The notes under the pieces were generated by a model. It made no database searches, was not told the origin of the DNA, and saw nothing but the letters and a program-made list of their open reading frames with translations. A program made the position numbers and the translations under genes. 44,330 nucleotides of DNA from a virus, in IMG/VR virus record IMGVR_UViG_3300018083_000015, positions 1 to 44,330 of that record; one strand, given 5' to 3'. Shown piece by piece: positions 1-44,330 of this stretch. Positions within the stretch are counted from its first letter, which is position 1; each line of letters opens with the position of its first letter.

Positions 1-123
1 CATCAGTGATATCTACATACCCTCTGCCTGAGTGTGCAGCTTTAGTCTTTGTAAGCAAGTCATCAAAGAACTCACTCATGAAAGGCTGCTTACGAAGTTG
101 AGCAATCTCTGCCTTAGTATACA
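1..123. repeat. Terminal direct repeat, copy 1 (circular closure)
   Basis: These 123 bases are identical to 44208-44330. An exact overlap of this length at both ends is what an assembler leaves when it closes a circular or circularly permuted molecule, so the unique genome is 44,207 bp. It could also be a real short terminal repeat of the virion DNA. The repeat lies inside a continuous reading frame, which favours the assembly explanation. Confidence 0.9.
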
Positions 124-1372
124 ATTGACCATTTTTAATGTGTGTCATCACATCATTAATAAGGTCATTGGTATCCTGGAAGATATGCTTCCTGAAAGTA
201 ATTCCTGCATTACTTGCAATTGTATAAGGAGCAGCAGGTAATCCTTGAATTCGTCCAGCAGTAGCTCCACCACCTGTTTGAAGAAGTGTATCGTCTACAG
301 ACTTATTAATGGATTCCGCAACTGCATCTTTCCCTACAGCTGCTATCTTATTAGTAGTGTTACCAGCAGCATCTAAGATAGGCCGACCAGTAAGCGGGTT
401 CATTTCAGGTTGAAGATACTTAGGCGCTCTATTAAAGTGAGAGGTTAATCCATGTTTTTGAATAGACTCTGTTGCTGCATCTTGAGCGATCTTTCTGTAG
501 GCATCCATTGAGAAATCTTTAAGTAAACCCCCCTGTCTAATAGTACCTACAACCTTACCACCACCAACATTAGTGGGGTCCATTCCTACTTCGCCCTGGA
601 AACCCTGATAATCTTTAAGAGCATGCGTCAAGGTTGGGTGATCTGTGAATGCTTTATCTTCATTTTGTCCAATACCCATATTCATGGGATTGAGTGGATT
701 AGTAGCTGGATTAAGCCAAGCTAAATAACTACCAATGTTAAGTCCGCCTCCAGTAATACCTGGAGCAGCATGACCACGATTAGCATTAGCTTCTACTACT
801 TCTCCCCAGCCGGTCTTTTCTTTTCCTCTTAATCCAGACCATAAACCACCTAATGCTTCTGGAATAGCTTGGAATTGATTCTGACCTTCATCTAAAGCTT
901 GTGCTCTTTCTTTGGACATTTCTGCGGTTCCATACGAACCCCGAGCAAGAAGATCCATAGCTACCTTACCAATTTGTAAGGGAGCCTGAATTCCAGCGCC
1001 AATTATGGTTTCATCTAAGGGACCCATCCACTTATCAACAGTGTCATTAGGAACACCCCAAATATGAGGATGGGGTAATCCAATCCCCATAAATTTCTTG
1101 TCATTACCAGTCTTAGTAATCAAATCTAAGGTTGGTTGAGTAAGATTACCTAAAACTGGATCAAACTTAATTCCACTTGTACTAGATTGATTATCTGATC
1201 CAGAGGCAGCTTTCTTCCTTGCAGCGATATCTTTCTGAATTGAGAAAAGACGAGCTAAATTAAGCGCCTGAGCTTGTTTGTCCGTTTGCAGCTGACTAAA
1301 ATCAGTGGCCCTTGCTTTAGTGTCAATGTACTGACCTAAGCGCTTATTGAACTCAGTTACAAAATCAGCCAT
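1..1372 (-). CDS. Giant virion protein, N-terminal part (gene wraps through window end)
   Basis: A minus-strand frame opens with ATG at 1372-1370 and stays open to base 1. Across the circular junction it continues in frame into the reading frame ending at 41926, giving a protein of about 1217 residues, of which 431 codons lie upstream of base 80. The start overlaps the stop of the upstream gene by 8 bases (ATGGCTGA), suggesting translational coupling. The N-terminus (MADFVTEFNKRLGQYI) is followed by Gly/Asn/Ala-rich sequence with no signal peptide or obvious catalytic motif. Position at the end of the late operon and great length suggest an internal or ejected virion protein of a podovirus-like phage. 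That function is inferred. An internal Met at base 79 could be mistaken for the gene start. Confidence 0.8.
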   Translation of the reverse strand, partial: MADFVTEFNKRLGQYIDTKARATDFSQLQTDKQAQALNLARLFSIQKDIAARKKAASGSDNQSSTSGIKFDPVLGNLTQPTLDLITKTGNDKKFMGIGLPHPHIWGVPNDTVDKWMGPLDETIIGAGIQAPLQIGKVAMDLLARGSYGTAEMSKERAQALDEGQNQFQAIPEALGGLWSGLRGKEKTGWGEVVEANANRGHAAPGITGGGLNIGSYLAWLNPATNPLNPMNMGIGQNEDKAFTDHPTLTHALKDYQGFQGEVGMDPTNVGGGKVVGTIRQGGLLKDFSMDAYRKIAQDAATESIQKHGLTSHFNRAPKYLQPEMNPLTGRPILDAAGNTTNKIAAVGKDAVAESINKSVDDTLLQTGGGATAGRIQGLPAAPYTIASNAGITFRKHIFQDTNDLINDVMTHIKNGQLYTKAEIAQLRKQPFMSEFFDDLLTKTKAAHSGRGYVDITD

Positions 1373-2939
1373 TAGCCATTTGCGCCATTAAGTAAGCTAA
1401 TAATTCGGGAGTAAGCATGTCTTGACTAGACTTATCAGTAGTAGAAACTTCTTCAGGAACAGCATTCCATCCTGTAGATAAAGGCATAAAGAAATCTCTC
1501 AAATCATTCAATTGAGCTAATTGATCTCTATATTTAATAAAGGGCCCATAACCAGGGGCACCATGTCCACCAACACCACTTAATAAACGAGGGGCTGGTC
1601 CTAAATCTGTAATCTGCTTTTCGATATCAGCTAATGCTTGAACAGGATTTGATCCAGCTGCATTATATACAGAAATAGCTGCTGCCTTCATAGCAGGATT
1701 TGTAATTCCTTCAATTGCTTGTGGAACTAATGGATTCTTCTGAGCCGTAGTAGTTGATGCAGATTGAGTAGGCTGATTCATATACTTAGTAAAATCAGGT
1801 ATCTTAGCCGCAGTAGCTGACTTTGTAGCAGCATCCGCAGCAAGTTTAGTTATTAAATCTTGACTATCTTTCTCCATGCCATACTTACTACCCAAGAAAC
1901 TAAGTAAAGCTGAATCTCCCTCAGAGAGTCCACCCTCTCTACCGACAAATTGCTTAGGAGTTAACAAACCTTCTCTAGCTTGGAATCCAAGATTATTTCC
2001 CGACAGGGCAGCCATTTCTCCCATTTTACTCATGAATGAAGTATCTGTAGCTTGATTAGCTCCACTCATTTGAGATAGATACTCAGCATCGGATTTAGCT
2101 TGTTGCCCTTGATTACTAGCTGCATAGTTGATACCAATGTTTCCGCCACTGGTTTGGAGTTCATTAGCTAAAGCAGCATTAGTTGTATCACGGACTTGAT
2201 TGCCTTGTGCATAGTTATTAACTACATCACCAATAGCACCCTGAAATTGTTGCTGTGCTTCTGAACCGGCTTGACTTAAACGATCTCCTAATTGATTCAA
2301 ATAAGACTGAGAATACGGTGAAATCCAATGCTCAGGAATATCAGGAGTTCCTGCTAATGCACGAATCTGCGCTTCAATATCAGCTAATGGATTGGAAGCA
2401 TTAAGATTAGGGTCTAATTGTAATGAAGTCTTACCAGGACTACCGAATCCAGGCTTAGCAGCATTAGCATCTACTTTAGCTCTAGCAGCCTCTAGATTCA
2501 TAATAGTCTGATTAGGAGTACCAATCTGTCCTGTAGGTCTTTTAGCCTGTGGGGTAAGATTCATATTAGGAATAGCATTGCTAACACTCATGCGAGCATT
2601 TCTATTTGCAATGATTTGGGCAATACCAGAATCATGCAATTGCTCTGGATAAGCATTAGGTTGTGCATTCCAAGGAGAAGCATTACCAGGATCTAATTTA
2701 GGGTGTGTCATTCTAGCCGCAGGAGAAGTAACTCTAGGGGCGGGAGAAAGATTCTGAGTAATAGAACTAATTGGGGCAGGAGAGGGTTGAGAATCCTGGG
2801 CAGCAGCACCTTGAATAAGTAAATTCTTAGTGTTCTGCGGACTCATCATCATTTTGTAAAAAGATGAATTACCATACAGCTGTTCAAGATATCTTTGAAG
2901 TTCAGCCTGAGAAGCAGATCTAGCATCAGTTGGCATCAT
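1365..2939 (-). CDS. Ala/Gln/Asn-rich virion-associated protein
   Basis: A 524-residue protein with low-complexity composition rich in Ala, Gln, Asn, Ser and Pro. The first ~180 residues contain many Pro and Asn. The middle (about 190-330) contains Gln-rich helical sequence. It starts with ATG-ATG after an AGGA element. The gene sits between a 111-residue small gene and the giant virion gene, overlapping the latter's start by 8 bases. Composition and position resemble internal virion proteins of podoviruses, which enter the cell with the DNA. No catalytic motif is visible, so the role is inferred from context only. Confidence 0.7.
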   Translation of the reverse strand: MMPTDARSASQAELQRYLEQLYGNSSFYKMMMSPQNTKNLLIQGAAAQDSQPSPAPISSITQNLSPAPRVTSPAARMTHPKLDPGNASPWNAQPNAYPEQLHDSGIAQIIANRNARMSVSNAIPNMNLTPQAKRPTGQIGTPNQTIMNLEAARAKVDANAAKPGFGSPGKTSLQLDPNLNASNPLADIEAQIRALAGTPDIPEHWISPYSQSYLNQLGDRLSQAGSEAQQQFQGAIGDVVNNYAQGNQVRDTTNAALANELQTSGGNIGINYAASNQGQQAKSDAEYLSQMSGANQATDTSFMSKMGEMAALSGNNLGFQAREGLLTPKQFVGREGGLSEGDSALLSFLGSKYGMEKDSQDLITKLAADAATKSATAAKIPDFTKYMNQPTQSASTTTAQKNPLVPQAIEGITNPAMKAAAISVYNAAGSNPVQALADIEKQITDLGPAPRLLSGVGGHGAPGYGPFIKYRDQLAQLNDLRDFFMPLSTGWNAVPEEVSTTDKSSQDMLTPELLAYLMAQMANG

Positions 2940-2944
2940 AGTTC

Positions 2945-3280
2945 CTATCGTGGTAACAGACTGTTGATTTTAAAGCCATATTCGTCATTGATTCTAGAAC
3001 GAGCAATATTGGCTAAACGGTCATTGAGACTTTGATTAACTGTGTTCCTTTGTTCATCCAACATGGAACCCAGATCAGCTTGTGCAGTAAGATTCACTCC
3101 TGAATGAATCATACCATTGCTAGCCATTGTATCAGCTAAAGATTGACGGCGCTTTAATCCAGATGCAGCAATGGCTCTTAAACTAGCGGCATTATTTGTT
3201 CTAGCTCGATTCTCTGCATAATCATATCCAGCCAGATCAGAGCCTAAAGCATCCAACAAACTAGTGAGTCCTAGAGCCAC
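2945..3280 (-). CDS. Small Ala/Asn-rich virion-associated protein
   Basis: A 111-residue protein starting with GTG (MALGLTSLLDALGSDLAGYD), with an AAAGG ribosome site about 10 bases upstream. It overlaps the preceding basic gene by 20 bases and ends 5 bases before the next start. It is predicted mostly helical and rich in Ala, Asn, Arg and Leu, without membrane segments. It lies in the late operon ahead of the two large virion proteins, so it is likely a minor internal or tail-associated protein. I do not recognise the family. Confidence 0.65.
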   Translation of the reverse strand: MALGLTSLLDALGSDLAGYDYAENRARTNNAASLRAIAASGLKRRQSLADTMASNGMIHSGVNLTAQADLGSMLDEQRNTVNQSLNDRLANIARSRINDEYGFKINSLLPR

Positions 3281-3455
3281 GACGCAACAACCTTTCTTTA
3301 GATGCCTTAATCATATCAGAACGAGTCATCTGTGCATTCTTATTAGTAGGGCTATGAAATCCTGCTCTATACACGTTCTTTCCACGGGACAGTATACCCT
3401 GAGTTGATCTAGAGTCAACCGGACGATTTAAACGTGAGAAAATTGATCTAGTCAT
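3261..3455 (-). CDS. Small highly basic protein
   Basis: A 64-residue protein very rich in Arg, Lys and Ser, including RLLRRGSR near the C-terminus. The start ATG overlaps the stop of the 708-residue tail protein gene by 4 bases (ATGA), and its 3' end overlaps the next gene by 20 bases. The strong positive charge suggests nucleic-acid contact or packing inside the virion, but no family is recognisable. Operon position argues for a late, virion-related role. Confidence 0.6.
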   Translation of the reverse strand: MTRSIFSRLNRPVDSRSTQGILSRGKNVYRAGFHSPTNKNAQMTRSDMIKASKERLLRRGSRTH

Positions 3456-5578
3456 GATAATGCCTTTAACTGTACGTTGAATTGCCCGGAGTTATCAAAA
3501 TAAGCGGAATCACCCATGCGCATCCTAATAACTCTACCACCAGCATTAAATTGGAATCTATATGTAAATTGAGATACACTATAAGGACCACCATCAGGTT
3601 CTATATGTACCCAACCAGCACCATCACCAAGATCCCATTGAATTCCACCACCGTGACCAGGAGTTAAACTTCCACCTACAGTATCGGCATCTGTCCAAGC
3701 ACCAGTATAGTAATAACAAACTCCATCAACTCTAGCTTCTACTAAATTGTAGGTGTTAACAGATTGAACACCACCATCAGCAGTAGCAGGAACAGTAATG
3801 AATTCAGTAGCTGCAATCCAGCCTTCTGTAATTCCAGCGCTTCTATAGTTAGCTCTTTGAGTAGGAGTTAATGCGCCAAGATGAACTAACGTCATAGCAT
3901 AATACCCATCAACTTCTGATGGAGTATTACCATTACCACCAACCATAATCATACCAGGACCATTATTTCCCCTAGCAGCATTATTGGTGTTTACTAGATC
4001 ACTACCAGTAACTTGAATTCCATCATGATAAATTATGGGTGTAGAGTCTCCAGGAGGAAAGTAGGATTCTATGATAGTCCAAGCATTGTATGAAGTATTA
4101 GCTTGCTGTTGAGCCGCTTTGGCAACAAAATCTCCAGCGGCACGGTTTGCAGCAGCTAAAATAGGGCCATTATATAAGTTCATTTCCATGTCTACTGTAG
4201 TAGTAATACCCCTAGTTTTTTCTACCATTGTGCCTAAACTAGCCATGGGTCTTACTACTTGAACGAAAGTAAAACCACTAGAATAACCATTTGGAAAGGT
4301 ATCACCACTAATAGCGAAGTTGTTGATACTAGCGTTTCCAAATCTAGGATATAGGAAATTATCAGGGCCAGCGATTAATGTAGCAGAAGTGATAGGACTA
4401 GGGCCATTAATACCCATTGAAATATCTATACTACCAGTACTATTAACCACGGCATCAGCTATATCTATAGAAGTAAACCTATACAAAAGACTCGGATTGG
4501 CTGCTAATAAAGCATTGTATAAAAGACCTGTTGTAGCCAATTTAGCCCCTACAGGACCAATTGTAACTACGTTGCTATTTCCTGCCATAGCAACAAATCC
4601 AAAACCTTTTTGCATGGCAATATCAATAGGACCATTCCAAACTCCACCTGGAAAGTCCGAAGCTGTCATTGTTTGTTTAAGAACAGGAGCAGCTTTATTA
4701 GTTACATCTATAATGCAGAGTTTACTAGAGGAACTAGCACAGCAAAAAAGTAAATTTCCATACAGAGCCATTCTACCAAACCCTGTAAATGAAGCTAAAC
4801 CTATTTGCCCATTATATACTGGATTATCTGGATCAGATACATTGAAAATAACCATTCCATTATCAATAAGATAATAGAACCAACCACCTCTAAAAAGCAT
4901 TCCTTTAACTGTGCCAGATATTCCTGTATCTGAATTAGGAGGAACGCTAGGATTAGAAATATTATATGTATTTATAATACCGGAACTAATCCCTTTACCA
5001 GGATAATCCATAGAACAGTAAGCAAAATTACCGTCGGGTGAAACAGCGACGCACCAATATCCTTGATTGCCTACATTAGAATTATTAACTGCTGCTAATG
5101 CAGCTTTATTTAATCGAACAATTCCACCAACACCGAATTCAGAAGTAACGGCATAGATATAACTGCCAGCACCATCAATATCCCATACACGTCTTAATCC
5201 AGTAGTAGCGGATACACTATGAGGGGATATATTTCCTGCTGCATCAATATTAAATTTTCTAATATAATCAGCATTTTGAACAGCTACATAAGCATGAGTA
5301 TCGTCCATAAAGAAACCTTGTGGACGAGGGCCAACAGTAGATTCAGCATCTATTAGTTTAAGATGCCACGGATCTTTAGCATCCAGAGAAGTAAACATAT
5401 TACTTCCCCAAGCTACTAAGAATAGTACATCATCTTTATTTTGAATACGAGAGGGACTACCTGTAAATGTATTATTGGAAAAGTGAGCCTTATACTCATA
5501 AAGCTGACTTGAATCTACTGTGTCTGGATGAGCGTGCATTCCTAAACCCTGGAATGTATCACTAGGAACCATGCTCAT
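3452..5578 (-). CDS. Putative receptor-binding tail protein: beta-propeller plus lectin-like domain
   Basis: A 708-residue protein with three apparent regions. Residues ~30-350 carry repeats of the LVIVD/propeller kind (VDVSDPxxP-like units such as IFNVSDPDNPVYNGQ and IIDVTNKAAPVL). Residues ~360-590 look like a LamG/concanavalin-type jelly roll (GGNGNTPSEVDGYYAMTLVH). The C-terminal ~110 residues are a separate beta-rich module. Propeller plus lectin fold suits glycan binding at the host surface. The start ATG overlaps the previous stop by 4 bases. Adjacent genes are fibre-like, so this is probably the distal adhesin. The function is inferred from composition and position. Confidence 0.65.
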   Translation of the reverse strand: MSMVPSDTFQGLGMHAHPDTVDSSQLYEYKAHFSNNTFTGSPSRIQNKDDVLFLVAWGSNMFTSLDAKDPWHLKLIDAESTVGPRPQGFFMDDTHAYVAVQNADYIRKFNIDAAGNISPHSVSATTGLRRVWDIDGAGSYIYAVTSEFGVGGIVRLNKAALAAVNNSNVGNQGYWCVAVSPDGNFAYCSMDYPGKGISSGIINTYNISNPSVPPNSDTGISGTVKGMLFRGGWFYYLIDNGMVIFNVSDPDNPVYNGQIGLASFTGFGRMALYGNLLFCCASSSSKLCIIDVTNKAAPVLKQTMTASDFPGGVWNGPIDIAMQKGFGFVAMAGNSNVVTIGPVGAKLATTGLLYNALLAANPSLLYRFTSIDIADAVVNSTGSIDISMGINGPSPITSATLIAGPDNFLYPRFGNASINNFAISGDTFPNGYSSGFTFVQVVRPMASLGTMVEKTRGITTTVDMEMNLYNGPILAAANRAAGDFVAKAAQQQANTSYNAWTIIESYFPPGDSTPIIYHDGIQVTGSDLVNTNNAARGNNGPGMIMVGGNGNTPSEVDGYYAMTLVHLGALTPTQRANYRSAGITEGWIAATEFITVPATADGGVQSVNTYNLVEARVDGVCYYYTGAWTDADTVGGSLTPGHGGGIQWDLGDGAGWVHIEPDGGPYSVSQFTYRFQFNAGGRVIRMRMGDSAYFDNSGQFNVQLKALS

Positions 5579-6375
5579 GTATATTGACCCCTAATTGAGA
5601 TAGTGATATCCTTACCACTACCACTAGCAACGGCACGAATTCCTGGATATACAGTAGTACCCTGAGGAATTGCGTATGGAGAACTAAATACATACTGCTG
5701 AACTAATGATCCTGCATTGATAGTCACGGTCGCAATAACGTGGAACGTACCACCATCATTGGCCCACATATCAATTATTGTATTCAGATCAGAAGCTGTA
5801 ACATACGTAACTTCAATATATACAATATTAAATGCACGGAAAGCTACATAACGATTAAGAAAGACTTGCGGAGAAGGATTGACTAAATGCCCGTATGACC
5901 AATCTTTTTCAATTGGTACAACAGTAGAGCCACCACCAGTTACACCTGTTTCTAAGTCTACGATTCTGTTATCTTGATTTATAACAACTGTTTCAAGATT
6001 AGAGATATCAGAACTATTGCCATAAACTATAGTAGTAAGGTTGTCAATAGAGGTAGCTAGACTATTATCTAAGGCATCAATTTCTGCCTTAGTATAATAG
6101 TTAGACATATCCATACCCCCGGATAGAATTTCATCCAGCATGGTATCAATTTCCGCTTTGGTATAGTAGTTAGTTAAATCAACTTCAAACTCTAGATTAT
6201 GAGTATGATCTTCTCTAGCTGGAACAGCACTTCCACCAATAAATGCGGGAGTAGCAGCAGATACAGCGGTAGTAACTAAAGATGGAGCAGGCAATGCTTC
6301 GCCAATATAGTGAAGATCATTATTTTCATGTCGAGGAATTGTTAATCCCTCGCCAAACAAATCTCTTGGATTCAT
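5575..6375 (-). CDS. Tail fibre-like protein with YYTKAEID repeats
   Basis: A protein of about 266 residues. The motif NYYTKAEID occurs twice (around residues 75 and 98), the signature of short trimeric coiled-coil/beta fibre segments in phage tail fibres. A coiled stretch with NLETVV and DLETGV follows, then a C-terminal beta-rich domain of ~115 residues. I chose ATG at 6375. A TTG two codons earlier (6381) overlaps the previous stop and is possible. Likely a fibre or adaptor joining the propeller-type tail protein to the adhesin encoded downstream. Confidence 0.65.
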   Translation of the reverse strand: MNPRDLFGEGLTIPRHENNDLHYIGEALPAPSLVTTAVSAATPAFIGGSAVPAREDHTHNLEFEVDLTNYYTKAEIDTMLDEILSGGMDMSNYYTKAEIDALDNSLATSIDNLTTIVYGNSSDISNLETVVINQDNRIVDLETGVTGGGSTVVPIEKDWSYGHLVNPSPQVFLNRYVAFRAFNIVYIEVTYVTASDLNTIIDMWANDGGTFHVIATVTINAGSLVQQYVFSSPYAIPQGTTVYPGIRAVASGSGKDITISIRGQYT

Positions 6376-6377
6376 AG

Positions 6378-8006
6378 TCAACTATCAGTTCTAGGAGTTT
6401 TCCTGTGGGTATGGAGAACTAACGCACTTCCAAGAATACTGTACTCATCAATAGCTGAACTAAGTGTAGTAGCAAGATTAAACTGTAGGTGCCTAAAGAA
6501 CTCAGGTCCTTTAATTTTAATCAAACCCTCTTTAGCAGAGATCACATCATAAGTACTAATATTATCTACTTGGCGTGCAACTTCTTGCTCAGTATCCCAC
6601 TGATAATCAATATCAATATCGTCACCAGGATTACCGGAGGCTGAAAAGTTAATGTATCCGTACTTTCCTCTTTTTTCATCAAGCATCTGCCCCCGAATTA
6701 TCTTAGAAGTATAAGTAGATTTTACTGGAGATACTTCTTCACTAGCCGCTAATTTAGTTAACTTGTCCTGATACCCGTCATAAATAAAAAGCTGTGTAGT
6801 AAGATTGTTGAAGATAGGGTTAGTAGAATTACCATGAGCTATAACTATATAGTTATTAGGAGCCCATTTAACATGTGTTTCTAAATTAGAGAATCCAGCA
6901 AGAAGATCGCCAGGCTGAGTAGTGGTACCAAAAGTAATTTCCGTCCAAGCAATGAAATCCAATCTAGTATAGAACATACGAGCTTCTGAGGTAATATGAT
7001 TAGCCCCAGAAACTAAAAGCTTCGTTCTACATATAATTATACCCTCAGCAAATGGAACCATTTTCCACATGAAGTATACATTGGGTAATTGCTCTTGAAA
7101 GATATCCTGAATCTTATCAGAGATATCTTTAACTTCATCTTGATTAGTCACCCATACTCCACGACTATCAATGAAATAAATAAGACCTTTATCTTCAATA
7201 GCGCAGTTAGCATGATTAACTTTAACTGAAGCATCCATTGAACGAACAACCCAATTCTCAGGACTACCAAGAATTGAAATGTTATAGAGACCTGAACCTG
7301 TAAATACAAATAACTTAGTACCTACAGGAATTACTTTTTGGATCTTACCTAATCCCGCATTAGCTCCAATTACAATAAACTGACCGTTCATATCCCAAGA
7401 TTCAGGATAAGCGCCAGGAGCATTAGGTGGGAGAGTGTAGTAAATCTTAGTATCGTCCCAACTCCAAAGACGATCCTTAAAGACGAATAACCCGCCTCGA
7501 CAATTGTAAGTATTAGGTACTGCTACTTTGGTTACTGTACCTAAGGCCCAGTTCCAGTTGGATAAAATTTCTACACCACCACTATCTAAGCAGTAGAATT
7601 TATCTAAGTATAAACAAGCACCAGCAAAATTAGAGATATTAGCAAACGAAGCTAACCCTGGATTACTGTCAGATGAAGCTGGATTATCTCTATCAAATTG
7701 GCGCAAAGCCCATGTAGTAGAGAAATTAGAGGGATTGCAAGCAGTCCACATAGCCACGGGAATGGATGCATCAGAAGAATTAGGTAATTGAGTATACCTA
7801 TTGTTCAATCCAATATCTGGATAAGATCCCCTAGTATCAACAGAATTAGGTGGTTGAAAACCTTTTCTCGTTATAAGACGATCTTTATTAGCAACGAAGT
7901 TTTTAACAGACGTGCAAAAACCATCAACTATATTAGCTGGATGATTGTAGGAATCAATACCTAACCCTACAGGGATTGGAAGAGTTTCTTCACTATAGAC
8001 TGTCAT
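6378..8006 (-). CDS. Propeller-type podoviral tail protein (nozzle/DNA stabilisation-like)
   Basis: A 542-residue beta-rich protein. The N-terminus (IPVGLGIDSYNHPANIVDG, then ITRKGFQPPN) matches the style of P22 gp10-like or nozzle proteins that plug the portal channel in short-tailed phages: an early RxGF element, then alternating beta strands with WDD, YFIDSRGVW and FIYDG blades. It follows directly on the head-tail adaptor gene with a 4-base ATGA overlap, as in other podoviruses. It probably forms the tail tube end. The assignment rests on order and fold style, not on a catalytic motif. Confidence 0.6.
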   Translation of the reverse strand: MTVYSEETLPIPVGLGIDSYNHPANIVDGFCTSVKNFVANKDRLITRKGFQPPNSVDTRGSYPDIGLNNRYTQLPNSSDASIPVAMWTACNPSNFSTTWALRQFDRDNPASSDSNPGLASFANISNFAGACLYLDKFYCLDSGGVEILSNWNWALGTVTKVAVPNTYNCRGGLFVFKDRLWSWDDTKIYYTLPPNAPGAYPESWDMNGQFIVIGANAGLGKIQKVIPVGTKLFVFTGSGLYNISILGSPENWVVRSMDASVKVNHANCAIEDKGLIYFIDSRGVWVTNQDEVKDISDKIQDIFQEQLPNVYFMWKMVPFAEGIIICRTKLLVSGANHITSEARMFYTRLDFIAWTEITFGTTTQPGDLLAGFSNLETHVKWAPNNYIVIAHGNSTNPIFNNLTTQLFIYDGYQDKLTKLAASEEVSPVKSTYTSKIIRGQMLDEKRGKYGYINFSASGNPGDDIDIDYQWDTEQEVARQVDNISTYDVISAKEGLIKIKGPEFFRHLQFNLATTLSSAIDEYSILGSALVLHTHRKTPRTDS

Positions 8007-8644
8007 AGAAGATCAAATCCATATTCTTGATCCATCGGATCAGGTTGAACAGTCCTGTAGGTATCATCTCTGCTGAGACTTTCGAATTTACGCTTAGAAA
8101 GATTCTTCATGAATCGAGTCATAATTACTTCAGCGGCTCGATAATTCTCATTGCGCTCATGCGCTTTTGCTAAACACCACTCTGCAAGATCGCCATGAAG
8201 ATAGAACGGAATTCCAATTGCATCACCAGTAGCTGTAACTGCAACAGGAGCAGGTACATAGAAGATAGTAATCTTTGTAGTATCTGTAGTAGGTGGGTTA
8301 GGATATAGAAAGATTCTACTTCCCTCAGTATAATAACCTACTGGAACTCCACCTTGAGGAGCATAACCTAAGCGATCTAATGATTCTGGTTCTAACAGTA
8401 AGAGAGAGGTTGTATCATAATATACTCTCTTAAGAAGAATCATGTCAGCAATACCAACGCCTGCATTATTGTTAAATGCAGAAGCCTGCATGGAATTTTC
8501 CATCTTAGATATGCACTGTGTCTCTCGGACAATTTCTAGCATACCCTCATTAATCCAGTCCATGATATGAGTGTCATAAATCATGACTTGATTACTGTCG
8601 CCGAAGCCGTTTTGTACTCTAGTAATTACCTCTGAGACGAGCAT
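8003..8644 (-). CDS. Head-tail adaptor-like protein
   Basis: A 213-residue protein beginning MLVSEVITRVQNGFGDS and continuing with DWINEGMLEIVRETQCI. This N-terminal helix pair (V-x-R-V-Q...F-x-D...I-xx-WINEGxLEIxR) is typical of phage adaptor proteins that dock below the portal. A middle beta region contains YFYVPAPVAV-like strands, and the C-terminal helix carries the basic MTRFMKNLSKRKFE. It ends overlapping the tail propeller gene by 4 bases. The expected role is bridging portal and tail. Function from family pattern, moderately sure. Confidence 0.6.
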   Translation of the reverse strand: MLVSEVITRVQNGFGDSNQVMIYDTHIMDWINEGMLEIVRETQCISKMENSMQASAFNNNAGVGIADMILLKRVYYDTTSLLLLEPESLDRLGYAPQGGVPVGYYTEGSRIFLYPNPPTTDTTKITIFYVPAPVAVTATGDAIGIPFYLHGDLAEWCLAKAHERNENYRAAEVIMTRFMKNLSKRKFESLSRDDTYRTVQPDPMDQEYGFDLL

Positions 8645-8646
8645 TC

Positions 8647-9147
8647 TTAGTCCTTAGGTTCAACTTTAGGTGGACGATCCTCATACATTGTGATGTTCGC
8701 ATTCCTATCTTCGTCAAAATAAGAATAGGAAGATTTCATAGAGGCAACAATAGAAGCTACCAAATCCATCTTGGATTCCATCTTCTCACGGTAGCGACGA
8801 TTCTCCTCATCACGAACTCGTTGATTATTCTTGTCGATCTCAGCCAATACGTCAACCCGCCGAGTATCAGAAGCATATAGTCTCTCTAAAACTGAATCAT
8901 TCAATTCCCAGAATTCAAAGACTTTAAAAACCTGTGGACCTTCAGCCGTATTAACCACTTCCGCAAGCACAAACGGAGCTTCACTAAAACCACAAGTATC
9001 AGGATCGACACATAATACACAAAGTTGCTCGTCGTACTCATTGATCTTCTGGGCTATTTCATGCATCTTCTTATCGACAAGCATATTGTCGATTAAGATG
9101 TAATCATCATTAGCTGTATTGGTTTTAAGAAACTTCGATTGACTCAT
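8647..9147 (-). CDS. Unknown late protein with acidic N-terminal domain and charged helix
   Basis: A 166-residue protein. Residues 1-95 are acidic and beta/alpha mixed, with three Cys in the pattern CVLCVDPDTC. Residues ~100-135 form a highly charged helix (NNQRVRDEENRRYREKMESK) and the tail is Pro/Lys/Asp-rich. The ATG overlaps the stop of the upstream gene by 4 bases and the gene is followed closely by the adaptor gene. No family recognised. Location suggests a minor structural or assembly role. Confidence 0.6.
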   Translation of the reverse strand: MSQSKFLKTNTANDDYILIDNMLVDKKMHEIAQKINEYDEQLCVLCVDPDTCGFSEAPFVLAEVVNTAEGPQVFKVFEFWELNDSVLERLYASDTRRVDVLAEIDKNNQRVRDEENRRYREKMESKMDLVASIVASMKSSYSYFDEDRNANITMYEDRPPKVEPKD

Positions 9148-9461
9148 GGTACTGGATTAGCTTCAATATCTGGCGGCCAATTAGCTACAACAGCAGAAGT
9201 AATTTGCCCATCAGTTACAACATCAACATCATGCCCAGGAGCACCACGTCCAGCTAAAAGTCCTGATTCATAATTTGCTTCAACAGCATCTGCAACCGCC
9301 CAAAACATACCAATCAGGTTAGCATAACCAGTCTTAACTTGAGTAGCAAACTGAGTCTTAGCTAATGTTGCATTACCAATGGCTTCACTATAAACCGCTG
9401 CTTGAACTCGTTTCTGTAAATCAGGATCATTAGCAGCTTGAGCAACTGTACTCTGACTCAT
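9144..9461 (-). CDS. Small unknown late protein
   Basis: A 105-residue, Ala/Val/Asn-rich soluble protein (MSQSTVAQAANDPDLQKRVQ). It is mainly helical in its first 70 residues, with a Gly/Asp-rich loop and PPDIEANPVP at the end. It overlaps both neighbours by 4 bases (ATGA junctions), so it is translated as part of the fibre/tail operon. The N-terminal MSQS is shared with the downstream 166-residue protein, probably chance. No function can be assigned. Confidence 0.6.
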   Translation of the reverse strand: MSQSTVAQAANDPDLQKRVQAAVYSEAIGNATLAKTQFATQVKTGYANLIGMFWAVADAVEANYESGLLAGRGAPGHDVDVVTDGQITSAVVANWPPDIEANPVP

Positions 9462-9655
9462 TGTACTAATTCTCCGTTCATGGAGGGAAGATTTACTGAT
9501 TCTTGTACTTCTTGCATTTGCTTAAGTTGCTGCATCAAAGCTTCATTCTCAATCATCAAGCGTTCATTTTGGGCAGTAAGAATACCTAGTTTCATAGCAA
9601 GTCTATTAACCCATACATCATCAATAGTTGGGTCTTGTTGTTCTTCTTGACTCAT
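9458..9655 (-). CDS. Short coiled-coil protein following the tail fibre gene
   Basis: A 65-residue protein with one long amphipathic helix (LTAQNERLMIENEALMQQL, about residues 27-45), a clear heptad-like coiled coil. It begins with an ATGA overlap on the S74-type fibre gene and ends with an ATGA overlap on the next gene. A short coiled coil behind a fibre gene could be a fibre chaperone or trimerisation helper, but this is only suggested by position. Confidence 0.55.
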   Translation of the reverse strand: MSQEEQQDPTIDDVWVNRLAMKLGILTAQNERLMIENEALMQQLKQMQEVQESVNLPSMNGELVQ

Positions 9656-10929
9656 GCGACTTTCTTCTCCAATTCTTCGATACGACTATTTAATGCTTGC
9701 ACAGCCCCTGCAAGCTGTGTAGTTAAATTACTATACCCAATACCATTAACTTTACCAGGCTCAAATGCCTCGGGACCGTCTCTTGATACAGAATATGGTG
9801 TTACTTCGTCCATTTCTTCTGCAATAAATCCTTCACCATATTCATCGTTCTCTATCCACTTAAATTTAACTGGACGCCAACGCAATACTTGATTAAGACA
9901 ATCTTGAATTGAAAGTTCTTCTATATCTTTCTTAATATTTCTTGATGAAAGATAACTATAAACCTTTCCTGAATCAATATAAACATGCCCAGCAGAACCA
10001 AGGAAGAAGTTGTGATTAGAACCAATTGTACGTAACCATATAGAACTATAACCACGAAGTTCGGGACCATTATTGGCTTCACCAGAACCTGTAGGTGTAG
10101 CTGCATTATATTGAAGAGAATGATTACCATCTCCAGGGATAAGTTGAATAGATTGTCCTTGAGTCATTTGAAGTACAGAAGTGCATTTTAAAGTACCCAC
10201 TTGAATAGTATAGGGAGCATAGAAAACTCCATCAGTACCCCAAGTGAACAAAGTTAAATAATCACTAGTGCGTCGCATAGTGATTTGATCATTCATATCC
10301 CAGAAAGCGCCACTACCATTATAGGCAGTAGATATACGGAAACTACCTGAACCTAGACGTAAATCTCCTGCCAAGAAGGTAACAACACCATCTGCTTTAA
10401 AAGGAGAAGGTGTCCACAAAGTAGTTCCATCGTGATTTAAAAACCATGCACTTCCAGCAGCATTTAAAACATTTAATCTAGAAGCAGTAATTGTAAATGG
10501 AATAGCACCAGTTTGAAATGCCCACTCAGTAGTTAATGTTATCTGAGGACCGGAACCAAACTTAAGAGTTTTAGCTATTGTAGCAGTTAGAGTGTCCGCA
10601 GAAAGTGTTAAAGCAGAACCACCAGCCCATAAAAAGAAATCTTTTGTGCCATTAGCGTTAAGATCTTGTCCAACTTGCCAATCCCCAAATTTAATTGCAG
10701 CACGTTCTGATGTAGCGTGGGTCGTCGGAGGAATTGTAATTGCAGCGGGTGTAATACTTGACTCTAAAGTACCTACAGTAATAGCTTTAGGTAATGTAGT
10801 ACCCCATACAGCATCAAAATCAGTAGCTGAATTCTTTATCAGTAAATCTCCAGCTACACCACCAGCGGGACCAAATCCTGACCCTAATGTTTGCCAAGCT
10901 CCTGCAACTCTTGCTTTTAAGACTGTCAT
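9652..10929 (-). CDS. Tail fibre with C-terminal S74 self-cleaving chaperone domain
   Basis: A 425-residue fibre. The N-terminal half is beta-rich repetitive shaft sequence (for example GSGPQITLTTEWAFQTGAIP). The last ~100 residues match the peptidase S74/intramolecular chaperone: SSRNIKKDIEELSIQDCLNQ, then RPVKFKW, GEGFIAEEMDEV and a terminal coiled coil (LNSRIEELEKK). In this family a Ser-Lys dyad, here the Ser before NIKK and a Lys of KKDI, cleaves the chaperone after trimer folding. It is tightly coupled to both neighbouring genes. Confident domain call. Host-binding role inferred. Confidence 0.8.
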   Translation of the reverse strand: MTVLKARVAGAWQTLGSGFGPAGGVAGDLLIKNSATDFDAVWGTTLPKAITVGTLESSITPAAITIPPTTHATSERAAIKFGDWQVGQDLNANGTKDFFLWAGGSALTLSADTLTATIAKTLKFGSGPQITLTTEWAFQTGAIPFTITASRLNVLNAAGSAWFLNHDGTTLWTPSPFKADGVVTFLAGDLRLGSGSFRISTAYNGSGAFWDMNDQITMRRTSDYLTLFTWGTDGVFYAPYTIQVGTLKCTSVLQMTQGQSIQLIPGDGNHSLQYNAATPTGSGEANNGPELRGYSSIWLRTIGSNHNFFLGSAGHVYIDSGKVYSYLSSRNIKKDIEELSIQDCLNQVLRWRPVKFKWIENDEYGEGFIAEEMDEVTPYSVSRDGPEAFEPGKVNGIGYSNLTTQLAGAVQALNSRIEELEKKVA

Positions 10930-11588
10930 TATTGACTCGCAATCGCTAGTCCAAGATCATTTATCCACACACCGCCACCTTGATCGTTCCACATATTTCC
11001 CCCGCCACTACCAGTGTTAGCTTTAATAGCAAAAGTATAAGATGCTGTTGCATTAGGTACTAATATTTTATGTATATAACAACTATTATAATTAGTTGGA
11101 GCATACACATAATCATCAACTAAAGGCATTCCACCTGCTGGTGAAGGGGCACAAGAAAAATAAAGATTATTAGCTGAAGTTATTGCTCTACAGGATATAA
11201 TTAATTCATACATCCTACCCACAGTTAAAGTTACAACTAATGTAGCAAATGTAGTAGGAGTTGCAGTTAAAGCTAATCCTGCATAAGTTCCTTGTTTCCA
11301 GGCAACTAATCCTCTAGGCGCTTCATTAGCTACTTCTGCAACAGCTGATTGAACATTAGTTGCAGCAATTGTACCTGTAGGTGAAAACGAAATAGCAGAA
11401 GCTAATGGAGCGGCAGGTGGATTAGTTACTGTGTCAATCCATAACTCTGCTTGTGGATTAGTAGTGATAGGATCAGCAGCAGCTACTATTACTTCATTCT
11501 GTAAATCTACATATTGTTTAGTAGCTGCTTCTAAAGCAAGAGTAGGATCAGCAGGAAGTTGAAAAGGTACGAGAAGTTTTCTGCTCAT
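10929..11588 (-). CDS. Tail fibre/baseplate-type protein sharing modules with neighbours
   Basis: A 219-residue protein starting MSRKLLVPFQLPADPTLALE followed by AATKQYVD, nearly the same N-terminal module as the next gene (11590-12741). A central FSPTGTIAATNVQSAV resembles units in the 12741-13739 product. The C-terminal ~120 residues form a beta-sandwich-like domain. The shared modules indicate shuffling of fibre segments. TAATG-type junction with the S74 fibre gene. Likely a trimeric surface fibre. Confidence 0.6.
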   Translation of the reverse strand: MSRKLLVPFQLPADPTLALEAATKQYVDLQNEVIVAAADPITTNPQAELWIDTVTNPPAAPLASAISFSPTGTIAATNVQSAVAEVANEAPRGLVAWKQGTYAGLALTATPTTFATLVVTLTVGRMYELIISCRAITSANNLYFSCAPSPAGGMPLVDDYVYAPTNYNSCYIHKILVPNATASYTFAIKANTGSGGGNMWNDQGGGVWINDLGLAIASQ

Positions 11589-11589
11589 A

Positions 11590-12741
11590 CTAACCCATCA
11601 CTACTATCGTGTATTGTCCAGCTGTAGGTGCTGTAGCAAATCGAATGGTTACGTTATTAGCATCCAATCGTTCTTTATCACACTCTACAGAATCCCACGG
11701 AGTAGTAGCACGATAAACATCAATTGTGACATTTCGAGTATTGAAGTTATGGGTAACAGTCGTAGTTACAGCAGCAGCGCAAGCTACTGAGAACATACGC
11801 ATCAATGTTCCTGCAAACATTGTAGCTAACTGAGCTATTGTAATATCAGTGATGTTAGCTGTAGCACCAGTGTTATTACCCTTGATCGTATTCGCAGGAG
11901 CCTGGGCAAAGTCACTATTAATAATAGCGTTGGTAGCAATATTAAGAGCTAATGATCCAGCAGTATTAGTTACATCACCTGTGTGCGCTGGTTCCTGAGC
12001 AGCTAATAACACACCAGAAATATCAGATGTAGTAATAGCTAAGAGAGTCTTAGCCTGAGCAACTGTCATATCAATAGGATCGGCAGTAGCTCCTGTGTTG
12101 TTACCCTTAAAAGAGTTAGCAGCCATATCAGCTAGAATAGCATTTGTAACACTATTGTTAGCTAATGAGGCAGATGGAGCAGCCCATGTTCCATCTGCTC
12201 TTAAGAAGTTAACTGTTCCACCACCGGAACCACTACTTATTACAGTTACAGCTTGTGCAGCAGTTAAATCTTCTGGAATACCTGTGGATGCAGTAACACG
12301 ACCCTTAATAGTATTCTGGGTCATGTTCGCCATTTTAGGATTAGTTACTGCATTGGCTGCAATAGTTAATGCTAAAGCACCGGCTGTGTTTGTAACATCA
12401 CCTGTATGGGCAGGTTCTTGTGCTGCTTGTAATGTACCAGTTGCCTGAGTAGACAGATTAACTGTGGATTGAGTAGCTAAGGCACCTAAACCAGAAACAT
12501 CACTAGAACTAATAGCTAAGAGTGTTTTTACTTGAGTTACAGTAAGATCAAGTGGATCAGCTGTAGACGCAGTATTATTACCTTTAATTGTATTAGCTGG
12601 CATATTAGCTAATTTAGCATTAGTAACGCTATCATTAGCAACTGCGCCAGCACCTGCATCTACATACTGCTTAGTTGCAGCTTCAAGAGGATTGGTAGGA
12701 TCGGCGGGTAGAACTACTGGAACTGCAAATATACGAGACAT
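11590..12741 (-). CDS. Repetitive tail fibre protein
   Basis: A 383-residue fibre. The N-terminal module (VLPADPTNPLEAATKQYVD) is shared with the downstream fibre gene. Four degenerate repeats centred on NTIKGNNTxxTADPxDLT..Q follow at about residues 45, 140, 205 and 280, interspersed with EPAHTGDVTNTAG (twice). The C-terminal ~60 residues (TRNVTIDVY ... ECDKERLDANNVTIRFATAP) are homologous to the end of the 12741-13739 product. The repeats are typical of trimeric beta-fibre shafts. Confidence 0.7.
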   Translation of the reverse strand: MSRIFAVPVVLPADPTNPLEAATKQYVDAGAGAVANDSVTNAKLANMPANTIKGNNTASTADPLDLTVTQVKTLLAISSSDVSGLGALATQSTVNLSTQATGTLQAAQEPAHTGDVTNTAGALALTIAANAVTNPKMANMTQNTIKGRVTASTGIPEDLTAAQAVTVISSGSGGGTVNFLRADGTWAAPSASLANNSVTNAILADMAANSFKGNNTGATADPIDMTVAQAKTLLAITTSDISGVLLAAQEPAHTGDVTNTAGSLALNIATNAIINSDFAQAPANTIKGNNTGATANITDITIAQLATMFAGTLMRMFSVACAAAVTTTVTHNFNTRNVTIDVYRATTPWDSVECDKERLDANNVTIRFATAPTAGQYTIVVMG

Positions 12742-13739
12742 TAGCCAATCACCACATTAAATTGATTAGTAGTTGGGGGAGTAGCAAAACGAAGTGTTAC
12801 GTTGTTATTATCCGTTCGCTCAATATCACACTCAATCTGAGCATACGGACCTGTGTTTTGATACAGTTGAACAAGTACATTTCGTGTTCCTAAGTTATGA
12901 TTAATAACGTAGAAAAAAGCGGAACCGTTACCTACAGGGGAACTGTACTTAGCAGAAGTACCGCCGCCTATCATTGTGGCAAGCTTATCTAAAGCTGCTT
13001 GAACATCGAAGACATCTGTAATTACTCCACTATTTACATATTTAATCGCTGATGCTGTATGGGCATCTAGCGTATCAATCATGTGTGCAGTAATATTTGT
13101 GTTAGCTGTATCAGCAGTCGTCTTAGCTTGATTAGCTAATGAGGCGGCTTGATCTACGGCGGCTTGAACATTCGTGGCAGTTATCGGAGCAGTAGGGTTA
13201 AACGAAATATCTACCGCTTCTACAATTCCTCCTGCTAATATATTCTGAATCTCTGTATCTACAGCTTGGATAGCAGCCTGTACATTATTGGATGGAATTG
13301 TAGGTGTAGGAACAAACGGAATATGACCAGCCGTATGTGCGGTCGTATCTAAAAAATGCTGATCTAATGCCGCCTGTACATTTGTAGCAATCACTTCACC
13401 AGCTAATGCTGGATTATATACAATAGCATCAGCACTGTGCGCTGTAGTATCAGTTAAGTGAGCACCTAATTCTGTATCAATAGACTGAGCAAATTGATAG
13501 GTTTCATCAATAGCTGCCTGTACGTTATCTGCGGCCAATCCTGAGTTAGAATTATTGTACTCAACTTCTGCTGCTACAGGAAAAACTGTAGCTGTTCCAC
13601 CATCTAGGGGAACTAGATTTTTTACCTTAGTATACCCATCACCTTTGTATGTTTTTCTGGTTAAGGTATCAAAGACTTCCTCGCCAAGTCCAGGTACGTA
13701 TTCACGATCAATTGTTAAAGCTGACTGCGCAACAAACAT
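12741..13739 (-). CDS. Tail fibre protein, first gene of the fibre module
   Basis: A 332-residue protein when started at ATG 13739, directly preceded by GGAGG-N4. A longer open frame to 14057 exists but runs antisense-style through a terminator and over the capsid gene, so I reject it. Several copies of an NVQAA(I/L/V)D unit (around residues 60-230) form the shaft. The C-terminus TRNVLVQLY ... ECDIERTDNNNVTLRFATPP matches the end of the next gene's product. It is the first gene after the capsid terminator, so its own or readthrough transcription is needed. Confidence 0.7.
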   Translation of the reverse strand: MFVAQSALTIDREYVPGLGEEVFDTLTRKTYKGDGYTKVKNLVPLDGGTATVFPVAAEVEYNNSNSGLAADNVQAAIDETYQFAQSIDTELGAHLTDTTAHSADAIVYNPALAGEVIATNVQAALDQHFLDTTAHTAGHIPFVPTPTIPSNNVQAAIQAVDTEIQNILAGGIVEAVDISFNPTAPITATNVQAAVDQAASLANQAKTTADTANTNITAHMIDTLDAHTASAIKYVNSGVITDVFDVQAALDKLATMIGGGTSAKYSSPVGNGSAFFYVINHNLGTRNVLVQLYQNTGPYAQIECDIERTDNNNVTLRFATPPTTNQFNVVIG

Positions 13740-13753
13740 TTCGCCTCCAAAAT

Positions 13754-13787
13754 GAAAAAAAGGGGGCTGATCTAATGACCAGCCCCC
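13754..13787 (-). terminator. Intrinsic terminator behind the capsid gene
   Basis: On the minus strand an 11-bp stem, GGGGGCTGGTC pairing with GATCAGCCCCC (one G-U pair), has a 4-base ATTA loop and is followed by seven T residues. It sits between the capsid gene stop (13813) and the first fibre gene start (13739), so it likely separates abundant head mRNA from fibre expression by partial termination. Confidence 0.9.
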
Positions 13788-13812
13788 TTTCTCCCTTATC
13801 CCAACAAGGAAA

Positions 13813-15024
13813 TCAGGACTCGGTAATGTTCGTGAACTTACCGTGAGCATTCCGCTTATGAGTTCCCATCTGCCAGTATTGCTTGAGAAGTGCTTCCCAA
13901 ACATCGAAGTTAGCAACCCACTTAAAGATTCCGCCATCCAAATCTTCCCAATACCAATCCTTGTCACGGAAAATCTTGAGTTGATTTTCAGCAACCATAA
14001 CCATTGTCTTTTGGGGAGCATCAGGATCTTCAACAAGCGGGAGGTCTTTTCCACCATACATGAAAGAAAGACCAGTCAAACCACCAGCAAAAGACTTAGG
14101 CTCATTGTAACGACGCATACCAGTAAGGAGATTCCAATAACTCCTACGAACACCTAAAGAGGTGAAAATAGCAGTAATTGATTCTCCGCCACGTTGACGA
14201 ATAGCGTCGCCCATACCAATCATTGCGAGTTCGGTAAGAGTAGTGGTAGTCGTATCAACAAACGATGACCAAAACTCTTGTCCAGCAGTCGCAGGATTAA
14301 GGTTGTGGAGAACGCCAGTAGCACTAATAATGTTAGAGAAACCATAAGGCTCCTTGTTGTAGTTGCCAGTACGAGCCAAGTAAAAACCTGACGTAGAAGT
14401 AATGGCAGCTGAAACAGTAACAGTATTAGTGGTACGGTTTAATGCGGTAATGAGAGTACCAGCGTTGGTAATAACAGGACCAGTTGAGTTGACAGTATCA
14501 ACAAGCATACCAACTTCAAGCCACTGAACTGTATCAACAGTAAATGTCGTACCAGCAGCAGGCGAGCTAGTAAGCTTGGCAACAATTCCTGTAACTCCAA
14601 GACCACCTTGATCGGGGTGTCCCCAAGCAATTCGGTTCTCATCCTTACCAATATCTTGCTTAAGTCCATCCATTTCCTCATCAAGGGCATTCGAGAATGC
14701 CTGAGGATTGGTACGAGCAAGACGCATCATTTGCCCAGTGAACTTAACTCGGCCATAACCGTACTTAAGTCTTTCCTGAGCAGCTTTGTATCCCTGTTGT
14801 CCAGCATCAGCTAACTGGACAGATTCGTCTCGGTAAGAAATACCTGTATTCCTGCTTGAACGTACAGGGAACACAACATACTTACCGCCAATATTATCAG
14901 TGACGTTATCCGAAGTACGTTCGATTCGCTTAATGGTAACCCGCTCTTCATTAAGCTGGTCATTAATGCGACCCTCGTATACTTCCTTAAGAATACCGTC
15001 CACGGTAGTCAAGGTAGCTGGCAT
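13813..15024 (-). CDS. Major capsid protein
   Basis: A 403-residue protein beginning MPATLTTVDGILKEVYEGRI. It follows the scaffold-like gene with a TAATG junction and is followed by a strong terminator, the usual setting of a major capsid gene. The N-terminal ~120 residues contain an extended arm and long helix (KRIERTSDNVTDNIGGKYVV), then a beta-rich region with a TGNYNKEPYGFSN loop. The C-terminus is a helix-rich domain with WEALLKQYW. These features and length fit the HK97-fold capsid class. No fused scaffold or decoration domain is evident. Confidence 0.8.
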   Translation of the reverse strand: MPATLTTVDGILKEVYEGRINDQLNEERVTIKRIERTSDNVTDNIGGKYVVFPVRSSRNTGISYRDESVQLADAGQQGYKAAQERLKYGYGRVKFTGQMMRLARTNPQAFSNALDEEMDGLKQDIGKDENRIAWGHPDQGGLGVTGIVAKLTSSPAAGTTFTVDTVQWLEVGMLVDTVNSTGPVITNAGTLITALNRTTNTVTVSAAITSTSGFYLARTGNYNKEPYGFSNIISATGVLHNLNPATAGQEFWSSFVDTTTTTLTELAMIGMGDAIRQRGGESITAIFTSLGVRRSYWNLLTGMRRYNEPKSFAGGLTGLSFMYGGKDLPLVEDPDAPQKTMVMVAENQLKIFRDKDWYWEDLDGGIFKWVANFDVWEALLKQYWQMGTHKRNAHGKFTNITES

Positions 15025-15809
15025 TATGAATCAATCCCTCCAAGGATTTCGGCAACAAGTGCCTTACGTGTTTTGTTGTCTTTTAACTTGGAAGAATCAA
15101 CTTGATCCACAGCTGTTCTACCGCTACCTAATACGGGAGGCGGAGCTTGTTTTTGTGGATTGCTGATTTCCGATACTACTTTGATGTAATCCTTAACTGC
15201 ATCGTCAGGATTCATCCCTTTAATCATTCGTGCGAGAACTGCATCCTCGTCGAATCGTCCGTGCTTAGTATGCAGCTCAGACATGATTTTGTCAAGCTGT
15301 TGCTGATTCTGAGTAGTATTTTTCTCATTCTCATAATCAGACATAAACTTGTCGAACTTCTCCGCCTTAGAGCGAAGTTCCAAATGTTCCTTAACGAAGG
15401 CTTCAGGAACCCCATCAAATTCAGGAGGAACAGTTGGAGCAGTATTTAGTTGGGTGTTGTTGTCGTTTGTCAAGAGTTCCATCTCTTCTAATTGTTCTTT
15501 GATAGCGTTATAAAAGGCTAGAGGATCAGAGTCAGCCCAGCGCATTGTAGCAATTGCAGCTTGAACTGACTCATAATCAGCACCCAATTCTTCCCACGGC
15601 TTGATTCGTTCCGAATAATCTTGGAACTTTTGTGTAACTCCAGCGCCCCAATCTTTGTAATATTTCTCAACATAAGGACGATCAACGGGATCAACCTTAC
15701 TTAAAAAATCATTAACGTATTCGTCAGGCTGGGACTGGCTGTTGCTGTCCGTTTGAGGAAGGTTGAGCTGAATTTCCCCCAGATTGTTGGTCTCCAGTGG
15801 TTCCGGCAT
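15024..15809 (-). CDS. Scaffold-like capsid assembly protein
   Basis: A 261-residue acidic, Gln/Glu/Lys-rich protein placed between portal and capsid genes. The first 40 residues are disordered (Pro, Gln, Ser). Residues ~45-210 are charged helices (LRSKAEKFDKFMSDYENEK), and the C-terminal ~45 residues are basic and may bind the capsid shell. The start at 15809 lies inside the portal gene, an 86-base overlap in another frame. The only ribosome site is a weak AGGA about 12 bases upstream, so expression may depend on portal translation. Role from position and composition. Confidence 0.7.
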   Translation of the reverse strand: MPEPLETNNLGEIQLNLPQTDSNSQSQPDEYVNDFLSKVDPVDRPYVEKYYKDWGAGVTQKFQDYSERIKPWEELGADYESVQAAIATMRWADSDPLAFYNAIKEQLEEMELLTNDNNTQLNTAPTVPPEFDGVPEAFVKEHLELRSKAEKFDKFMSDYENEKNTTQNQQQLDKIMSELHTKHGRFDEDAVLARMIKGMNPDDAVKDYIKVVSEISNPQKQAPPPVLGSGRTAVDQVDSSKLKDNKTRKALVAEILGGIDS

Positions 15810-17745
15810 CTTGGTACTGTTGTCCTAACATAACTAGGTGAACTTTGTAATGATCTAAGAACAACTGTTGGATCTGAGGATCAAGTTGTTCATATTGTTG
15901 CGACTTCATAAACTTCGTATGACAATAAACATGCGCCTGATGGTTATCAAACTCATTAACTTGAACAGGACTTTGAACAGGTTGAGGTTGTTGTCCAGGA
16001 ACCATTCCCATAGGAGATTGCATTCCATCCTGTGGCATTTGAGTTGGAGGCTGCACACTCTTCATTTTAAAGTTTTCACGATCAGCTTGTCTTGTATCAA
16101 TAGACAATTCATCATACAAACGAGCGGTTTCAGACATTTCAAGATATTTTAATCCTTCCATCGGAGGGATTAATTGCTTATCAATCAATTCAAGAATAAA
16201 AGCTTGCTTAGCCGCTCGTGAACGAGGAGCCATAGATCCGTGTTGTACTCTAAAGTCTACTTGATCTGGCAAACTATTAGTCTTAAATTGCATTACTTCA
16301 TAGACCTGATTACCGCTCATAATCTGTACGAGCTTTTGTGGGTCCCAATATTGCTTAGCAAGCATAATAGCTTGGTAACCAATTCGCTCAACACATTCTT
16401 CTAATGAAGTAATTGTATCCAGAAGAATAGAATCATTTTCTTCCTGTAGGTATGAAATAGCTGAGGCTGCTTCAACTCCCGGAGGTGTTCTGCCCTGAGT
16501 GATCTCAAACTGATTAGATATGTAATCCATATCATTCAAGTTAGCCTGCTGATCCTGCATAAAATATGCTGGCAACTCAGGAGGAATAACTCTCTCAGGA
16601 GGATCAAACCCAGGGGTATACTCAACCACTAATCCAGGCTGAGCAGTAAGCTTCTTAATATCTACAGAACCCATTGGAACTTTCCACTGAGGCTTAGATG
16701 TTAAGTTTCGTGCTTCAATTGCCTGACTTCTTGATCTGTTGTATTCTTTCTGGATAGGAATTAAATCCTTAATAGTAGATTCTGCATAGAACCTACCTGT
16801 AGGAATATGATCTATTTTAGCAAACGGATATTCTCCGTGCTCATAAGGAAACTTTGACTCAACAGCACTACCACCCACAACATTGGACTTAGGCTTAGGG
16901 ATTTCAACTGGCTTCCCATCCTTAAGAACTGGTTGTCCTGTTGAATCTTTCTGGAATTCTGGGGGGTCCTCAGCAATATAAATAAGTTGCTCATTACTAA
17001 TAACAAACATTGCACCATTAGGAAATTCCCTACAGGGCTTAATCCAGAATTCTTTAAGAAAAACATGGTCTAGTTCTTTACCTTTCTTGTCAATCCCTAG
17101 ACTCTGCCTAAACTTGGATTCTGGATTATCTGCTGTAGTATCGGGTTCTACCTGGACGTTGTATTGGTCCATTACTGCTTGTGAAGTAGTAGCGATTCCA
17201 TGAACAACAAAATCTTGCTTCTGGATATCTACTTCTTCTAAGTTGGGAACCCACAAATGGAAGGGCGTGGGAGCTAAGAATTCAACATCTTTCCCATAGT
17301 ATGTTTTCATAAATCCAGTACCGCAGACTCCACGCCAAAAATTAGCTTCCCTCTTACGAAGATCGAAAGCATTATTGACTAAGAGTTGTTCAGACACAGC
17401 TTCGGCCATACGAGCTTTGGCTAGATCTTCATCATCAGGTGTAGCAGGAATTACAAAAAATTGTCCACGCTCTTTGTTGCATTTAGCATTCTCTTTGCGA
17501 ATGATAGTCTTGATTCTATTAGAAACAAGTCTTACTCGCCAAGCAGCAGCAGGAGGTAATACCATAGCCATGCCAGTATTGGTAGGAGAACTAAGCCATT
17601 GCATGTAATGACGACCAAAATACATGGCTAGATTATTGTACCATTCTTTTTCAAATGGCTGGCGTTGAGACTGACAAGCACGAAACTTATCTAAGTACTC
17701 AATTACCAATTTCTGATCCGGAGTTTTCCCGATCAAGCTCTCCAT
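15724..17745 (-). CDS. Portal protein
   Basis: A 673-residue protein with the length and layout of podovirus-type portals. It has an N-terminal RKENAKCNKERGQFFV region, a clip/stem section around residues 300-400 (YPFAKIDHIPTGRFYAEST, then LIPIQKEYNRSRSQAIEARN), and a Gln/Pro-rich tail after residue ~570 (MQSPMGMVPGQQPQPVQSPV). The helix LIPIQKEYNRSRSQ is a hallmark of these portals. Start ATG has GGGGTGAT upstream. It sits between the terminase and scaffold/capsid genes. The C-terminal 86 bases also encode the start of the scaffold gene. Confidence 0.85.
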   Translation of the reverse strand: MESLIGKTPDQKLVIEYLDKFRACQSQRQPFEKEWYNNLAMYFGRHYMQWLSSPTNTGMAMVLPPAAAWRVRLVSNRIKTIIRKENAKCNKERGQFFVIPATPDDEDLAKARMAEAVSEQLLVNNAFDLRKREANFWRGVCGTGFMKTYYGKDVEFLAPTPFHLWVPNLEEVDIQKQDFVVHGIATTSQAVMDQYNVQVEPDTTADNPESKFRQSLGIDKKGKELDHVFLKEFWIKPCREFPNGAMFVISNEQLIYIAEDPPEFQKDSTGQPVLKDGKPVEIPKPKSNVVGGSAVESKFPYEHGEYPFAKIDHIPTGRFYAESTIKDLIPIQKEYNRSRSQAIEARNLTSKPQWKVPMGSVDIKKLTAQPGLVVEYTPGFDPPERVIPPELPAYFMQDQQANLNDMDYISNQFEITQGRTPPGVEAASAISYLQEENDSILLDTITSLEECVERIGYQAIMLAKQYWDPQKLVQIMSGNQVYEVMQFKTNSLPDQVDFRVQHGSMAPRSRAAKQAFILELIDKQLIPPMEGLKYLEMSETARLYDELSIDTRQADRENFKMKSVQPPTQMPQDGMQSPMGMVPGQQPQPVQSPVQVNEFDNHQAHVYCHTKFMKSQQYEQLDPQIQQLFLDHYKVHLVMLGQQYQDAGTTGDQQSGGNSAQPSSNGQQQPVPA

Positions 17746-17971
17746 TTATATCACCCCATAGCCCATCTAAGTAGATTTCTTCCTGCTGTTGTTCTTCAAA
17801 TTCATTTTCGGAGTCAGGGATTGTTACTATGGGCGATCCCGAGGTGGAGTTGGAATAAAGAGTCGGCCGTAAGATCAGGAGATTCAGCTGTTGTATAGTT
17901 TCCATCTGAACTTTGATCTGTTCCCTCTGAGTCTGGATCACTTCCAGCATCATTCTCATTATCTCGTCCAT
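17699..17971 (-). CDS. Small coiled-coil protein encoded in overlap with two neighbours
   Basis: A 90-residue protein. Its N-terminal helix (MMLEVIQTQREQIKVQMETI) looks like a genuine coiled coil, followed by a Ser/Glu-rich tail (EFEEQQQEEIY). An AGGG ribosome site lies 8 bases before ATG 17971. Its first 158 bases overlap the end of the 192-residue zinc protein gene and its last 47 bases overlap the start of the portal gene, each in a different frame. Overlap lowers certainty, but ribosome site and helix favour a real gene. Confidence 0.5.
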   Translation of the reverse strand: MDEIMRMMLEVIQTQREQIKVQMETIQQLNLLILRPTLYSNSTSGSPIVTIPDSENEFEEQQQEEIYLDGLWGDINGELDRENSGSEIGN

Positions 17972-18392
17972 TTAAAATACCCTTCACTAATTCTTCCGCA
18001 GACTGATTCTCATACTCTACTAATTGAAGTTTGGCTTCTTTGAGTTCGTCATCCCGCTTATTCAACTGCTCACGCAAAGTAAAGATCTCATTCTCTAAGG
18101 TATCAATTTGCTCTTTTCTTTCAGCCTGAGACATATTGAAACCTAGTTCTTGGTTATTAATAAAACCAAACAACTGACCAAGATAGTCGCCAATTAAACT
18201 CATCATGCACATATTGCACAGATAGATTACTCCATCAAATACATGCAACTGTCCTGTAGGGTCTTTTTCTTTTAATAATGAATCCACACCAAGATCAATA
18301 TAATGACGCCGGTCAGAACCAGCACCAAGCCCACACTTAATGCACACATAAGGATCAGTCACAGGTAGATCAAGAATTTGAACGGGCCTCAT
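17814..18392 (-). CDS. Zinc-binding coiled-coil protein next to terminase
   Basis: A 192-residue protein. It carries two Cys pairs, CIKC (about residue 17) and CNMC (about residue 59), as in a zinc ribbon. A coiled coil of residues ~88-130 follows (RKEQIDTLENEIFTLREQ), then a disordered acidic/Ser tail. The tail is encoded in DNA that also carries the start of the 90-residue gene. ATGA overlap with the terminase stop. A role in packaging or head assembly is plausible from position only. Confidence 0.65.
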   Translation of the reverse strand: MRPVQILDLPVTDPYVCIKCGLGAGSDRRHYIDLGVDSLLKEKDPTGQLHVFDGVIYLCNMCMMSLIGDYLGQLFGFINNQELGFNMSQAERKEQIDTLENEIFTLREQLNKRDDELKEAKLQLVEYENQSAEELVKGILNGRDNENDAGSDPDSEGTDQSSDGNYTTAESPDLTADSLFQLHLGIAHSNNP

Positions 18393-19909
18393 ACTTCACT
18401 TCCTAAAAATTCGTCGATATGTTGGTTAGTTTTATTTACCAGTTCCCAATCAAAATCAGTAGCTGGCGAGACTATATGTATCCCTACAGGGATTTCCCTC
18501 TCAGGAATATCATTAAAGCGTTTTGGTCTGCTCATTATTCCATAACGTAGAGCATCCATTGCGTGGTCGTTCTTTTTGATAGGAGTCTCTTTTGTATTCT
18601 TCCTATCTCGGGCTTTAGTTAAATGCCTATCCCAACGGTATTGAGTTACTTCACCTAGTAGGTTTTCACACCTACTAGTAATGATTAACTGCTGTTCTTT
18701 GAACATTCGTTGAACAAGTGTAATACCTGATTGGACGTCATTATTTCCCAGGGCGATGAATATACCGTTTTCCCCGTATTCAGATTGAATAGAACTACCC
18801 TTAATTGGGTCTTTCGACCGTATGGCTGGGTCTCCAACAGAATACTTAGTGGTGATCCCGAGAGATTGTCTGCGGTCTTTCCAGAGAGTGGCAATATCTC
18901 TGATGATCGTTTTATTGATGTAAATCTCATCGTAGATTATTATCTTCCCGTCCTCATTATACGCCGCAAACAAAATAGCTGTGTAGTTAGTATATCCGTG
19001 ATCCATCATTTGAAAATGAGACCACTCGTCTCTTAATATACTAAAACGATCAGACTGTACTAAGTCTGGACATACGTTCTTTTCCCGCTTAAAAGATTCT
19101 CCGTAGATCAATCCCGTGTGACTAATGTAATTACCAGTTCGCCGAGTACTTTTAGACTCGTCCGACATAGTAAGAGTAAGTCGCTCAAACGCTTCCTGCT
19201 TGATGTACGGGTTCTCATAAGTATCGGCTGCAACGATCTCTATGTCAATCTTCCTGTTTAGTCCAGGTAAGTATAAAGTATTGTAAGTCCAACTCATTTC
19301 CTGTAGGGGGGTCATTGTGATATACCAATCCCCATCAGTATCAATTAGACGAGTTAGACATTCTTCAAATATATCCTGCGGAGGCTCTTCATCAAACCAA
19401 ATGAAATGTCTACTTGTACCACCAAATTTATCTACGTCCTGTTCATAAGTCATAAACTCCATCGTGGAATCATTATTCAACGTGAGAATTTTATCTGTCT
19501 TACTGTAGGAATCTTCCCAACTATTGTTAATTAAAAATTTGGAGGGCATCCAGCGTTTAATCTCCGGAAGCATGATGAGCTTAAGTCCTCGGTCATTATC
19601 AACAGATACCCCTCTACCTCTAACGGGTGGTTTAGGGAAGTTGTTAATTCTATATGTGAATCCATCTATTCCTTGAAACTCATGTACGCCTGTTAAACGC
19701 ATAACTGTTTCAGCACCGCCGGATACAGTCTTACCTACACGGTTACCGCCCATCATCATCTTGCCCTTTTTCTTACTGGTAAGAAATTGGACTTGTTTTG
19801 GATGCGCCTTAAAACCGTAGATACCAGGAGCTTGCTTAGCTTTCCTTAATTGATTAATCAATAATCTCTTAAGGTCCTGCATAGGAACTGTATCTTCTTT
19901 ACGAGCCAT
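18389..19909 (-). CDS. Terminase large subunit (packaging ATPase-nuclease)
   Basis: About 506 residues from ATG 19909. A TTG at 19936 would add 9 residues and is less likely. The Walker A motif GGNRVGKT and the Walker B FIWFDEEPP mark the ATPase domain that drives DNA into the prohead. The C-terminal RNase H-like nuclease carries DHGYTNYTAILFAA, GDPAI and a late DHAMDALRYG motif with acidic metal ligands. Start overlaps the holin gene by 11 bases and the stop overlaps the zinc-protein gene by 4. Strong identification. The headful or cos mechanism cannot be told from sequence. Confidence 0.93.
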   Translation of the reverse strand: MARKEDTVPMQDLKRLLINQLRKAKQAPGIYGFKAHPKQVQFLTSKKKGKMMMGGNRVGKTVSGGAETVMRLTGVHEFQGIDGFTYRINNFPKPPVRGRGVSVDNDRGLKLIMLPEIKRWMPSKFLINNSWEDSYSKTDKILTLNNDSTMEFMTYEQDVDKFGGTSRHFIWFDEEPPQDIFEECLTRLIDTDGDWYITMTPLQEMSWTYNTLYLPGLNRKIDIEIVAADTYENPYIKQEAFERLTLTMSDESKSTRRTGNYISHTGLIYGESFKREKNVCPDLVQSDRFSILRDEWSHFQMMDHGYTNYTAILFAAYNEDGKIIIYDEIYINKTIIRDIATLWKDRRQSLGITTKYSVGDPAIRSKDPIKGSSIQSEYGENGIFIALGNNDVQSGITLVQRMFKEQQLIITSRCENLLGEVTQYRWDRHLTKARDRKNTKETPIKKNDHAMDALRYGIMSRPKRFNDIPEREIPVGIHIVSPATDFDWELVNKTNQHIDEFLGSEV

Positions 19910-20162
19910 CTTCTGATTTATCTCCACGAGCGGCAAATAGAATGTAGCCCATGTTGGGCCACTTCTTAGTAATAACCAGACTAGCTCTATAGAACATTCC
20001 CAATACTACGAAAATAATCGGGACGAATGGCAGCAAGTGTTCTACAGTTATGTTCCAGTCAAATATAATATTCAGACTAGTGAATAGAATTACTAGAATG
20101 GATGTATTAAATGCCGTCTTAATGGCTTGAAGATCTTCCTTTGTGAATTCAAATTTAGCCAT
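19899..20162 (-). CDS. Holin (two transmembrane segments)
   Basis: An 87-residue protein with a charged N-terminus, two hydrophobic spans (about residues 19-38, TSILVILFTSLNIIF, and 44-63, LLPFVPIIFVVLGMFY) and a basic/acidic C-terminal tail. Position directly after the amidase gene and AAGGATG ribosome site fit the membrane-lesion protein of a lysis cassette. Together with the amidase and the 36-residue TM peptide it would release progeny. Class I/II assignment is open. Confidence 0.75.
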   Translation of the reverse strand: MAKFEFTKEDLQAIKTAFNTSILVILFTSLNIIFDWNITVEHLLPFVPIIFVVLGMFYRASLVITKKWPNMGYILFAARGDKSEDGS

Positions 20163-20163
20163 C

Positions 20164-21030
20164 TCATCCTTCGGCTCTCACAGTAATGATGACGTGACAC
20201 TTAGTTGAGAAATATAAGCTAACTACCCCATTACTTACAGGAGCACTGAAAGTATGAGGAATTGGTTTATTTATATCATCTTGAGTCCAATTAGAGAAAG
20301 AGTCTGTTGGACCCAATCCTGCGTATCCTGCTTCAGCTGTAAGAGGAATAGCAGTAACTGTAATTTCTGCATCAACAACACTTGCGGAACGAGGCTTAAT
20401 ATCAAAAGACCTAGCACCAGTAACAGGACTATTAGATTCCCTGGTGTCAATAATTCGTCTGGGGATTCGGAGTGTTTCCATGTCATCCTTACTTCTTTCT
20501 ACTGGATAAAAGGTTTTGTTCTGAATTAAACTATAAATTTTATCTCCGGGACAAGCAGTTTGTGCCATATCTCTGTGTCCATTTATAATTAATTCTCGAC
20601 CTATTCTATCAATAACTGATTGATATAATTTTCTGACTCCATTAACTAATTGTGCGGATGGAATATCTGGGACACCAGCAATTAATAGACATGAGAAGAT
20701 CTCTAAGTTATCCCCTATAGTTGGGCTGTCCATCCCGTAGTTGTTTTCCATCCCATTTGAAGCAGCCCTATAAGTATCCCCTCTACCTTCATAAGTGCTT
20801 CCGCTCAGACCTACAGCTGAGGAGTATCCAAAACTATACCCTCTATTATTTTGGTAGTCTTTTTGAATACTATTCAGTATAGCTTGTTCTGACTTACCGG
20901 CATATGAATTTGAGTCCCCGGTATAATGGATGTTGAAAAATCTGATGTCTTTGGGATTCCAAGAAGGTCCAGTTATAGGTGGACTCGTTGAGTAGAGCCA
21001 CTCGTTTCTATTAAAATCATAATCTATCAT
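20164..21030 (-). CDS. Endolysin: N-acetylmuramoyl-L-alanine amidase (PGRP fold)
   Basis: A 288-residue enzyme. Residues ~30-170 match the amidase_2/PGRP fold, with zinc ligands in NIHYTG (His35), GHRD and TACPGD (Cys). It would cut the lactyl-amide bond of peptidoglycan. Residues ~180-288 are a separate beta domain beginning RIPRRIIDTRESNSPVTGAR. This R-xx-DTR motif is common in secreted actinobacterial proteins and may serve wall binding. No signal peptide, so export would need the holin. ATG overlaps the stop of the upstream TM peptide (TGATG). Confidence 0.88.
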   Translation of the reverse strand: MIDYDFNRNEWLYSTSPPITGPSWNPKDIRFFNIHYTGDSNSYAGKSEQAILNSIQKDYQNNRGYSFGYSSAVGLSGSTYEGRGDTYRAASNGMENNYGMDSPTIGDNLEIFSCLLIAGVPDIPSAQLVNGVRKLYQSVIDRIGRELIINGHRDMAQTACPGDKIYSLIQNKTFYPVERSKDDMETLRIPRRIIDTRESNSPVTGARSFDIKPRSASVVDAEITVTAIPLTAEAGYAGLGPTDSFSNWTQDDINKPIPHTFSAPVSNGVVSLYFSTKCHVIITVRAEG

Positions 21031-21140
21031 CAGCGGCCTCGAATGTGAATGACAATCCAGATGATTAATGCAATAATGGCTAAAACTACTAGGACTGTAA
21101 TTAGACTTACATTGGTATCTGCTATCATACTTATAAACAT
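21030..21140 (-). CDS. 36-residue single-TM peptide of the lysis cassette
   Basis: A short frame begins with ATG 21140, preceded by AAGAGGG-N3, and ends TGA overlapping the amidase ATG by one base (TGATG). The peptide has one clear membrane span (LITVLVVLAIIALIIWIVI, residues 13-31) and a basic end HIRGR, giving N-out/C-in topology. It sits 11 bases after the terminase small subunit gene. It could be a pinholin, antiholin or regulator of the holin. Small size makes database support essential, but ribosome site and coupling are good. Confidence 0.65.
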   Translation of the reverse strand: MFISMIADTNVSLITVLVVLAIIALIIWIVIHIRGR

Positions 21141-21151
21141 AATCCCTCTTT

Positions 21152-21949
21152 CTAATTATTTTTGAGTAGTTCCCCTACAGGGGTATCTTCGAGTTCTGTG
21201 GCTATTGTATCTATGATGGATGCGTCTACGTGCTTTACTAGGATTTCTAGTAAAGTAATAATCATGAATTGGAGGTTCATATTGTTTTCTGATTGTGCGG
21301 GTTTGAATCTGCCCGTCAATTCATGGTAGTACTTAATTGCTTGGAGATCTTCCTTCTGAATAAGATGAGATAATGAATTGGCTGCATTGATTTCACTAAC
21401 TGTCTCTAATTGCTTTTTAACCATCTTTTGTGCGTATTCGAAGTACGAGGGAATGTTCATCCAACTCGTCCAAGTAGCTTCGGAGATACCTAATGGTTTG
21501 AGATCTTTCATTCGTGCGCCGAATGATTTGGTAGAGCTTTGGTCACAGATCTTCTGGCAAGCTAATACGAATAACGGATCGTACTTGCTATCATTTTTAA
21601 GATTGAGATTTTTGATCTTATTAAATTGATAAGTAGGAGTGCCCCACTTTTGCAATTTGGAGTTAATTGTTTTTTCAAGAAGAATCTCGAGTTCCTTTAA
21701 TTCTATTCCTTCTACGTAATGCTCTAATAGAATACTGGGGGGAGGAAGCTCATTGTTCTCATTAAAATATACTACTATTATTGTAGTAAGGTTAGAAATG
21801 AATTGATCTGTAGGATCAAAGAGTTGAATTAGATTCGTCGCACTTTGCTCTGGATAGCCTAATTTTTCTGTGGAAAAGGAATCTAATACTTGTTTTATTT
21901 CTTCATTCAACTCTTCATTTTTTTGTAAATTAAATGCGAATTGATCCAT
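21152..21949 (-). CDS. Probable terminase small subunit
   Basis: A 265-residue protein. The segment MKDLKPLGISEATWTSWMN followed ~45 residues later by LIQKEDLQAIKYYHELTG matches the pattern of HTH-type small terminases (GIS..TW..W, then ...DxQAIKLYFELTG). These bind pac/cos DNA and hand it to the large subunit. It is the first gene of the leftward late operon, three genes before the large subunit. The N-terminal ~120 residues are not recognised. Ribosome site is GGATGG-N3. Confidence 0.65.
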   Translation of the reverse strand: MDQFAFNLQKNEELNEEIKQVLDSFSTEKLGYPEQSATNLIQLFDPTDQFISNLTTIIVVYFNENNELPPPSILLEHYVEGIELKELEILLEKTINSKLQKWGTPTYQFNKIKNLNLKNDSKYDPLFVLACQKICDQSSTKSFGARMKDLKPLGISEATWTSWMNIPSYFEYAQKMVKKQLETVSEINAANSLSHLIQKEDLQAIKYYHELTGRFKPAQSENNMNLQFMIITLLEILVKHVDASIIDTIATELEDTPVGELLKNN

Positions 21950-22025
21950 TTTCCATCCAAATTAATTGATTTCCCAAGTTAAACTGGGAGCCGTCGTAAT
22001 AATGAGTGGGGGTTTTCCGAGGAAC

Positions 22026-22054
22026 AGTTAAGCATGCCTAACATCGCACGTCAA
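22026..22054 (-). promoter_or_regulatory. Candidate leftward late promoter
   Basis: Reading leftward, TTGACG (22054-22049), a 17-base spacer and TTAACT (22031-22026) form a sigma70-like promoter about 75 bases upstream of the terminase small subunit gene. The -10 is weak (3 of 6). The palindrome at 22027-22042 covers the -10 and spacer, so binding there would block it. The only start for the whole structural arm I could find. Confidence 0.45.
22027..22042. promoter_or_regulatory. GCATGC-centred operator-like palindrome, copy 1
   Basis: GTTAAGCATGCCTAAC is palindromic at 14 of 16 positions and overlaps the leftward promoter -10. A related palindrome, TAAAGCATGCCTTA, lies at 23963-23976, and a weaker relative TAGGTATGCCTA lies at 22099-22110. 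Repetition next to promoters suggests a phage repressor site. The protein is unknown. Confidence 0.45.
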
Positions 22055-22115
22055 GTCACCCTCATATCTGGTATTCGTGCCGGCCAATTAATTCAATTAG
22101 GTATGCCTATCTTAT

Positions 22116-22148
22116 TTACCCACAACTTTTTCCACAGGGTGTGTATAA
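22116..22148. other. Cluster of DnaA-box-like sequences, candidate origin
   Basis: Within 33 bases are TTACCCACA (22116-22124), TTTTCCACA (22128-22136), each one mismatch from TTATNCACA, and TGTGTATAA (22140-22148), an exact inverted match. The cluster lies at the divergence of the two transcription arms, a common place for a phage origin. Flanking AT-rich DNA could open. Function is inferred from motif density. Confidence 0.45.
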
Positions 22149-22177
22149 AGATCCGGATAACTAATCGGTCAAATGCG

Positions 22178-22206
22178 TTGTGCATTCCGGCGGATTCCTG
22201 TTTAAT
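22178..22206 (+). promoter_or_regulatory. Candidate rightward early promoter (leaderless start)
   Basis: TTGTGC (22178-22183), a 17-base spacer and TTTAAT (22201-22206) form a rightward promoter. Transcription would begin about seven bases on, at the A of the ATG at 22213, so the mRNA would be leaderless, a frequent arrangement in actinobacteria. The -35 matches only three of six bases. Confidence 0.45.
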
Positions 22207-22212
22207 AGGGGT

Positions 22213-22434
22213 ATGACAACACCGACCCGCAAGTCACTAGGCGAAATGAATCAGCAGGAAATCTGCGAGGCTATTTCGTTCGGACATATGCACCTGCTTA
22301 CGACCGACGAAATTACGGCGGTTTATTCGTGGACTGTTCAATTGAACGGTTTGGTCCGACTCGAAATGAATCGGCGGGTCGATGAGGCTTCAAAGCTGAT
22401 CGCTCGTTTCTCAGAATTGAAAGGGGGTGAGTGA
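22213..22434 (+). CDS. First rightward gene, small unknown protein
   Basis: A 73-residue protein from ATG 22213 (MTTPTRKSLGEMNQQEICEA). It is helical and charged, with LTTDEITAVYSWTVQLNGLV in the middle and no membrane span. The predicted promoter places the transcript start at the ATG itself. A GGGG four bases upstream could serve as a weak ribosome site on a longer mRNA. It is the first gene of the right arm, so probably among the earliest expressed and a candidate host-takeover protein. Family not recognised. Confidence 0.6.
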   Translation: MTTPTRKSLGEMNQQEICEAISFGHMHLLTTDEITAVYSWTVQLNGLVRLEMNRRVDEASKLIARFSELKGGE

Positions 22435-22435
22435 A

Positions 22436-22633
22436 ATGATGAAAGATACTCACGAGGTGTTCGACAATCAGACACAGACTGTTTGTCATCAGGGAGATGA
22501 GGCTAGCTGCCGACTGTACGTCAACAATGCAGCGTACTTGTTCAGTCTCCCTCGTTCAAAGTTCACAATTCAATCGTTCGGTATGCACGCTGCATCAAAG
22601 CGCAGTCGCCGAAACCATCCAACAAGCAAGTAA
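22436..22633 (+). CDS. Small unknown early protein
   Basis: A 65-residue protein from ATG 22436 (MMKDTHEVFDNQTQTVCHQG), with GGGGGTGA seven bases upstream. Two Cys and several His near the N-terminus (CHQGDEASC) might bind metal. The C-terminus is basic (KRSRRNHPTSK). It starts two bases after the upstream stop. A GTG at 22427 would add three residues. Real-gene status rests on the strong ribosome site and spacing. Confidence 0.5.
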   Translation: MMKDTHEVFDNQTQTVCHQGDEASCRLYVNNAAYLFSLPRSKFTIQSFGMHAASKRSRRNHPTSK

Positions 22634-22643
22634 CTCAACTGTC

Positions 22644-22668
22644 CTGAGCATGACGATAAACTGCTCAG
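22644..22668 (+). ncRNA. Conserved small hairpin, copy 1
   Basis: CTGAGCA (22644-22650) pairs with TGCTCAG (22662-22668), a 7-bp stem around an 11-base loop TGACGATAAAC. The same architecture recurs at 23592-23614 and 33015-33035, with TG at the loop start and AAAC at its end in all copies. The hairpin ends directly before the AAAGG ribosome site of the 22680 gene, so it may control translation. Confidence 0.6.
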
Positions 22669-22679
22669 AAAGGTTAGCC

Positions 22680-22883
22680 ATGCTCAAGTTTCCTAAGTAC
22701 ACACTCTATCCCGACAAAGATGATCGTTACCACGTTTACTACAATGATGGATGCAGCGATGAATACTGCATCTCAGGTCCAATGGGAGCTAAGCGAGATT
22801 ACCTCACTAAGCTGATTGCTAATCACGAGGAGGTTGTTAACTATGACTGGACACCGTTTGAACTGCCCATCAAGTCTGACTAA
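22680..22883 (+). CDS. Small acidic, aromatic-rich early protein
   Basis: A 67-residue protein from ATG 22680 with AAAGG upstream. Rich in Tyr, Asp and Lys (YTLYPDKDDRYHVYYNDGCS), with two Cys separated by seven residues and a mixed alpha/beta pattern. A conserved hairpin precedes the ribosome site and an intrinsic terminator lies 73 bases after the stop, so it closes the first rightward transcription unit. A longer in-frame start at 22497 would overlap the previous gene and lacks a ribosome site. Function unknown. Confidence 0.65.
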   Translation: MLKFPKYTLYPDKDDRYHVYYNDGCSDEYCISGPMGAKRDYLTKLIANHEEVVNYDWTPFELPIKSD

Positions 22884-22955
22884 ACCTGATTGTATCACGG
22901 CATGGCACAAAGGTGTCAAACGTGGTCAAAGAAAAACCAAAAAAGTTTTCAACAG

Positions 22956-22980
22956 CCCCCTACTTCGGTAGGGGGTTTTG
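22956..22980 (+). terminator. Intrinsic terminator with TTCG tetraloop
   Basis: CCCCCTAC, loop TTCG, GTAGGGGG, then TTTTG. A perfect 8-bp GC-rich stem with a stable tetraloop ends the transcription unit 22213-22883. An A-rich tract upstream would also allow reverse-strand use. The small open frame across it (22890-23084) is therefore not believed. Confidence 0.9.
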
Positions 22981-23213
22981 TTGTTCAGAGTAAGCTTAAA
23001 TTTCGCTCCCGCTCGGTCGCATCATCATTTAGGCCAACTTGCAAAAAACAACCTAGCTTGCAAAAAGCAAGTCAGCTTGTTTAAAAAAATTTCCGAGATA
23101 TCTGAGAAACTTGTTGTGTTTCTCTCTCAGAGGGAGTAGATTATCTCTTGTAAGGGAGTGCGAGCGCAAAGAGCGCAAGCGAAAAAGCCCAGGATCGGAG
23201 GTGTACAAAACAA
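22976..23213 (+). other. Leader region with repeat A and short hairpins
   Basis: No gene is seen here. After the terminator come repeat A (23004-23035), then two TTGCAAAAA tracts with a CTTGCAAAAAGCAAG hairpin (5-bp stem, about 23056-23070). A 7-bp hairpin GAGAAAC/GTTTCTC follows at 23104-23124. A GGAGGTG ribosome site precedes ATG 23214. The set looks like a structured 5' leader. A TTGCAA-N17-TTAAAA promoter-like pair over the hairpin tract is weak. Confidence 0.5.
23004..23035 (+). repeat. Post-terminator repeat, copy A
   Basis: The sequence GCTCCCGCTCGGTCGCATCA followed by TCATTTAGGCC corresponds to copy B at 23893-23923 and copy C at 24591-24626. The shared core is CTCC-G...GTCGCAT(T/C)AT, then TTAGGCC or a variant. 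Each copy follows an intrinsic terminator and precedes the next transcription unit. Confidence 0.55.
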
Positions 23214-23552
23214 ATGGCAGCACAAAAGCCGGAGCAGGAACCGGAGACAGCAGTCGAGGAGGATACCGCTAAAAAGCGGGGTGCTCTCAAAACCGTTGTT
23301 GAGGATAAGCTCCTTGCAAAGTGCATGTCGGGAGATATTTGGGATCTCACTGAGGAAGAAATTACCTCAGCGAAAAAGACCCTAGATAAATTCCGGGGTG
23401 TCACTGCAAAGGCTTACAAGTCATTCGACAAGCGACTCACAGAATTGCGTGAGCTCAAAGGTTCGGATTATTTGAAGGAAGTTCAGCACTTCCGTAAGCC
23501 CCGCAAGGCCGGTGATCCTGACAGCTCTCTCTTGGATGATCTCGACTATTAG
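23214..23552 (+). CDS. Early protein of a duplicated family (copy 1)
   Basis: A 112-residue charged helical protein. It aligns over most of its length with the 24138-24506 product: KKRGALKTVVEDKLLAKCMS versus VKRGTLKAVIEDKILSDLMS, GDIWDLTEEEI versus GNIWEYTEDEI, and LKGSDYLKEVQHFRKPR versus LNGSDYLKEAEYFRKPR. The N-terminus is Glu/Lys disordered and the C-terminus acidic (LLDDLDY). GGAGGTG lies ten bases upstream. Codon use is more G+C-rich than in the second copy, so the pair has diverged or one was acquired separately. Function unknown. Confidence 0.75.
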   Translation: MAAQKPEQEPETAVEEDTAKKRGALKTVVEDKLLAKCMSGDIWDLTEEEITSAKKTLDKFRGVTAKAYKSFDKRLTELRELKGSDYLKEVQHFRKPRKAGDPDSSLLDDLDY

Positions 23553-23591
23553 TCGGGACATCTAGCAGGGAAACAAAACCGAGGGTAATCC

Positions 23592-23614
23592 TGAGCATGA
23601 TGAAAAACTGCTCA
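23592..23614 (+). ncRNA. Conserved small hairpin, copy 2
   Basis: TGAGCA (23592-23597) pairs with TGCTCA (23609-23614) around the 11-base loop TGATGAAAAAC. Stem sequence and loop ends match copy 1 at 22644-22668. It lies in the short gap before the 23644 gene, upstream of its AGGAAAGG ribosome site. Confidence 0.6.
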
Positions 23615-23643
23615 ACTATCCTACAGGAAAGGTGGTGGTAAGA

Positions 23644-23847
23644 ATGAACATGCGGCCCGAAGCTATGCGGTCTTTTGTCAGTGAGGTTGCTTCTCATCAG
23701 GATGAGGAGAATCCTCTCGCTGACATGGACATCTGGGAATTGCGAGCAGCGCAGAAAAACCTCAAGGAAATTCAGAGGTTTATTCGGCTGGCAATTGCTC
23801 AGCAGCGGGGAATGATCTCCGGCGATAACTACCTCTCGAACTACTGA
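23644..23847 (+). CDS. Small early helical protein, possible third paralogue
   Basis: A 67-residue protein from ATG 23644. DMDIWELRAAQKNLKEIQRF resembles the GDIWDLTEEEITSAKKTLDKF segment of the 23214 product, so it could be a shortened family member. It is helical, charged and soluble. An AGGAAAGG element and a conserved hairpin precede it. A GTG at 23632 could add four residues. An intrinsic terminator follows within 10 bases. Confidence 0.65.
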   Translation: MNMRPEAMRSFVSEVASHQDEENPLADMDIWELRAAQKNLKEIQRFIRLAIAQQRGMISGDNYLSNY

Positions 23848-23853
23848 GAGAAG

Positions 23854-23883
23854 AAGCCTCTCCCTTGAAAGAGGGAGAGGCTT
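23854..23883 (+). terminator. Intrinsic terminator
   Basis: A 12-bp perfect stem, AAGCCTCTCCCT pairing with AGGGAGAGGCTT, has a 6-base TGAAAG loop. It is followed by AAATTTATT rather than a pure T run. The stem is symmetric enough to work for either strand. It ends the unit 23214-23847. Confidence 0.8.
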
Positions 23884-23892
23884 AAATTTATT

Positions 23893-23923
23893 GCTCCGCA
23901 GGCGTCGCATTATCTGTTAGGCC
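23893..23923 (+). repeat. Post-terminator repeat, copy B
   Basis: GCTCCGCAGGCGTCGCATTA followed by TCTGTTAGGCC corresponds to copies A and C. It lies ten bases after the terminator at 23854-23883 and upstream of the 24138 promoter. In this copy AGGCG can pair with CGCCT just downstream, holding the core in a loop. Confidence 0.55.
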
Positions 23924-23962
23924 CGCCTACCATTAATTATTAGGTGAGCTTAATTGAATTAA

Positions 23963-23976
23963 TAAAGCATGCCTTA
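23963..23976. promoter_or_regulatory. GCATGC-centred operator-like palindrome, copy 2
   Basis: TAAAGCATGCCTTA mirrors the 22027-22042 palindrome (TTAAGCATGCCTAA core). It sits 22 bases upstream of the -35 of the promoter for the 24138 gene, a location suited to a regulator acting on that promoter. Confidence 0.45.
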
Positions 23977-23998
23977 CATCTATTATGGCACCATTTTT

Positions 23999-24027
23999 TT
24001 GACATCAATTCTTCTATGTGATAGTAT
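23999..24027 (+). promoter_or_regulatory. Strong sigma70-type promoter
   Basis: A perfect TTGACA (23999-24004), a 17-base spacer and TAGTAT (24022-24027). The expected start near 24034 gives a leader of about 100 bases ahead of ATG 24138. A second TTGACA at 24057-24062 has no well-spaced -10. This is among the best promoters in the window. Confidence 0.75.
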
Positions 24028-24137
24028 GTATTTGGATTAATAAATCCACTGGCTCCTTGACAATTAAAGAGAAACCCGATTCCTGGTCAATTCATATCTA
24101 TAGTTAAGTCCGTAATTCAAACTATGAAAGGTATGAA

Positions 24138-24506
24138 ATGACTACTAAGTCCAATAATGAGGCTGCAATCAATGAGACTGTTCAAACTGCTGCTAAAGCA
24201 GTTAAGCGGGGCACATTGAAAGCAGTAATTGAAGATAAGATTCTGTCCGATTTGATGTCTGGCAACATTTGGGAATACACCGAAGATGAAATTATCGCTA
24301 AGGTGGAATTGGCCCATAAGTTCCAGAAATTGATCGCTCAAGCCTTTAAGAAATTCGATAAGGTTCTTGAGGAATGCCGTCAATTGAACGGGTCGGACTA
24401 CTTGAAAGAGGCTGAATACTTTAGGAAGCCTCGCTCGAAGAAGAATAATTCCGATACGAATCTGTTGGACGAATTGTCAATGGATGATGAGGAAGATTCA
24501 GAATAA
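24138..24506 (+). CDS. Early protein of a duplicated family (copy 2)
   Basis: A 122-residue charged helical protein paralogous to the 23214 product over residues ~20-105 (conserved KRG.LK.V.EDK, G.IW, GSDYLKE and FRKPR). The C-terminus is acidic (LSMDDEEDSE). It has its own strong promoter, a GAAAGGT ribosome site and a terminator, so it is a single-gene unit likely made in large amounts early. The conserved GSDYLKE...FRKPR block may be the functional face. No family recognised. Confidence 0.75.
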   Translation: MTTKSNNEAAINETVQTAAKAVKRGTLKAVIEDKILSDLMSGNIWEYTEDEIIAKVELAHKFQKLIAQAFKKFDKVLEECRQLNGSDYLKEAEYFRKPRSKKNNSDTNLLDELSMDDEEDSE

Positions 24507-24539
24507 TTGAATGATGGATTGACCAGGAATCAAATTAAT

Positions 24540-24579
24540 AGCCCCGATCTGATTAGAAATAATTGGATCGGGGCTTTTT
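24540..24579 (+). terminator. Intrinsic terminator
   Basis: AGCCCCGATC (24540-24549) pairs with GATCGGGGCT (24566-24575), followed directly by TTTTT. A perfect 10-bp stem. It ends the single-gene unit 24138-24506. Confidence 0.9.
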
Positions 24580-25119
24580 AATATATGTGCACTCCGTGCC
24601 GTCGCATTATTATTGGCACCATTTAGGAATCGTTATTTCAACACATTATTTAGACCTACAGGGTATTCGCATTATTTGTATCCGCCTTTTATTAGACTTA
24701 ATACAAGTTCGCCTAGTATGTATGATATAGGTATGTTCATAAGCTCATATAAGTCCATTCATAGATAAGTTACAATTAGTGTAGTCAACTAGCCCGCTCT
24801 CCATAGTCCTTTTTCGCTCGGTCTGGATTGGTTTGCCCGAATAGTACTCCGTCCTATACGGTCAAAAACCTAAGCTTTTGACCTAATTAACTATGCCATC
24901 TACCAGGCATGATCCGATCTGTGACTATAAATTCACCCTACCCCTCACCCTGATTCACCTCCTCCAGCCCATAGCTACAAATAAGCAAATCTCAAATCGG
25001 AACTTATTTAGAGGGCCTTAGGGAACCTTCTCCTGACATAAGCTTATGTTTATCTCCTAAACCTACATTTAATGTTTTCAACTATGAGTTATCCACAGGC
25101 TACAGCTATGGAATTTTAC
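24580..25119. other. Long non-coding region with several structured elements
   Basis: No convincing gene is present between the terminator at 24579 and ATG 25181. The region holds repeat C (24591-24626), a CCTACAGG octamer (24655-24662), an 8-bp hairpin GGTCAAAA/TTTTGACC (24860-24883), a pyrimidine-rich tract with TTCACCTCCTCC (24954-24965) complementary to ribosome binding sites, a perfect 14-bp palindrome ACATAAGCTTATGT (25036-25049) and an exact DnaA box TTATCCACA (25089-25097). Such density suggests an origin, a regulatory RNA, or both. Confidence 0.5.
24591..24626 (+). repeat. Post-terminator repeat, copy C
   Basis: ACTCCGTGCCGTCGCATTAT followed by TATTGGCACCATTTAG corresponds to copies A and B. 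It comes 12 bases after a terminator. GTGCC and GGCAC form a 5-bp stem here, holding GTCGCATTATTATT in the loop. Confidence 0.5.
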
Positions 25120-25147
25120 TTGACATCATAGTTCACAACTATACCTA
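25120..25147 (+). promoter_or_regulatory. Promoter with internal operator palindrome
   Basis: A perfect TTGACA (25120-25125) is followed after 16 bases by TACCTA (25142-25147), a weak -10. A 15-bp palindrome ATAGTT-CAC-AACTAT (25128-25142) fills the spacer. A protein bound there would block polymerase. The downstream genes encode a zinc protein and a winged-helix protein, so autoregulation is plausible. Confidence 0.6.
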
Positions 25148-25180
25148 TGGAGCCTACACCCATCCATATGAGGAGACATA

Positions 25181-25366
25181 ATGCTATACTATAAATGCGA
25201 TAAATGCGGAACAAGGGTAGATGGTTCTCATCCATACTGCTCTGGCTACTTTCAAAAGGAGAAAGTTCGATTCGATTTTTGTGATGAATGCTGGCCTCTA
25301 TTCTTAGAAGTTCTTACTAAGAAGGAAGTCCCAAAGACTTCTAACATTAGATTAAATCTGTCATGA
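25181..25366 (+). CDS. Small zinc-ribbon protein
   Basis: A 61-residue protein with two Cys pairs, CDKC (residues 6-9) and CDEC (about 34-37), plus an extra Cys at about residue 20. This is the treble-clef/zinc-ribbon pattern. A GAGGAG ribosome site lies nine bases upstream. Its stop overlaps the winged-helix gene start (ATGA), so the two are made together. It may be a transcription or DNA-binding adaptor. Family not named. Confidence 0.7.
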   Translation: MLYYKCDKCGTRVDGSHPYCSGYFQKEKVRFDFCDECWPLFLEVLTKKEVPKTSNIRLNLS

Positions 25367-25872
25367 GTTACGAGCAGAGAATTCTAGAGTATATCAAAGA
25401 GAATCAGCCAACATCTAGAAAGGAGTTATTAACTGAGTTCCCTCTAGTTGCACCTAAAACGGTTTATCAAAATGTGAATAAACTCCTAGAGAAGAAAAAG
25501 ATCTTCCAAACAGAACTGCGTACATTAACTACAATAGATGACGCAATCCCTGTATGGCGAGTACCTGCAACTCTCACTAAGTTTGTAAACCTTTCACCAA
25601 TCGTTAATGCATTTGCTAGGCAACACAAAGAACTAGATGCAATGGCCTCCAAACTGTCGCAGGCTCAAGAAGAAAGAGCAGCAGTATTACTGACTGATTT
25701 ATTAATACTCGCTAATCTAAATAATAATTCAAGAAAAGAATTAGCTAATCAATTTCAAGATAAAGAGAAAGTTGATGTTCATGAATTGACAATACATTTT
25801 GAAAAACTTCAAGAACTTGTTTCAGAATACTTTAAGGCTAAATTAGTAAATACTAATACTAATAGTAATTAG
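25363..25872 (+). CDS. Winged-helix DNA-binding regulator
   Basis: A 169-residue protein. Residues 1-65 form a winged helix: ILEYIKENQPTSRKELLTEF as helices 1-2, then PLVAPKTVYQNVNKLLEKKK as recognition helix and wing. Residues ~85-160 are long helices (AQEERAAVLLTDLLILANL) for dimerisation. It lies immediately behind a promoter with a perfect palindrome in the spacer, so it is a good candidate for the repressor acting on ATAG/CTAT-type sites. Target inferred. Confidence 0.7.
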   Translation: MSYEQRILEYIKENQPTSRKELLTEFPLVAPKTVYQNVNKLLEKKKIFQTELRTLTTIDDAIPVWRVPATLTKFVNLSPIVNAFARQHKELDAMASKLSQAQEERAAVLLTDLLILANLNNNSRKELANQFQDKEKVDVHELTIHFEKLQELVSEYFKAKLVNTNTNSN

Positions 25873-25968
25873 CTAATAAAGGGGTTGACAGAGGGTGTAC
25901 ACTTGAGGTGGACCCCAACACGTCCCAGCACAAATAGCTATTTCATAATTAGAAAGGTGAAATACGAA

Positions 25969-26166
25969 ATGAAGATTCAACAAAGTTCTCTCTATCAAGG
26001 CGAGAATTATGGCGTCGATGAAATCACCATCATTGATGGTGATCGAGAATTGGGCGGAACATACCGGCAAGTTCTTAACTTGTTTGCTCAGAACGCTGAC
26101 CTATTTATGATCACTGTTCTGTTCGAAGATACGTCCGGCTGCGAATTCAAGAAGATTGAGGAGTGA
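25969..26166 (+). CDS. Small unknown protein
   Basis: A 65-residue protein from ATG 25969, with GAAAGGTGA upstream. An upstream TTG at 25885 is rejected because it coincides with a TTGACA box. It is acidic and beta/alpha mixed (YGVDEITIIDGDRELGGTYR). The 96-base gap ahead holds a TTGACA (25885-25890) and a GTGTACAC palindrome (25896-25903), but I cannot place a -10. It heads a run of genes with ATGA/TGATG junctions reaching to 32 kb. Confidence 0.65.
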   Translation: MKIQQSSLYQGENYGVDEITIIDGDRELGGTYRQVLNLFAQNADLFMITVLFEDTSGCEFKKIEE

Positions 26167-26168
26167 TA

Positions 26169-26357
26169 ATGGAAATCGAATTTGGAACTCCATTTGATAC
26201 GCCATTTGAATCAGGTTGTTTCGCTCAGGAAACACCTGATGAATTTGGTAACTTTCTCGGACTCGATTCCGATGAGGTTATTTGCACGTTCAATACTAAG
26301 ATGGTCATCGGCCATCCCGACTTTATTAACCCTACGATTAAGTGGATGGGAAAGTAA
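26169..26357 (+). CDS. Small acidic unknown protein
   Basis: A 62-residue acidic protein rich in Phe, Thr and Asp (MEIEFGTPFDTPFESGCFAQ). Start ATG 26169 has GAGGAG seven bases upstream. A GTG at 26163 overlapping the previous stop is possible. The stop overlaps the next ATG (TAATG). Neighbouring products 26357 and 26653 are likewise small, acidic and unrecognised. Confidence 0.65.
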   Translation: MEIEFGTPFDTPFESGCFAQETPDEFGNFLGLDSDEVICTFNTKMVIGHPDFINPTIKWMGK

Positions 26358-26653
26358 TGAGCGAGAATAACGAATTGGAGCACGTTGAAATTGAATTCGA
26401 CTCAGAGAAAAATGAGGGCGATCAATTCAGCGTCAAAGATGAGGTCCATGAAATCCTCGGATTCTTCACAGATACGGGATTCGTTCATATCATGTACTCA
26501 ATGGTCATGAATCATCCCGATGGATTGCGCTATGTAAATAAGTGGCAGCACTTAGGTGAGACCGCTAATACCTCCCTGTATGAATTGGTTACCGCTTCCA
26601 ATTTCACAGTGCTTGATATGATTGCTCACTTTAATCGGGTGCATGGTCTGTGA
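26357..26653 (+). CDS. Unknown acidic protein
   Basis: A 98-residue protein from ATG 26357, TAATG-coupled to the gene before it and TGATG-coupled to the one after. An acidic N-terminal 30 residues precede a helical domain (EVHEILGFFTDTGFVHIMYS, later LYELVTASNFTVLDMIAHFN). No metal or catalytic motif seen. Its position in the coupled series argues it is translated. Confidence 0.65.
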   Translation: MSENNELEHVEIEFDSEKNEGDQFSVKDEVHEILGFFTDTGFVHIMYSMVMNHPDGLRYVNKWQHLGETANTSLYELVTASNFTVLDMIAHFNRVHGL

Positions 26654-26817
26654 TGGCATTTAAATTAGTGGTGCCAGATGTACCCTGGAAAGACAACTCA
26701 GAATTCACAGTCGCAATTGTGGAAGATCCTCAATGGGCACTTATTATTGCCAACCATTTCTTCCTCAAAGTAATTGAAATCCCTACTGATGATATGAAAG
26801 GTGAAAACAATGGCTAA
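26653..26817 (+). CDS. 54-residue unknown protein
   Basis: ATG 26653 overlaps the previous stop by one base (TGATG) and the TAA at 26815 lies inside the start of the next gene (ATGGCTAA). The product (MAFKLVVPDVPWKDNSEFTV ... WALIIANHFFLKVIEIP) has an alternating hydrophobic pattern of a small beta/alpha fold. The double coupling makes it a convincing small gene despite its size. Function unknown. Confidence 0.65.
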   Translation: MAFKLVVPDVPWKDNSEFTVAIVEDPQWALIIANHFFLKVIEIPTDDMKGENNG

Positions 26818-27496
26818 GCCTGGTAACGTATTCACGGACCTTGAAATTCCCGTGAACAAATTCATGGATGATGAATCCGATGGTGCCGAGTTTGCTCGTA
26901 ACGTATTTATTGCAGCTGAAAAGCTCGAGAAAATACTCGACGAACAATCAACTCCTGCTTCACAGATTGAAGATTCTGCGAGAGATCAATTCAAGCGGAA
27001 TCCTGAATTCAAGGCTCTATATAAGGAGACATTTCAAGAGGTTCTTGAAACCATGTATGTTTCCTGCGAGGAAGTTCCGCTCCCATTAGTAGCTGGACTT
27101 GCAGATGCGCTCCGTAAATTGGCCAATGATTTGGACAACACAATTCATGACCGGGCTAAGCGTGAATCATTGAGTATGACTGAATCAATCACCGATAAGA
27201 AGCTCGCTCATTTGCAACATAAGCGACTTCGTGAGAGTTGGGAGCCAATTCGTAAGGTATTGGACCTGATGTTTGATCTCAAGTTTCCGGCGATTAAAGC
27301 TCGTCCAGGTAACTACGCTGCATCACCAACATCTACCCCTGCATTTTATATGCCAGGTTCTGAGGACCCACTATTCAACCCATTTGCGGTCGCACGTTTG
27401 TTGGGTATATACTACGATAAGATGACCATGATGGACGTCATGGAATATTGCGAGGCTCATCCCGATCAAGTAACTGTAAAGGTGACAAACCTCTGA
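26810..27496 (+). CDS. Unknown helical protein of the early operon
   Basis: A 228-residue protein from ATG 26810 with AAAGGTGA upstream. It is predominantly helical (EFARNVFIAAEKLEKILDEQ; DALRKLANDLDNTIHDRAKR) with no obvious catalytic signature. The C-terminal ~60 residues include FAVARLLGIYYDKMTMMDVM. It is the largest gene in the 25.9-28.1 kb series, ends with a TGATG junction and may bind nucleic acid or a host protein. Family not recognised. Confidence 0.7.
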   Translation: MAKPGNVFTDLEIPVNKFMDDESDGAEFARNVFIAAEKLEKILDEQSTPASQIEDSARDQFKRNPEFKALYKETFQEVLETMYVSCEEVPLPLVAGLADALRKLANDLDNTIHDRAKRESLSMTESITDKKLAHLQHKRLRESWEPIRKVLDLMFDLKFPAIKARPGNYAASPTSTPAFYMPGSEDPLFNPFAVARLLGIYYDKMTMMDVMEYCEAHPDQVTVKVTNL

Positions 27497-27762
27497 TGGA
27501 ACTTTACTTCGATTATTCCGAGGGTTCGCCCAATACTTATTTGGTGGAAGAAAGGCATCATTTAATCCCTCGTTGCTTTCACTGTAAGCAAACGAGTAAG
27601 ATTCTTCTAGACGGTAGTAAGTACTGGCAATTCTTTCAGTCATCTAATCCCCCACATATTCAGAATGTTTGGCCCACACTTGAGCCAGCTAAAAGAGAGC
27701 ATATTCTTAACGGCATTCATCCTGGGTGTTGGGATGCCATGTTTAAGGAAGAGGAATCATGA
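27496..27762 (+). CDS. Small protein with CxxC and C-H motifs
   Basis: An 88-residue protein from ATG 27496 (MELYFDYSEGSPNTYLVEER). Residues HLIPRCFHCKQTSKILLDG contain a CFHC pair, and a second Cys/His set appears in GIHPGCWDAM, so a zinc site is possible. Coupled on both sides (TGATG, ATGA). A longer frame from 27448 lacks a ribosome site. Function unknown. Confidence 0.6.
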   Translation: MELYFDYSEGSPNTYLVEERHHLIPRCFHCKQTSKILLDGSKYWQFFQSSNPPHIQNVWPTLEPAKREHILNGIHPGCWDAMFKEEES

Positions 27763-27944
27763 AGAATTTGTACTCATTAACAGTGACTGATCCTGATGGG
27801 GTTAAGTTGCATACATATTCCGGACGGGAAGATTCACGGACAATTGGCATATTTATTAGTGTTGCCGATGAACGGAACGACATTGAATCCGTTGTCATTA
27901 ATATGGGCGATGGAACGACAGCGGTATTTCTTCCTTATGAGTGA
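27759..27944 (+). CDS. Small beta-rich unknown protein
   Basis: A 61-residue protein, ATGA-coupled to its upstream neighbour and overlapping the next start by 8 bases. The sequence (MKNLYSLTVTDPDGVKLHTY ... VVINMGDGTTAVFLPYE) alternates hydrophobic and polar residues as in a small beta sheet. No motif recognised. Confidence 0.6.
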   Translation: MKNLYSLTVTDPDGVKLHTYSGREDSRTIGIFISVADERNDIESVVINMGDGTTAVFLPYE

Positions 27945-28143
27945 TCTACATTTTGCTATTGCATTCTTTGTCACTTGCGGTATGGTATTTACTTGGCTGT
28001 TTATTCGACTAAGTAAAGCATCCCCTGAAATTGTCTGCATTACCTGTGGTGAACATTGCTACCAGGATTATGCAGGTACTTGGCGTCACGACAAACGATC
28101 CCTTGATTTGAAGCATCCTGCATTTCCAAGAAAGGTCAACTAA
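27937..28143 (+). CDS. Small membrane protein with Cys-rich cytoplasmic tail
   Basis: A 68-residue protein from ATG 27937. One membrane span (FAIAFFVTCGMVFTWLFI, residues 5-22) is followed by a tail with CITC and HCY, a likely zinc or metal site. A longer frame from 27796 covers the preceding gene and is rejected. Its last base overlaps the helicase ATG (TAATG). It could tether a partner to the membrane. Function unknown. Confidence 0.6.
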   Translation: MSDLHFAIAFFVTCGMVFTWLFIRLSKASPEIVCITCGEHCYQDYAGTWRHDKRSLDLKHPAFPRKVN

Positions 28144-30041
28144 TGTTTTCATTCAACTTGAATTCAGATAATGAGGAACCAATTATTCCTGAGATAGTTG
28201 ATAAGCCGATTAAAGAAATGTCGGTGAAAGAAGTAGAGCAATACATTCTCAATGCCGACATTCAAATCGAGCAGAATGAGGAACTCTATAATAAAGTCGC
28301 AGAAGAGATAGAAGCGCTTCGAAAGAAACTCTCGGAATTAGAGGGTACTCGTAGAGAAGTGCGAGATACTATCGGTGAACTTAAGCAAGGTAAGCTTCAT
28401 GCTGCTCAACACAAGGAAAGATTGCTGAGAGAAGCATTGGCTAATAAAGCCATTGAAGAAACCGCTGATAAGGTTTTCGAAATTATGCGGGATCATCCAG
28501 GTTGGGCGGCTGCTCGAGATTATCAAAAGGAAGATATCGTCTCAGCAATTCATGCTTATCTGTCTGGATTCAATGGTTTCTTGAACGCCAACGATATGGG
28601 ACTTGGCAAGACTTATGAATCATTCATGATGATTAAGTGCATTCAAGTTCTATTCCATGCTGAGCACGGCCATGATCCTCAGATTCTTTGGCTCACAAAA
28701 TCCAGTATCCTTAAAACTGGTGGTACTGTTCGTGAGGGTAAGCATTGGATGCCAGAATTCAAGATGCTTCCTGTTGAGGGATCCATGCCTAAGAAAGAGC
28801 GTGAAGCAGTATTCGAATTAGTTCGTGAGTTTGGTTTTGCAGTAATCACGAACTACGAAACATGCCGCACTACACAAGCATTGGCAGACATTGATTGGGA
28901 TATCATTGTGATGGATGAAGTCCATAAGCTTAAAGGCGGAGCTAACTTAAGTGGTCCTACAGGGATTTGGAAATCAGTATTCGAGATTACTCGGAAAGCC
29001 AAGATGATGATTATGCTTTCGGGTACTCCAATGGTTAATCGGGTTGGAGAAATGTGGGCATATCTCCATATCTTTGATCCTGAGCGCTTTCCTAGCCTGA
29101 GAAGTTTTGAGTCAGCATATACCATGACTCAAAAGATTGGCTACGAATACAAGATTGTAGTTGATGGACAGAAACTACTTGACTCAGCATTGCGTGGACG
29201 TATGGTTCGCCGTCGCAAAGATGAAGTCGGTTTGCAGATGCCAGAAATTACTCCCTATGAAGATCGGGAAGTATTGTTGGAAATGCTTCCTCAACAACAG
29301 GAAGTCTACAATCAGATGAGGGATCAATTCTTCGTTTGGTTGGAAGAACAGGGAGATAAGGTTCTCTCAGCTACTGCAATCATTGCCCAACTAATCAGGC
29401 TTCGTCAGATCAATGTTTGGCCAGTCATTGATTTCAAAGTTCCAATGATGGATGAATTCGGTGTGCCAATTCTTGATGAGGTAACTCAGAAGATGATGGT
29501 CACGATCAATAAGTTGGAAGTTAAAGAGTCCAGCAAGATTGACGAATGCATTGATATCATTTCTAAGACAGATGAGCCTGTTGTTGTATTCTGTACATTC
29601 AATGCGCCTCTGTTTGAGGTCAAGCGTAGAATTGAGGAAGTCGGAATGACCTGCTCAGTTCTTGCAGGTGAAACATCCAATCAATTAGCTCATATGGAAA
29701 CTGATTTCCAGCAAGGAAAGATTGATGTATTGTGCATTAACAGTGCAATGGGAGAGGGACTTAATCTCCATAGAAGCCCAGAACGTTGGCCCGGAGGATC
29801 TCGATGCGTTATTTTCCTTGATCTTTGGTACAATCCAGCACGGAACGATCAATGTACAGATCGAGTATACCGACCCGGAGCTACTAAAGCTGTTTCGGTC
29901 TATCATTTGAAGAATCAGAATTCAGTTGATTCTTGGCTGGATGCGATTATTCAGGAAAAGAGGAACATGATTGAGGGTGTGACAGAAGATAAGAAGCTTC
30001 GTCCAGGTGAATGGGCAGCATATCTTAAGAAGCTCCTATGA
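28143..30041 (+). CDS. SNF2-like superfamily 2 helicase
   Basis: A 632-residue protein. Residues ~25-100 form a long charged coiled coil. The helicase core follows: motif I DMGLGKT (151-157), motif II DEVH (258-261), motif III SGTP (293-296), and the C-terminal domain with GEGLNL and motif VI DQCTDRVYRPG (from about 569). SNF2-type enzymes translocate on duplex DNA. Phage versions aid replication or recombination. It is the largest gene in the early operon and is coupled on both sides. The N-terminal coiled coil is unusual. Confidence 0.88.
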   Translation: MFSFNLNSDNEEPIIPEIVDKPIKEMSVKEVEQYILNADIQIEQNEELYNKVAEEIEALRKKLSELEGTRREVRDTIGELKQGKLHAAQHKERLLREALANKAIEETADKVFEIMRDHPGWAAARDYQKEDIVSAIHAYLSGFNGFLNANDMGLGKTYESFMMIKCIQVLFHAEHGHDPQILWLTKSSILKTGGTVREGKHWMPEFKMLPVEGSMPKKEREAVFELVREFGFAVITNYETCRTTQALADIDWDIIVMDEVHKLKGGANLSGPTGIWKSVFEITRKAKMMIMLSGTPMVNRVGEMWAYLHIFDPERFPSLRSFESAYTMTQKIGYEYKIVVDGQKLLDSALRGRMVRRRKDEVGLQMPEITPYEDREVLLEMLPQQQEVYNQMRDQFFVWLEEQGDKVLSATAIIAQLIRLRQINVWPVIDFKVPMMDEFGVPILDEVTQKMMVTINKLEVKESSKIDECIDIISKTDEPVVVFCTFNAPLFEVKRRIEEVGMTCSVLAGETSNQLAHMETDFQQGKIDVLCINSAMGEGLNLHRSPERWPGGSRCVIFLDLWYNPARNDQCTDRVYRPGATKAVSVYHLKNQNSVDSWLDAIIQEKRNMIEGVTEDKKLRPGEWAAYLKKLL

Positions 30042-30310
30042 GCGATCAAATTATAGAGGGATTTAGATGCCCTGACTGTCAAGAAGAATCACTCACTTAC
30101 AATGGCAATTATTTCTGTACAAATAATTCCTGTAGGTGGGCTATGCCGGATCATAAGTTACCTACTATATGGGAGATGGAACTTATGATTGCCTACATGG
30201 AGTCAGAGAAAATTCGTAACCCTAAATTAACAGAACGAATGGATTTCTATTTGAATCCTATGAAAGAACATCTACAACTCTGCAAAGACATAGTAGAGTA
30301 TCATGAGTGA
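30038..30310 (+). CDS. Zinc-ribbon protein
   Basis: A 90-residue protein with CPDC (residues 11-14) and CTNNSC (about 27-32), a classical zinc ribbon. The second half is helical (LPTIWEMELMIAYMESEK). ATGA junction with the helicase gene suggests a joint function. It could bind ssDNA or RNA. Family not assigned. Confidence 0.7.
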   Translation: MSDQIIEGFRCPDCQEESLTYNGNYFCTNNSCRWAMPDHKLPTIWEMELMIAYMESEKIRNPKLTERMDFYLNPMKEHLQLCKDIVEYHE

Positions 30311-30521
30311 TCAAATAAAAGGTGTACTTGCCTACGCTTATAGACGTGGGCATTTAGAGGGCCAAGCGGATATGGCAAAAGTTATCCGTGAAAAGATACG
30401 TAACAATAAAGACAGTAATCCCTATTGTCTTTTAATAGATATCGAATCAGAGCTACTAACTCTTATTGAGGAAGTGAATACAAACGTAGCTAAGATGCGA
30501 AATCAGGATAACTATGAGTGA
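30303..30521 (+). CDS. Small helical unknown protein
   Basis: A 72-residue helical protein (YRRGHLEGQADMAKVIREKI) of mixed charge. The pattern RRGHxEGQ...KVIREK is seen in many small phage proteins of unknown role. ATG overlaps the previous stop by 8 bases and the stop overlaps the next ATG by 8 bases. Function unknown. Confidence 0.65.
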   Translation: MSDQIKGVLAYAYRRGHLEGQADMAKVIREKIRNNKDSNPYCLLIDIESELLTLIEEVNTNVAKMRNQDNYE

Positions 30522-30897
30522 AATAGACGACCTAATTGCTCGATCTAAAGCGTTAGTACAGTCGCATAAAAAGCCTGCTAAAAAAGGTAGGAATACTAAT
30601 GACATCTTCATATATCAGAATCGACCAGTATCATCGACTGATTGGACAACAGCGACAGATGTTACCTTTATTAGTATCTATAACCCTACCAAACTACCAG
30701 AATTCCCCTATTCTGTCGTTTTACATAAGCACACTGTTTTCGATACTTGCGATAGAAATCGCTACTGCCATAAATACGGATGGGAAGTGCCAGACATTCA
30801 CCGCAGAAGTTTCGACTATATTTGGGGATATCTCTATAGTCCTGGCAGCACAAGAACCGATCTTCAACTGAAAGGAATAAACTTAAGCTATGAGTGA
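30514..30897 (+). CDS. Unknown protein
   Basis: A 127-residue protein. A basic N-terminal helix (ARSKALVQSHKKPAKKGRN) leads into an aromatic-rich alpha/beta domain (FPYSVVLHKHTVFDTCDRNR, then YCHKYGWEVP). One Cys/His cluster (CDRNRYCH) may bind metal. Coupled by 8-base overlaps on both sides. Function unknown. Confidence 0.65.
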   Translation: MSEIDDLIARSKALVQSHKKPAKKGRNTNDIFIYQNRPVSSTDWTTATDVTFISIYNPTKLPEFPYSVVLHKHTVFDTCDRNRYCHKYGWEVPDIHRRSFDYIWGYLYSPGSTRTDLQLKGINLSYE

Positions 30898-31195
30898 GCA
30901 CACAGTTACTAAGATGCCATTGACAGAGGAATTGTTCTTTGAATTCATTAGAACGAAATTCCCCTACTCTACTTGGCCCGAAGGTTGGAACATCCACGAT
31001 ACTGCCGATGCACAATTAGCAGCGTCTTGGCTTCTTCATCTATTACAAGAGCTGAATGCTTTTCTCTTGGAAAAAGAAGAGGTCATTAAGAACATGAATG
31101 AGACTCGTGTTCCTGTTCCCAGAGTTACCAAGAAGGCACCTAAGATGGATAGAAAAGAGACGCTTAAGGCTATGAAAGAATTGGAGATGGAATGA
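30890..31195 (+). CDS. Unknown helical protein
   Basis: A 101-residue protein. LFFEFIRTKFPYSTWPEGWN opens a helical domain, followed by LAASWLLHLLQELNAFLLEK and a basic C-terminal tail (RVTKKAPKMDRKETLKAMKE). No catalytic motif. ATGA junction into the next zinc protein gene. Function unknown. Confidence 0.65.
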   Translation: MSEHTVTKMPLTEELFFEFIRTKFPYSTWPEGWNIHDTADAQLAASWLLHLLQELNAFLLEKEEVIKNMNETRVPVPRVTKKAPKMDRKETLKAMKELEME

Positions 31196-31545
31196 TCCCT
31201 GATGAAGAAGTCTGTGTTCATTGTCTCATCGAAAACGGCCAGATCAATTACAATTGCAATGGTGTATGTGATGCTTGCGGTTTACAACATTTTGAAACTG
31301 TCGATGAAATAGGAGAAGAAATGGGTATCCATCCAATCTATACTGAGTATTTCCCTGTAGGTGGAAGAACTGTTCTGAGTACTGGAAATCGTCTCGATAT
31401 CTATGGTACATTACCAGACGATGATCCGCTCATTAAGTGCTGGCTTAAGCCCAGAGACTTGCACTATTTCATTCCTATCACATTTCCTACACTACTAGCT
31501 AGTACGTTGAGGAACAACTTCGATGGCGAACAAACACCAATATGA
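31192..31545 (+). CDS. Cys-rich zinc-binding protein
   Basis: A 117-residue protein. The N-terminal CVHC (8-11), CNGVC and CDAC around residue 22-29 give two metal-binding Cys pairs. The rest is a mixed domain (IHPIYTEYFPVGGRTVLSTG). Its 3' end overlaps the next gene by 23 bases. One of a run of Cys-rich proteins in this operon. Function unknown. Confidence 0.65.
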   Translation: MIPDEEVCVHCLIENGQINYNCNGVCDACGLQHFETVDEIGEEMGIHPIYTEYFPVGGRTVLSTGNRLDIYGTLPDDDPLIKCWLKPRDLHYFIPITFPTLLASTLRNNFDGEQTPI

Positions 31546-31756
31546 CATGACCAATCGTGTCTGCCCCAGATGCGGCATGTACAAGTGGAAGAACAGAGCT
31601 ATGTGTTCCATCTGTCAAAGAAAGGAAAACCAGAAACTTAAGAGGAAACCTACAGGATTTGTAGGTGTATGTCAGTGCGAAATATTTGAGGCAGATAAGA
31701 CCGGGCTTCAATGTAGGCGGTGCTTTAAACCCAATCAGAAAGACTTGAGTCTATGA
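31523..31756 (+). CDS. Double zinc-ribbon protein
   Basis: A 77-residue basic protein with two ribbons: CPRC with CSIC (about residues 14-17 and 28-31), and CQC with CRRC near the end. Basic linker RKENQKLKRKPTG suggests nucleic-acid binding. It is followed by the HNH gene with an ATGA junction, and the pair may work together. GAGG lies ten bases upstream of its ATG. Confidence 0.7.
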   Translation: MANKHQYDMTNRVCPRCGMYKWKNRAMCSICQRKENQKLKRKPTGFVGVCQCEIFEADKTGLQCRRCFKPNQKDLSL

Positions 31757-32088
31757 AGGACGAATTAGTAATTGATTGGCGATCTACTGGACGCAGGAAA
31801 GCAAGACGTTCTTTGTTTAATGCACGAGTAGATTTCTGCTGTGTTGAGTGCGGTAAAACAACACGTGAACCACCCAAAGATGCGCCAGTCTTTTTCGATG
31901 AGATTTGGCCTTACGAGCGTCGCGTTTTATCTGGACAAGCATTGCAAGCAGATCATGAATCAAAAGACTTGCATAATAACAACGTAGAAGATCTGAATTG
32001 GCGTTGTGCATCATGTCATAAGAAACGAGATATGCAAACAGAAAAGGGAGAAAGCACCATTGTAAATGATATTGCAGATTACCTGTAG
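31753..32088 (+). CDS. HNH endonuclease
   Basis: A 111-residue protein with zinc Cys pairs CVEC and CASC flanking the beta-beta-alpha metal finger: LQADHESKDLHNNNVEDLNW (the ADH supplies the catalytic His, N follows). A basic N-terminus (RRKARRSLFNAR) can contact DNA. A free-standing HNH in a phage operon may be a homing nuclease or recombination/packaging enzyme. Its stop TAG is formed inside a CCTGTAGG octamer. Confidence 0.8.
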   Translation: MKDELVIDWRSTGRRKARRSLFNARVDFCCVECGKTTREPPKDAPVFFDEIWPYERRVLSGQALQADHESKDLHNNNVEDLNWRCASCHKKRDMQTEKGESTIVNDIADYL

Positions 32089-32089
32089 G

Positions 32090-32128
32090 TGTGGATAACC
32101 CATAGCCACCAGCTATCAGTTATCCACA
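32090..32128. other. Two inverted exact DnaA boxes
   Basis: TGTGGATAA (32090-32098) and TTATCCACA (32120-32128) are exact DnaA-box matches facing each other, with ATAGC-CACCA-GCTAT between them. The pair lies just upstream of the promoter at 32151, so DnaA or a phage initiator may regulate that promoter or start replication here. Confidence 0.5.
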
Positions 32129-32150
32129 GTTGCCAGGATTCAGAAATGTC

Positions 32151-32181
32151 TTGACACCCATAGTTGCCATGTATGTATATA
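32151..32181 (+). promoter_or_regulatory. Promoter for the acidic-protein/replication operon
   Basis: A perfect TTGACA (32151-32156) is followed by TATGTATATA. The -10 could be TGTATA at 17 bases or TATATA at 19 bases. The start near 32187 gives a leader of about 45 bases with AGAAAGA before ATG 32233. CCATAGTT inside the spacer resembles half of the 25128 palindrome. Confidence 0.65.
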
Positions 32182-32232
32182 GAGGGCACAGGCGACCACC
32201 AGGTCGATCAATAAAGAGAAAGAAAGAGACAA

Positions 32233-33003
32233 ATGTCAAACGTCACAGAAGAAGATACTGCGGTTTGGCCGCACTATAAGAAGCTGTGGGACACCATTGC
32301 TGAGATTGATTTGCAGCTTGATTCATTGAATGATTCTGCATCTGCAACTCGCCGCAATGTTGTTTCCGCACTTATTGAGGCCACAGAATCATTGTGGTCC
32401 GATGGTGCTCAGACAACTATCGAGCAACTTCGCACCGTTTCCAATCCCGAGCAATTGGTTGGGATTGTTGAGGGAATCATCAAGGCTTTGCGTGATGAAT
32501 TCAATGAGGAGAACAACAAGATCATTGAAGCCAAAGTCGAAGCTGCTCCTAAGTCCGAGCCGCTTATTTCTCAGGAACAAGCTGAGGAACTTTCCAAGCA
32601 GCGTTCTGGTTTGTACCAGACAATCAAGCAGGTCGTTAATGTCGCCAAAGTTATGGACGATGTTGATCTGGAAATGCCAAAGACTCGCCGTGGTTCGCAT
32701 GGAAAGCGTGGAGCACGAAAGATGAGCCTTATGGTTTGGGCAATCAATGGTGAGGAAATTGATCCCAAGCCAAAGTACAAGGATCTCGCTATTTCACTCG
32801 GATTCGAAGGCAGCAAGGAATTGACTGCTTTCTTGAAGTCAAAGGGTGTTGATACGAAAGATCCTAAGGATGGGAAGTTGTCCGTCGAATTTGATGACGG
32901 TCGAGTTCTCTCCGGATATATTCCTGAGGATGCTTCATCGGATGACATCGAAGATGACGATGACGACGATGATGATGACGAGGAAACTGAAGTTACCGAA
33001 TGA
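32233..33003 (+). CDS. Acidic protein with poly-Asp tail
   Basis: A 256-residue protein. Residues 1-150 are helical (LWDTIAEIDLQLDSLNDSAS). A basic patch MPKTRRGSHGKRGARKMSLM at ~150-168 is followed by a folded segment (KYKDLAISLGFEGSKELTAF), and the C-terminal ~30 residues are almost all Asp/Glu. An acidic tail behind a basic patch is typical of ssDNA-binding or histone-like proteins, in which the tail contacts partners. It has its own promoter. Function unproven. Confidence 0.65.
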   Translation: MSNVTEEDTAVWPHYKKLWDTIAEIDLQLDSLNDSASATRRNVVSALIEATESLWSDGAQTTIEQLRTVSNPEQLVGIVEGIIKALRDEFNEENNKIIEAKVEAAPKSEPLISQEQAEELSKQRSGLYQTIKQVVNVAKVMDDVDLEMPKTRRGSHGKRGARKMSLMVWAINGEEIDPKPKYKDLAISLGFEGSKELTAFLKSKGVDTKDPKDGKLSVEFDDGRVLSGYIPEDASSDDIEDDDDDDDDDEETEVTE

Positions 33004-33013
33004 TCGGTTAACC

Positions 33014-33036
33014 TGGGCATGTTATTAAACTGCCCC
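33014..33036 (+). ncRNA. Conserved small hairpin, copy 3
   Basis: GGGCA (33015-33019) pairs with TGCCC (33031-33035) around the 11-base loop TGTTATTAAAC. Compared with copies 1 and 2 the stem changes from GAGC/GCTC to GGGC/GCCC in a compensatory way, while the loop keeps TG at its start and AAAC at its end. It directly follows the acidic protein gene. Confidence 0.55.
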
Positions 33037-33207
33037 AATTCTTCTTTCCAGGTGAGTTAACCCGGCTCTTAAATTCCTTCCTGCAAGCGTATCTAATCCT
33101 CTCAGTAGGGTTGATGACGATTAGTTCCGGGGATGAGAAATCCAATACTGAATTCTACACCTTTCTAATTCGGTGTTGTTGAGAAAGCTTTGGAAGCCTG
33201 GAAGTTC

Positions 33208-33277
33208 GAGAGTTAGCTAGTTGCCCTAATTAAATCCCGCCAGGATTGGTTACTTGGACAGCAACTAGCTAACTCTC
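33208..33277. ncRNA. Long-stem structured element in a 305-base gap
   Basis: A 17-bp perfect inverted repeat (33208-33224 with 33261-33277, arm GAGAGTTAGCTAGTTGC) encloses 36 bases. These contain a second hairpin AATCC/GGATT (33233-33247). No T run follows, so it is not an ordinary terminator. The gap 33004-33308 otherwise holds only the small hairpin at 33014. It lies 31 bases ahead of the 33309 gene and may protect or control the mRNA. Confidence 0.6.
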
Positions 33278-33308
33278 ACTTTCGCATTTCATAACCAGGA
33301 GTGAAATA

Positions 33309-33530
33309 ATGGTAGTAACAGTCAAGGAAGTAGTATTCCGAAAAGTTGTCGGCGGTATTGGACAGAGCTATGAAAAGGTGGTTATCTTAAAGCCGTCACC
33401 TGATGGTCAAGTAGCATTAACAAAAACAGGGAGTTGGGTCGCAATTAATGAGGCCGAAAGATTTCCTGATGAAGTGTTACATGACCACAAACTCAACACA
33501 GTAAATGGAGGAATACGTAATGACCGCTAG
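33309..33530 (+). CDS. Small beta-rich unknown protein
   Basis: A 73-residue protein with AGGAGTGA upstream. MVVTVKEVVFRKVVGGIGQS and KVVILKPSPDGQVAL form beta strands, and the end is basic/polar. The long-stem element precedes it. It overlaps the next gene start by 11 bases. Unknown function. Confidence 0.65.
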   Translation: MVVTVKEVVFRKVVGGIGQSYEKVVILKPSPDGQVALTKTGSWVAINEAERFPDEVLHDHKLNTVNGGIRNDR

Positions 33531-33735
33531 TAAAAAAGAGGAGCATACTTCCAAAGAAGTAATGGAGGAAGAAGTTCCTGAGGTAGAGATTCCACCTTCA
33601 CAGGTAAATCTTGAAGGTGGGACTTCTGATTCAATTGCACCTGAGCAATTAGAGCAGGCTTTGCTTCAGCAAGCTGGTTCAATTGTTGAGGAACCAAAGA
33701 TTGATAACGAGCTTCCGGAGCCAGAAGCTGACTAA
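33520..33735 (+). CDS. Small Glu/Pro-rich disordered protein
   Basis: A 71-residue protein from ATG 33520 with GGAGG upstream. It is very acidic (KEVMEEEVPEVEIPPSQVNL) with a Gln-rich middle (QLEQALLQQAGS). Ten bases after its stop lies the tRNA gene. Likely disordered, function unknown. Confidence 0.6.
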   Translation: MTASKKEEHTSKEVMEEEVPEVEIPPSQVNLEGGTSDSIAPEQLEQALLQQAGSIVEEPKIDNELPEPEAD

Positions 33736-33744
33736 AGGTTTGGC

Positions 33745-33817
33745 GCCTATTTAGCCCAACGGCAGAGGCAAGAGACTTAAAATCTCTAAAGTACGGGTTC
33801 GAATCCCGTAATAGGCA
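33745..33817 (+). tRNA. tRNA with UAA anticodon (leucine, UUA codon)
   Basis: A complete cloverleaf: acceptor GCCTATT/AATAGGC (7 perfect pairs), D stem GCC/GGC, anticodon stem AGAGA/TCTCT with loop CTTAAAA (anticodon TAA), a 5-base variable region AAAGT, T arm ACGGG-TTCGAAT-CCCGT, and discriminator A. CCA is not encoded. The UAA anticodon reads UUA, a codon that is rare in high-G+C actinobacteria. Bacterial leucine tRNAs normally have a long variable arm, absent here, so charging identity needs testing. Confidence 0.9.
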
Positions 33818-33844
33818 CTCCTACTAATAATAGAAAGAGGATAC

Positions 33845-34063
33845 ATGGATGATGATTATGATAAGTTCAGCAAGTCCTTTACAAACATCACACCTGAGGG
33901 CGATCAAATCGAGCGAATAGAAACTTTAAGAAATTCCTATAAGGATCTTCTTAATGATATTTGTGGAATGATTGAGCGCACACCTGAGCGTACAATTGCT
34001 CTCCGTCATTTGGAAGAATCCCTCATGTATGCTGTAAAGGCTATTGTGCTTGAAGGAGTTTAA
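33845..34063 (+). CDS. acb2: Acb2-like cyclic-nucleotide sponge (anti-CBASS candidate)
   Basis: A 72-residue helical protein. The segment FTNITPEGDQIERIETLRNS, then LNDICGMIERTPERTIALRH and LEESLMYAVKAI, matches the pattern of the Acb2/Tad1-hairpin family (R.xxR...K.L......P.ER(S/T).AL..LEEa.MwA..AI). Characterised members form oligomers that sequester cyclic di- and trinucleotides and so block CBASS signalling. AAAGAGGATAC precedes the ATG, and the stop overlaps the next gene (TAATG). Family resemblance judged by eye. The function here is inferred. Confidence 0.65.
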   Translation: MDDDYDKFSKSFTNITPEGDQIERIETLRNSYKDLLNDICGMIERTPERTIALRHLEESLMYAVKAIVLEGV

Positions 34064-34185
34064 TGCCGTGGCCTTATCTAGACTACAGTATTGTTAAGTA
34101 TGGTTTTGCTGGTGTGCTGTTTACTCTTGTATTCTTCTATGTCTTGTACAAAGCCTGTACCTACGTCATGGGAGAAGATGACTAA
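34063..34185 (+). CDS. 40-residue single-TM peptide
   Basis: ATG 34063 overlaps the Acb2-like stop (TAATG) and TAA 34183-34185 overlaps the next ATG (TAATG). The peptide MPWPYLDYSIVKYGFAGVLF and TLVFFYVLYKACTYVMGEDD has one membrane span (about residues 14-29) and an acidic tail. The double coupling indicates a real gene. It may cooperate with its defence-related neighbour. Function unknown. Confidence 0.6.
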   Translation: MPWPYLDYSIVKYGFAGVLFTLVFFYVLYKACTYVMGEDD

Positions 34186-34430
34186 TGCCATTCCACACAA
34201 CCATAAGAAACGAATCAACGATAACAGAAAAAGCAACTCTTACTATTGATGATGATTGGTCTGCTTCACTGTATGGGGATAAAAATTTCCCTGATGATCC
34301 TAAGTGTAGTTGGTTGATCGAATCGTTAGATGAGAGATTTGAACTTGTCCTGTATGTTAAGGATAAGAATGCATTGCAAGTGTTAATTGACCAATTTCTA
34401 AGAGACCTACAGGAGCTTTACATCGAGTAA
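34185..34430 (+). CDS. Small unknown protein
   Basis: An 81-residue protein. N-terminal beta strands (TTIRNESTITEKATLTIDDD) lead into a helix (ALQVLIDQFLRDLQELYIE). TAATG-coupled to the TM peptide. The DLQE codons lie in a CCTACAGG octamer. No family recognised. Confidence 0.65.
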   Translation: MPFHTTIRNESTITEKATLTIDDDWSASLYGDKNFPDDPKCSWLIESLDERFELVLYVKDKNALQVLIDQFLRDLQELYIE

Positions 34431-34442
34431 TTCGGAGCAACT

Positions 34443-34595
34443 ATGTATACCGTGAAAGAGTTTATCAGATTTTTGAAGTTCTATCAGACGCAAGGGCTTT
34501 CCATTGATGAAATGGTAAAGCTACTGGAGTACTACGGTGACGACGAGCTTAGAGCCTTTATATTTAATCAGCCCGAGTCAGTTTCGAGTTCATAA
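34443..34595 (+). CDS. 50-residue helical protein overlapping the nuclease gene
   Basis: ATG 34443 is preceded by GGAG and the frame ends TAA at 34593. The product (MYTVKEFIRFLKFYQTQGLS, IDEMVKLLEYYGDDELR) is two amphipathic helices. Its last 59 bases overlap the start of the nuclease gene in another frame, and its own sequence supplies that gene's GGAG site. Probably genuine, function unknown. Confidence 0.55.
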   Translation: MYTVKEFIRFLKFYQTQGLSIDEMVKLLEYYGDDELRAFIFNQPESVSSS

Positions 34596-35511
34596 GGATT
34601 GTCCCCAACTTCATAAGTACATCTATGAAAATGGGTTACGTCCGAAGCAACGAGAAAAGAAGTTCGAGGTTGGATCTTATTGGCATGAGTTAGCGCATTT
34701 CTATTACCAGCTCATTAAAGCTGGATACAAAATTGGTGACCCATTAACTTTTAGTGCGATGGACACCAAGATGCGAAATGACCTAGCTGAAGTCAAGGAC
34801 GACTATTTAGGAGTGCTTTGCCAAGTCCACGTTATGTTCCGTCGCTATCTGGAACGTAGGACCCAAGAAATTGACACAGGTATAGATATTGTTGAAGTCG
34901 AAAGAGAGATCAACTTTCCCATTAGTGATTCCGCTGGAATTCATGGTATTGTAGACCTTATCTATAGACGCCGGGGCAAACTAATCATCAGAGACCACAA
35001 GACTGGTGAGAATCAGTCTGCTCACTCTAATGAATCCTTAGAAATGGACGATCAGTTACTAACGTATGCCTGTATCATATATAAGCAATACGGAGAAGTT
35101 CCAGACATTGAAATTAGCTGGATCAACTCAAAGACTGATTACAAGAATGGGGCTACAAACGACCAACTCTTTAGGACTTACTACAAGGTAATGACTAAAG
35201 AATACTTAGAAGCCTTCTGGACCTACACGGAACAGTACGTGTATCATATGCAGACTGTTCCTGCTATCAGACACATCAATGGATACAAGTGTAAGTCCTG
35301 TAAGTTCAAAGATCCTTGTATGTTTGAGCTTCGTGGTTTTGATATTCGGAACATGATCCAATCGAATTACGTTCACGTTCCGAGGAATCATGACTACAGA
35401 AAATTCACAGAGATTGCCCGAAAGAACCCCGTTAGAAACAATGTTGATAAGCCGAGTAAAGATTTACCCAGCGGACGGGTCACCATTGATTTCTTTGCTA
35501 GTAAGACATGA
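34537..35511 (+). CDS. Cas4/RecB-like PD-(D/E)XK nuclease with iron-sulfur Cys set
   Basis: A 324-residue protein starting GTG 34537. Core motifs: HELAHFYYQ helix, GIHGIVDLIYRR (motif with Asp), IIRDHKTGE (DxK), and MDDQLLTYA (QxxxY-like). A single Cys in the N-terminal HKDCPQLHKY and three near residue 253 (CKSCKFKDPC) reproduce the four-Cys [4Fe-4S] arrangement of Cas4, AddB and Dna2 nucleases. It probably trims DNA ends for recombination. Its neighbours are a Sak4-like ATPase and a putative ssDNA-binding protein. Confidence 0.85.
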   Translation: MTTSLEPLYLISPSQFRVHKDCPQLHKYIYENGLRPKQREKKFEVGSYWHELAHFYYQLIKAGYKIGDPLTFSAMDTKMRNDLAEVKDDYLGVLCQVHVMFRRYLERRTQEIDTGIDIVEVEREINFPISDSAGIHGIVDLIYRRRGKLIIRDHKTGENQSAHSNESLEMDDQLLTYACIIYKQYGEVPDIEISWINSKTDYKNGATNDQLFRTYYKVMTKEYLEAFWTYTEQYVYHMQTVPAIRHINGYKCKSCKFKDPCMFELRGFDIRNMIQSNYVHVPRNHDYRKFTEIARKNPVRNNVDKPSKDLPSGRVTIDFFASKT

Positions 35512-35617
35512 TGCTAGTAAAGGGTTCTATAGGGTAGTTGAGAAAATTGTCAATGGAGTGAAGATTATTGAACATGAGGTAAACATCAGCTATGTCTTTG
35601 AAAGCAATGACACTTGA
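35390..35617 (+). CDS. Small beta-rich protein overlapping the nuclease gene end
   Basis: A 75-residue protein from ATG 35390, with GAGG five bases upstream. Its first 122 bases overlap the nuclease gene in another frame, and its 3' end overlaps the next gene start by 26. The C-terminal half (KGFYRVVEKIVNGVKIIEHE, VNISYVFE) reads as genuine beta strands beyond the overlap. The real start may be further in, for instance 35441. Function unknown. Confidence 0.5.
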   Translation: MTTENSQRLPERTPLETMLISRVKIYPADGSPLISLLVRHDASKGFYRVVEKIVNGVKIIEHEVNISYVFESNDT

Positions 35618-36299
35618 TGAAGTGTCAGTCTACTTAAAGCTATTGATCTATGGACCACAGGGAATAGGCAAAACGTTTTGGACAGCGGAGAATTGTCCCA
35701 AGCCTGCTGTATGGATGGACTTTGAAAGATCCTCAGATACGATTCTTTCCAATCGAGATAGATTCAAAACTGAGGACTTCAAAATCATTCAGGTAACTCC
35801 CGATAAAGACCCAAAGGAGGTAGAAGATTTCTGTAAGAACATTCATAAGACTGAGTTCAAGACAATCATCTTTGATACTATGACTACCAGTCAAGTGTTT
35901 CAGCTAGACCACTGGATGAATAACGGTAGTAAGAACAAAGGTCATAGTCCAACTCAACCGGATTACAGAGAGTCCACAACTGTATTCCAACGAATGTTCC
36001 TCAGATTGCAACATGCACCAATCAATGTTGTGTTGATCGCTCATGAACGTGAAATGTGGATTGGTGAGGGACCATCTAGAAGAATTTCTAGTGTAATTCC
36101 CTCAGTTACTCCCGCACTTCATGATGCTGTTACTCAGTTAGTTTCCGGTGTTTTCCGACTGAGTAAGAAGAATGGCAAGTACCAAATGCTTACGGAAACA
36201 AAGGGTTTGTATATTGCCAAGAATCGGTATGGAATTGCCGATGTAGAAGTAATAGATCCAACTTGGAATACATTCTTGAAAGGAATGACAAATGCTTGA
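35592..36299 (+). CDS. Sak4-like RecA-fold ATPase (ssDNA annealing/recombination)
   Basis: A 235-residue protein. Walker A GPQGIGKT lies at residues 21-28, Walker B at about 90-96 (TIIFDTM), with VVLIAHEREM later, typical of the phage AAA_24/Sak4 group. These small RecA-core proteins promote strand annealing and usually pair with an SSB-like partner, here the next gene (8-base overlap). GAGGT lies 11 bases before ATG. Strong family resemblance, biochemical role inferred. Confidence 0.8.
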   Translation: MSLKAMTLDEVSVYLKLLIYGPQGIGKTFWTAENCPKPAVWMDFERSSDTILSNRDRFKTEDFKIIQVTPDKDPKEVEDFCKNIHKTEFKTIIFDTMTTSQVFQLDHWMNNGSKNKGHSPTQPDYRESTTVFQRMFLRLQHAPINVVLIAHEREMWIGEGPSRRISSVIPSVTPALHDAVTQLVSGVFRLSKKNGKYQMLTETKGLYIAKNRYGIADVEVIDPTWNTFLKGMTNA

Positions 36300-36735
36300 C
36301 CTTGATCTTGGTGGTGTAGCTTCCGCTGGGAAACCACTACCAGAAGGTGATTACGAATTCCTGATTACTGATGCAACTGTTCAACTGTCGAAAGAAAAGA
36401 CGTCACACAACCTTAAGCTTCGGCTTGAAGTTTCCAGCGACGATGAAGCTGGCCGTCCTCATTCGGAGAACTTGAACATTCAAAAGAGCACTCGTCCTTT
36501 TGTTAAGGCATTTGTGACAGCTCTTTGGGGCGTTGAAGATGATGAGGTCGATAACATCTCTTTCGACTTTGATGAAGATTCAGATACTGTCGATGCTTTC
36601 AATAGTGGAGCAGCGATTACCCTACAGGGTATTAACGGTCAGCCAGTTATCAATCAGACAATTGGCGGCACAATCAAGCACGTGACTACTGATGGAAGGA
36701 CTTACGGAAACGTAATCGCCTGGTATCACGTCTAA
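36292..36735 (+). CDS. Putative ssDNA-binding protein (Sak4 partner)
   Basis: A 147-residue beta-rich protein. EGDYEFLITDATVQLSKEKT and NLKLRLEVSS, then VDAFNSGAAITLQGINGQP, resemble the DUF669/OB-type phage proteins found directly behind Sak4 genes. Acidic stretch FDFDEDSDTVD. The overlap with the ATPase gene and a strong terminator after its stop mark the end of this unit. Function by association. Confidence 0.65.
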   Translation: MLDLDLGGVASAGKPLPEGDYEFLITDATVQLSKEKTSHNLKLRLEVSSDDEAGRPHSENLNIQKSTRPFVKAFVTALWGVEDDEVDNISFDFDEDSDTVDAFNSGAAITLQGINGQPVINQTIGGTIKHVTTDGRTYGNVIAWYHV

Positions 36736-36740
36736 CAATC

Positions 36741-36790
36741 GAGAGGGAGTACCTGTGCCAAAAGCAATCTCAGGTACTCCCTCTCTTTTT
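36741..36790 (+). terminator. Strong intrinsic terminator
   Basis: GAGAGGGAGTACCTG (36741-36755) pairs perfectly over 15 bp with 36771-36785, followed by TTTTT (36786-36790). The loop is 15 bases. It separates the recombination genes from the primase-helicase and polymerase genes, which begin 11 bases later and so must rely on readthrough or an unseen start. Confidence 0.92.
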
Positions 36791-36800
36791 GGAATGGGCT

Positions 36801-38453
36801 ATGGATGATCTATCAAGATTCCTAGAGTTTTTATATTCGGAATCTGAGGGATATGTATACGTAGCAACGAAAGATACTTTAGCCACTAATCAAGAATGGA
36901 GACAGGAATTCTTTCTGTGGCCAGAAGCAAAAGACGATATCTACAATTACATAACCCATCAGCAGGAAGAAAGGGACGTATATGTAGCACCGGCCTTATT
37001 CAAAGGCAAGAACTCTCTAAAAAAGTCCGTACAGGGTACAAACGTTTTATGGGTAGAGTTTGATGGACAGCAGCAAATCGACTTCCAAGATTTACCGCAT
37101 CCTGATTGCATTGTTCAAACAAGCGTAGATACCCATCTACATTGTTACTGGAAGATCGACTACCTCGATAATACAGATACGATTGATCAAATCAACCGTA
37201 GACTTACACATTATCTAGAGGCAGATGCTTCTGGTTTTGATGCAAACCAAGTTCTTCGACCACCCCTGAGTAAGAACTGGAAACATCAAGGACTACCAGT
37301 AACTCTGAAACACCTTATATCTGATGGTGTTCACCATGAGTTCTCTTCTTTTGAAGCGGCACCTGAACCGACTGTACAAGTCATTCGTTTAAATCAGGAG
37401 ATGCTTCTCCCTGTAGGTGAATTGCTTAAGACTTTACCTCTGCATGCCCAATTAAAAAAGCGGATAATGTCAGAGGTAGTAGTTCATCCTCATAGAAGTT
37501 CTTTCTTGATGAAAGTAGCTCATGAGTTGGCAGAAGAAGGTTGTAATCATATTCAGATAGTTAGTCTGTTAGATTACATAGATGATAGAATTAAGAAGTT
37601 TGAGGGAAGGAGAGACAAATTAACACGTCTAAGCGAGTTAGCCTCAGTCGCTTTATTACACGTTTCCGTCGAAGAGGGACTCCAGTTATATTCTCCAATG
37701 GACATTTTGAACCACAAGGAGAGCCTGGAGTGGATAATTCCAAACTGGTTACACAAATCTGGGTTTGTAATCTTAACAGGACCGCCCAGCGTTGGCAAAA
37801 CGACCCTTGCTTTACAGCTTATGAAACATCTTGCAAATGCGGAGACTTTTATCTCAAGGGAAGTTCTGACGGAAAGCAAGGTTCTATTTCTATCGTTAGA
37901 AATGAGTCAGTTCGAATTAAAGTACTTCCTTACGAACATGAACAAGGAGTTCCAGAACGATCCGAAATGGGAGCAGAACGTTAGGATACTTGATGAGGAT
38001 AGACCGCTTCTTGATTATGAGACTATCATTTCAGAGTATTGTCCTGATGTTGTCTTTATTGATTCTCTTACTGAATTGGCAACCGAGGAACTTAAAGAAA
38101 CAGAAGCCAGAGCAATAACTCGATGGATCAGGAGATTGAGAAAGAGGTACAAATGCGCTTTTGTCGTTATCCACCACAATCGCAAGGAATCCGGTCTAAA
38201 GTTCAAAGAGACCAAGTTAACTGGAGTTTACGGTTCGTTCATATTTGGCAAAGATGCCGAGACTGTTCTCAACCTAGATAGGGATGAGAACGGGGATATT
38301 GCTTTATATAGCCTCAAGATGAGATTCGACAGAAAGGTGATGATTGATCTTACTCAGAACGAAAATCTGATCTTTAGCTTAAAGGAGGTGGATGGTGATA
38401 ATACACAACCAGGAACAATTGGCTCAGGCTCTATCCGTCTTAATCTCGACTGA
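36801..38453 (+). CDS. Primase-helicase (RepB-type primase plus RecA-like helicase)
   Basis: About 550 residues from ATG 36801. The N-terminal ~240 residues resemble DNA-primase/RepB domains (VLWVEFDGQQQIDFQDLP, then CIVQTSVDTHLHCYWKIDYL). The C-terminal half is a RepA/AAA_25 RecA-like domain: GPPSVGKTTLALQLM (Walker A near residue 330), VVFIDSLTELAT (Walker B) and FVVIHHNRK. It likely primes and unwinds DNA at the fork. Start context is weak. The 3' end overlaps the polymerase gene by 62 bases. Confidence 0.8.
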   Translation: MDDLSRFLEFLYSESEGYVYVATKDTLATNQEWRQEFFLWPEAKDDIYNYITHQQEERDVYVAPALFKGKNSLKKSVQGTNVLWVEFDGQQQIDFQDLPHPDCIVQTSVDTHLHCYWKIDYLDNTDTIDQINRRLTHYLEADASGFDANQVLRPPLSKNWKHQGLPVTLKHLISDGVHHEFSSFEAAPEPTVQVIRLNQEMLLPVGELLKTLPLHAQLKKRIMSEVVVHPHRSSFLMKVAHELAEEGCNHIQIVSLLDYIDDRIKKFEGRRDKLTRLSELASVALLHVSVEEGLQLYSPMDILNHKESLEWIIPNWLHKSGFVILTGPPSVGKTTLALQLMKHLANAETFISREVLTESKVLFLSLEMSQFELKYFLTNMNKEFQNDPKWEQNVRILDEDRPLLDYETIISEYCPDVVFIDSLTELATEELKETEARAITRWIRRLRKRYKCAFVVIHHNRKESGLKFKETKLTGVYGSFIFGKDAETVLNLDRDENGDIALYSLKMRFDRKVMIDLTQNENLIFSLKEVDGDNTQPGTIGSGSIRLNLD

Positions 38454-40056
38454 TAGTCCCATTTCAATTGATACAGAAACCAACATGACCGAATCTTATG
38501 CAGAGCGGTTCTGTCTTGGAGTATCAATTGCTCAGGAAGATAATTATTGGTACATTCCTGTAGGTCATAGAAATACGATCTTAGGGCCACAAGAAAACAT
38601 TGATTTCCTACCACCTGAGTTCTTTGAGAAACTTAAGCATCATACAATAATCATGCATAATGCCAAGTTCGATCTAGAGGTATTGTACAGATTGGGTTTC
38701 ACTGATAGGTTTGAAACTATCTTTGACACCATGTTGATGCATCATTACATAGATGAGAACTCAGAGTTTAAACAACACGACTTAGAATATCTATCCAAGA
38801 AGTACTGTAGTGTTCCTAAGAATGCAGCCCTACAGAAAGCATTAAAAATAGATTGGGACAATTCCCTTATTCATCCAATGGCTAAGTATGCTCAGGAAGA
38901 TGCTATAGCTACACTTCAACTCTATTCTGTGTTGGATCAATGGTTTGAACCCTACAGGGATGCTTGGTTTGATTACGATAAAGAGTTCATGTATCTCCTA
39001 ATGAAAATGGAGATGAAAGGAATCCGCCTTGATAAATCAGAGTGTGCGAAGAACGAGAAACTCTGCCGAGCAAGAATGGCCGAAATCAAAAAAGAAGTCG
39101 GTTGGGACATTGGTTCGACAAACCTTCTCATTGAAAAACTATTCAGAGAGTCTCCAAAAGGGTTTGGACTCCGTCCCTTATCACATACTCCTGGCGGAAA
39201 ACCACAGATCAATACAGATTTCCTTGAAAAAACTAATCATCCTATCTGCGGACTTATACTCGAATACCGACGATGCCAAAAGATGGCATCTTCTTATTTC
39301 GAGAATTACCTTACCCTTGTCGGGCAGGGTGATAGACTCTATCCGAGCTTTAAACAATTTGGAACAGTTACAGGCAGACTATCATGTGAGAATCCGAATC
39401 TCCAACAAGTTCCTAGAGATAGTGACGTCAAGAAAATGTTCCTACCCGATGAGGGATTGCAGTTGTGGGAGATTGATTTCCGAAACCTTGAAATGAGAAT
39501 GGCAGCTGTCTATTCTAATTGTCATCCACTGTTAGAAGTGTTTGAGAATGAGGGTGATGTTCACCAAACAGTCGCAGATAGATTAGGCATTAGTAGACAG
39601 GTGTCAAAAATTGTCAACTTCTTACTCATATATGGTGGTGGAGCAGAAGCTCTGTCTTTTCAGGCTAAGATCCCGATTAGCAAAGCCAAAGGAATTTACT
39701 CAGATTACAGAAAACAGTATCCTGAGCTATTTCATCATATGGACAAGTGTACGGCGATTGCTGAAAGCAAAGGGGAGATACGGTTATTTAGTGGTAGACG
39801 ACGGCATTTTAAGTATCAATCGGAATGCCGAAAGGCTTTCAACAGCGTTATCCAGGGCGGGGCTTTCGAGCTTGTCAAGCGTGGAATGCTTCATCTTGAA
39901 AAAGCCGGCGTTGATATGCGAAACCAGGTCCACGATTCTGTCTGGATTAATGCTCATAATGAAGGAGAAGTACAAGAGGCGGCCCACATTATGTCTGATT
40001 GGACAAAAGAAGCTTTCGGTTTACATTTCTCGGTAGATATTAAAAGGCTCAGGTGA
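38392..40056 (+). CDS. polA: Family A DNA polymerase with 3'-5' exonuclease
   Basis: A 554-residue protein with a perfect AAAGGAGGTG site. Exonuclease motifs: DTE (Asp27, Glu29), NAKFD (about 90) and YAQEDA (about 166). Polymerase motifs: A, DFRNLEMR (Asp362, Glu367); B, RQVSKIVNFLLIYG (Lys406, Phe410, Tyr414); C, HDS (514-516). The usual Glu of motif C (HDE) is replaced by Ser. It lacks a 5'-3' exonuclease domain. It should be the replicative polymerase. Compact length fits phage versions. Confidence 0.93.
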   Translation: MVIIHNQEQLAQALSVLISTDSPISIDTETNMTESYAERFCLGVSIAQEDNYWYIPVGHRNTILGPQENIDFLPPEFFEKLKHHTIIMHNAKFDLEVLYRLGFTDRFETIFDTMLMHHYIDENSEFKQHDLEYLSKKYCSVPKNAALQKALKIDWDNSLIHPMAKYAQEDAIATLQLYSVLDQWFEPYRDAWFDYDKEFMYLLMKMEMKGIRLDKSECAKNEKLCRARMAEIKKEVGWDIGSTNLLIEKLFRESPKGFGLRPLSHTPGGKPQINTDFLEKTNHPICGLILEYRRCQKMASSYFENYLTLVGQGDRLYPSFKQFGTVTGRLSCENPNLQQVPRDSDVKKMFLPDEGLQLWEIDFRNLEMRMAAVYSNCHPLLEVFENEGDVHQTVADRLGISRQVSKIVNFLLIYGGGAEALSFQAKIPISKAKGIYSDYRKQYPELFHHMDKCTAIAESKGEIRLFSGRRRHFKYQSECRKAFNSVIQGGAFELVKRGMLHLEKAGVDMRNQVHDSVWINAHNEGEVQEAAHIMSDWTKEAFGLHFSVDIKRLR

Positions 40057-40059
40057 TTT

Positions 40060-40686
40060 ATGTTTTTCGTAATCGACTTTGAAACATCCAGTTTGAATCC
40101 GTGGGATGGATTTCCTCTCACTCTAGGTATTGTCCCTGTGAATAAATACGGGGATATCATTGCTGAATCTGCTCACCTGTATGTCGAGTTCCCTGTTATT
40201 CATGAACCTGATTGGCATTTGCCTGCTAATCTAACTGAGACAGAACAATGGTGGCTCACTCTTAAGAATTCAGATGTAGAGTCTGAGAACATTGCTTTCG
40301 AGTCAGCGTGGTATAGGGATGAAGAAGTAGATTATCTCGACGTCATTGAGAGAATGACAGAGTTCTTCGAATTCATTGAACCCGATAAGATGAAGCGATT
40401 TCTCTGTGCTAATCCCGTATCCTTTGATAAGATGTGGATGGATTATATCTACAGTAATTATATGAAAACACCACCCTATCACTATCGTTCCTTGTGCTTA
40501 AGGAGTATGCGCTTCGGATTAGAGTACGGTGAAAAGCAAGAGTTTGGTTCTACTAGGGAATATGATGCTGAACCATTAATCCCTCATCATGCTTTGCACG
40601 ATGCAAGAGCAGAAGCTGCTGATCTTCGGATGCTTATGAATTGGAGTCGGCATGACTTTGAATTCAAAGTAGCTTCTGATGTATGA
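40060..40686 (+). CDS. DnaQ-like (DEDDh) exonuclease
   Basis: A 208-residue protein. Motif I DFET (residues 6-9), motif II with Asp in SFDKMWMDYI, and motif III HHALHDARAEA (His and Asp) give the DEDDh active site. It may proofread or process recombination ends and follows the polymerase gene by three bases. Overlaps the next gene by 8 bases. Reliable family call. Confidence 0.85.
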   Translation: MFFVIDFETSSLNPWDGFPLTLGIVPVNKYGDIIAESAHLYVEFPVIHEPDWHLPANLTETEQWWLTLKNSDVESENIAFESAWYRDEEVDYLDVIERMTEFFEFIEPDKMKRFLCANPVSFDKMWMDYIYSNYMKTPPYHYRSLCLRSMRFGLEYGEKQEFGSTREYDAEPLIPHHALHDARAEAADLRMLMNWSRHDFEFKVASDV

Positions 40687-40867
40687 TAACCTACAGGATG
40701 CCATAGATGATGGTTATCATTATTTCCTTAGATCAATCTATGGGGATTATACAAACTCAATGTGGGCAAAAAAAGAGACAGCCGTGGCTGCTTTAGAAAT
40801 GATTAATCGTTCCTTACTAAGAAACGTTTTAACACCATTGATTATTATTGCAGATAAGGACCTATGA
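40679..40867 (+). CDS. Small unknown protein
   Basis: A 62-residue protein (MYDNLQDAIDDGYHYFLRSI) with a helical N-terminus and a hydrophobic C-terminal stretch (LTPLIIIADKDL) too short to be a sure membrane span. Overlaps the exonuclease gene by 8 bases and the resolvase gene start by 4. Its first codons contain a CCTACAGG octamer. Function unknown. Confidence 0.6.
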   Translation: MYDNLQDAIDDGYHYFLRSIYGDYTNSMWAKKETAVAALEMINRSLLRNVLTPLIIIADKDL

Positions 40868-41509
40868 AACTCTTAGGGATAGACCCCGGAAAACATATTG
40901 GGTGGGCTGTTGTATCCGTATCCCCGGAAAAGAAAATGCTTGTCCATGAGTTTGGGGTCTCAATGGATTTGACTCTAGACGAACTTTCGGATCATATAAA
41001 GGATTCTGATCTATTAATAATTGAGTCTTTTTTAGTTCGGCCGAAAGAAGCAAGAAGAGGGGCCTTTGATTATGACCCGATGGAAACTCCTCAGGTGATT
41101 GGAGCTTTGAAACTTCTATGCCATTTATATGGCAAGCGATTCGTCGAGCAAAATCCAAGCGTGAAACCAGTTGGGTACGGATTTGTACGGCAGAAATACG
41201 TACCGGGAAAAAAGGGGACTCATGCAATGGATGCTCTTGCTCACGCGGCTTATTACGCCGTGAAGCATTTGCATTCAAAGCCTCTCGGACTTTAATCATC
41301 CGTCTTTCTTTGGGAGTAGTTCCTCCCCAGATCCCTTCTTCTTCCCAGTTTTCTAATGCTACTTCTAAACATTCGTCTCTTGCTAAACATCTATTACACA
41401 TAGTTTTAGCATAAGCGATGCCACCAAGAAAGTCCTCATCAGGGTAAAAAACTGAGGTTGGAATTTCCTGTTGTAAACAGTACATCTGTCCCACAACAAA
41501 GCGTTTCAC
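40862..41509 (-). CDS. whiB: WhiB-family iron-sulfur transcription regulator, with long antisense extension
   Basis: A leftward frame of 215 residues from GTG 41509. Residues 1-75 carry the WhiB signature: Cys11, Cys38, Cys41, Cys47 (C-x26-C-x2-C-x5-C) binding a [4Fe-4S] cluster, then the GIWGG turn in WEEEGIWGGTTPKERR. WhiB proteins are found only in actinobacteria and their phages and alter sigma-factor function. The domain ends near 41285, but no stop appears until 40862, so ~140 more residues would be read antisense to the RuvC gene. ATG 41485 is an alternative start but leaves the first Cys at position 3. Confidence 0.8.
   Translation of the reverse strand: MKRFVVGQMYCLQQEIPTSVFYPDEDFLGGIAYAKTMCNRCLARDECLEVALENWEEEGIWGGTTPKERRMIKVREALNANASRRNKPREQEHPLHESPFFPVRISAVQIRTQLVSRLDFARRIACHINGIEVSKLQSPEEFPSGHNQRPLFLLLSAELKKTQLLIDQNPLYDPKVRLESNPLRPQTHGQAFSFPGIRIQQPTQYVFRGLSLRVS
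40864..41295 (+). CDS. RuvC-like Holliday junction resolvase
   Basis: A 143-residue RNase H-fold nuclease: GIDPGKHIGWAVV (Asp7), LLIIESFLV (Glu), and HAMDALAHAAYYA (Asp) supply the metal-binding acidic residues in order. It resolves branched DNA before packaging and follows the replication genes. Stop at 41295. The whole gene lies antisense to the C-terminal half of the whiB reading frame. Confidence 0.85.
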   Translation: MKLLGIDPGKHIGWAVVSVSPEKKMLVHEFGVSMDLTLDELSDHIKDSDLLIIESFLVRPKEARRGAFDYDPMETPQVIGALKLLCHLYGKRFVEQNPSVKPVGYGFVRQKYVPGKKGTHAMDALAHAAYYAVKHLHSKPLGL

Positions 41510-41516
41510 TATCAGT

Positions 41517-41526
41517 ATTGTACCAT
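41517..41526 (-). promoter_or_regulatory. Extended -10 of the whiB promoter
   Basis: Reading leftward, TG-G-TACAAT ends eight bases before the GTG at 41509, so transcription would begin at about the start codon (leaderless whiB mRNA). The -35 is not clear, as expected for an extended -10 promoter. It overlaps the -35 of the opposing promoter at 41518-41546, so the two may exclude each other. Confidence 0.5.
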
Positions 41527-41546
41527 ACCCAATAATTCAATACTAT
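41518..41546 (+). promoter_or_regulatory. Rightward promoter for the structured RNA and zinc-protein gene
   Basis: TTGTAC (41518-41523), a 17-base spacer and TACTAT (41541-41546). The start would be about 41553, immediately before the palindrome CCATAG-N7-CTATGG (41554-41572) and the long stem. Overlap with the divergent whiB promoter suggests coordinated control. Confidence 0.6.
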
Positions 41547-41553
41547 AGCTGCA

Positions 41554-41688
41554 CCATAGATTCGGACTATGGGCGACCCGATTCTTGCGTTCCTAAAGCT
41601 AGCAATGACTCCACAATCAATTCTCTGGTACCTAGATTGCCCCAGAATCGACGTGGAAGCTCTGGACGAAGAATCGGGTCGCTCATGG
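41554..41688 (+). ncRNA. Structured RNA with 20-bp closing stem and alternative 5' hairpin
   Basis: Bases 41567-41586 pair with 41669-41688 over 20 bp, with two G-U pairs (68/87 and 72/83) that are only allowed in the plus-strand RNA. Inside are 82 bases with several short pairings, for example TCCAC/GTGGA and TCTGG/CCAGA. CCATAG (41554-41559) can instead pair with CTATGG (41567-41572), which opens the base of the long stem, so two mutually exclusive forms exist. A promoter ends just upstream and a zinc-protein gene follows. It may be an attenuator, riboswitch-like leader or small RNA. I recognise no known family. Confidence 0.65.
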
Positions 41689-41759
41689 CTCCGAGCCTGG
41701 TAGACGGCGATATAACAGTGTTATTTGGGTGCCCCGCTTTTCTCAAACAGGGAGTTATT

Positions 41760-41933
41760 ATGGTAAAAGTAAGCAGACCTTGTAATGTAATTTGGTTAGC
41801 AAAGAAGTCTTGTGGAGGTTGGGGAGTTAGAAGTAGTCATCATGGCTGCAAATTAAATCCCGGACATACAGGGAAACACGTTTGTGCATGTAGTCAAACC
41901 ACAACTAATTCAGAAGAAACAGATACTAGCTAG
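41760..41933 (+). CDS. Small Cys/His-rich zinc protein
   Basis: A 57-residue protein from ATG 41760, with AGGGAG upstream. Cys8, Cys18, Cys30 and the motif NPGHTGKHVCAC resemble the GH-x-G-x-H-x-C knuckle common in small actinobacterial and actinophage proteins. It lies 71 bases after the structured RNA and converges with the giant virion gene (8-base overlap of stops). Its expression would pass through the RNA element. Function unknown. Confidence 0.65.
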   Translation: MVKVSRPCNVIWLAKKSCGGWGVRSSHHGCKLNPGHTGKHVCACSQTTTNSEETDTS

Positions 41934-44330
41934 CTAATTGCTTAGCTCTAGCCATAGCTTCATTAGGATCTTGTGTTTCAAACATTACTTCATTATCTTC
42001 TTCACGAATAATCCTAAACGAAGTGCCGCCCTTACGTTGAGAAAGAATTAACTTGTAACCCTTTTGAGTCAATTGCTCATTCACTCCTGTAAGCTTTTCC
42101 TTTATAGCCTTATCAAGAGTATATGCAGCAGCAGTTTGTTCTCCCTCAGTTACCGTATTAACTGGTAATCCAAGACCCATTCTACTACCTACAGTCTTTT
42201 CTAACCAACCATGCTTATGTCCAGGACCAAAGCCAGGAAGTTTGTCTAATGCTCCAGTATCTTCAAGAGGCTTAACAAAAGGTAGCATAGAGTCACTAAA
42301 ATAACCACCAGAAGAATCAATAGGCTGATCGTTAAAATAACTAGTTCCCCCAGCAAGCTCAAAAGGCGCCTTAACATATGGGTTCACCTGTGAGACTAGG
42401 TTCTGGAAGAAGCTTTTTGGAGAAGAGAAGTTAGTGAGTCTATTCAATACATCTGTAGGTAAGAACTGCGCTCCAAGAATATTCGGCTGTCCTGTACTGC
42501 CACCGGGCATATCAGCATAGCCAATATCTTGTTGATACTGTGGAGTTAGCATATCATTGTATGATCCATCGTCATGATTATCTAAGAGAAAACGCTGCGT
42601 CTTAGAGAACTGACTCGGATGGAGGAACATTGATTCTGCAAGAGTTGGCATCGCTTTACGAGTATAAGTATAGAATGGGAAGATACGACGAAAGACCTTT
42701 TGTTCTACAGGAGTCAAAGCCGTGTAGTCGAATAGGTACTTATTAACTCTATATGTAGCAGCATCAATTGCTTTACGCTCTGCTCTTGCAGCGTTGCTTG
42801 TTTCTTTAACAGCCTTAGGCAATTCTTCCCTGAATGCCTTTAAGAAGTGATTGAATCGGAACAAGTCCTCTCTTTTTTCAGAACCCTTACGAGCTAACTG
42901 TAATGGAGCACCTGGACTTAGTGTAGCTGACTTATCGGCTCCTAACAATTCCGCTGGTTGATAACCACCCGACGAAGCATTGTCCTTGAACATCTTCTTG
43001 AGTTCTTCAAAGGTGTACTTCTTACCCGCAATATCTAGCGTGTAGTTAGGGTCCAGCTTAGACTTACGAGCGAAATCAGTTAAGAACGCAACGTCCTTTC
43101 CTCTTACTCCATCCAGGTAAGACATGAACATATCGCCAATAGCATTACGAATATGGAAGCCGGTCCACGGAATCGTAGCACTAGTCTTGAAGATTCTAGT
43201 CCACTTATCAATTAAGCGAACGAATCCCTGTAGGTGCGTTGTTTCGTTTCCACTGATGATCTTCTTGAAGTTATCAAACACATCATTAATGTGATTAGGA
43301 AGATACCAGTCATGGCCCTTGCCCATTGCATCTAATTCTTTGGCAATATCAGTAGGCATTAAATCTTTGTACTGCTTAGTGAGCTTCATTCTCCTAATCA
43401 AATCAGGGGATAGATGCTGACCCATAACACCGTAGTTGTGAATCAAATCACGATTGAACCAAGCCTTAGTAAGCTTCTTGTTGGAATTCATCTTTCTATA
43501 GAGCAAAGCTCGGAAAGCATCTTCTTCTGGCTTGAACTTAAGCGCCTTTGCAGCAGCAGTATGATCCGCAGGTAACAATCCAGTTTTCTTAATATAAGAC
43601 TGAATATTATCTGTCTTGTACTTCTGAATTTTATTGCGAATATCAGAGCCACGATAGAAGTTATATACATAGTTGTCAGGACGAGCATCTGTAGCTTTCC
43701 TGGCACCCATATCTACTTCTTCTTGGAACATCTCCTTGTACTTAGTCTTAATGAAATTAGCCAAGAAATCCATACGAGGATTAAGAGGCTTACCAGAAGT
43801 AATAGCCTCTTGTAATTGCTTACGTTCGTCCTTAGTTACCTTGTATGTCTTGACGAAATCTACGATCTCTTTATGGAAATCCATGTAGCGTCGCATACCA
43901 AGAGAACGAACCTGCTGAGCAATTTGTGGAGTTCTACCGATTAATTGATCAGCATATTTGACGTCCTTAAGGAAGTCCAAAGGAGGCTTATGTCCTGCAT
44001 AAGCTGCACCTAACTTCTTAAGTCCATATGCCTTACTACCAATACGGAAACCAGGAGAGTTATAAGCAGCCCCTTCTAACTTACTATATAGATTGTCTTG
44101 GAAGTCCTTAACAACATTCTCCATTAAGCTATTGACGTGCTTAATAGATCCATCTACCTGATCGAATAGATTGTGTGTAGGAGCGTTCTTCACGAAGTCA
44201 TCAAAGGCATCAGTGATATCTACATACCCTCTGCCTGAGTGTGCAGCTTTAGTCTTTGTAAGCAAGTCATCAAAGAACTCACTCATGAAAGGCTGCTTAC
44301 GAAGTTGAGCAATCTCTGCCTTAGTATACA
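41926..44330 (-). CDS. Giant virion protein, C-terminal part (continuation of the gene starting at 1372)
   Basis: This is the 3' portion of the ~1217-residue gene that begins at 1372 and crosses the circular junction. The C-terminal ~790 residues are helical and charged. They contain a stretch reading NKYLFDYTALTPVEQKVF followed by RRIFPFYTYTRKAMP, a segment type I associate with very large phage virion or polyvalent proteins. No protease, lysozyme or transglycosylase active site could be picked out. The stop at 41926 overlaps the end of the convergent small gene ending at 41933 by 8 bases. Probable role: internal core or ejection protein, or large minor head protein. Moderate confidence in structural nature, low confidence in exact function. 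Confidence 0.75.
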   Translation of the reverse strand, partial: YTKAEIAQLRKQPFMSEFFDDLLTKTKAAHSGRGYVDITDAFDDFVKNAPTHNLFDQVDGSIKHVNSLMENVVKDFQDNLYSKLEGAAYNSPGFRIGSKAYGLKKLGAAYAGHKPPLDFLKDVKYADQLIGRTPQIAQQVRSLGMRRYMDFHKEIVDFVKTYKVTKDERKQLQEAITSGKPLNPRMDFLANFIKTKYKEMFQEEVDMGARKATDARPDNYVYNFYRGSDIRNKIQKYKTDNIQSYIKKTGLLPADHTAAAKALKFKPEEDAFRALLYRKMNSNKKLTKAWFNRDLIHNYGVMGQHLSPDLIRRMKLTKQYKDLMPTDIAKELDAMGKGHDWYLPNHINDVFDNFKKIISGNETTHLQGFVRLIDKWTRIFKTSATIPWTGFHIRNAIGDMFMSYLDGVRGKDVAFLTDFARKSKLDPNYTLDIAGKKYTFEELKKMFKDNASSGGYQPAELLGADKSATLSPGAPLQLARKGSEKREDLFRFNHFLKAFREELPKAVKETSNAARAERKAIDAATYRVNKYLFDYTALTPVEQKVFRRIFPFYTYTRKAMPTLAESMFLHPSQFSKTQRFLLDNHDDGSYNDMLTPQYQQDIGYADMPGGSTGQPNILGAQFLPTDVLNRLTNFSSPKSFFQNLVSQVNPYVKAPFELAGGTSYFNDQPIDSSGGYFSDSMLPFVKPLEDTGALDKLPGFGPGHKHGWLEKTVGSRMGLGLPVNTVTEGEQTAAAYTLDKAIKEKLTGVNEQLTQKGYKLILSQRKGGTSFRIIREEDNEVMFETQDPNEAMARAKQLAS
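44208..44330. repeat. Terminal direct repeat, copy 2 (circular closure)
   Basis: This is the second copy of the 123-base sequence found at positions 1-123. Joining the two copies restores one uninterrupted minus-strand gene running from 1372 through the window edge to 41926, which supports true circular continuity. Confidence 0.9.

Follow-up and report, generated by a model that had tools for sequence, protein, structure and literature searches.

An octamer enriched at the DNA level throughout a phage genome

The 44,330-nt viral DNA analysed here (the window, i.e. the whole stretch) raises the question of why one near-palindromic octamer, CCTGTAGG, recurs in it between positions 2530 and 43234, and what might read it. 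A preliminary description had counted 29 copies where about one was expected, and our controls confirm this excess. Dinucleotide shuffling (n = 100) yielded a mean of 0.84 copies (sd 0.94, maximum 4), and second- and third-order Markov models predicted 0.87 and 1.5 copies, respectively. Since these expectations are nowhere near 29, the Markov check suggested in that description leaves the over-representation standing; genome-wide, it amounts to about 20- to 30-fold. CCTGTAGG is also the top over-represented 8-mer of the window, and each of its single-mismatch neighbours occurs at most six times. Its centre is fixed, as claimed before: within CCTNNAGG, GT is found 29 times and each other centre at most twice. 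The octamer is never preceded by G and never followed by C, and its spacing is a little more regular than random (CV 0.71, P = 0.04).

The placement of the copies reported earlier (26 coding, two intergenic and one over a stop codon) was reproduced, as were the frame-dependent readings PVG/PTG, LQE/LQG/LQD and YR/CR and the balanced orientation, with 14 copies on the plus and 15 on the minus strand (Table 1). Synonymous codon shuffling (n = 300) left only 2.8 ± 1.6 copies in coding sequences (maximum 7) versus the 26 observed, which bears out the earlier view that the constraint acts on DNA and not on protein. Conservation in close relatives, which was also to be checked, was found as well: at 75-81% identity, 31 of 42 sites were intact, compared to about 20% for other 8-mers. 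At 69% identity, the density of sites is kept and their positions turn over.

These features bear on the suggested analogy to mycobacteriophage stoperators, according to which the octamers would be operator-like sites of a phage repressor. Stoperators, too, are asymmetric, lie dispersed over actinophage genomes and evolve together with the single phage-encoded DNA-binding protein that occupies them. In a described actinophage case, they number 26 (PMC9283540). However, whereas stoperators are located mainly between genes, 26 of the 29 CCTGTAGG sites are genic, occurring in both senses and all frames, and their positions are not conserved at 69% identity. Moreover, candidate regulators do not track the motif, the HTH protein encoded at 25363-25872 being present in three genomes only and the WhiB protein in 19. 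We thus regard this reading, which our data leave unsupported, as highly improbable.

Table 1 Octamer sites and genes of the replication and recombination module in the window.
Feature	Position	Strand	Basis or remark
CCTGTAGG site 1	2530..2537	+	exact match
CCTGTAGG site 2	4548..4555	-	exact match
CCTGTAGG site 3	7321..7328	-	exact match
CCTGTAGG site 4	7966..7973	-	exact match
CCTGTAGG site 5	8054..8061	+	exact match
CCTGTAGG site 6	10088..10095	+	exact match
CCTGTAGG site 7	11374..11381	+	exact match
CCTGTAGG site 8	12931..12938	-	exact match; lost in relatives L011/L013
CCTGTAGG site 9	16443..16450	+	exact match
CCTGTAGG site 10	16796..16803	+	exact match
CCTGTAGG site 11	17029..17036	-	exact match
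CCTGTAGG site 12	18253..18260	+	exact match; lost in relatives L010-L013
CCTGTAGG site 13	18483..18490	-	exact match
CCTGTAGG site 14	19300..19307	+	exact match
CCTGTAGG site 15	21174..21181	-	exact match
CCTGTAGG site 16, intergenic	23620..23627	-	exact match
CCTGTAGG site 17, intergenic	24655..24662	-	exact match
CCTGTAGG site 18	28956..28963	-	exact match
CCTGTAGG site 19	30129..30136	+	exact match
CCTGTAGG site 20	31354..31361	+	exact match
CCTGTAGG site 21	31649..31656	-	exact match
CCTGTAGG site 22	32082..32089	+	exact match; over stop codon of ORF 31753-32088
CCTGTAGG site 23	34406..34413	-	exact match
CCTGTAGG site 24	36621..36628	-	exact match
CCTGTAGG site 25, within primase gene	37410..37417	+	exact match
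CCTGTAGG site 26	38557..38564	+	exact match
CCTGTAGG site 27	38951..38958	-	exact match
CCTGTAGG site 28	40690..40697	-	exact match
CCTGTAGG site 29	43227..43234	+	exact match
SNF2-type helicase, replication module	28143..30041	+	PF00176
PDDEXK_1 (Cas4-like) nuclease, replication/recombination module	34537..35511	+	PF12705
AAA_24 (Sak4-like) ATPase, replication/recombination module	35592..36299	+	PF13479
AEP primase - RepA-like helicase, 554 aa, proposed motif reader	36789..38453	+	domain searches, folds, gene-content association
Family A DNA polymerase (PolA), replication module	38392..40056	+	phrog_17, E 9e-114

The proposed reader is a predicted AEP primase-helicase

The protein proposed to read the octamer is laid out as a catalytic part (residues 1-175), a helix bundle (about 176-300) and a helicase (about 301-554). 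Its N-terminal half matches the folds of RSF1010 RepB' (3h20/3h25; E 1.4e-11 for 3h20) and of the S-2L PrimPol (6zp9), and its C-terminal half those of RepA (1nlf) and Twinkle/DnaB. In the AlphaFold model (pLDDT 87), the predicted catalytic domain superposes with a TM of 0.72 to both the 3h25 catalytic domain and 6zp9 and is followed by a bundle of helices (residues 209-297), as in an AEP primase. The alignment to 3h20 extends over both domains in sequence order, with a high r.m.s.d. stemming from the domain orientation. Across 26 sequences, the acidic (DxD) and histidine motifs of such an enzyme are found in WVEFDG, with D92 invariant, and in an invariant H118-x-x-W121, which we take from their position to be AEP motifs I and II. 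The protein stays below the curated cut-off of Pfam RepB_primase, which is reached by its homologues in Muddy, Orla, Agente005, Lebethron, Triscuit and Satis. No relative of the primase was found in the bacterial genomes that we scanned.

The word follows the primase across phages and hosts

To relate the motif to gene content, the window was compared with some fifty other phages. A [CG]TGTNN word was the top or near-top word in 46 of 49 phages with an AEP domain and in none of the nine without it. When all window ORFs were compared for their association with the motif, the domains of the primase came out best: the AEP domain was found in 46/46 motif-positive versus 3/12 motif-negative phages and the helix bundle in 43/46 versus 0/12. 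PolA was present in 46/46 versus 4/12. Most motif-positive genomes had been gathered via primase homology, and the informative direction is therefore the motif given the primase. Such a word was predicted beforehand for eight AEP phages and was found in five, the failures being phages with the most distant primases.

Podophages with a homologous AEP primase (RepB'-like catalytic domain and helix bundle) carry CTGTAG, CTGTAA, CTGTGG or CTGTCG. GTGTGG is found in unrelated siphophages of Mycobacterium, Gordonia, Microbacterium, Serratia and Pseudomonas, all with a homologous AEP primase; its carriers, differing in virion and host, include Muddy, Serbin, Lebethron, PMBT14, Orla, BigChungus, Agente005 and NoShow. 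Where the helicase half of the protein differs, the word is GTGTGC or CTGTGC, as in Amigo, Jojan60 and Yappy, which keep the AEP homology and have a DUF3987 helicase. The genome word of Shocker is CTGTAAAGG. G033, an apparent exception under the Markov model, revealed CTGTCG/TGTCGG upon codon correction.

The preliminary description had also considered a motif imposed by the host, like HIP1 of cyanobacteria, which shares with CCTGTAGG the high iteration of an octamer dispersed in coding DNA, the DNA-level constraint and the balanced orientation. However, among the phages compared on one host, Arthrobacter ATCC 21022, Jasmine carries CTGTGG, Amigo GTGTGC and CapnMurica none. Because phages of one host differ in this way and five host genera share GTGTGG, a host-imposed motif is contradicted, and we give it hardly any credence. 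A packaging or virion-assembly signal, another role suggested there, would fit the distribution of the sites over the packaged genome. Yet G008 and G010, with homologues of the same TerL, portal and MCP and without the AEP primase, lack the [CG]TGTNN word, and siphophages without a homologous portal or MCP carry GTGTGG. As the word does not track these genes, this reading is contradicted too and appears just as implausible.

The octamer might also be a site at which phage DNA is modified or marked as self for its protection, which would agree with its strictly fixed and near-palindromic sequence. Restriction-type sites (GAAGAC, GGATCC, TGATCA) are depleted in the window, and restriction pressure is therefore plausible. 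Against this stand the lack of a methyltransferase among the window ORFs scanned, the fact that modification targets need not be over-represented and the non-palindromic words of relatives (CTGTGG, CTGTCG, GTGTGG). We consider such a role improbable.

A recombination site is the strongest remaining option of the preliminary description, although we disfavour it. Here, the word would act as a Chi-like signal recognised by the Sak4/Cas4/SNF2 recombination proteins, which mostly accompany the primase: among motif-positive phages, Sak4-like proteins are found in 43/46, Cas4-like in 41/46 and SNF2 in 41/46. The word also resembles E. coli Chi and KOPS in being 8 bp long, dispersed, mostly genic and conserved in density, the density itself being similar to that of Chi, and siphophage words show a 1.2- to 3-fold strand bias. 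However, all three of these genes, and in some cases PolA, also occur in motif-free phages. Parvaparticeps and G013, the latter with a DnaG/Toprim primase and CTGAAG as its top word, possess PolA and the Sak4-, Cas4- and SNF2-like genes, and G008 has the Sak4- and Cas4-like ones, all without a [CG]TGTNN word. Phages sharing either the virion module or PolA/SNF2/Cas4/Sak4 with the window but devoid of the AEP primase thus have no such word. Furthermore, Chi is oriented, whereas podophage words, including that of the window, are balanced, and CCTGTAGG, unlike Chi and KOPS, is phage-specific and tracks the primase. We therefore judge a Chi-like signal unlikely. STP12, tried as a Sak4-positive, primase-free control, showed GTGTGG and was dropped as a negative because its record ends inside the primase gene. 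A primase site was absent from the roles listed in the preliminary description.

Taken together, the comparison across phages shows that the word follows the AEP primase rather than the host or other modules. Within the podophage lineage, the proteins all evolve together: Mantel tests gave r of 0.37-0.57 for all of them without singling out the primase, and label changes numbered 6-8 on every tree, with no protein standing out.

A probable priming site of the phage's own primase

We propose that CCTGTAGG, with its core CTGTAG, is probably the site at which the phage AEP primase-helicase recognises the template and primes synthesis. We infer that the primase contacts the word directly, that priming occurs at the word and that it is used on the lagging strand. 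In such a mechanism, the helicase half would unwind the phage DNA, the catalytic and helix-bundle half would read CTGTAG(G) in the single-stranded template, and a primer for the phage PolA would be made beside it. The need for sufficient start points on both strands would select for numerous sites irrespective of their place in the genome, with the result that density is conserved and positions drift. A shift in primase preference would change the word across the whole genome.

Several observations count against this proposal. Most known primase sites comprise 3-5 bases, and the word has 7-8. With a single unidirectional fork, one would expect a strand bias, whereas the orientation in the window is balanced; siphophages do show such a bias. 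CMP1, Satis and Nonagon, all with distant AEPs, lack a [CG]TGTNN word, and the co-variation within podophages does not pick out the primase.

Known AEP primases of the same superfamily resemble the one described here in their catalytic and helix-bundle domains and in having a short template word built around GTN. The pRN1 primase needs GTG in the template, which its helix bundle domain binds (PMC8076596), the RSF1010 ssiA contains GTG (PMC4434180), and the NrS-1 primase uses GTGG/GTGA (PMC8718748). For the NrS-1 PrimPol, TTTGGTTA is a further template motif, and its known 8-nt site parallels CCTGTAGG. Unlike these sites, which the cited studies established in vitro or for an origin, the word here is longer, enriched genome-wide and variable from phage to phage. 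RSF1010 RepB' and RepA, the solved structures nearest in fold to the two halves, are separate proteins and are fused in the studied phage; RSF1010 carries a single ssi site on each strand, compared to 14-15 octamers here. Our searches of the open-access literature turned up no report of primase sites being enriched throughout phage genomes.

Should the proposal prove true, base counts alone would reveal which template the primase of an uncultured virus prefers, and dispersed short phage words would gain a concrete replication function. The words CTGTAG, CTGTAA, CTGTGG, CTGTCG, GTGTGG, GTGTGC and CTGTGC would then form a natural series of primase specificities, with which the residues responsible for reading each base could be mapped, and a motif that seems cryptic could be put to a direct test in the cultured phages Jasmine, Shocker and Muddy. 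More tentatively, each AEP primase lineage might impose its own [C/G]TGTNN word, with genomes being rewritten upon primase change and replication becoming self-selective, since host DNA and phages with rival words would be primed poorly; we hold this extension to be possible, albeit doubtful. DnaG-type phage primases may have a genome word of their own, e.g. CTGAAG in G013. In CMP1, Satis, Nonagon and G008, CTGAAG lies mostly in frame as a codon pair, unlike in G013.

Over-representation and conservation of the octamer

The 44,330-base window contains 29 copies of the octamer CCTGTAGG (14 on the plus and 15 on the minus strand), reproducing the count of 29 against about one expected, and the balanced orientation, of the preliminary description. 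Dinucleotide shuffling yielded 0.84 copies (maximum 4 in 100 shuffles), and Markov models predicted 0.87 (order 2) and 1.5 (order 3). Coding sequence holds 26 copies, as compared to 2.8 ± 1.6 by synonymous codon shuffling. The centre is fixed, as previously described, with an invariant GT and all one-mismatch neighbours scarce, and enrichment extends beyond the octamer to its core CTGTAG (65 versus 23).

The sites are also conserved in close relatives: at 75-81% nucleotide identity (records L010-L013, L092, L093 and L096, some perhaps near-copies of one another), 31 of 42 aligned sites are intact, versus 16-25% for other 8-mers. The phage genomes G019 and G020 (69% identity) have only 2/10 and 3/9 positions in common with the window, yet themselves contain 23 and 17 copies. 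Density is maintained, positions are not. The site is selected, yet its position is not fixed.

Word variants among podophage relatives

The window, apparently a complete record with a 123-base terminal repeat, represents a podovirus-like actinophage encoding TerL, portal, MCP, WhiB, family A polymerase, SNF2 helicase, PDDEXK nuclease, AAA_24 ATPase and a primase-helicase. Its closest named relatives each show an over-represented [C/G]TGTNN form, hereafter the word. Environmental relatives use CTGTAGC, CTGTGGC, CTGTAAA and CTGTCGG, and CTGT is the part common to the forms of the relatives.

Words of the closest named relatives of the window
Phage	Word	Copies	Expected
ctEqG8	CCTGTAGG	28	
Arthrobacter phage Jasmine	CTGTGG	101	16
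Microbacterium phage Shocker	CTGTAAAG	45	0.1
Cellulosimicrobium phage DS1	CTGTCG	116	28

Two words, CTGTAAAG and a CTGTCG form, occur together in Shocker (L090) and the genomes G028 and G035 (codon-corrected CTGTCG, 82/29 and 100/35). In Shocker the CTGTCG form is CCCTGTCGGA (10 copies). A further word enriched in this phage, TACCCTA/TAGGGTA (25 versus ~1 expected), does not resemble the primase word. In most records of genomes G036-G047, primase and helicase halves match separate reading frames, as two genes; for the full records counted, the word is CTGTCG.

Association of the word with the primase

Sequence comparison indicates that the word follows the primase across phages; among all window ORFs compared, the three primase domains showed the strongest association. 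GTGTGG ranks among the top words in all siphophages with a homologous primase-helicase and without homologous portal or MCP (hosts: Mycobacterium, Gordonia, Microbacterium, Serratia and Pseudomonas). Phages of Arthrobacter ATCC 21022 differ, with CTGTGG in Jasmine, GTGTGC in Amigo and none in CapnMurica. Similarity of the Amigo primase to the family is confined to residues 1-300 (hhalign E 2.5e-19), and its helicase is DUF3987, so the helicase half does not set the word. Jojan60 and Yappy show the same pattern with CTGTGC. Jojan60 (L257), a Stenotrophomonas phage, has an annotated WhiB-like regulator, otherwise typical of actinophages.

The word is absent from genomes G008 and G010, which have TerL, portal and MCP in common with the window and no homologous primase. 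Genome G013 keeps PolA, SNF2, PDDEXK and AAA_24; its primase is DnaG/Toprim, and CTGAAG replaces the word. CTGAAG (L248, L249; 85 versus 24 codon-corrected, in several frames) is possibly a DnaG-type primase word.

A [CG]TGTNN word was predicted, and the prediction recorded, before eight further AEP phages were retrieved; it stood at rank 1 or 2 in five. The three without it have the most distant AEPs, with a weak or absent helix-bundle match. STP12, considered as a control, was rejected: the word is present, but the record ends inside the primase gene. Other iterated words exist: G012 (L045, L246-L247), without this primase, has CCGTAACC (21 versus 0.3 expected), and G018 (L081, L250-L251) a AGAATGAG-type repeat (>40 copies).

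Word-positive genomes were mostly collected via primase homology and are mutually related, so their counts are not independent events; independent support comes from module swaps and unrelated phage types (podophages; Muddy/Orla/Serbin-type siphophages; Amigo/Jojan60/Yappy). Within the podophage lineage, no single protein is distinguishable as the word's partner.

A candidate primase template site

In AlphaFold models, residues 1-300 of the window primase (gene 36789-38453) grouped with RSF1010 RepB' (3h20, 3h25) and S-2L PrimPol (6zp9). For the C-terminal half, the matches were RepA (1nlf), Twinkle and DnaB. The primases of pRN1, RSF1010 and NrS-1 belong to the same superfamily. The pRN1 enzyme requires a template GTG, bound by its helix bundle (PMC8076596), the proposed start in RSF1010 ssiA carries GTG (PMC4434180), and the words used by NrS-1 PrimPol are GTGG/GTGA and TTTGGTTA (PMC8718748). 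We consider it quite probable that the window primase reads CCTGTAGG.

Podophage words are near balanced in orientation; the window would need to use both of its strands as template. Siphophage GTGTGG shows a 1.2- to 3-fold strand bias, in most cases towards the strand that encodes the structural genes. This bias is compatible with strand-specific use in siphophages, but coding constraints may contribute.

Other words in the window

GAAGAC/GTCTTC occurs once (~22 expected), GGATCC and TGATCA are likewise depleted, which looks like restriction-site avoidance, and AAAGAC is over-represented. The palindrome ATTAGCTAAT has four exact copies (12604, 13131, 25740 and 25868) and 15 with at most one mismatch (3.0 expected); TAGCTA is raised also in genomes G002 and G029.
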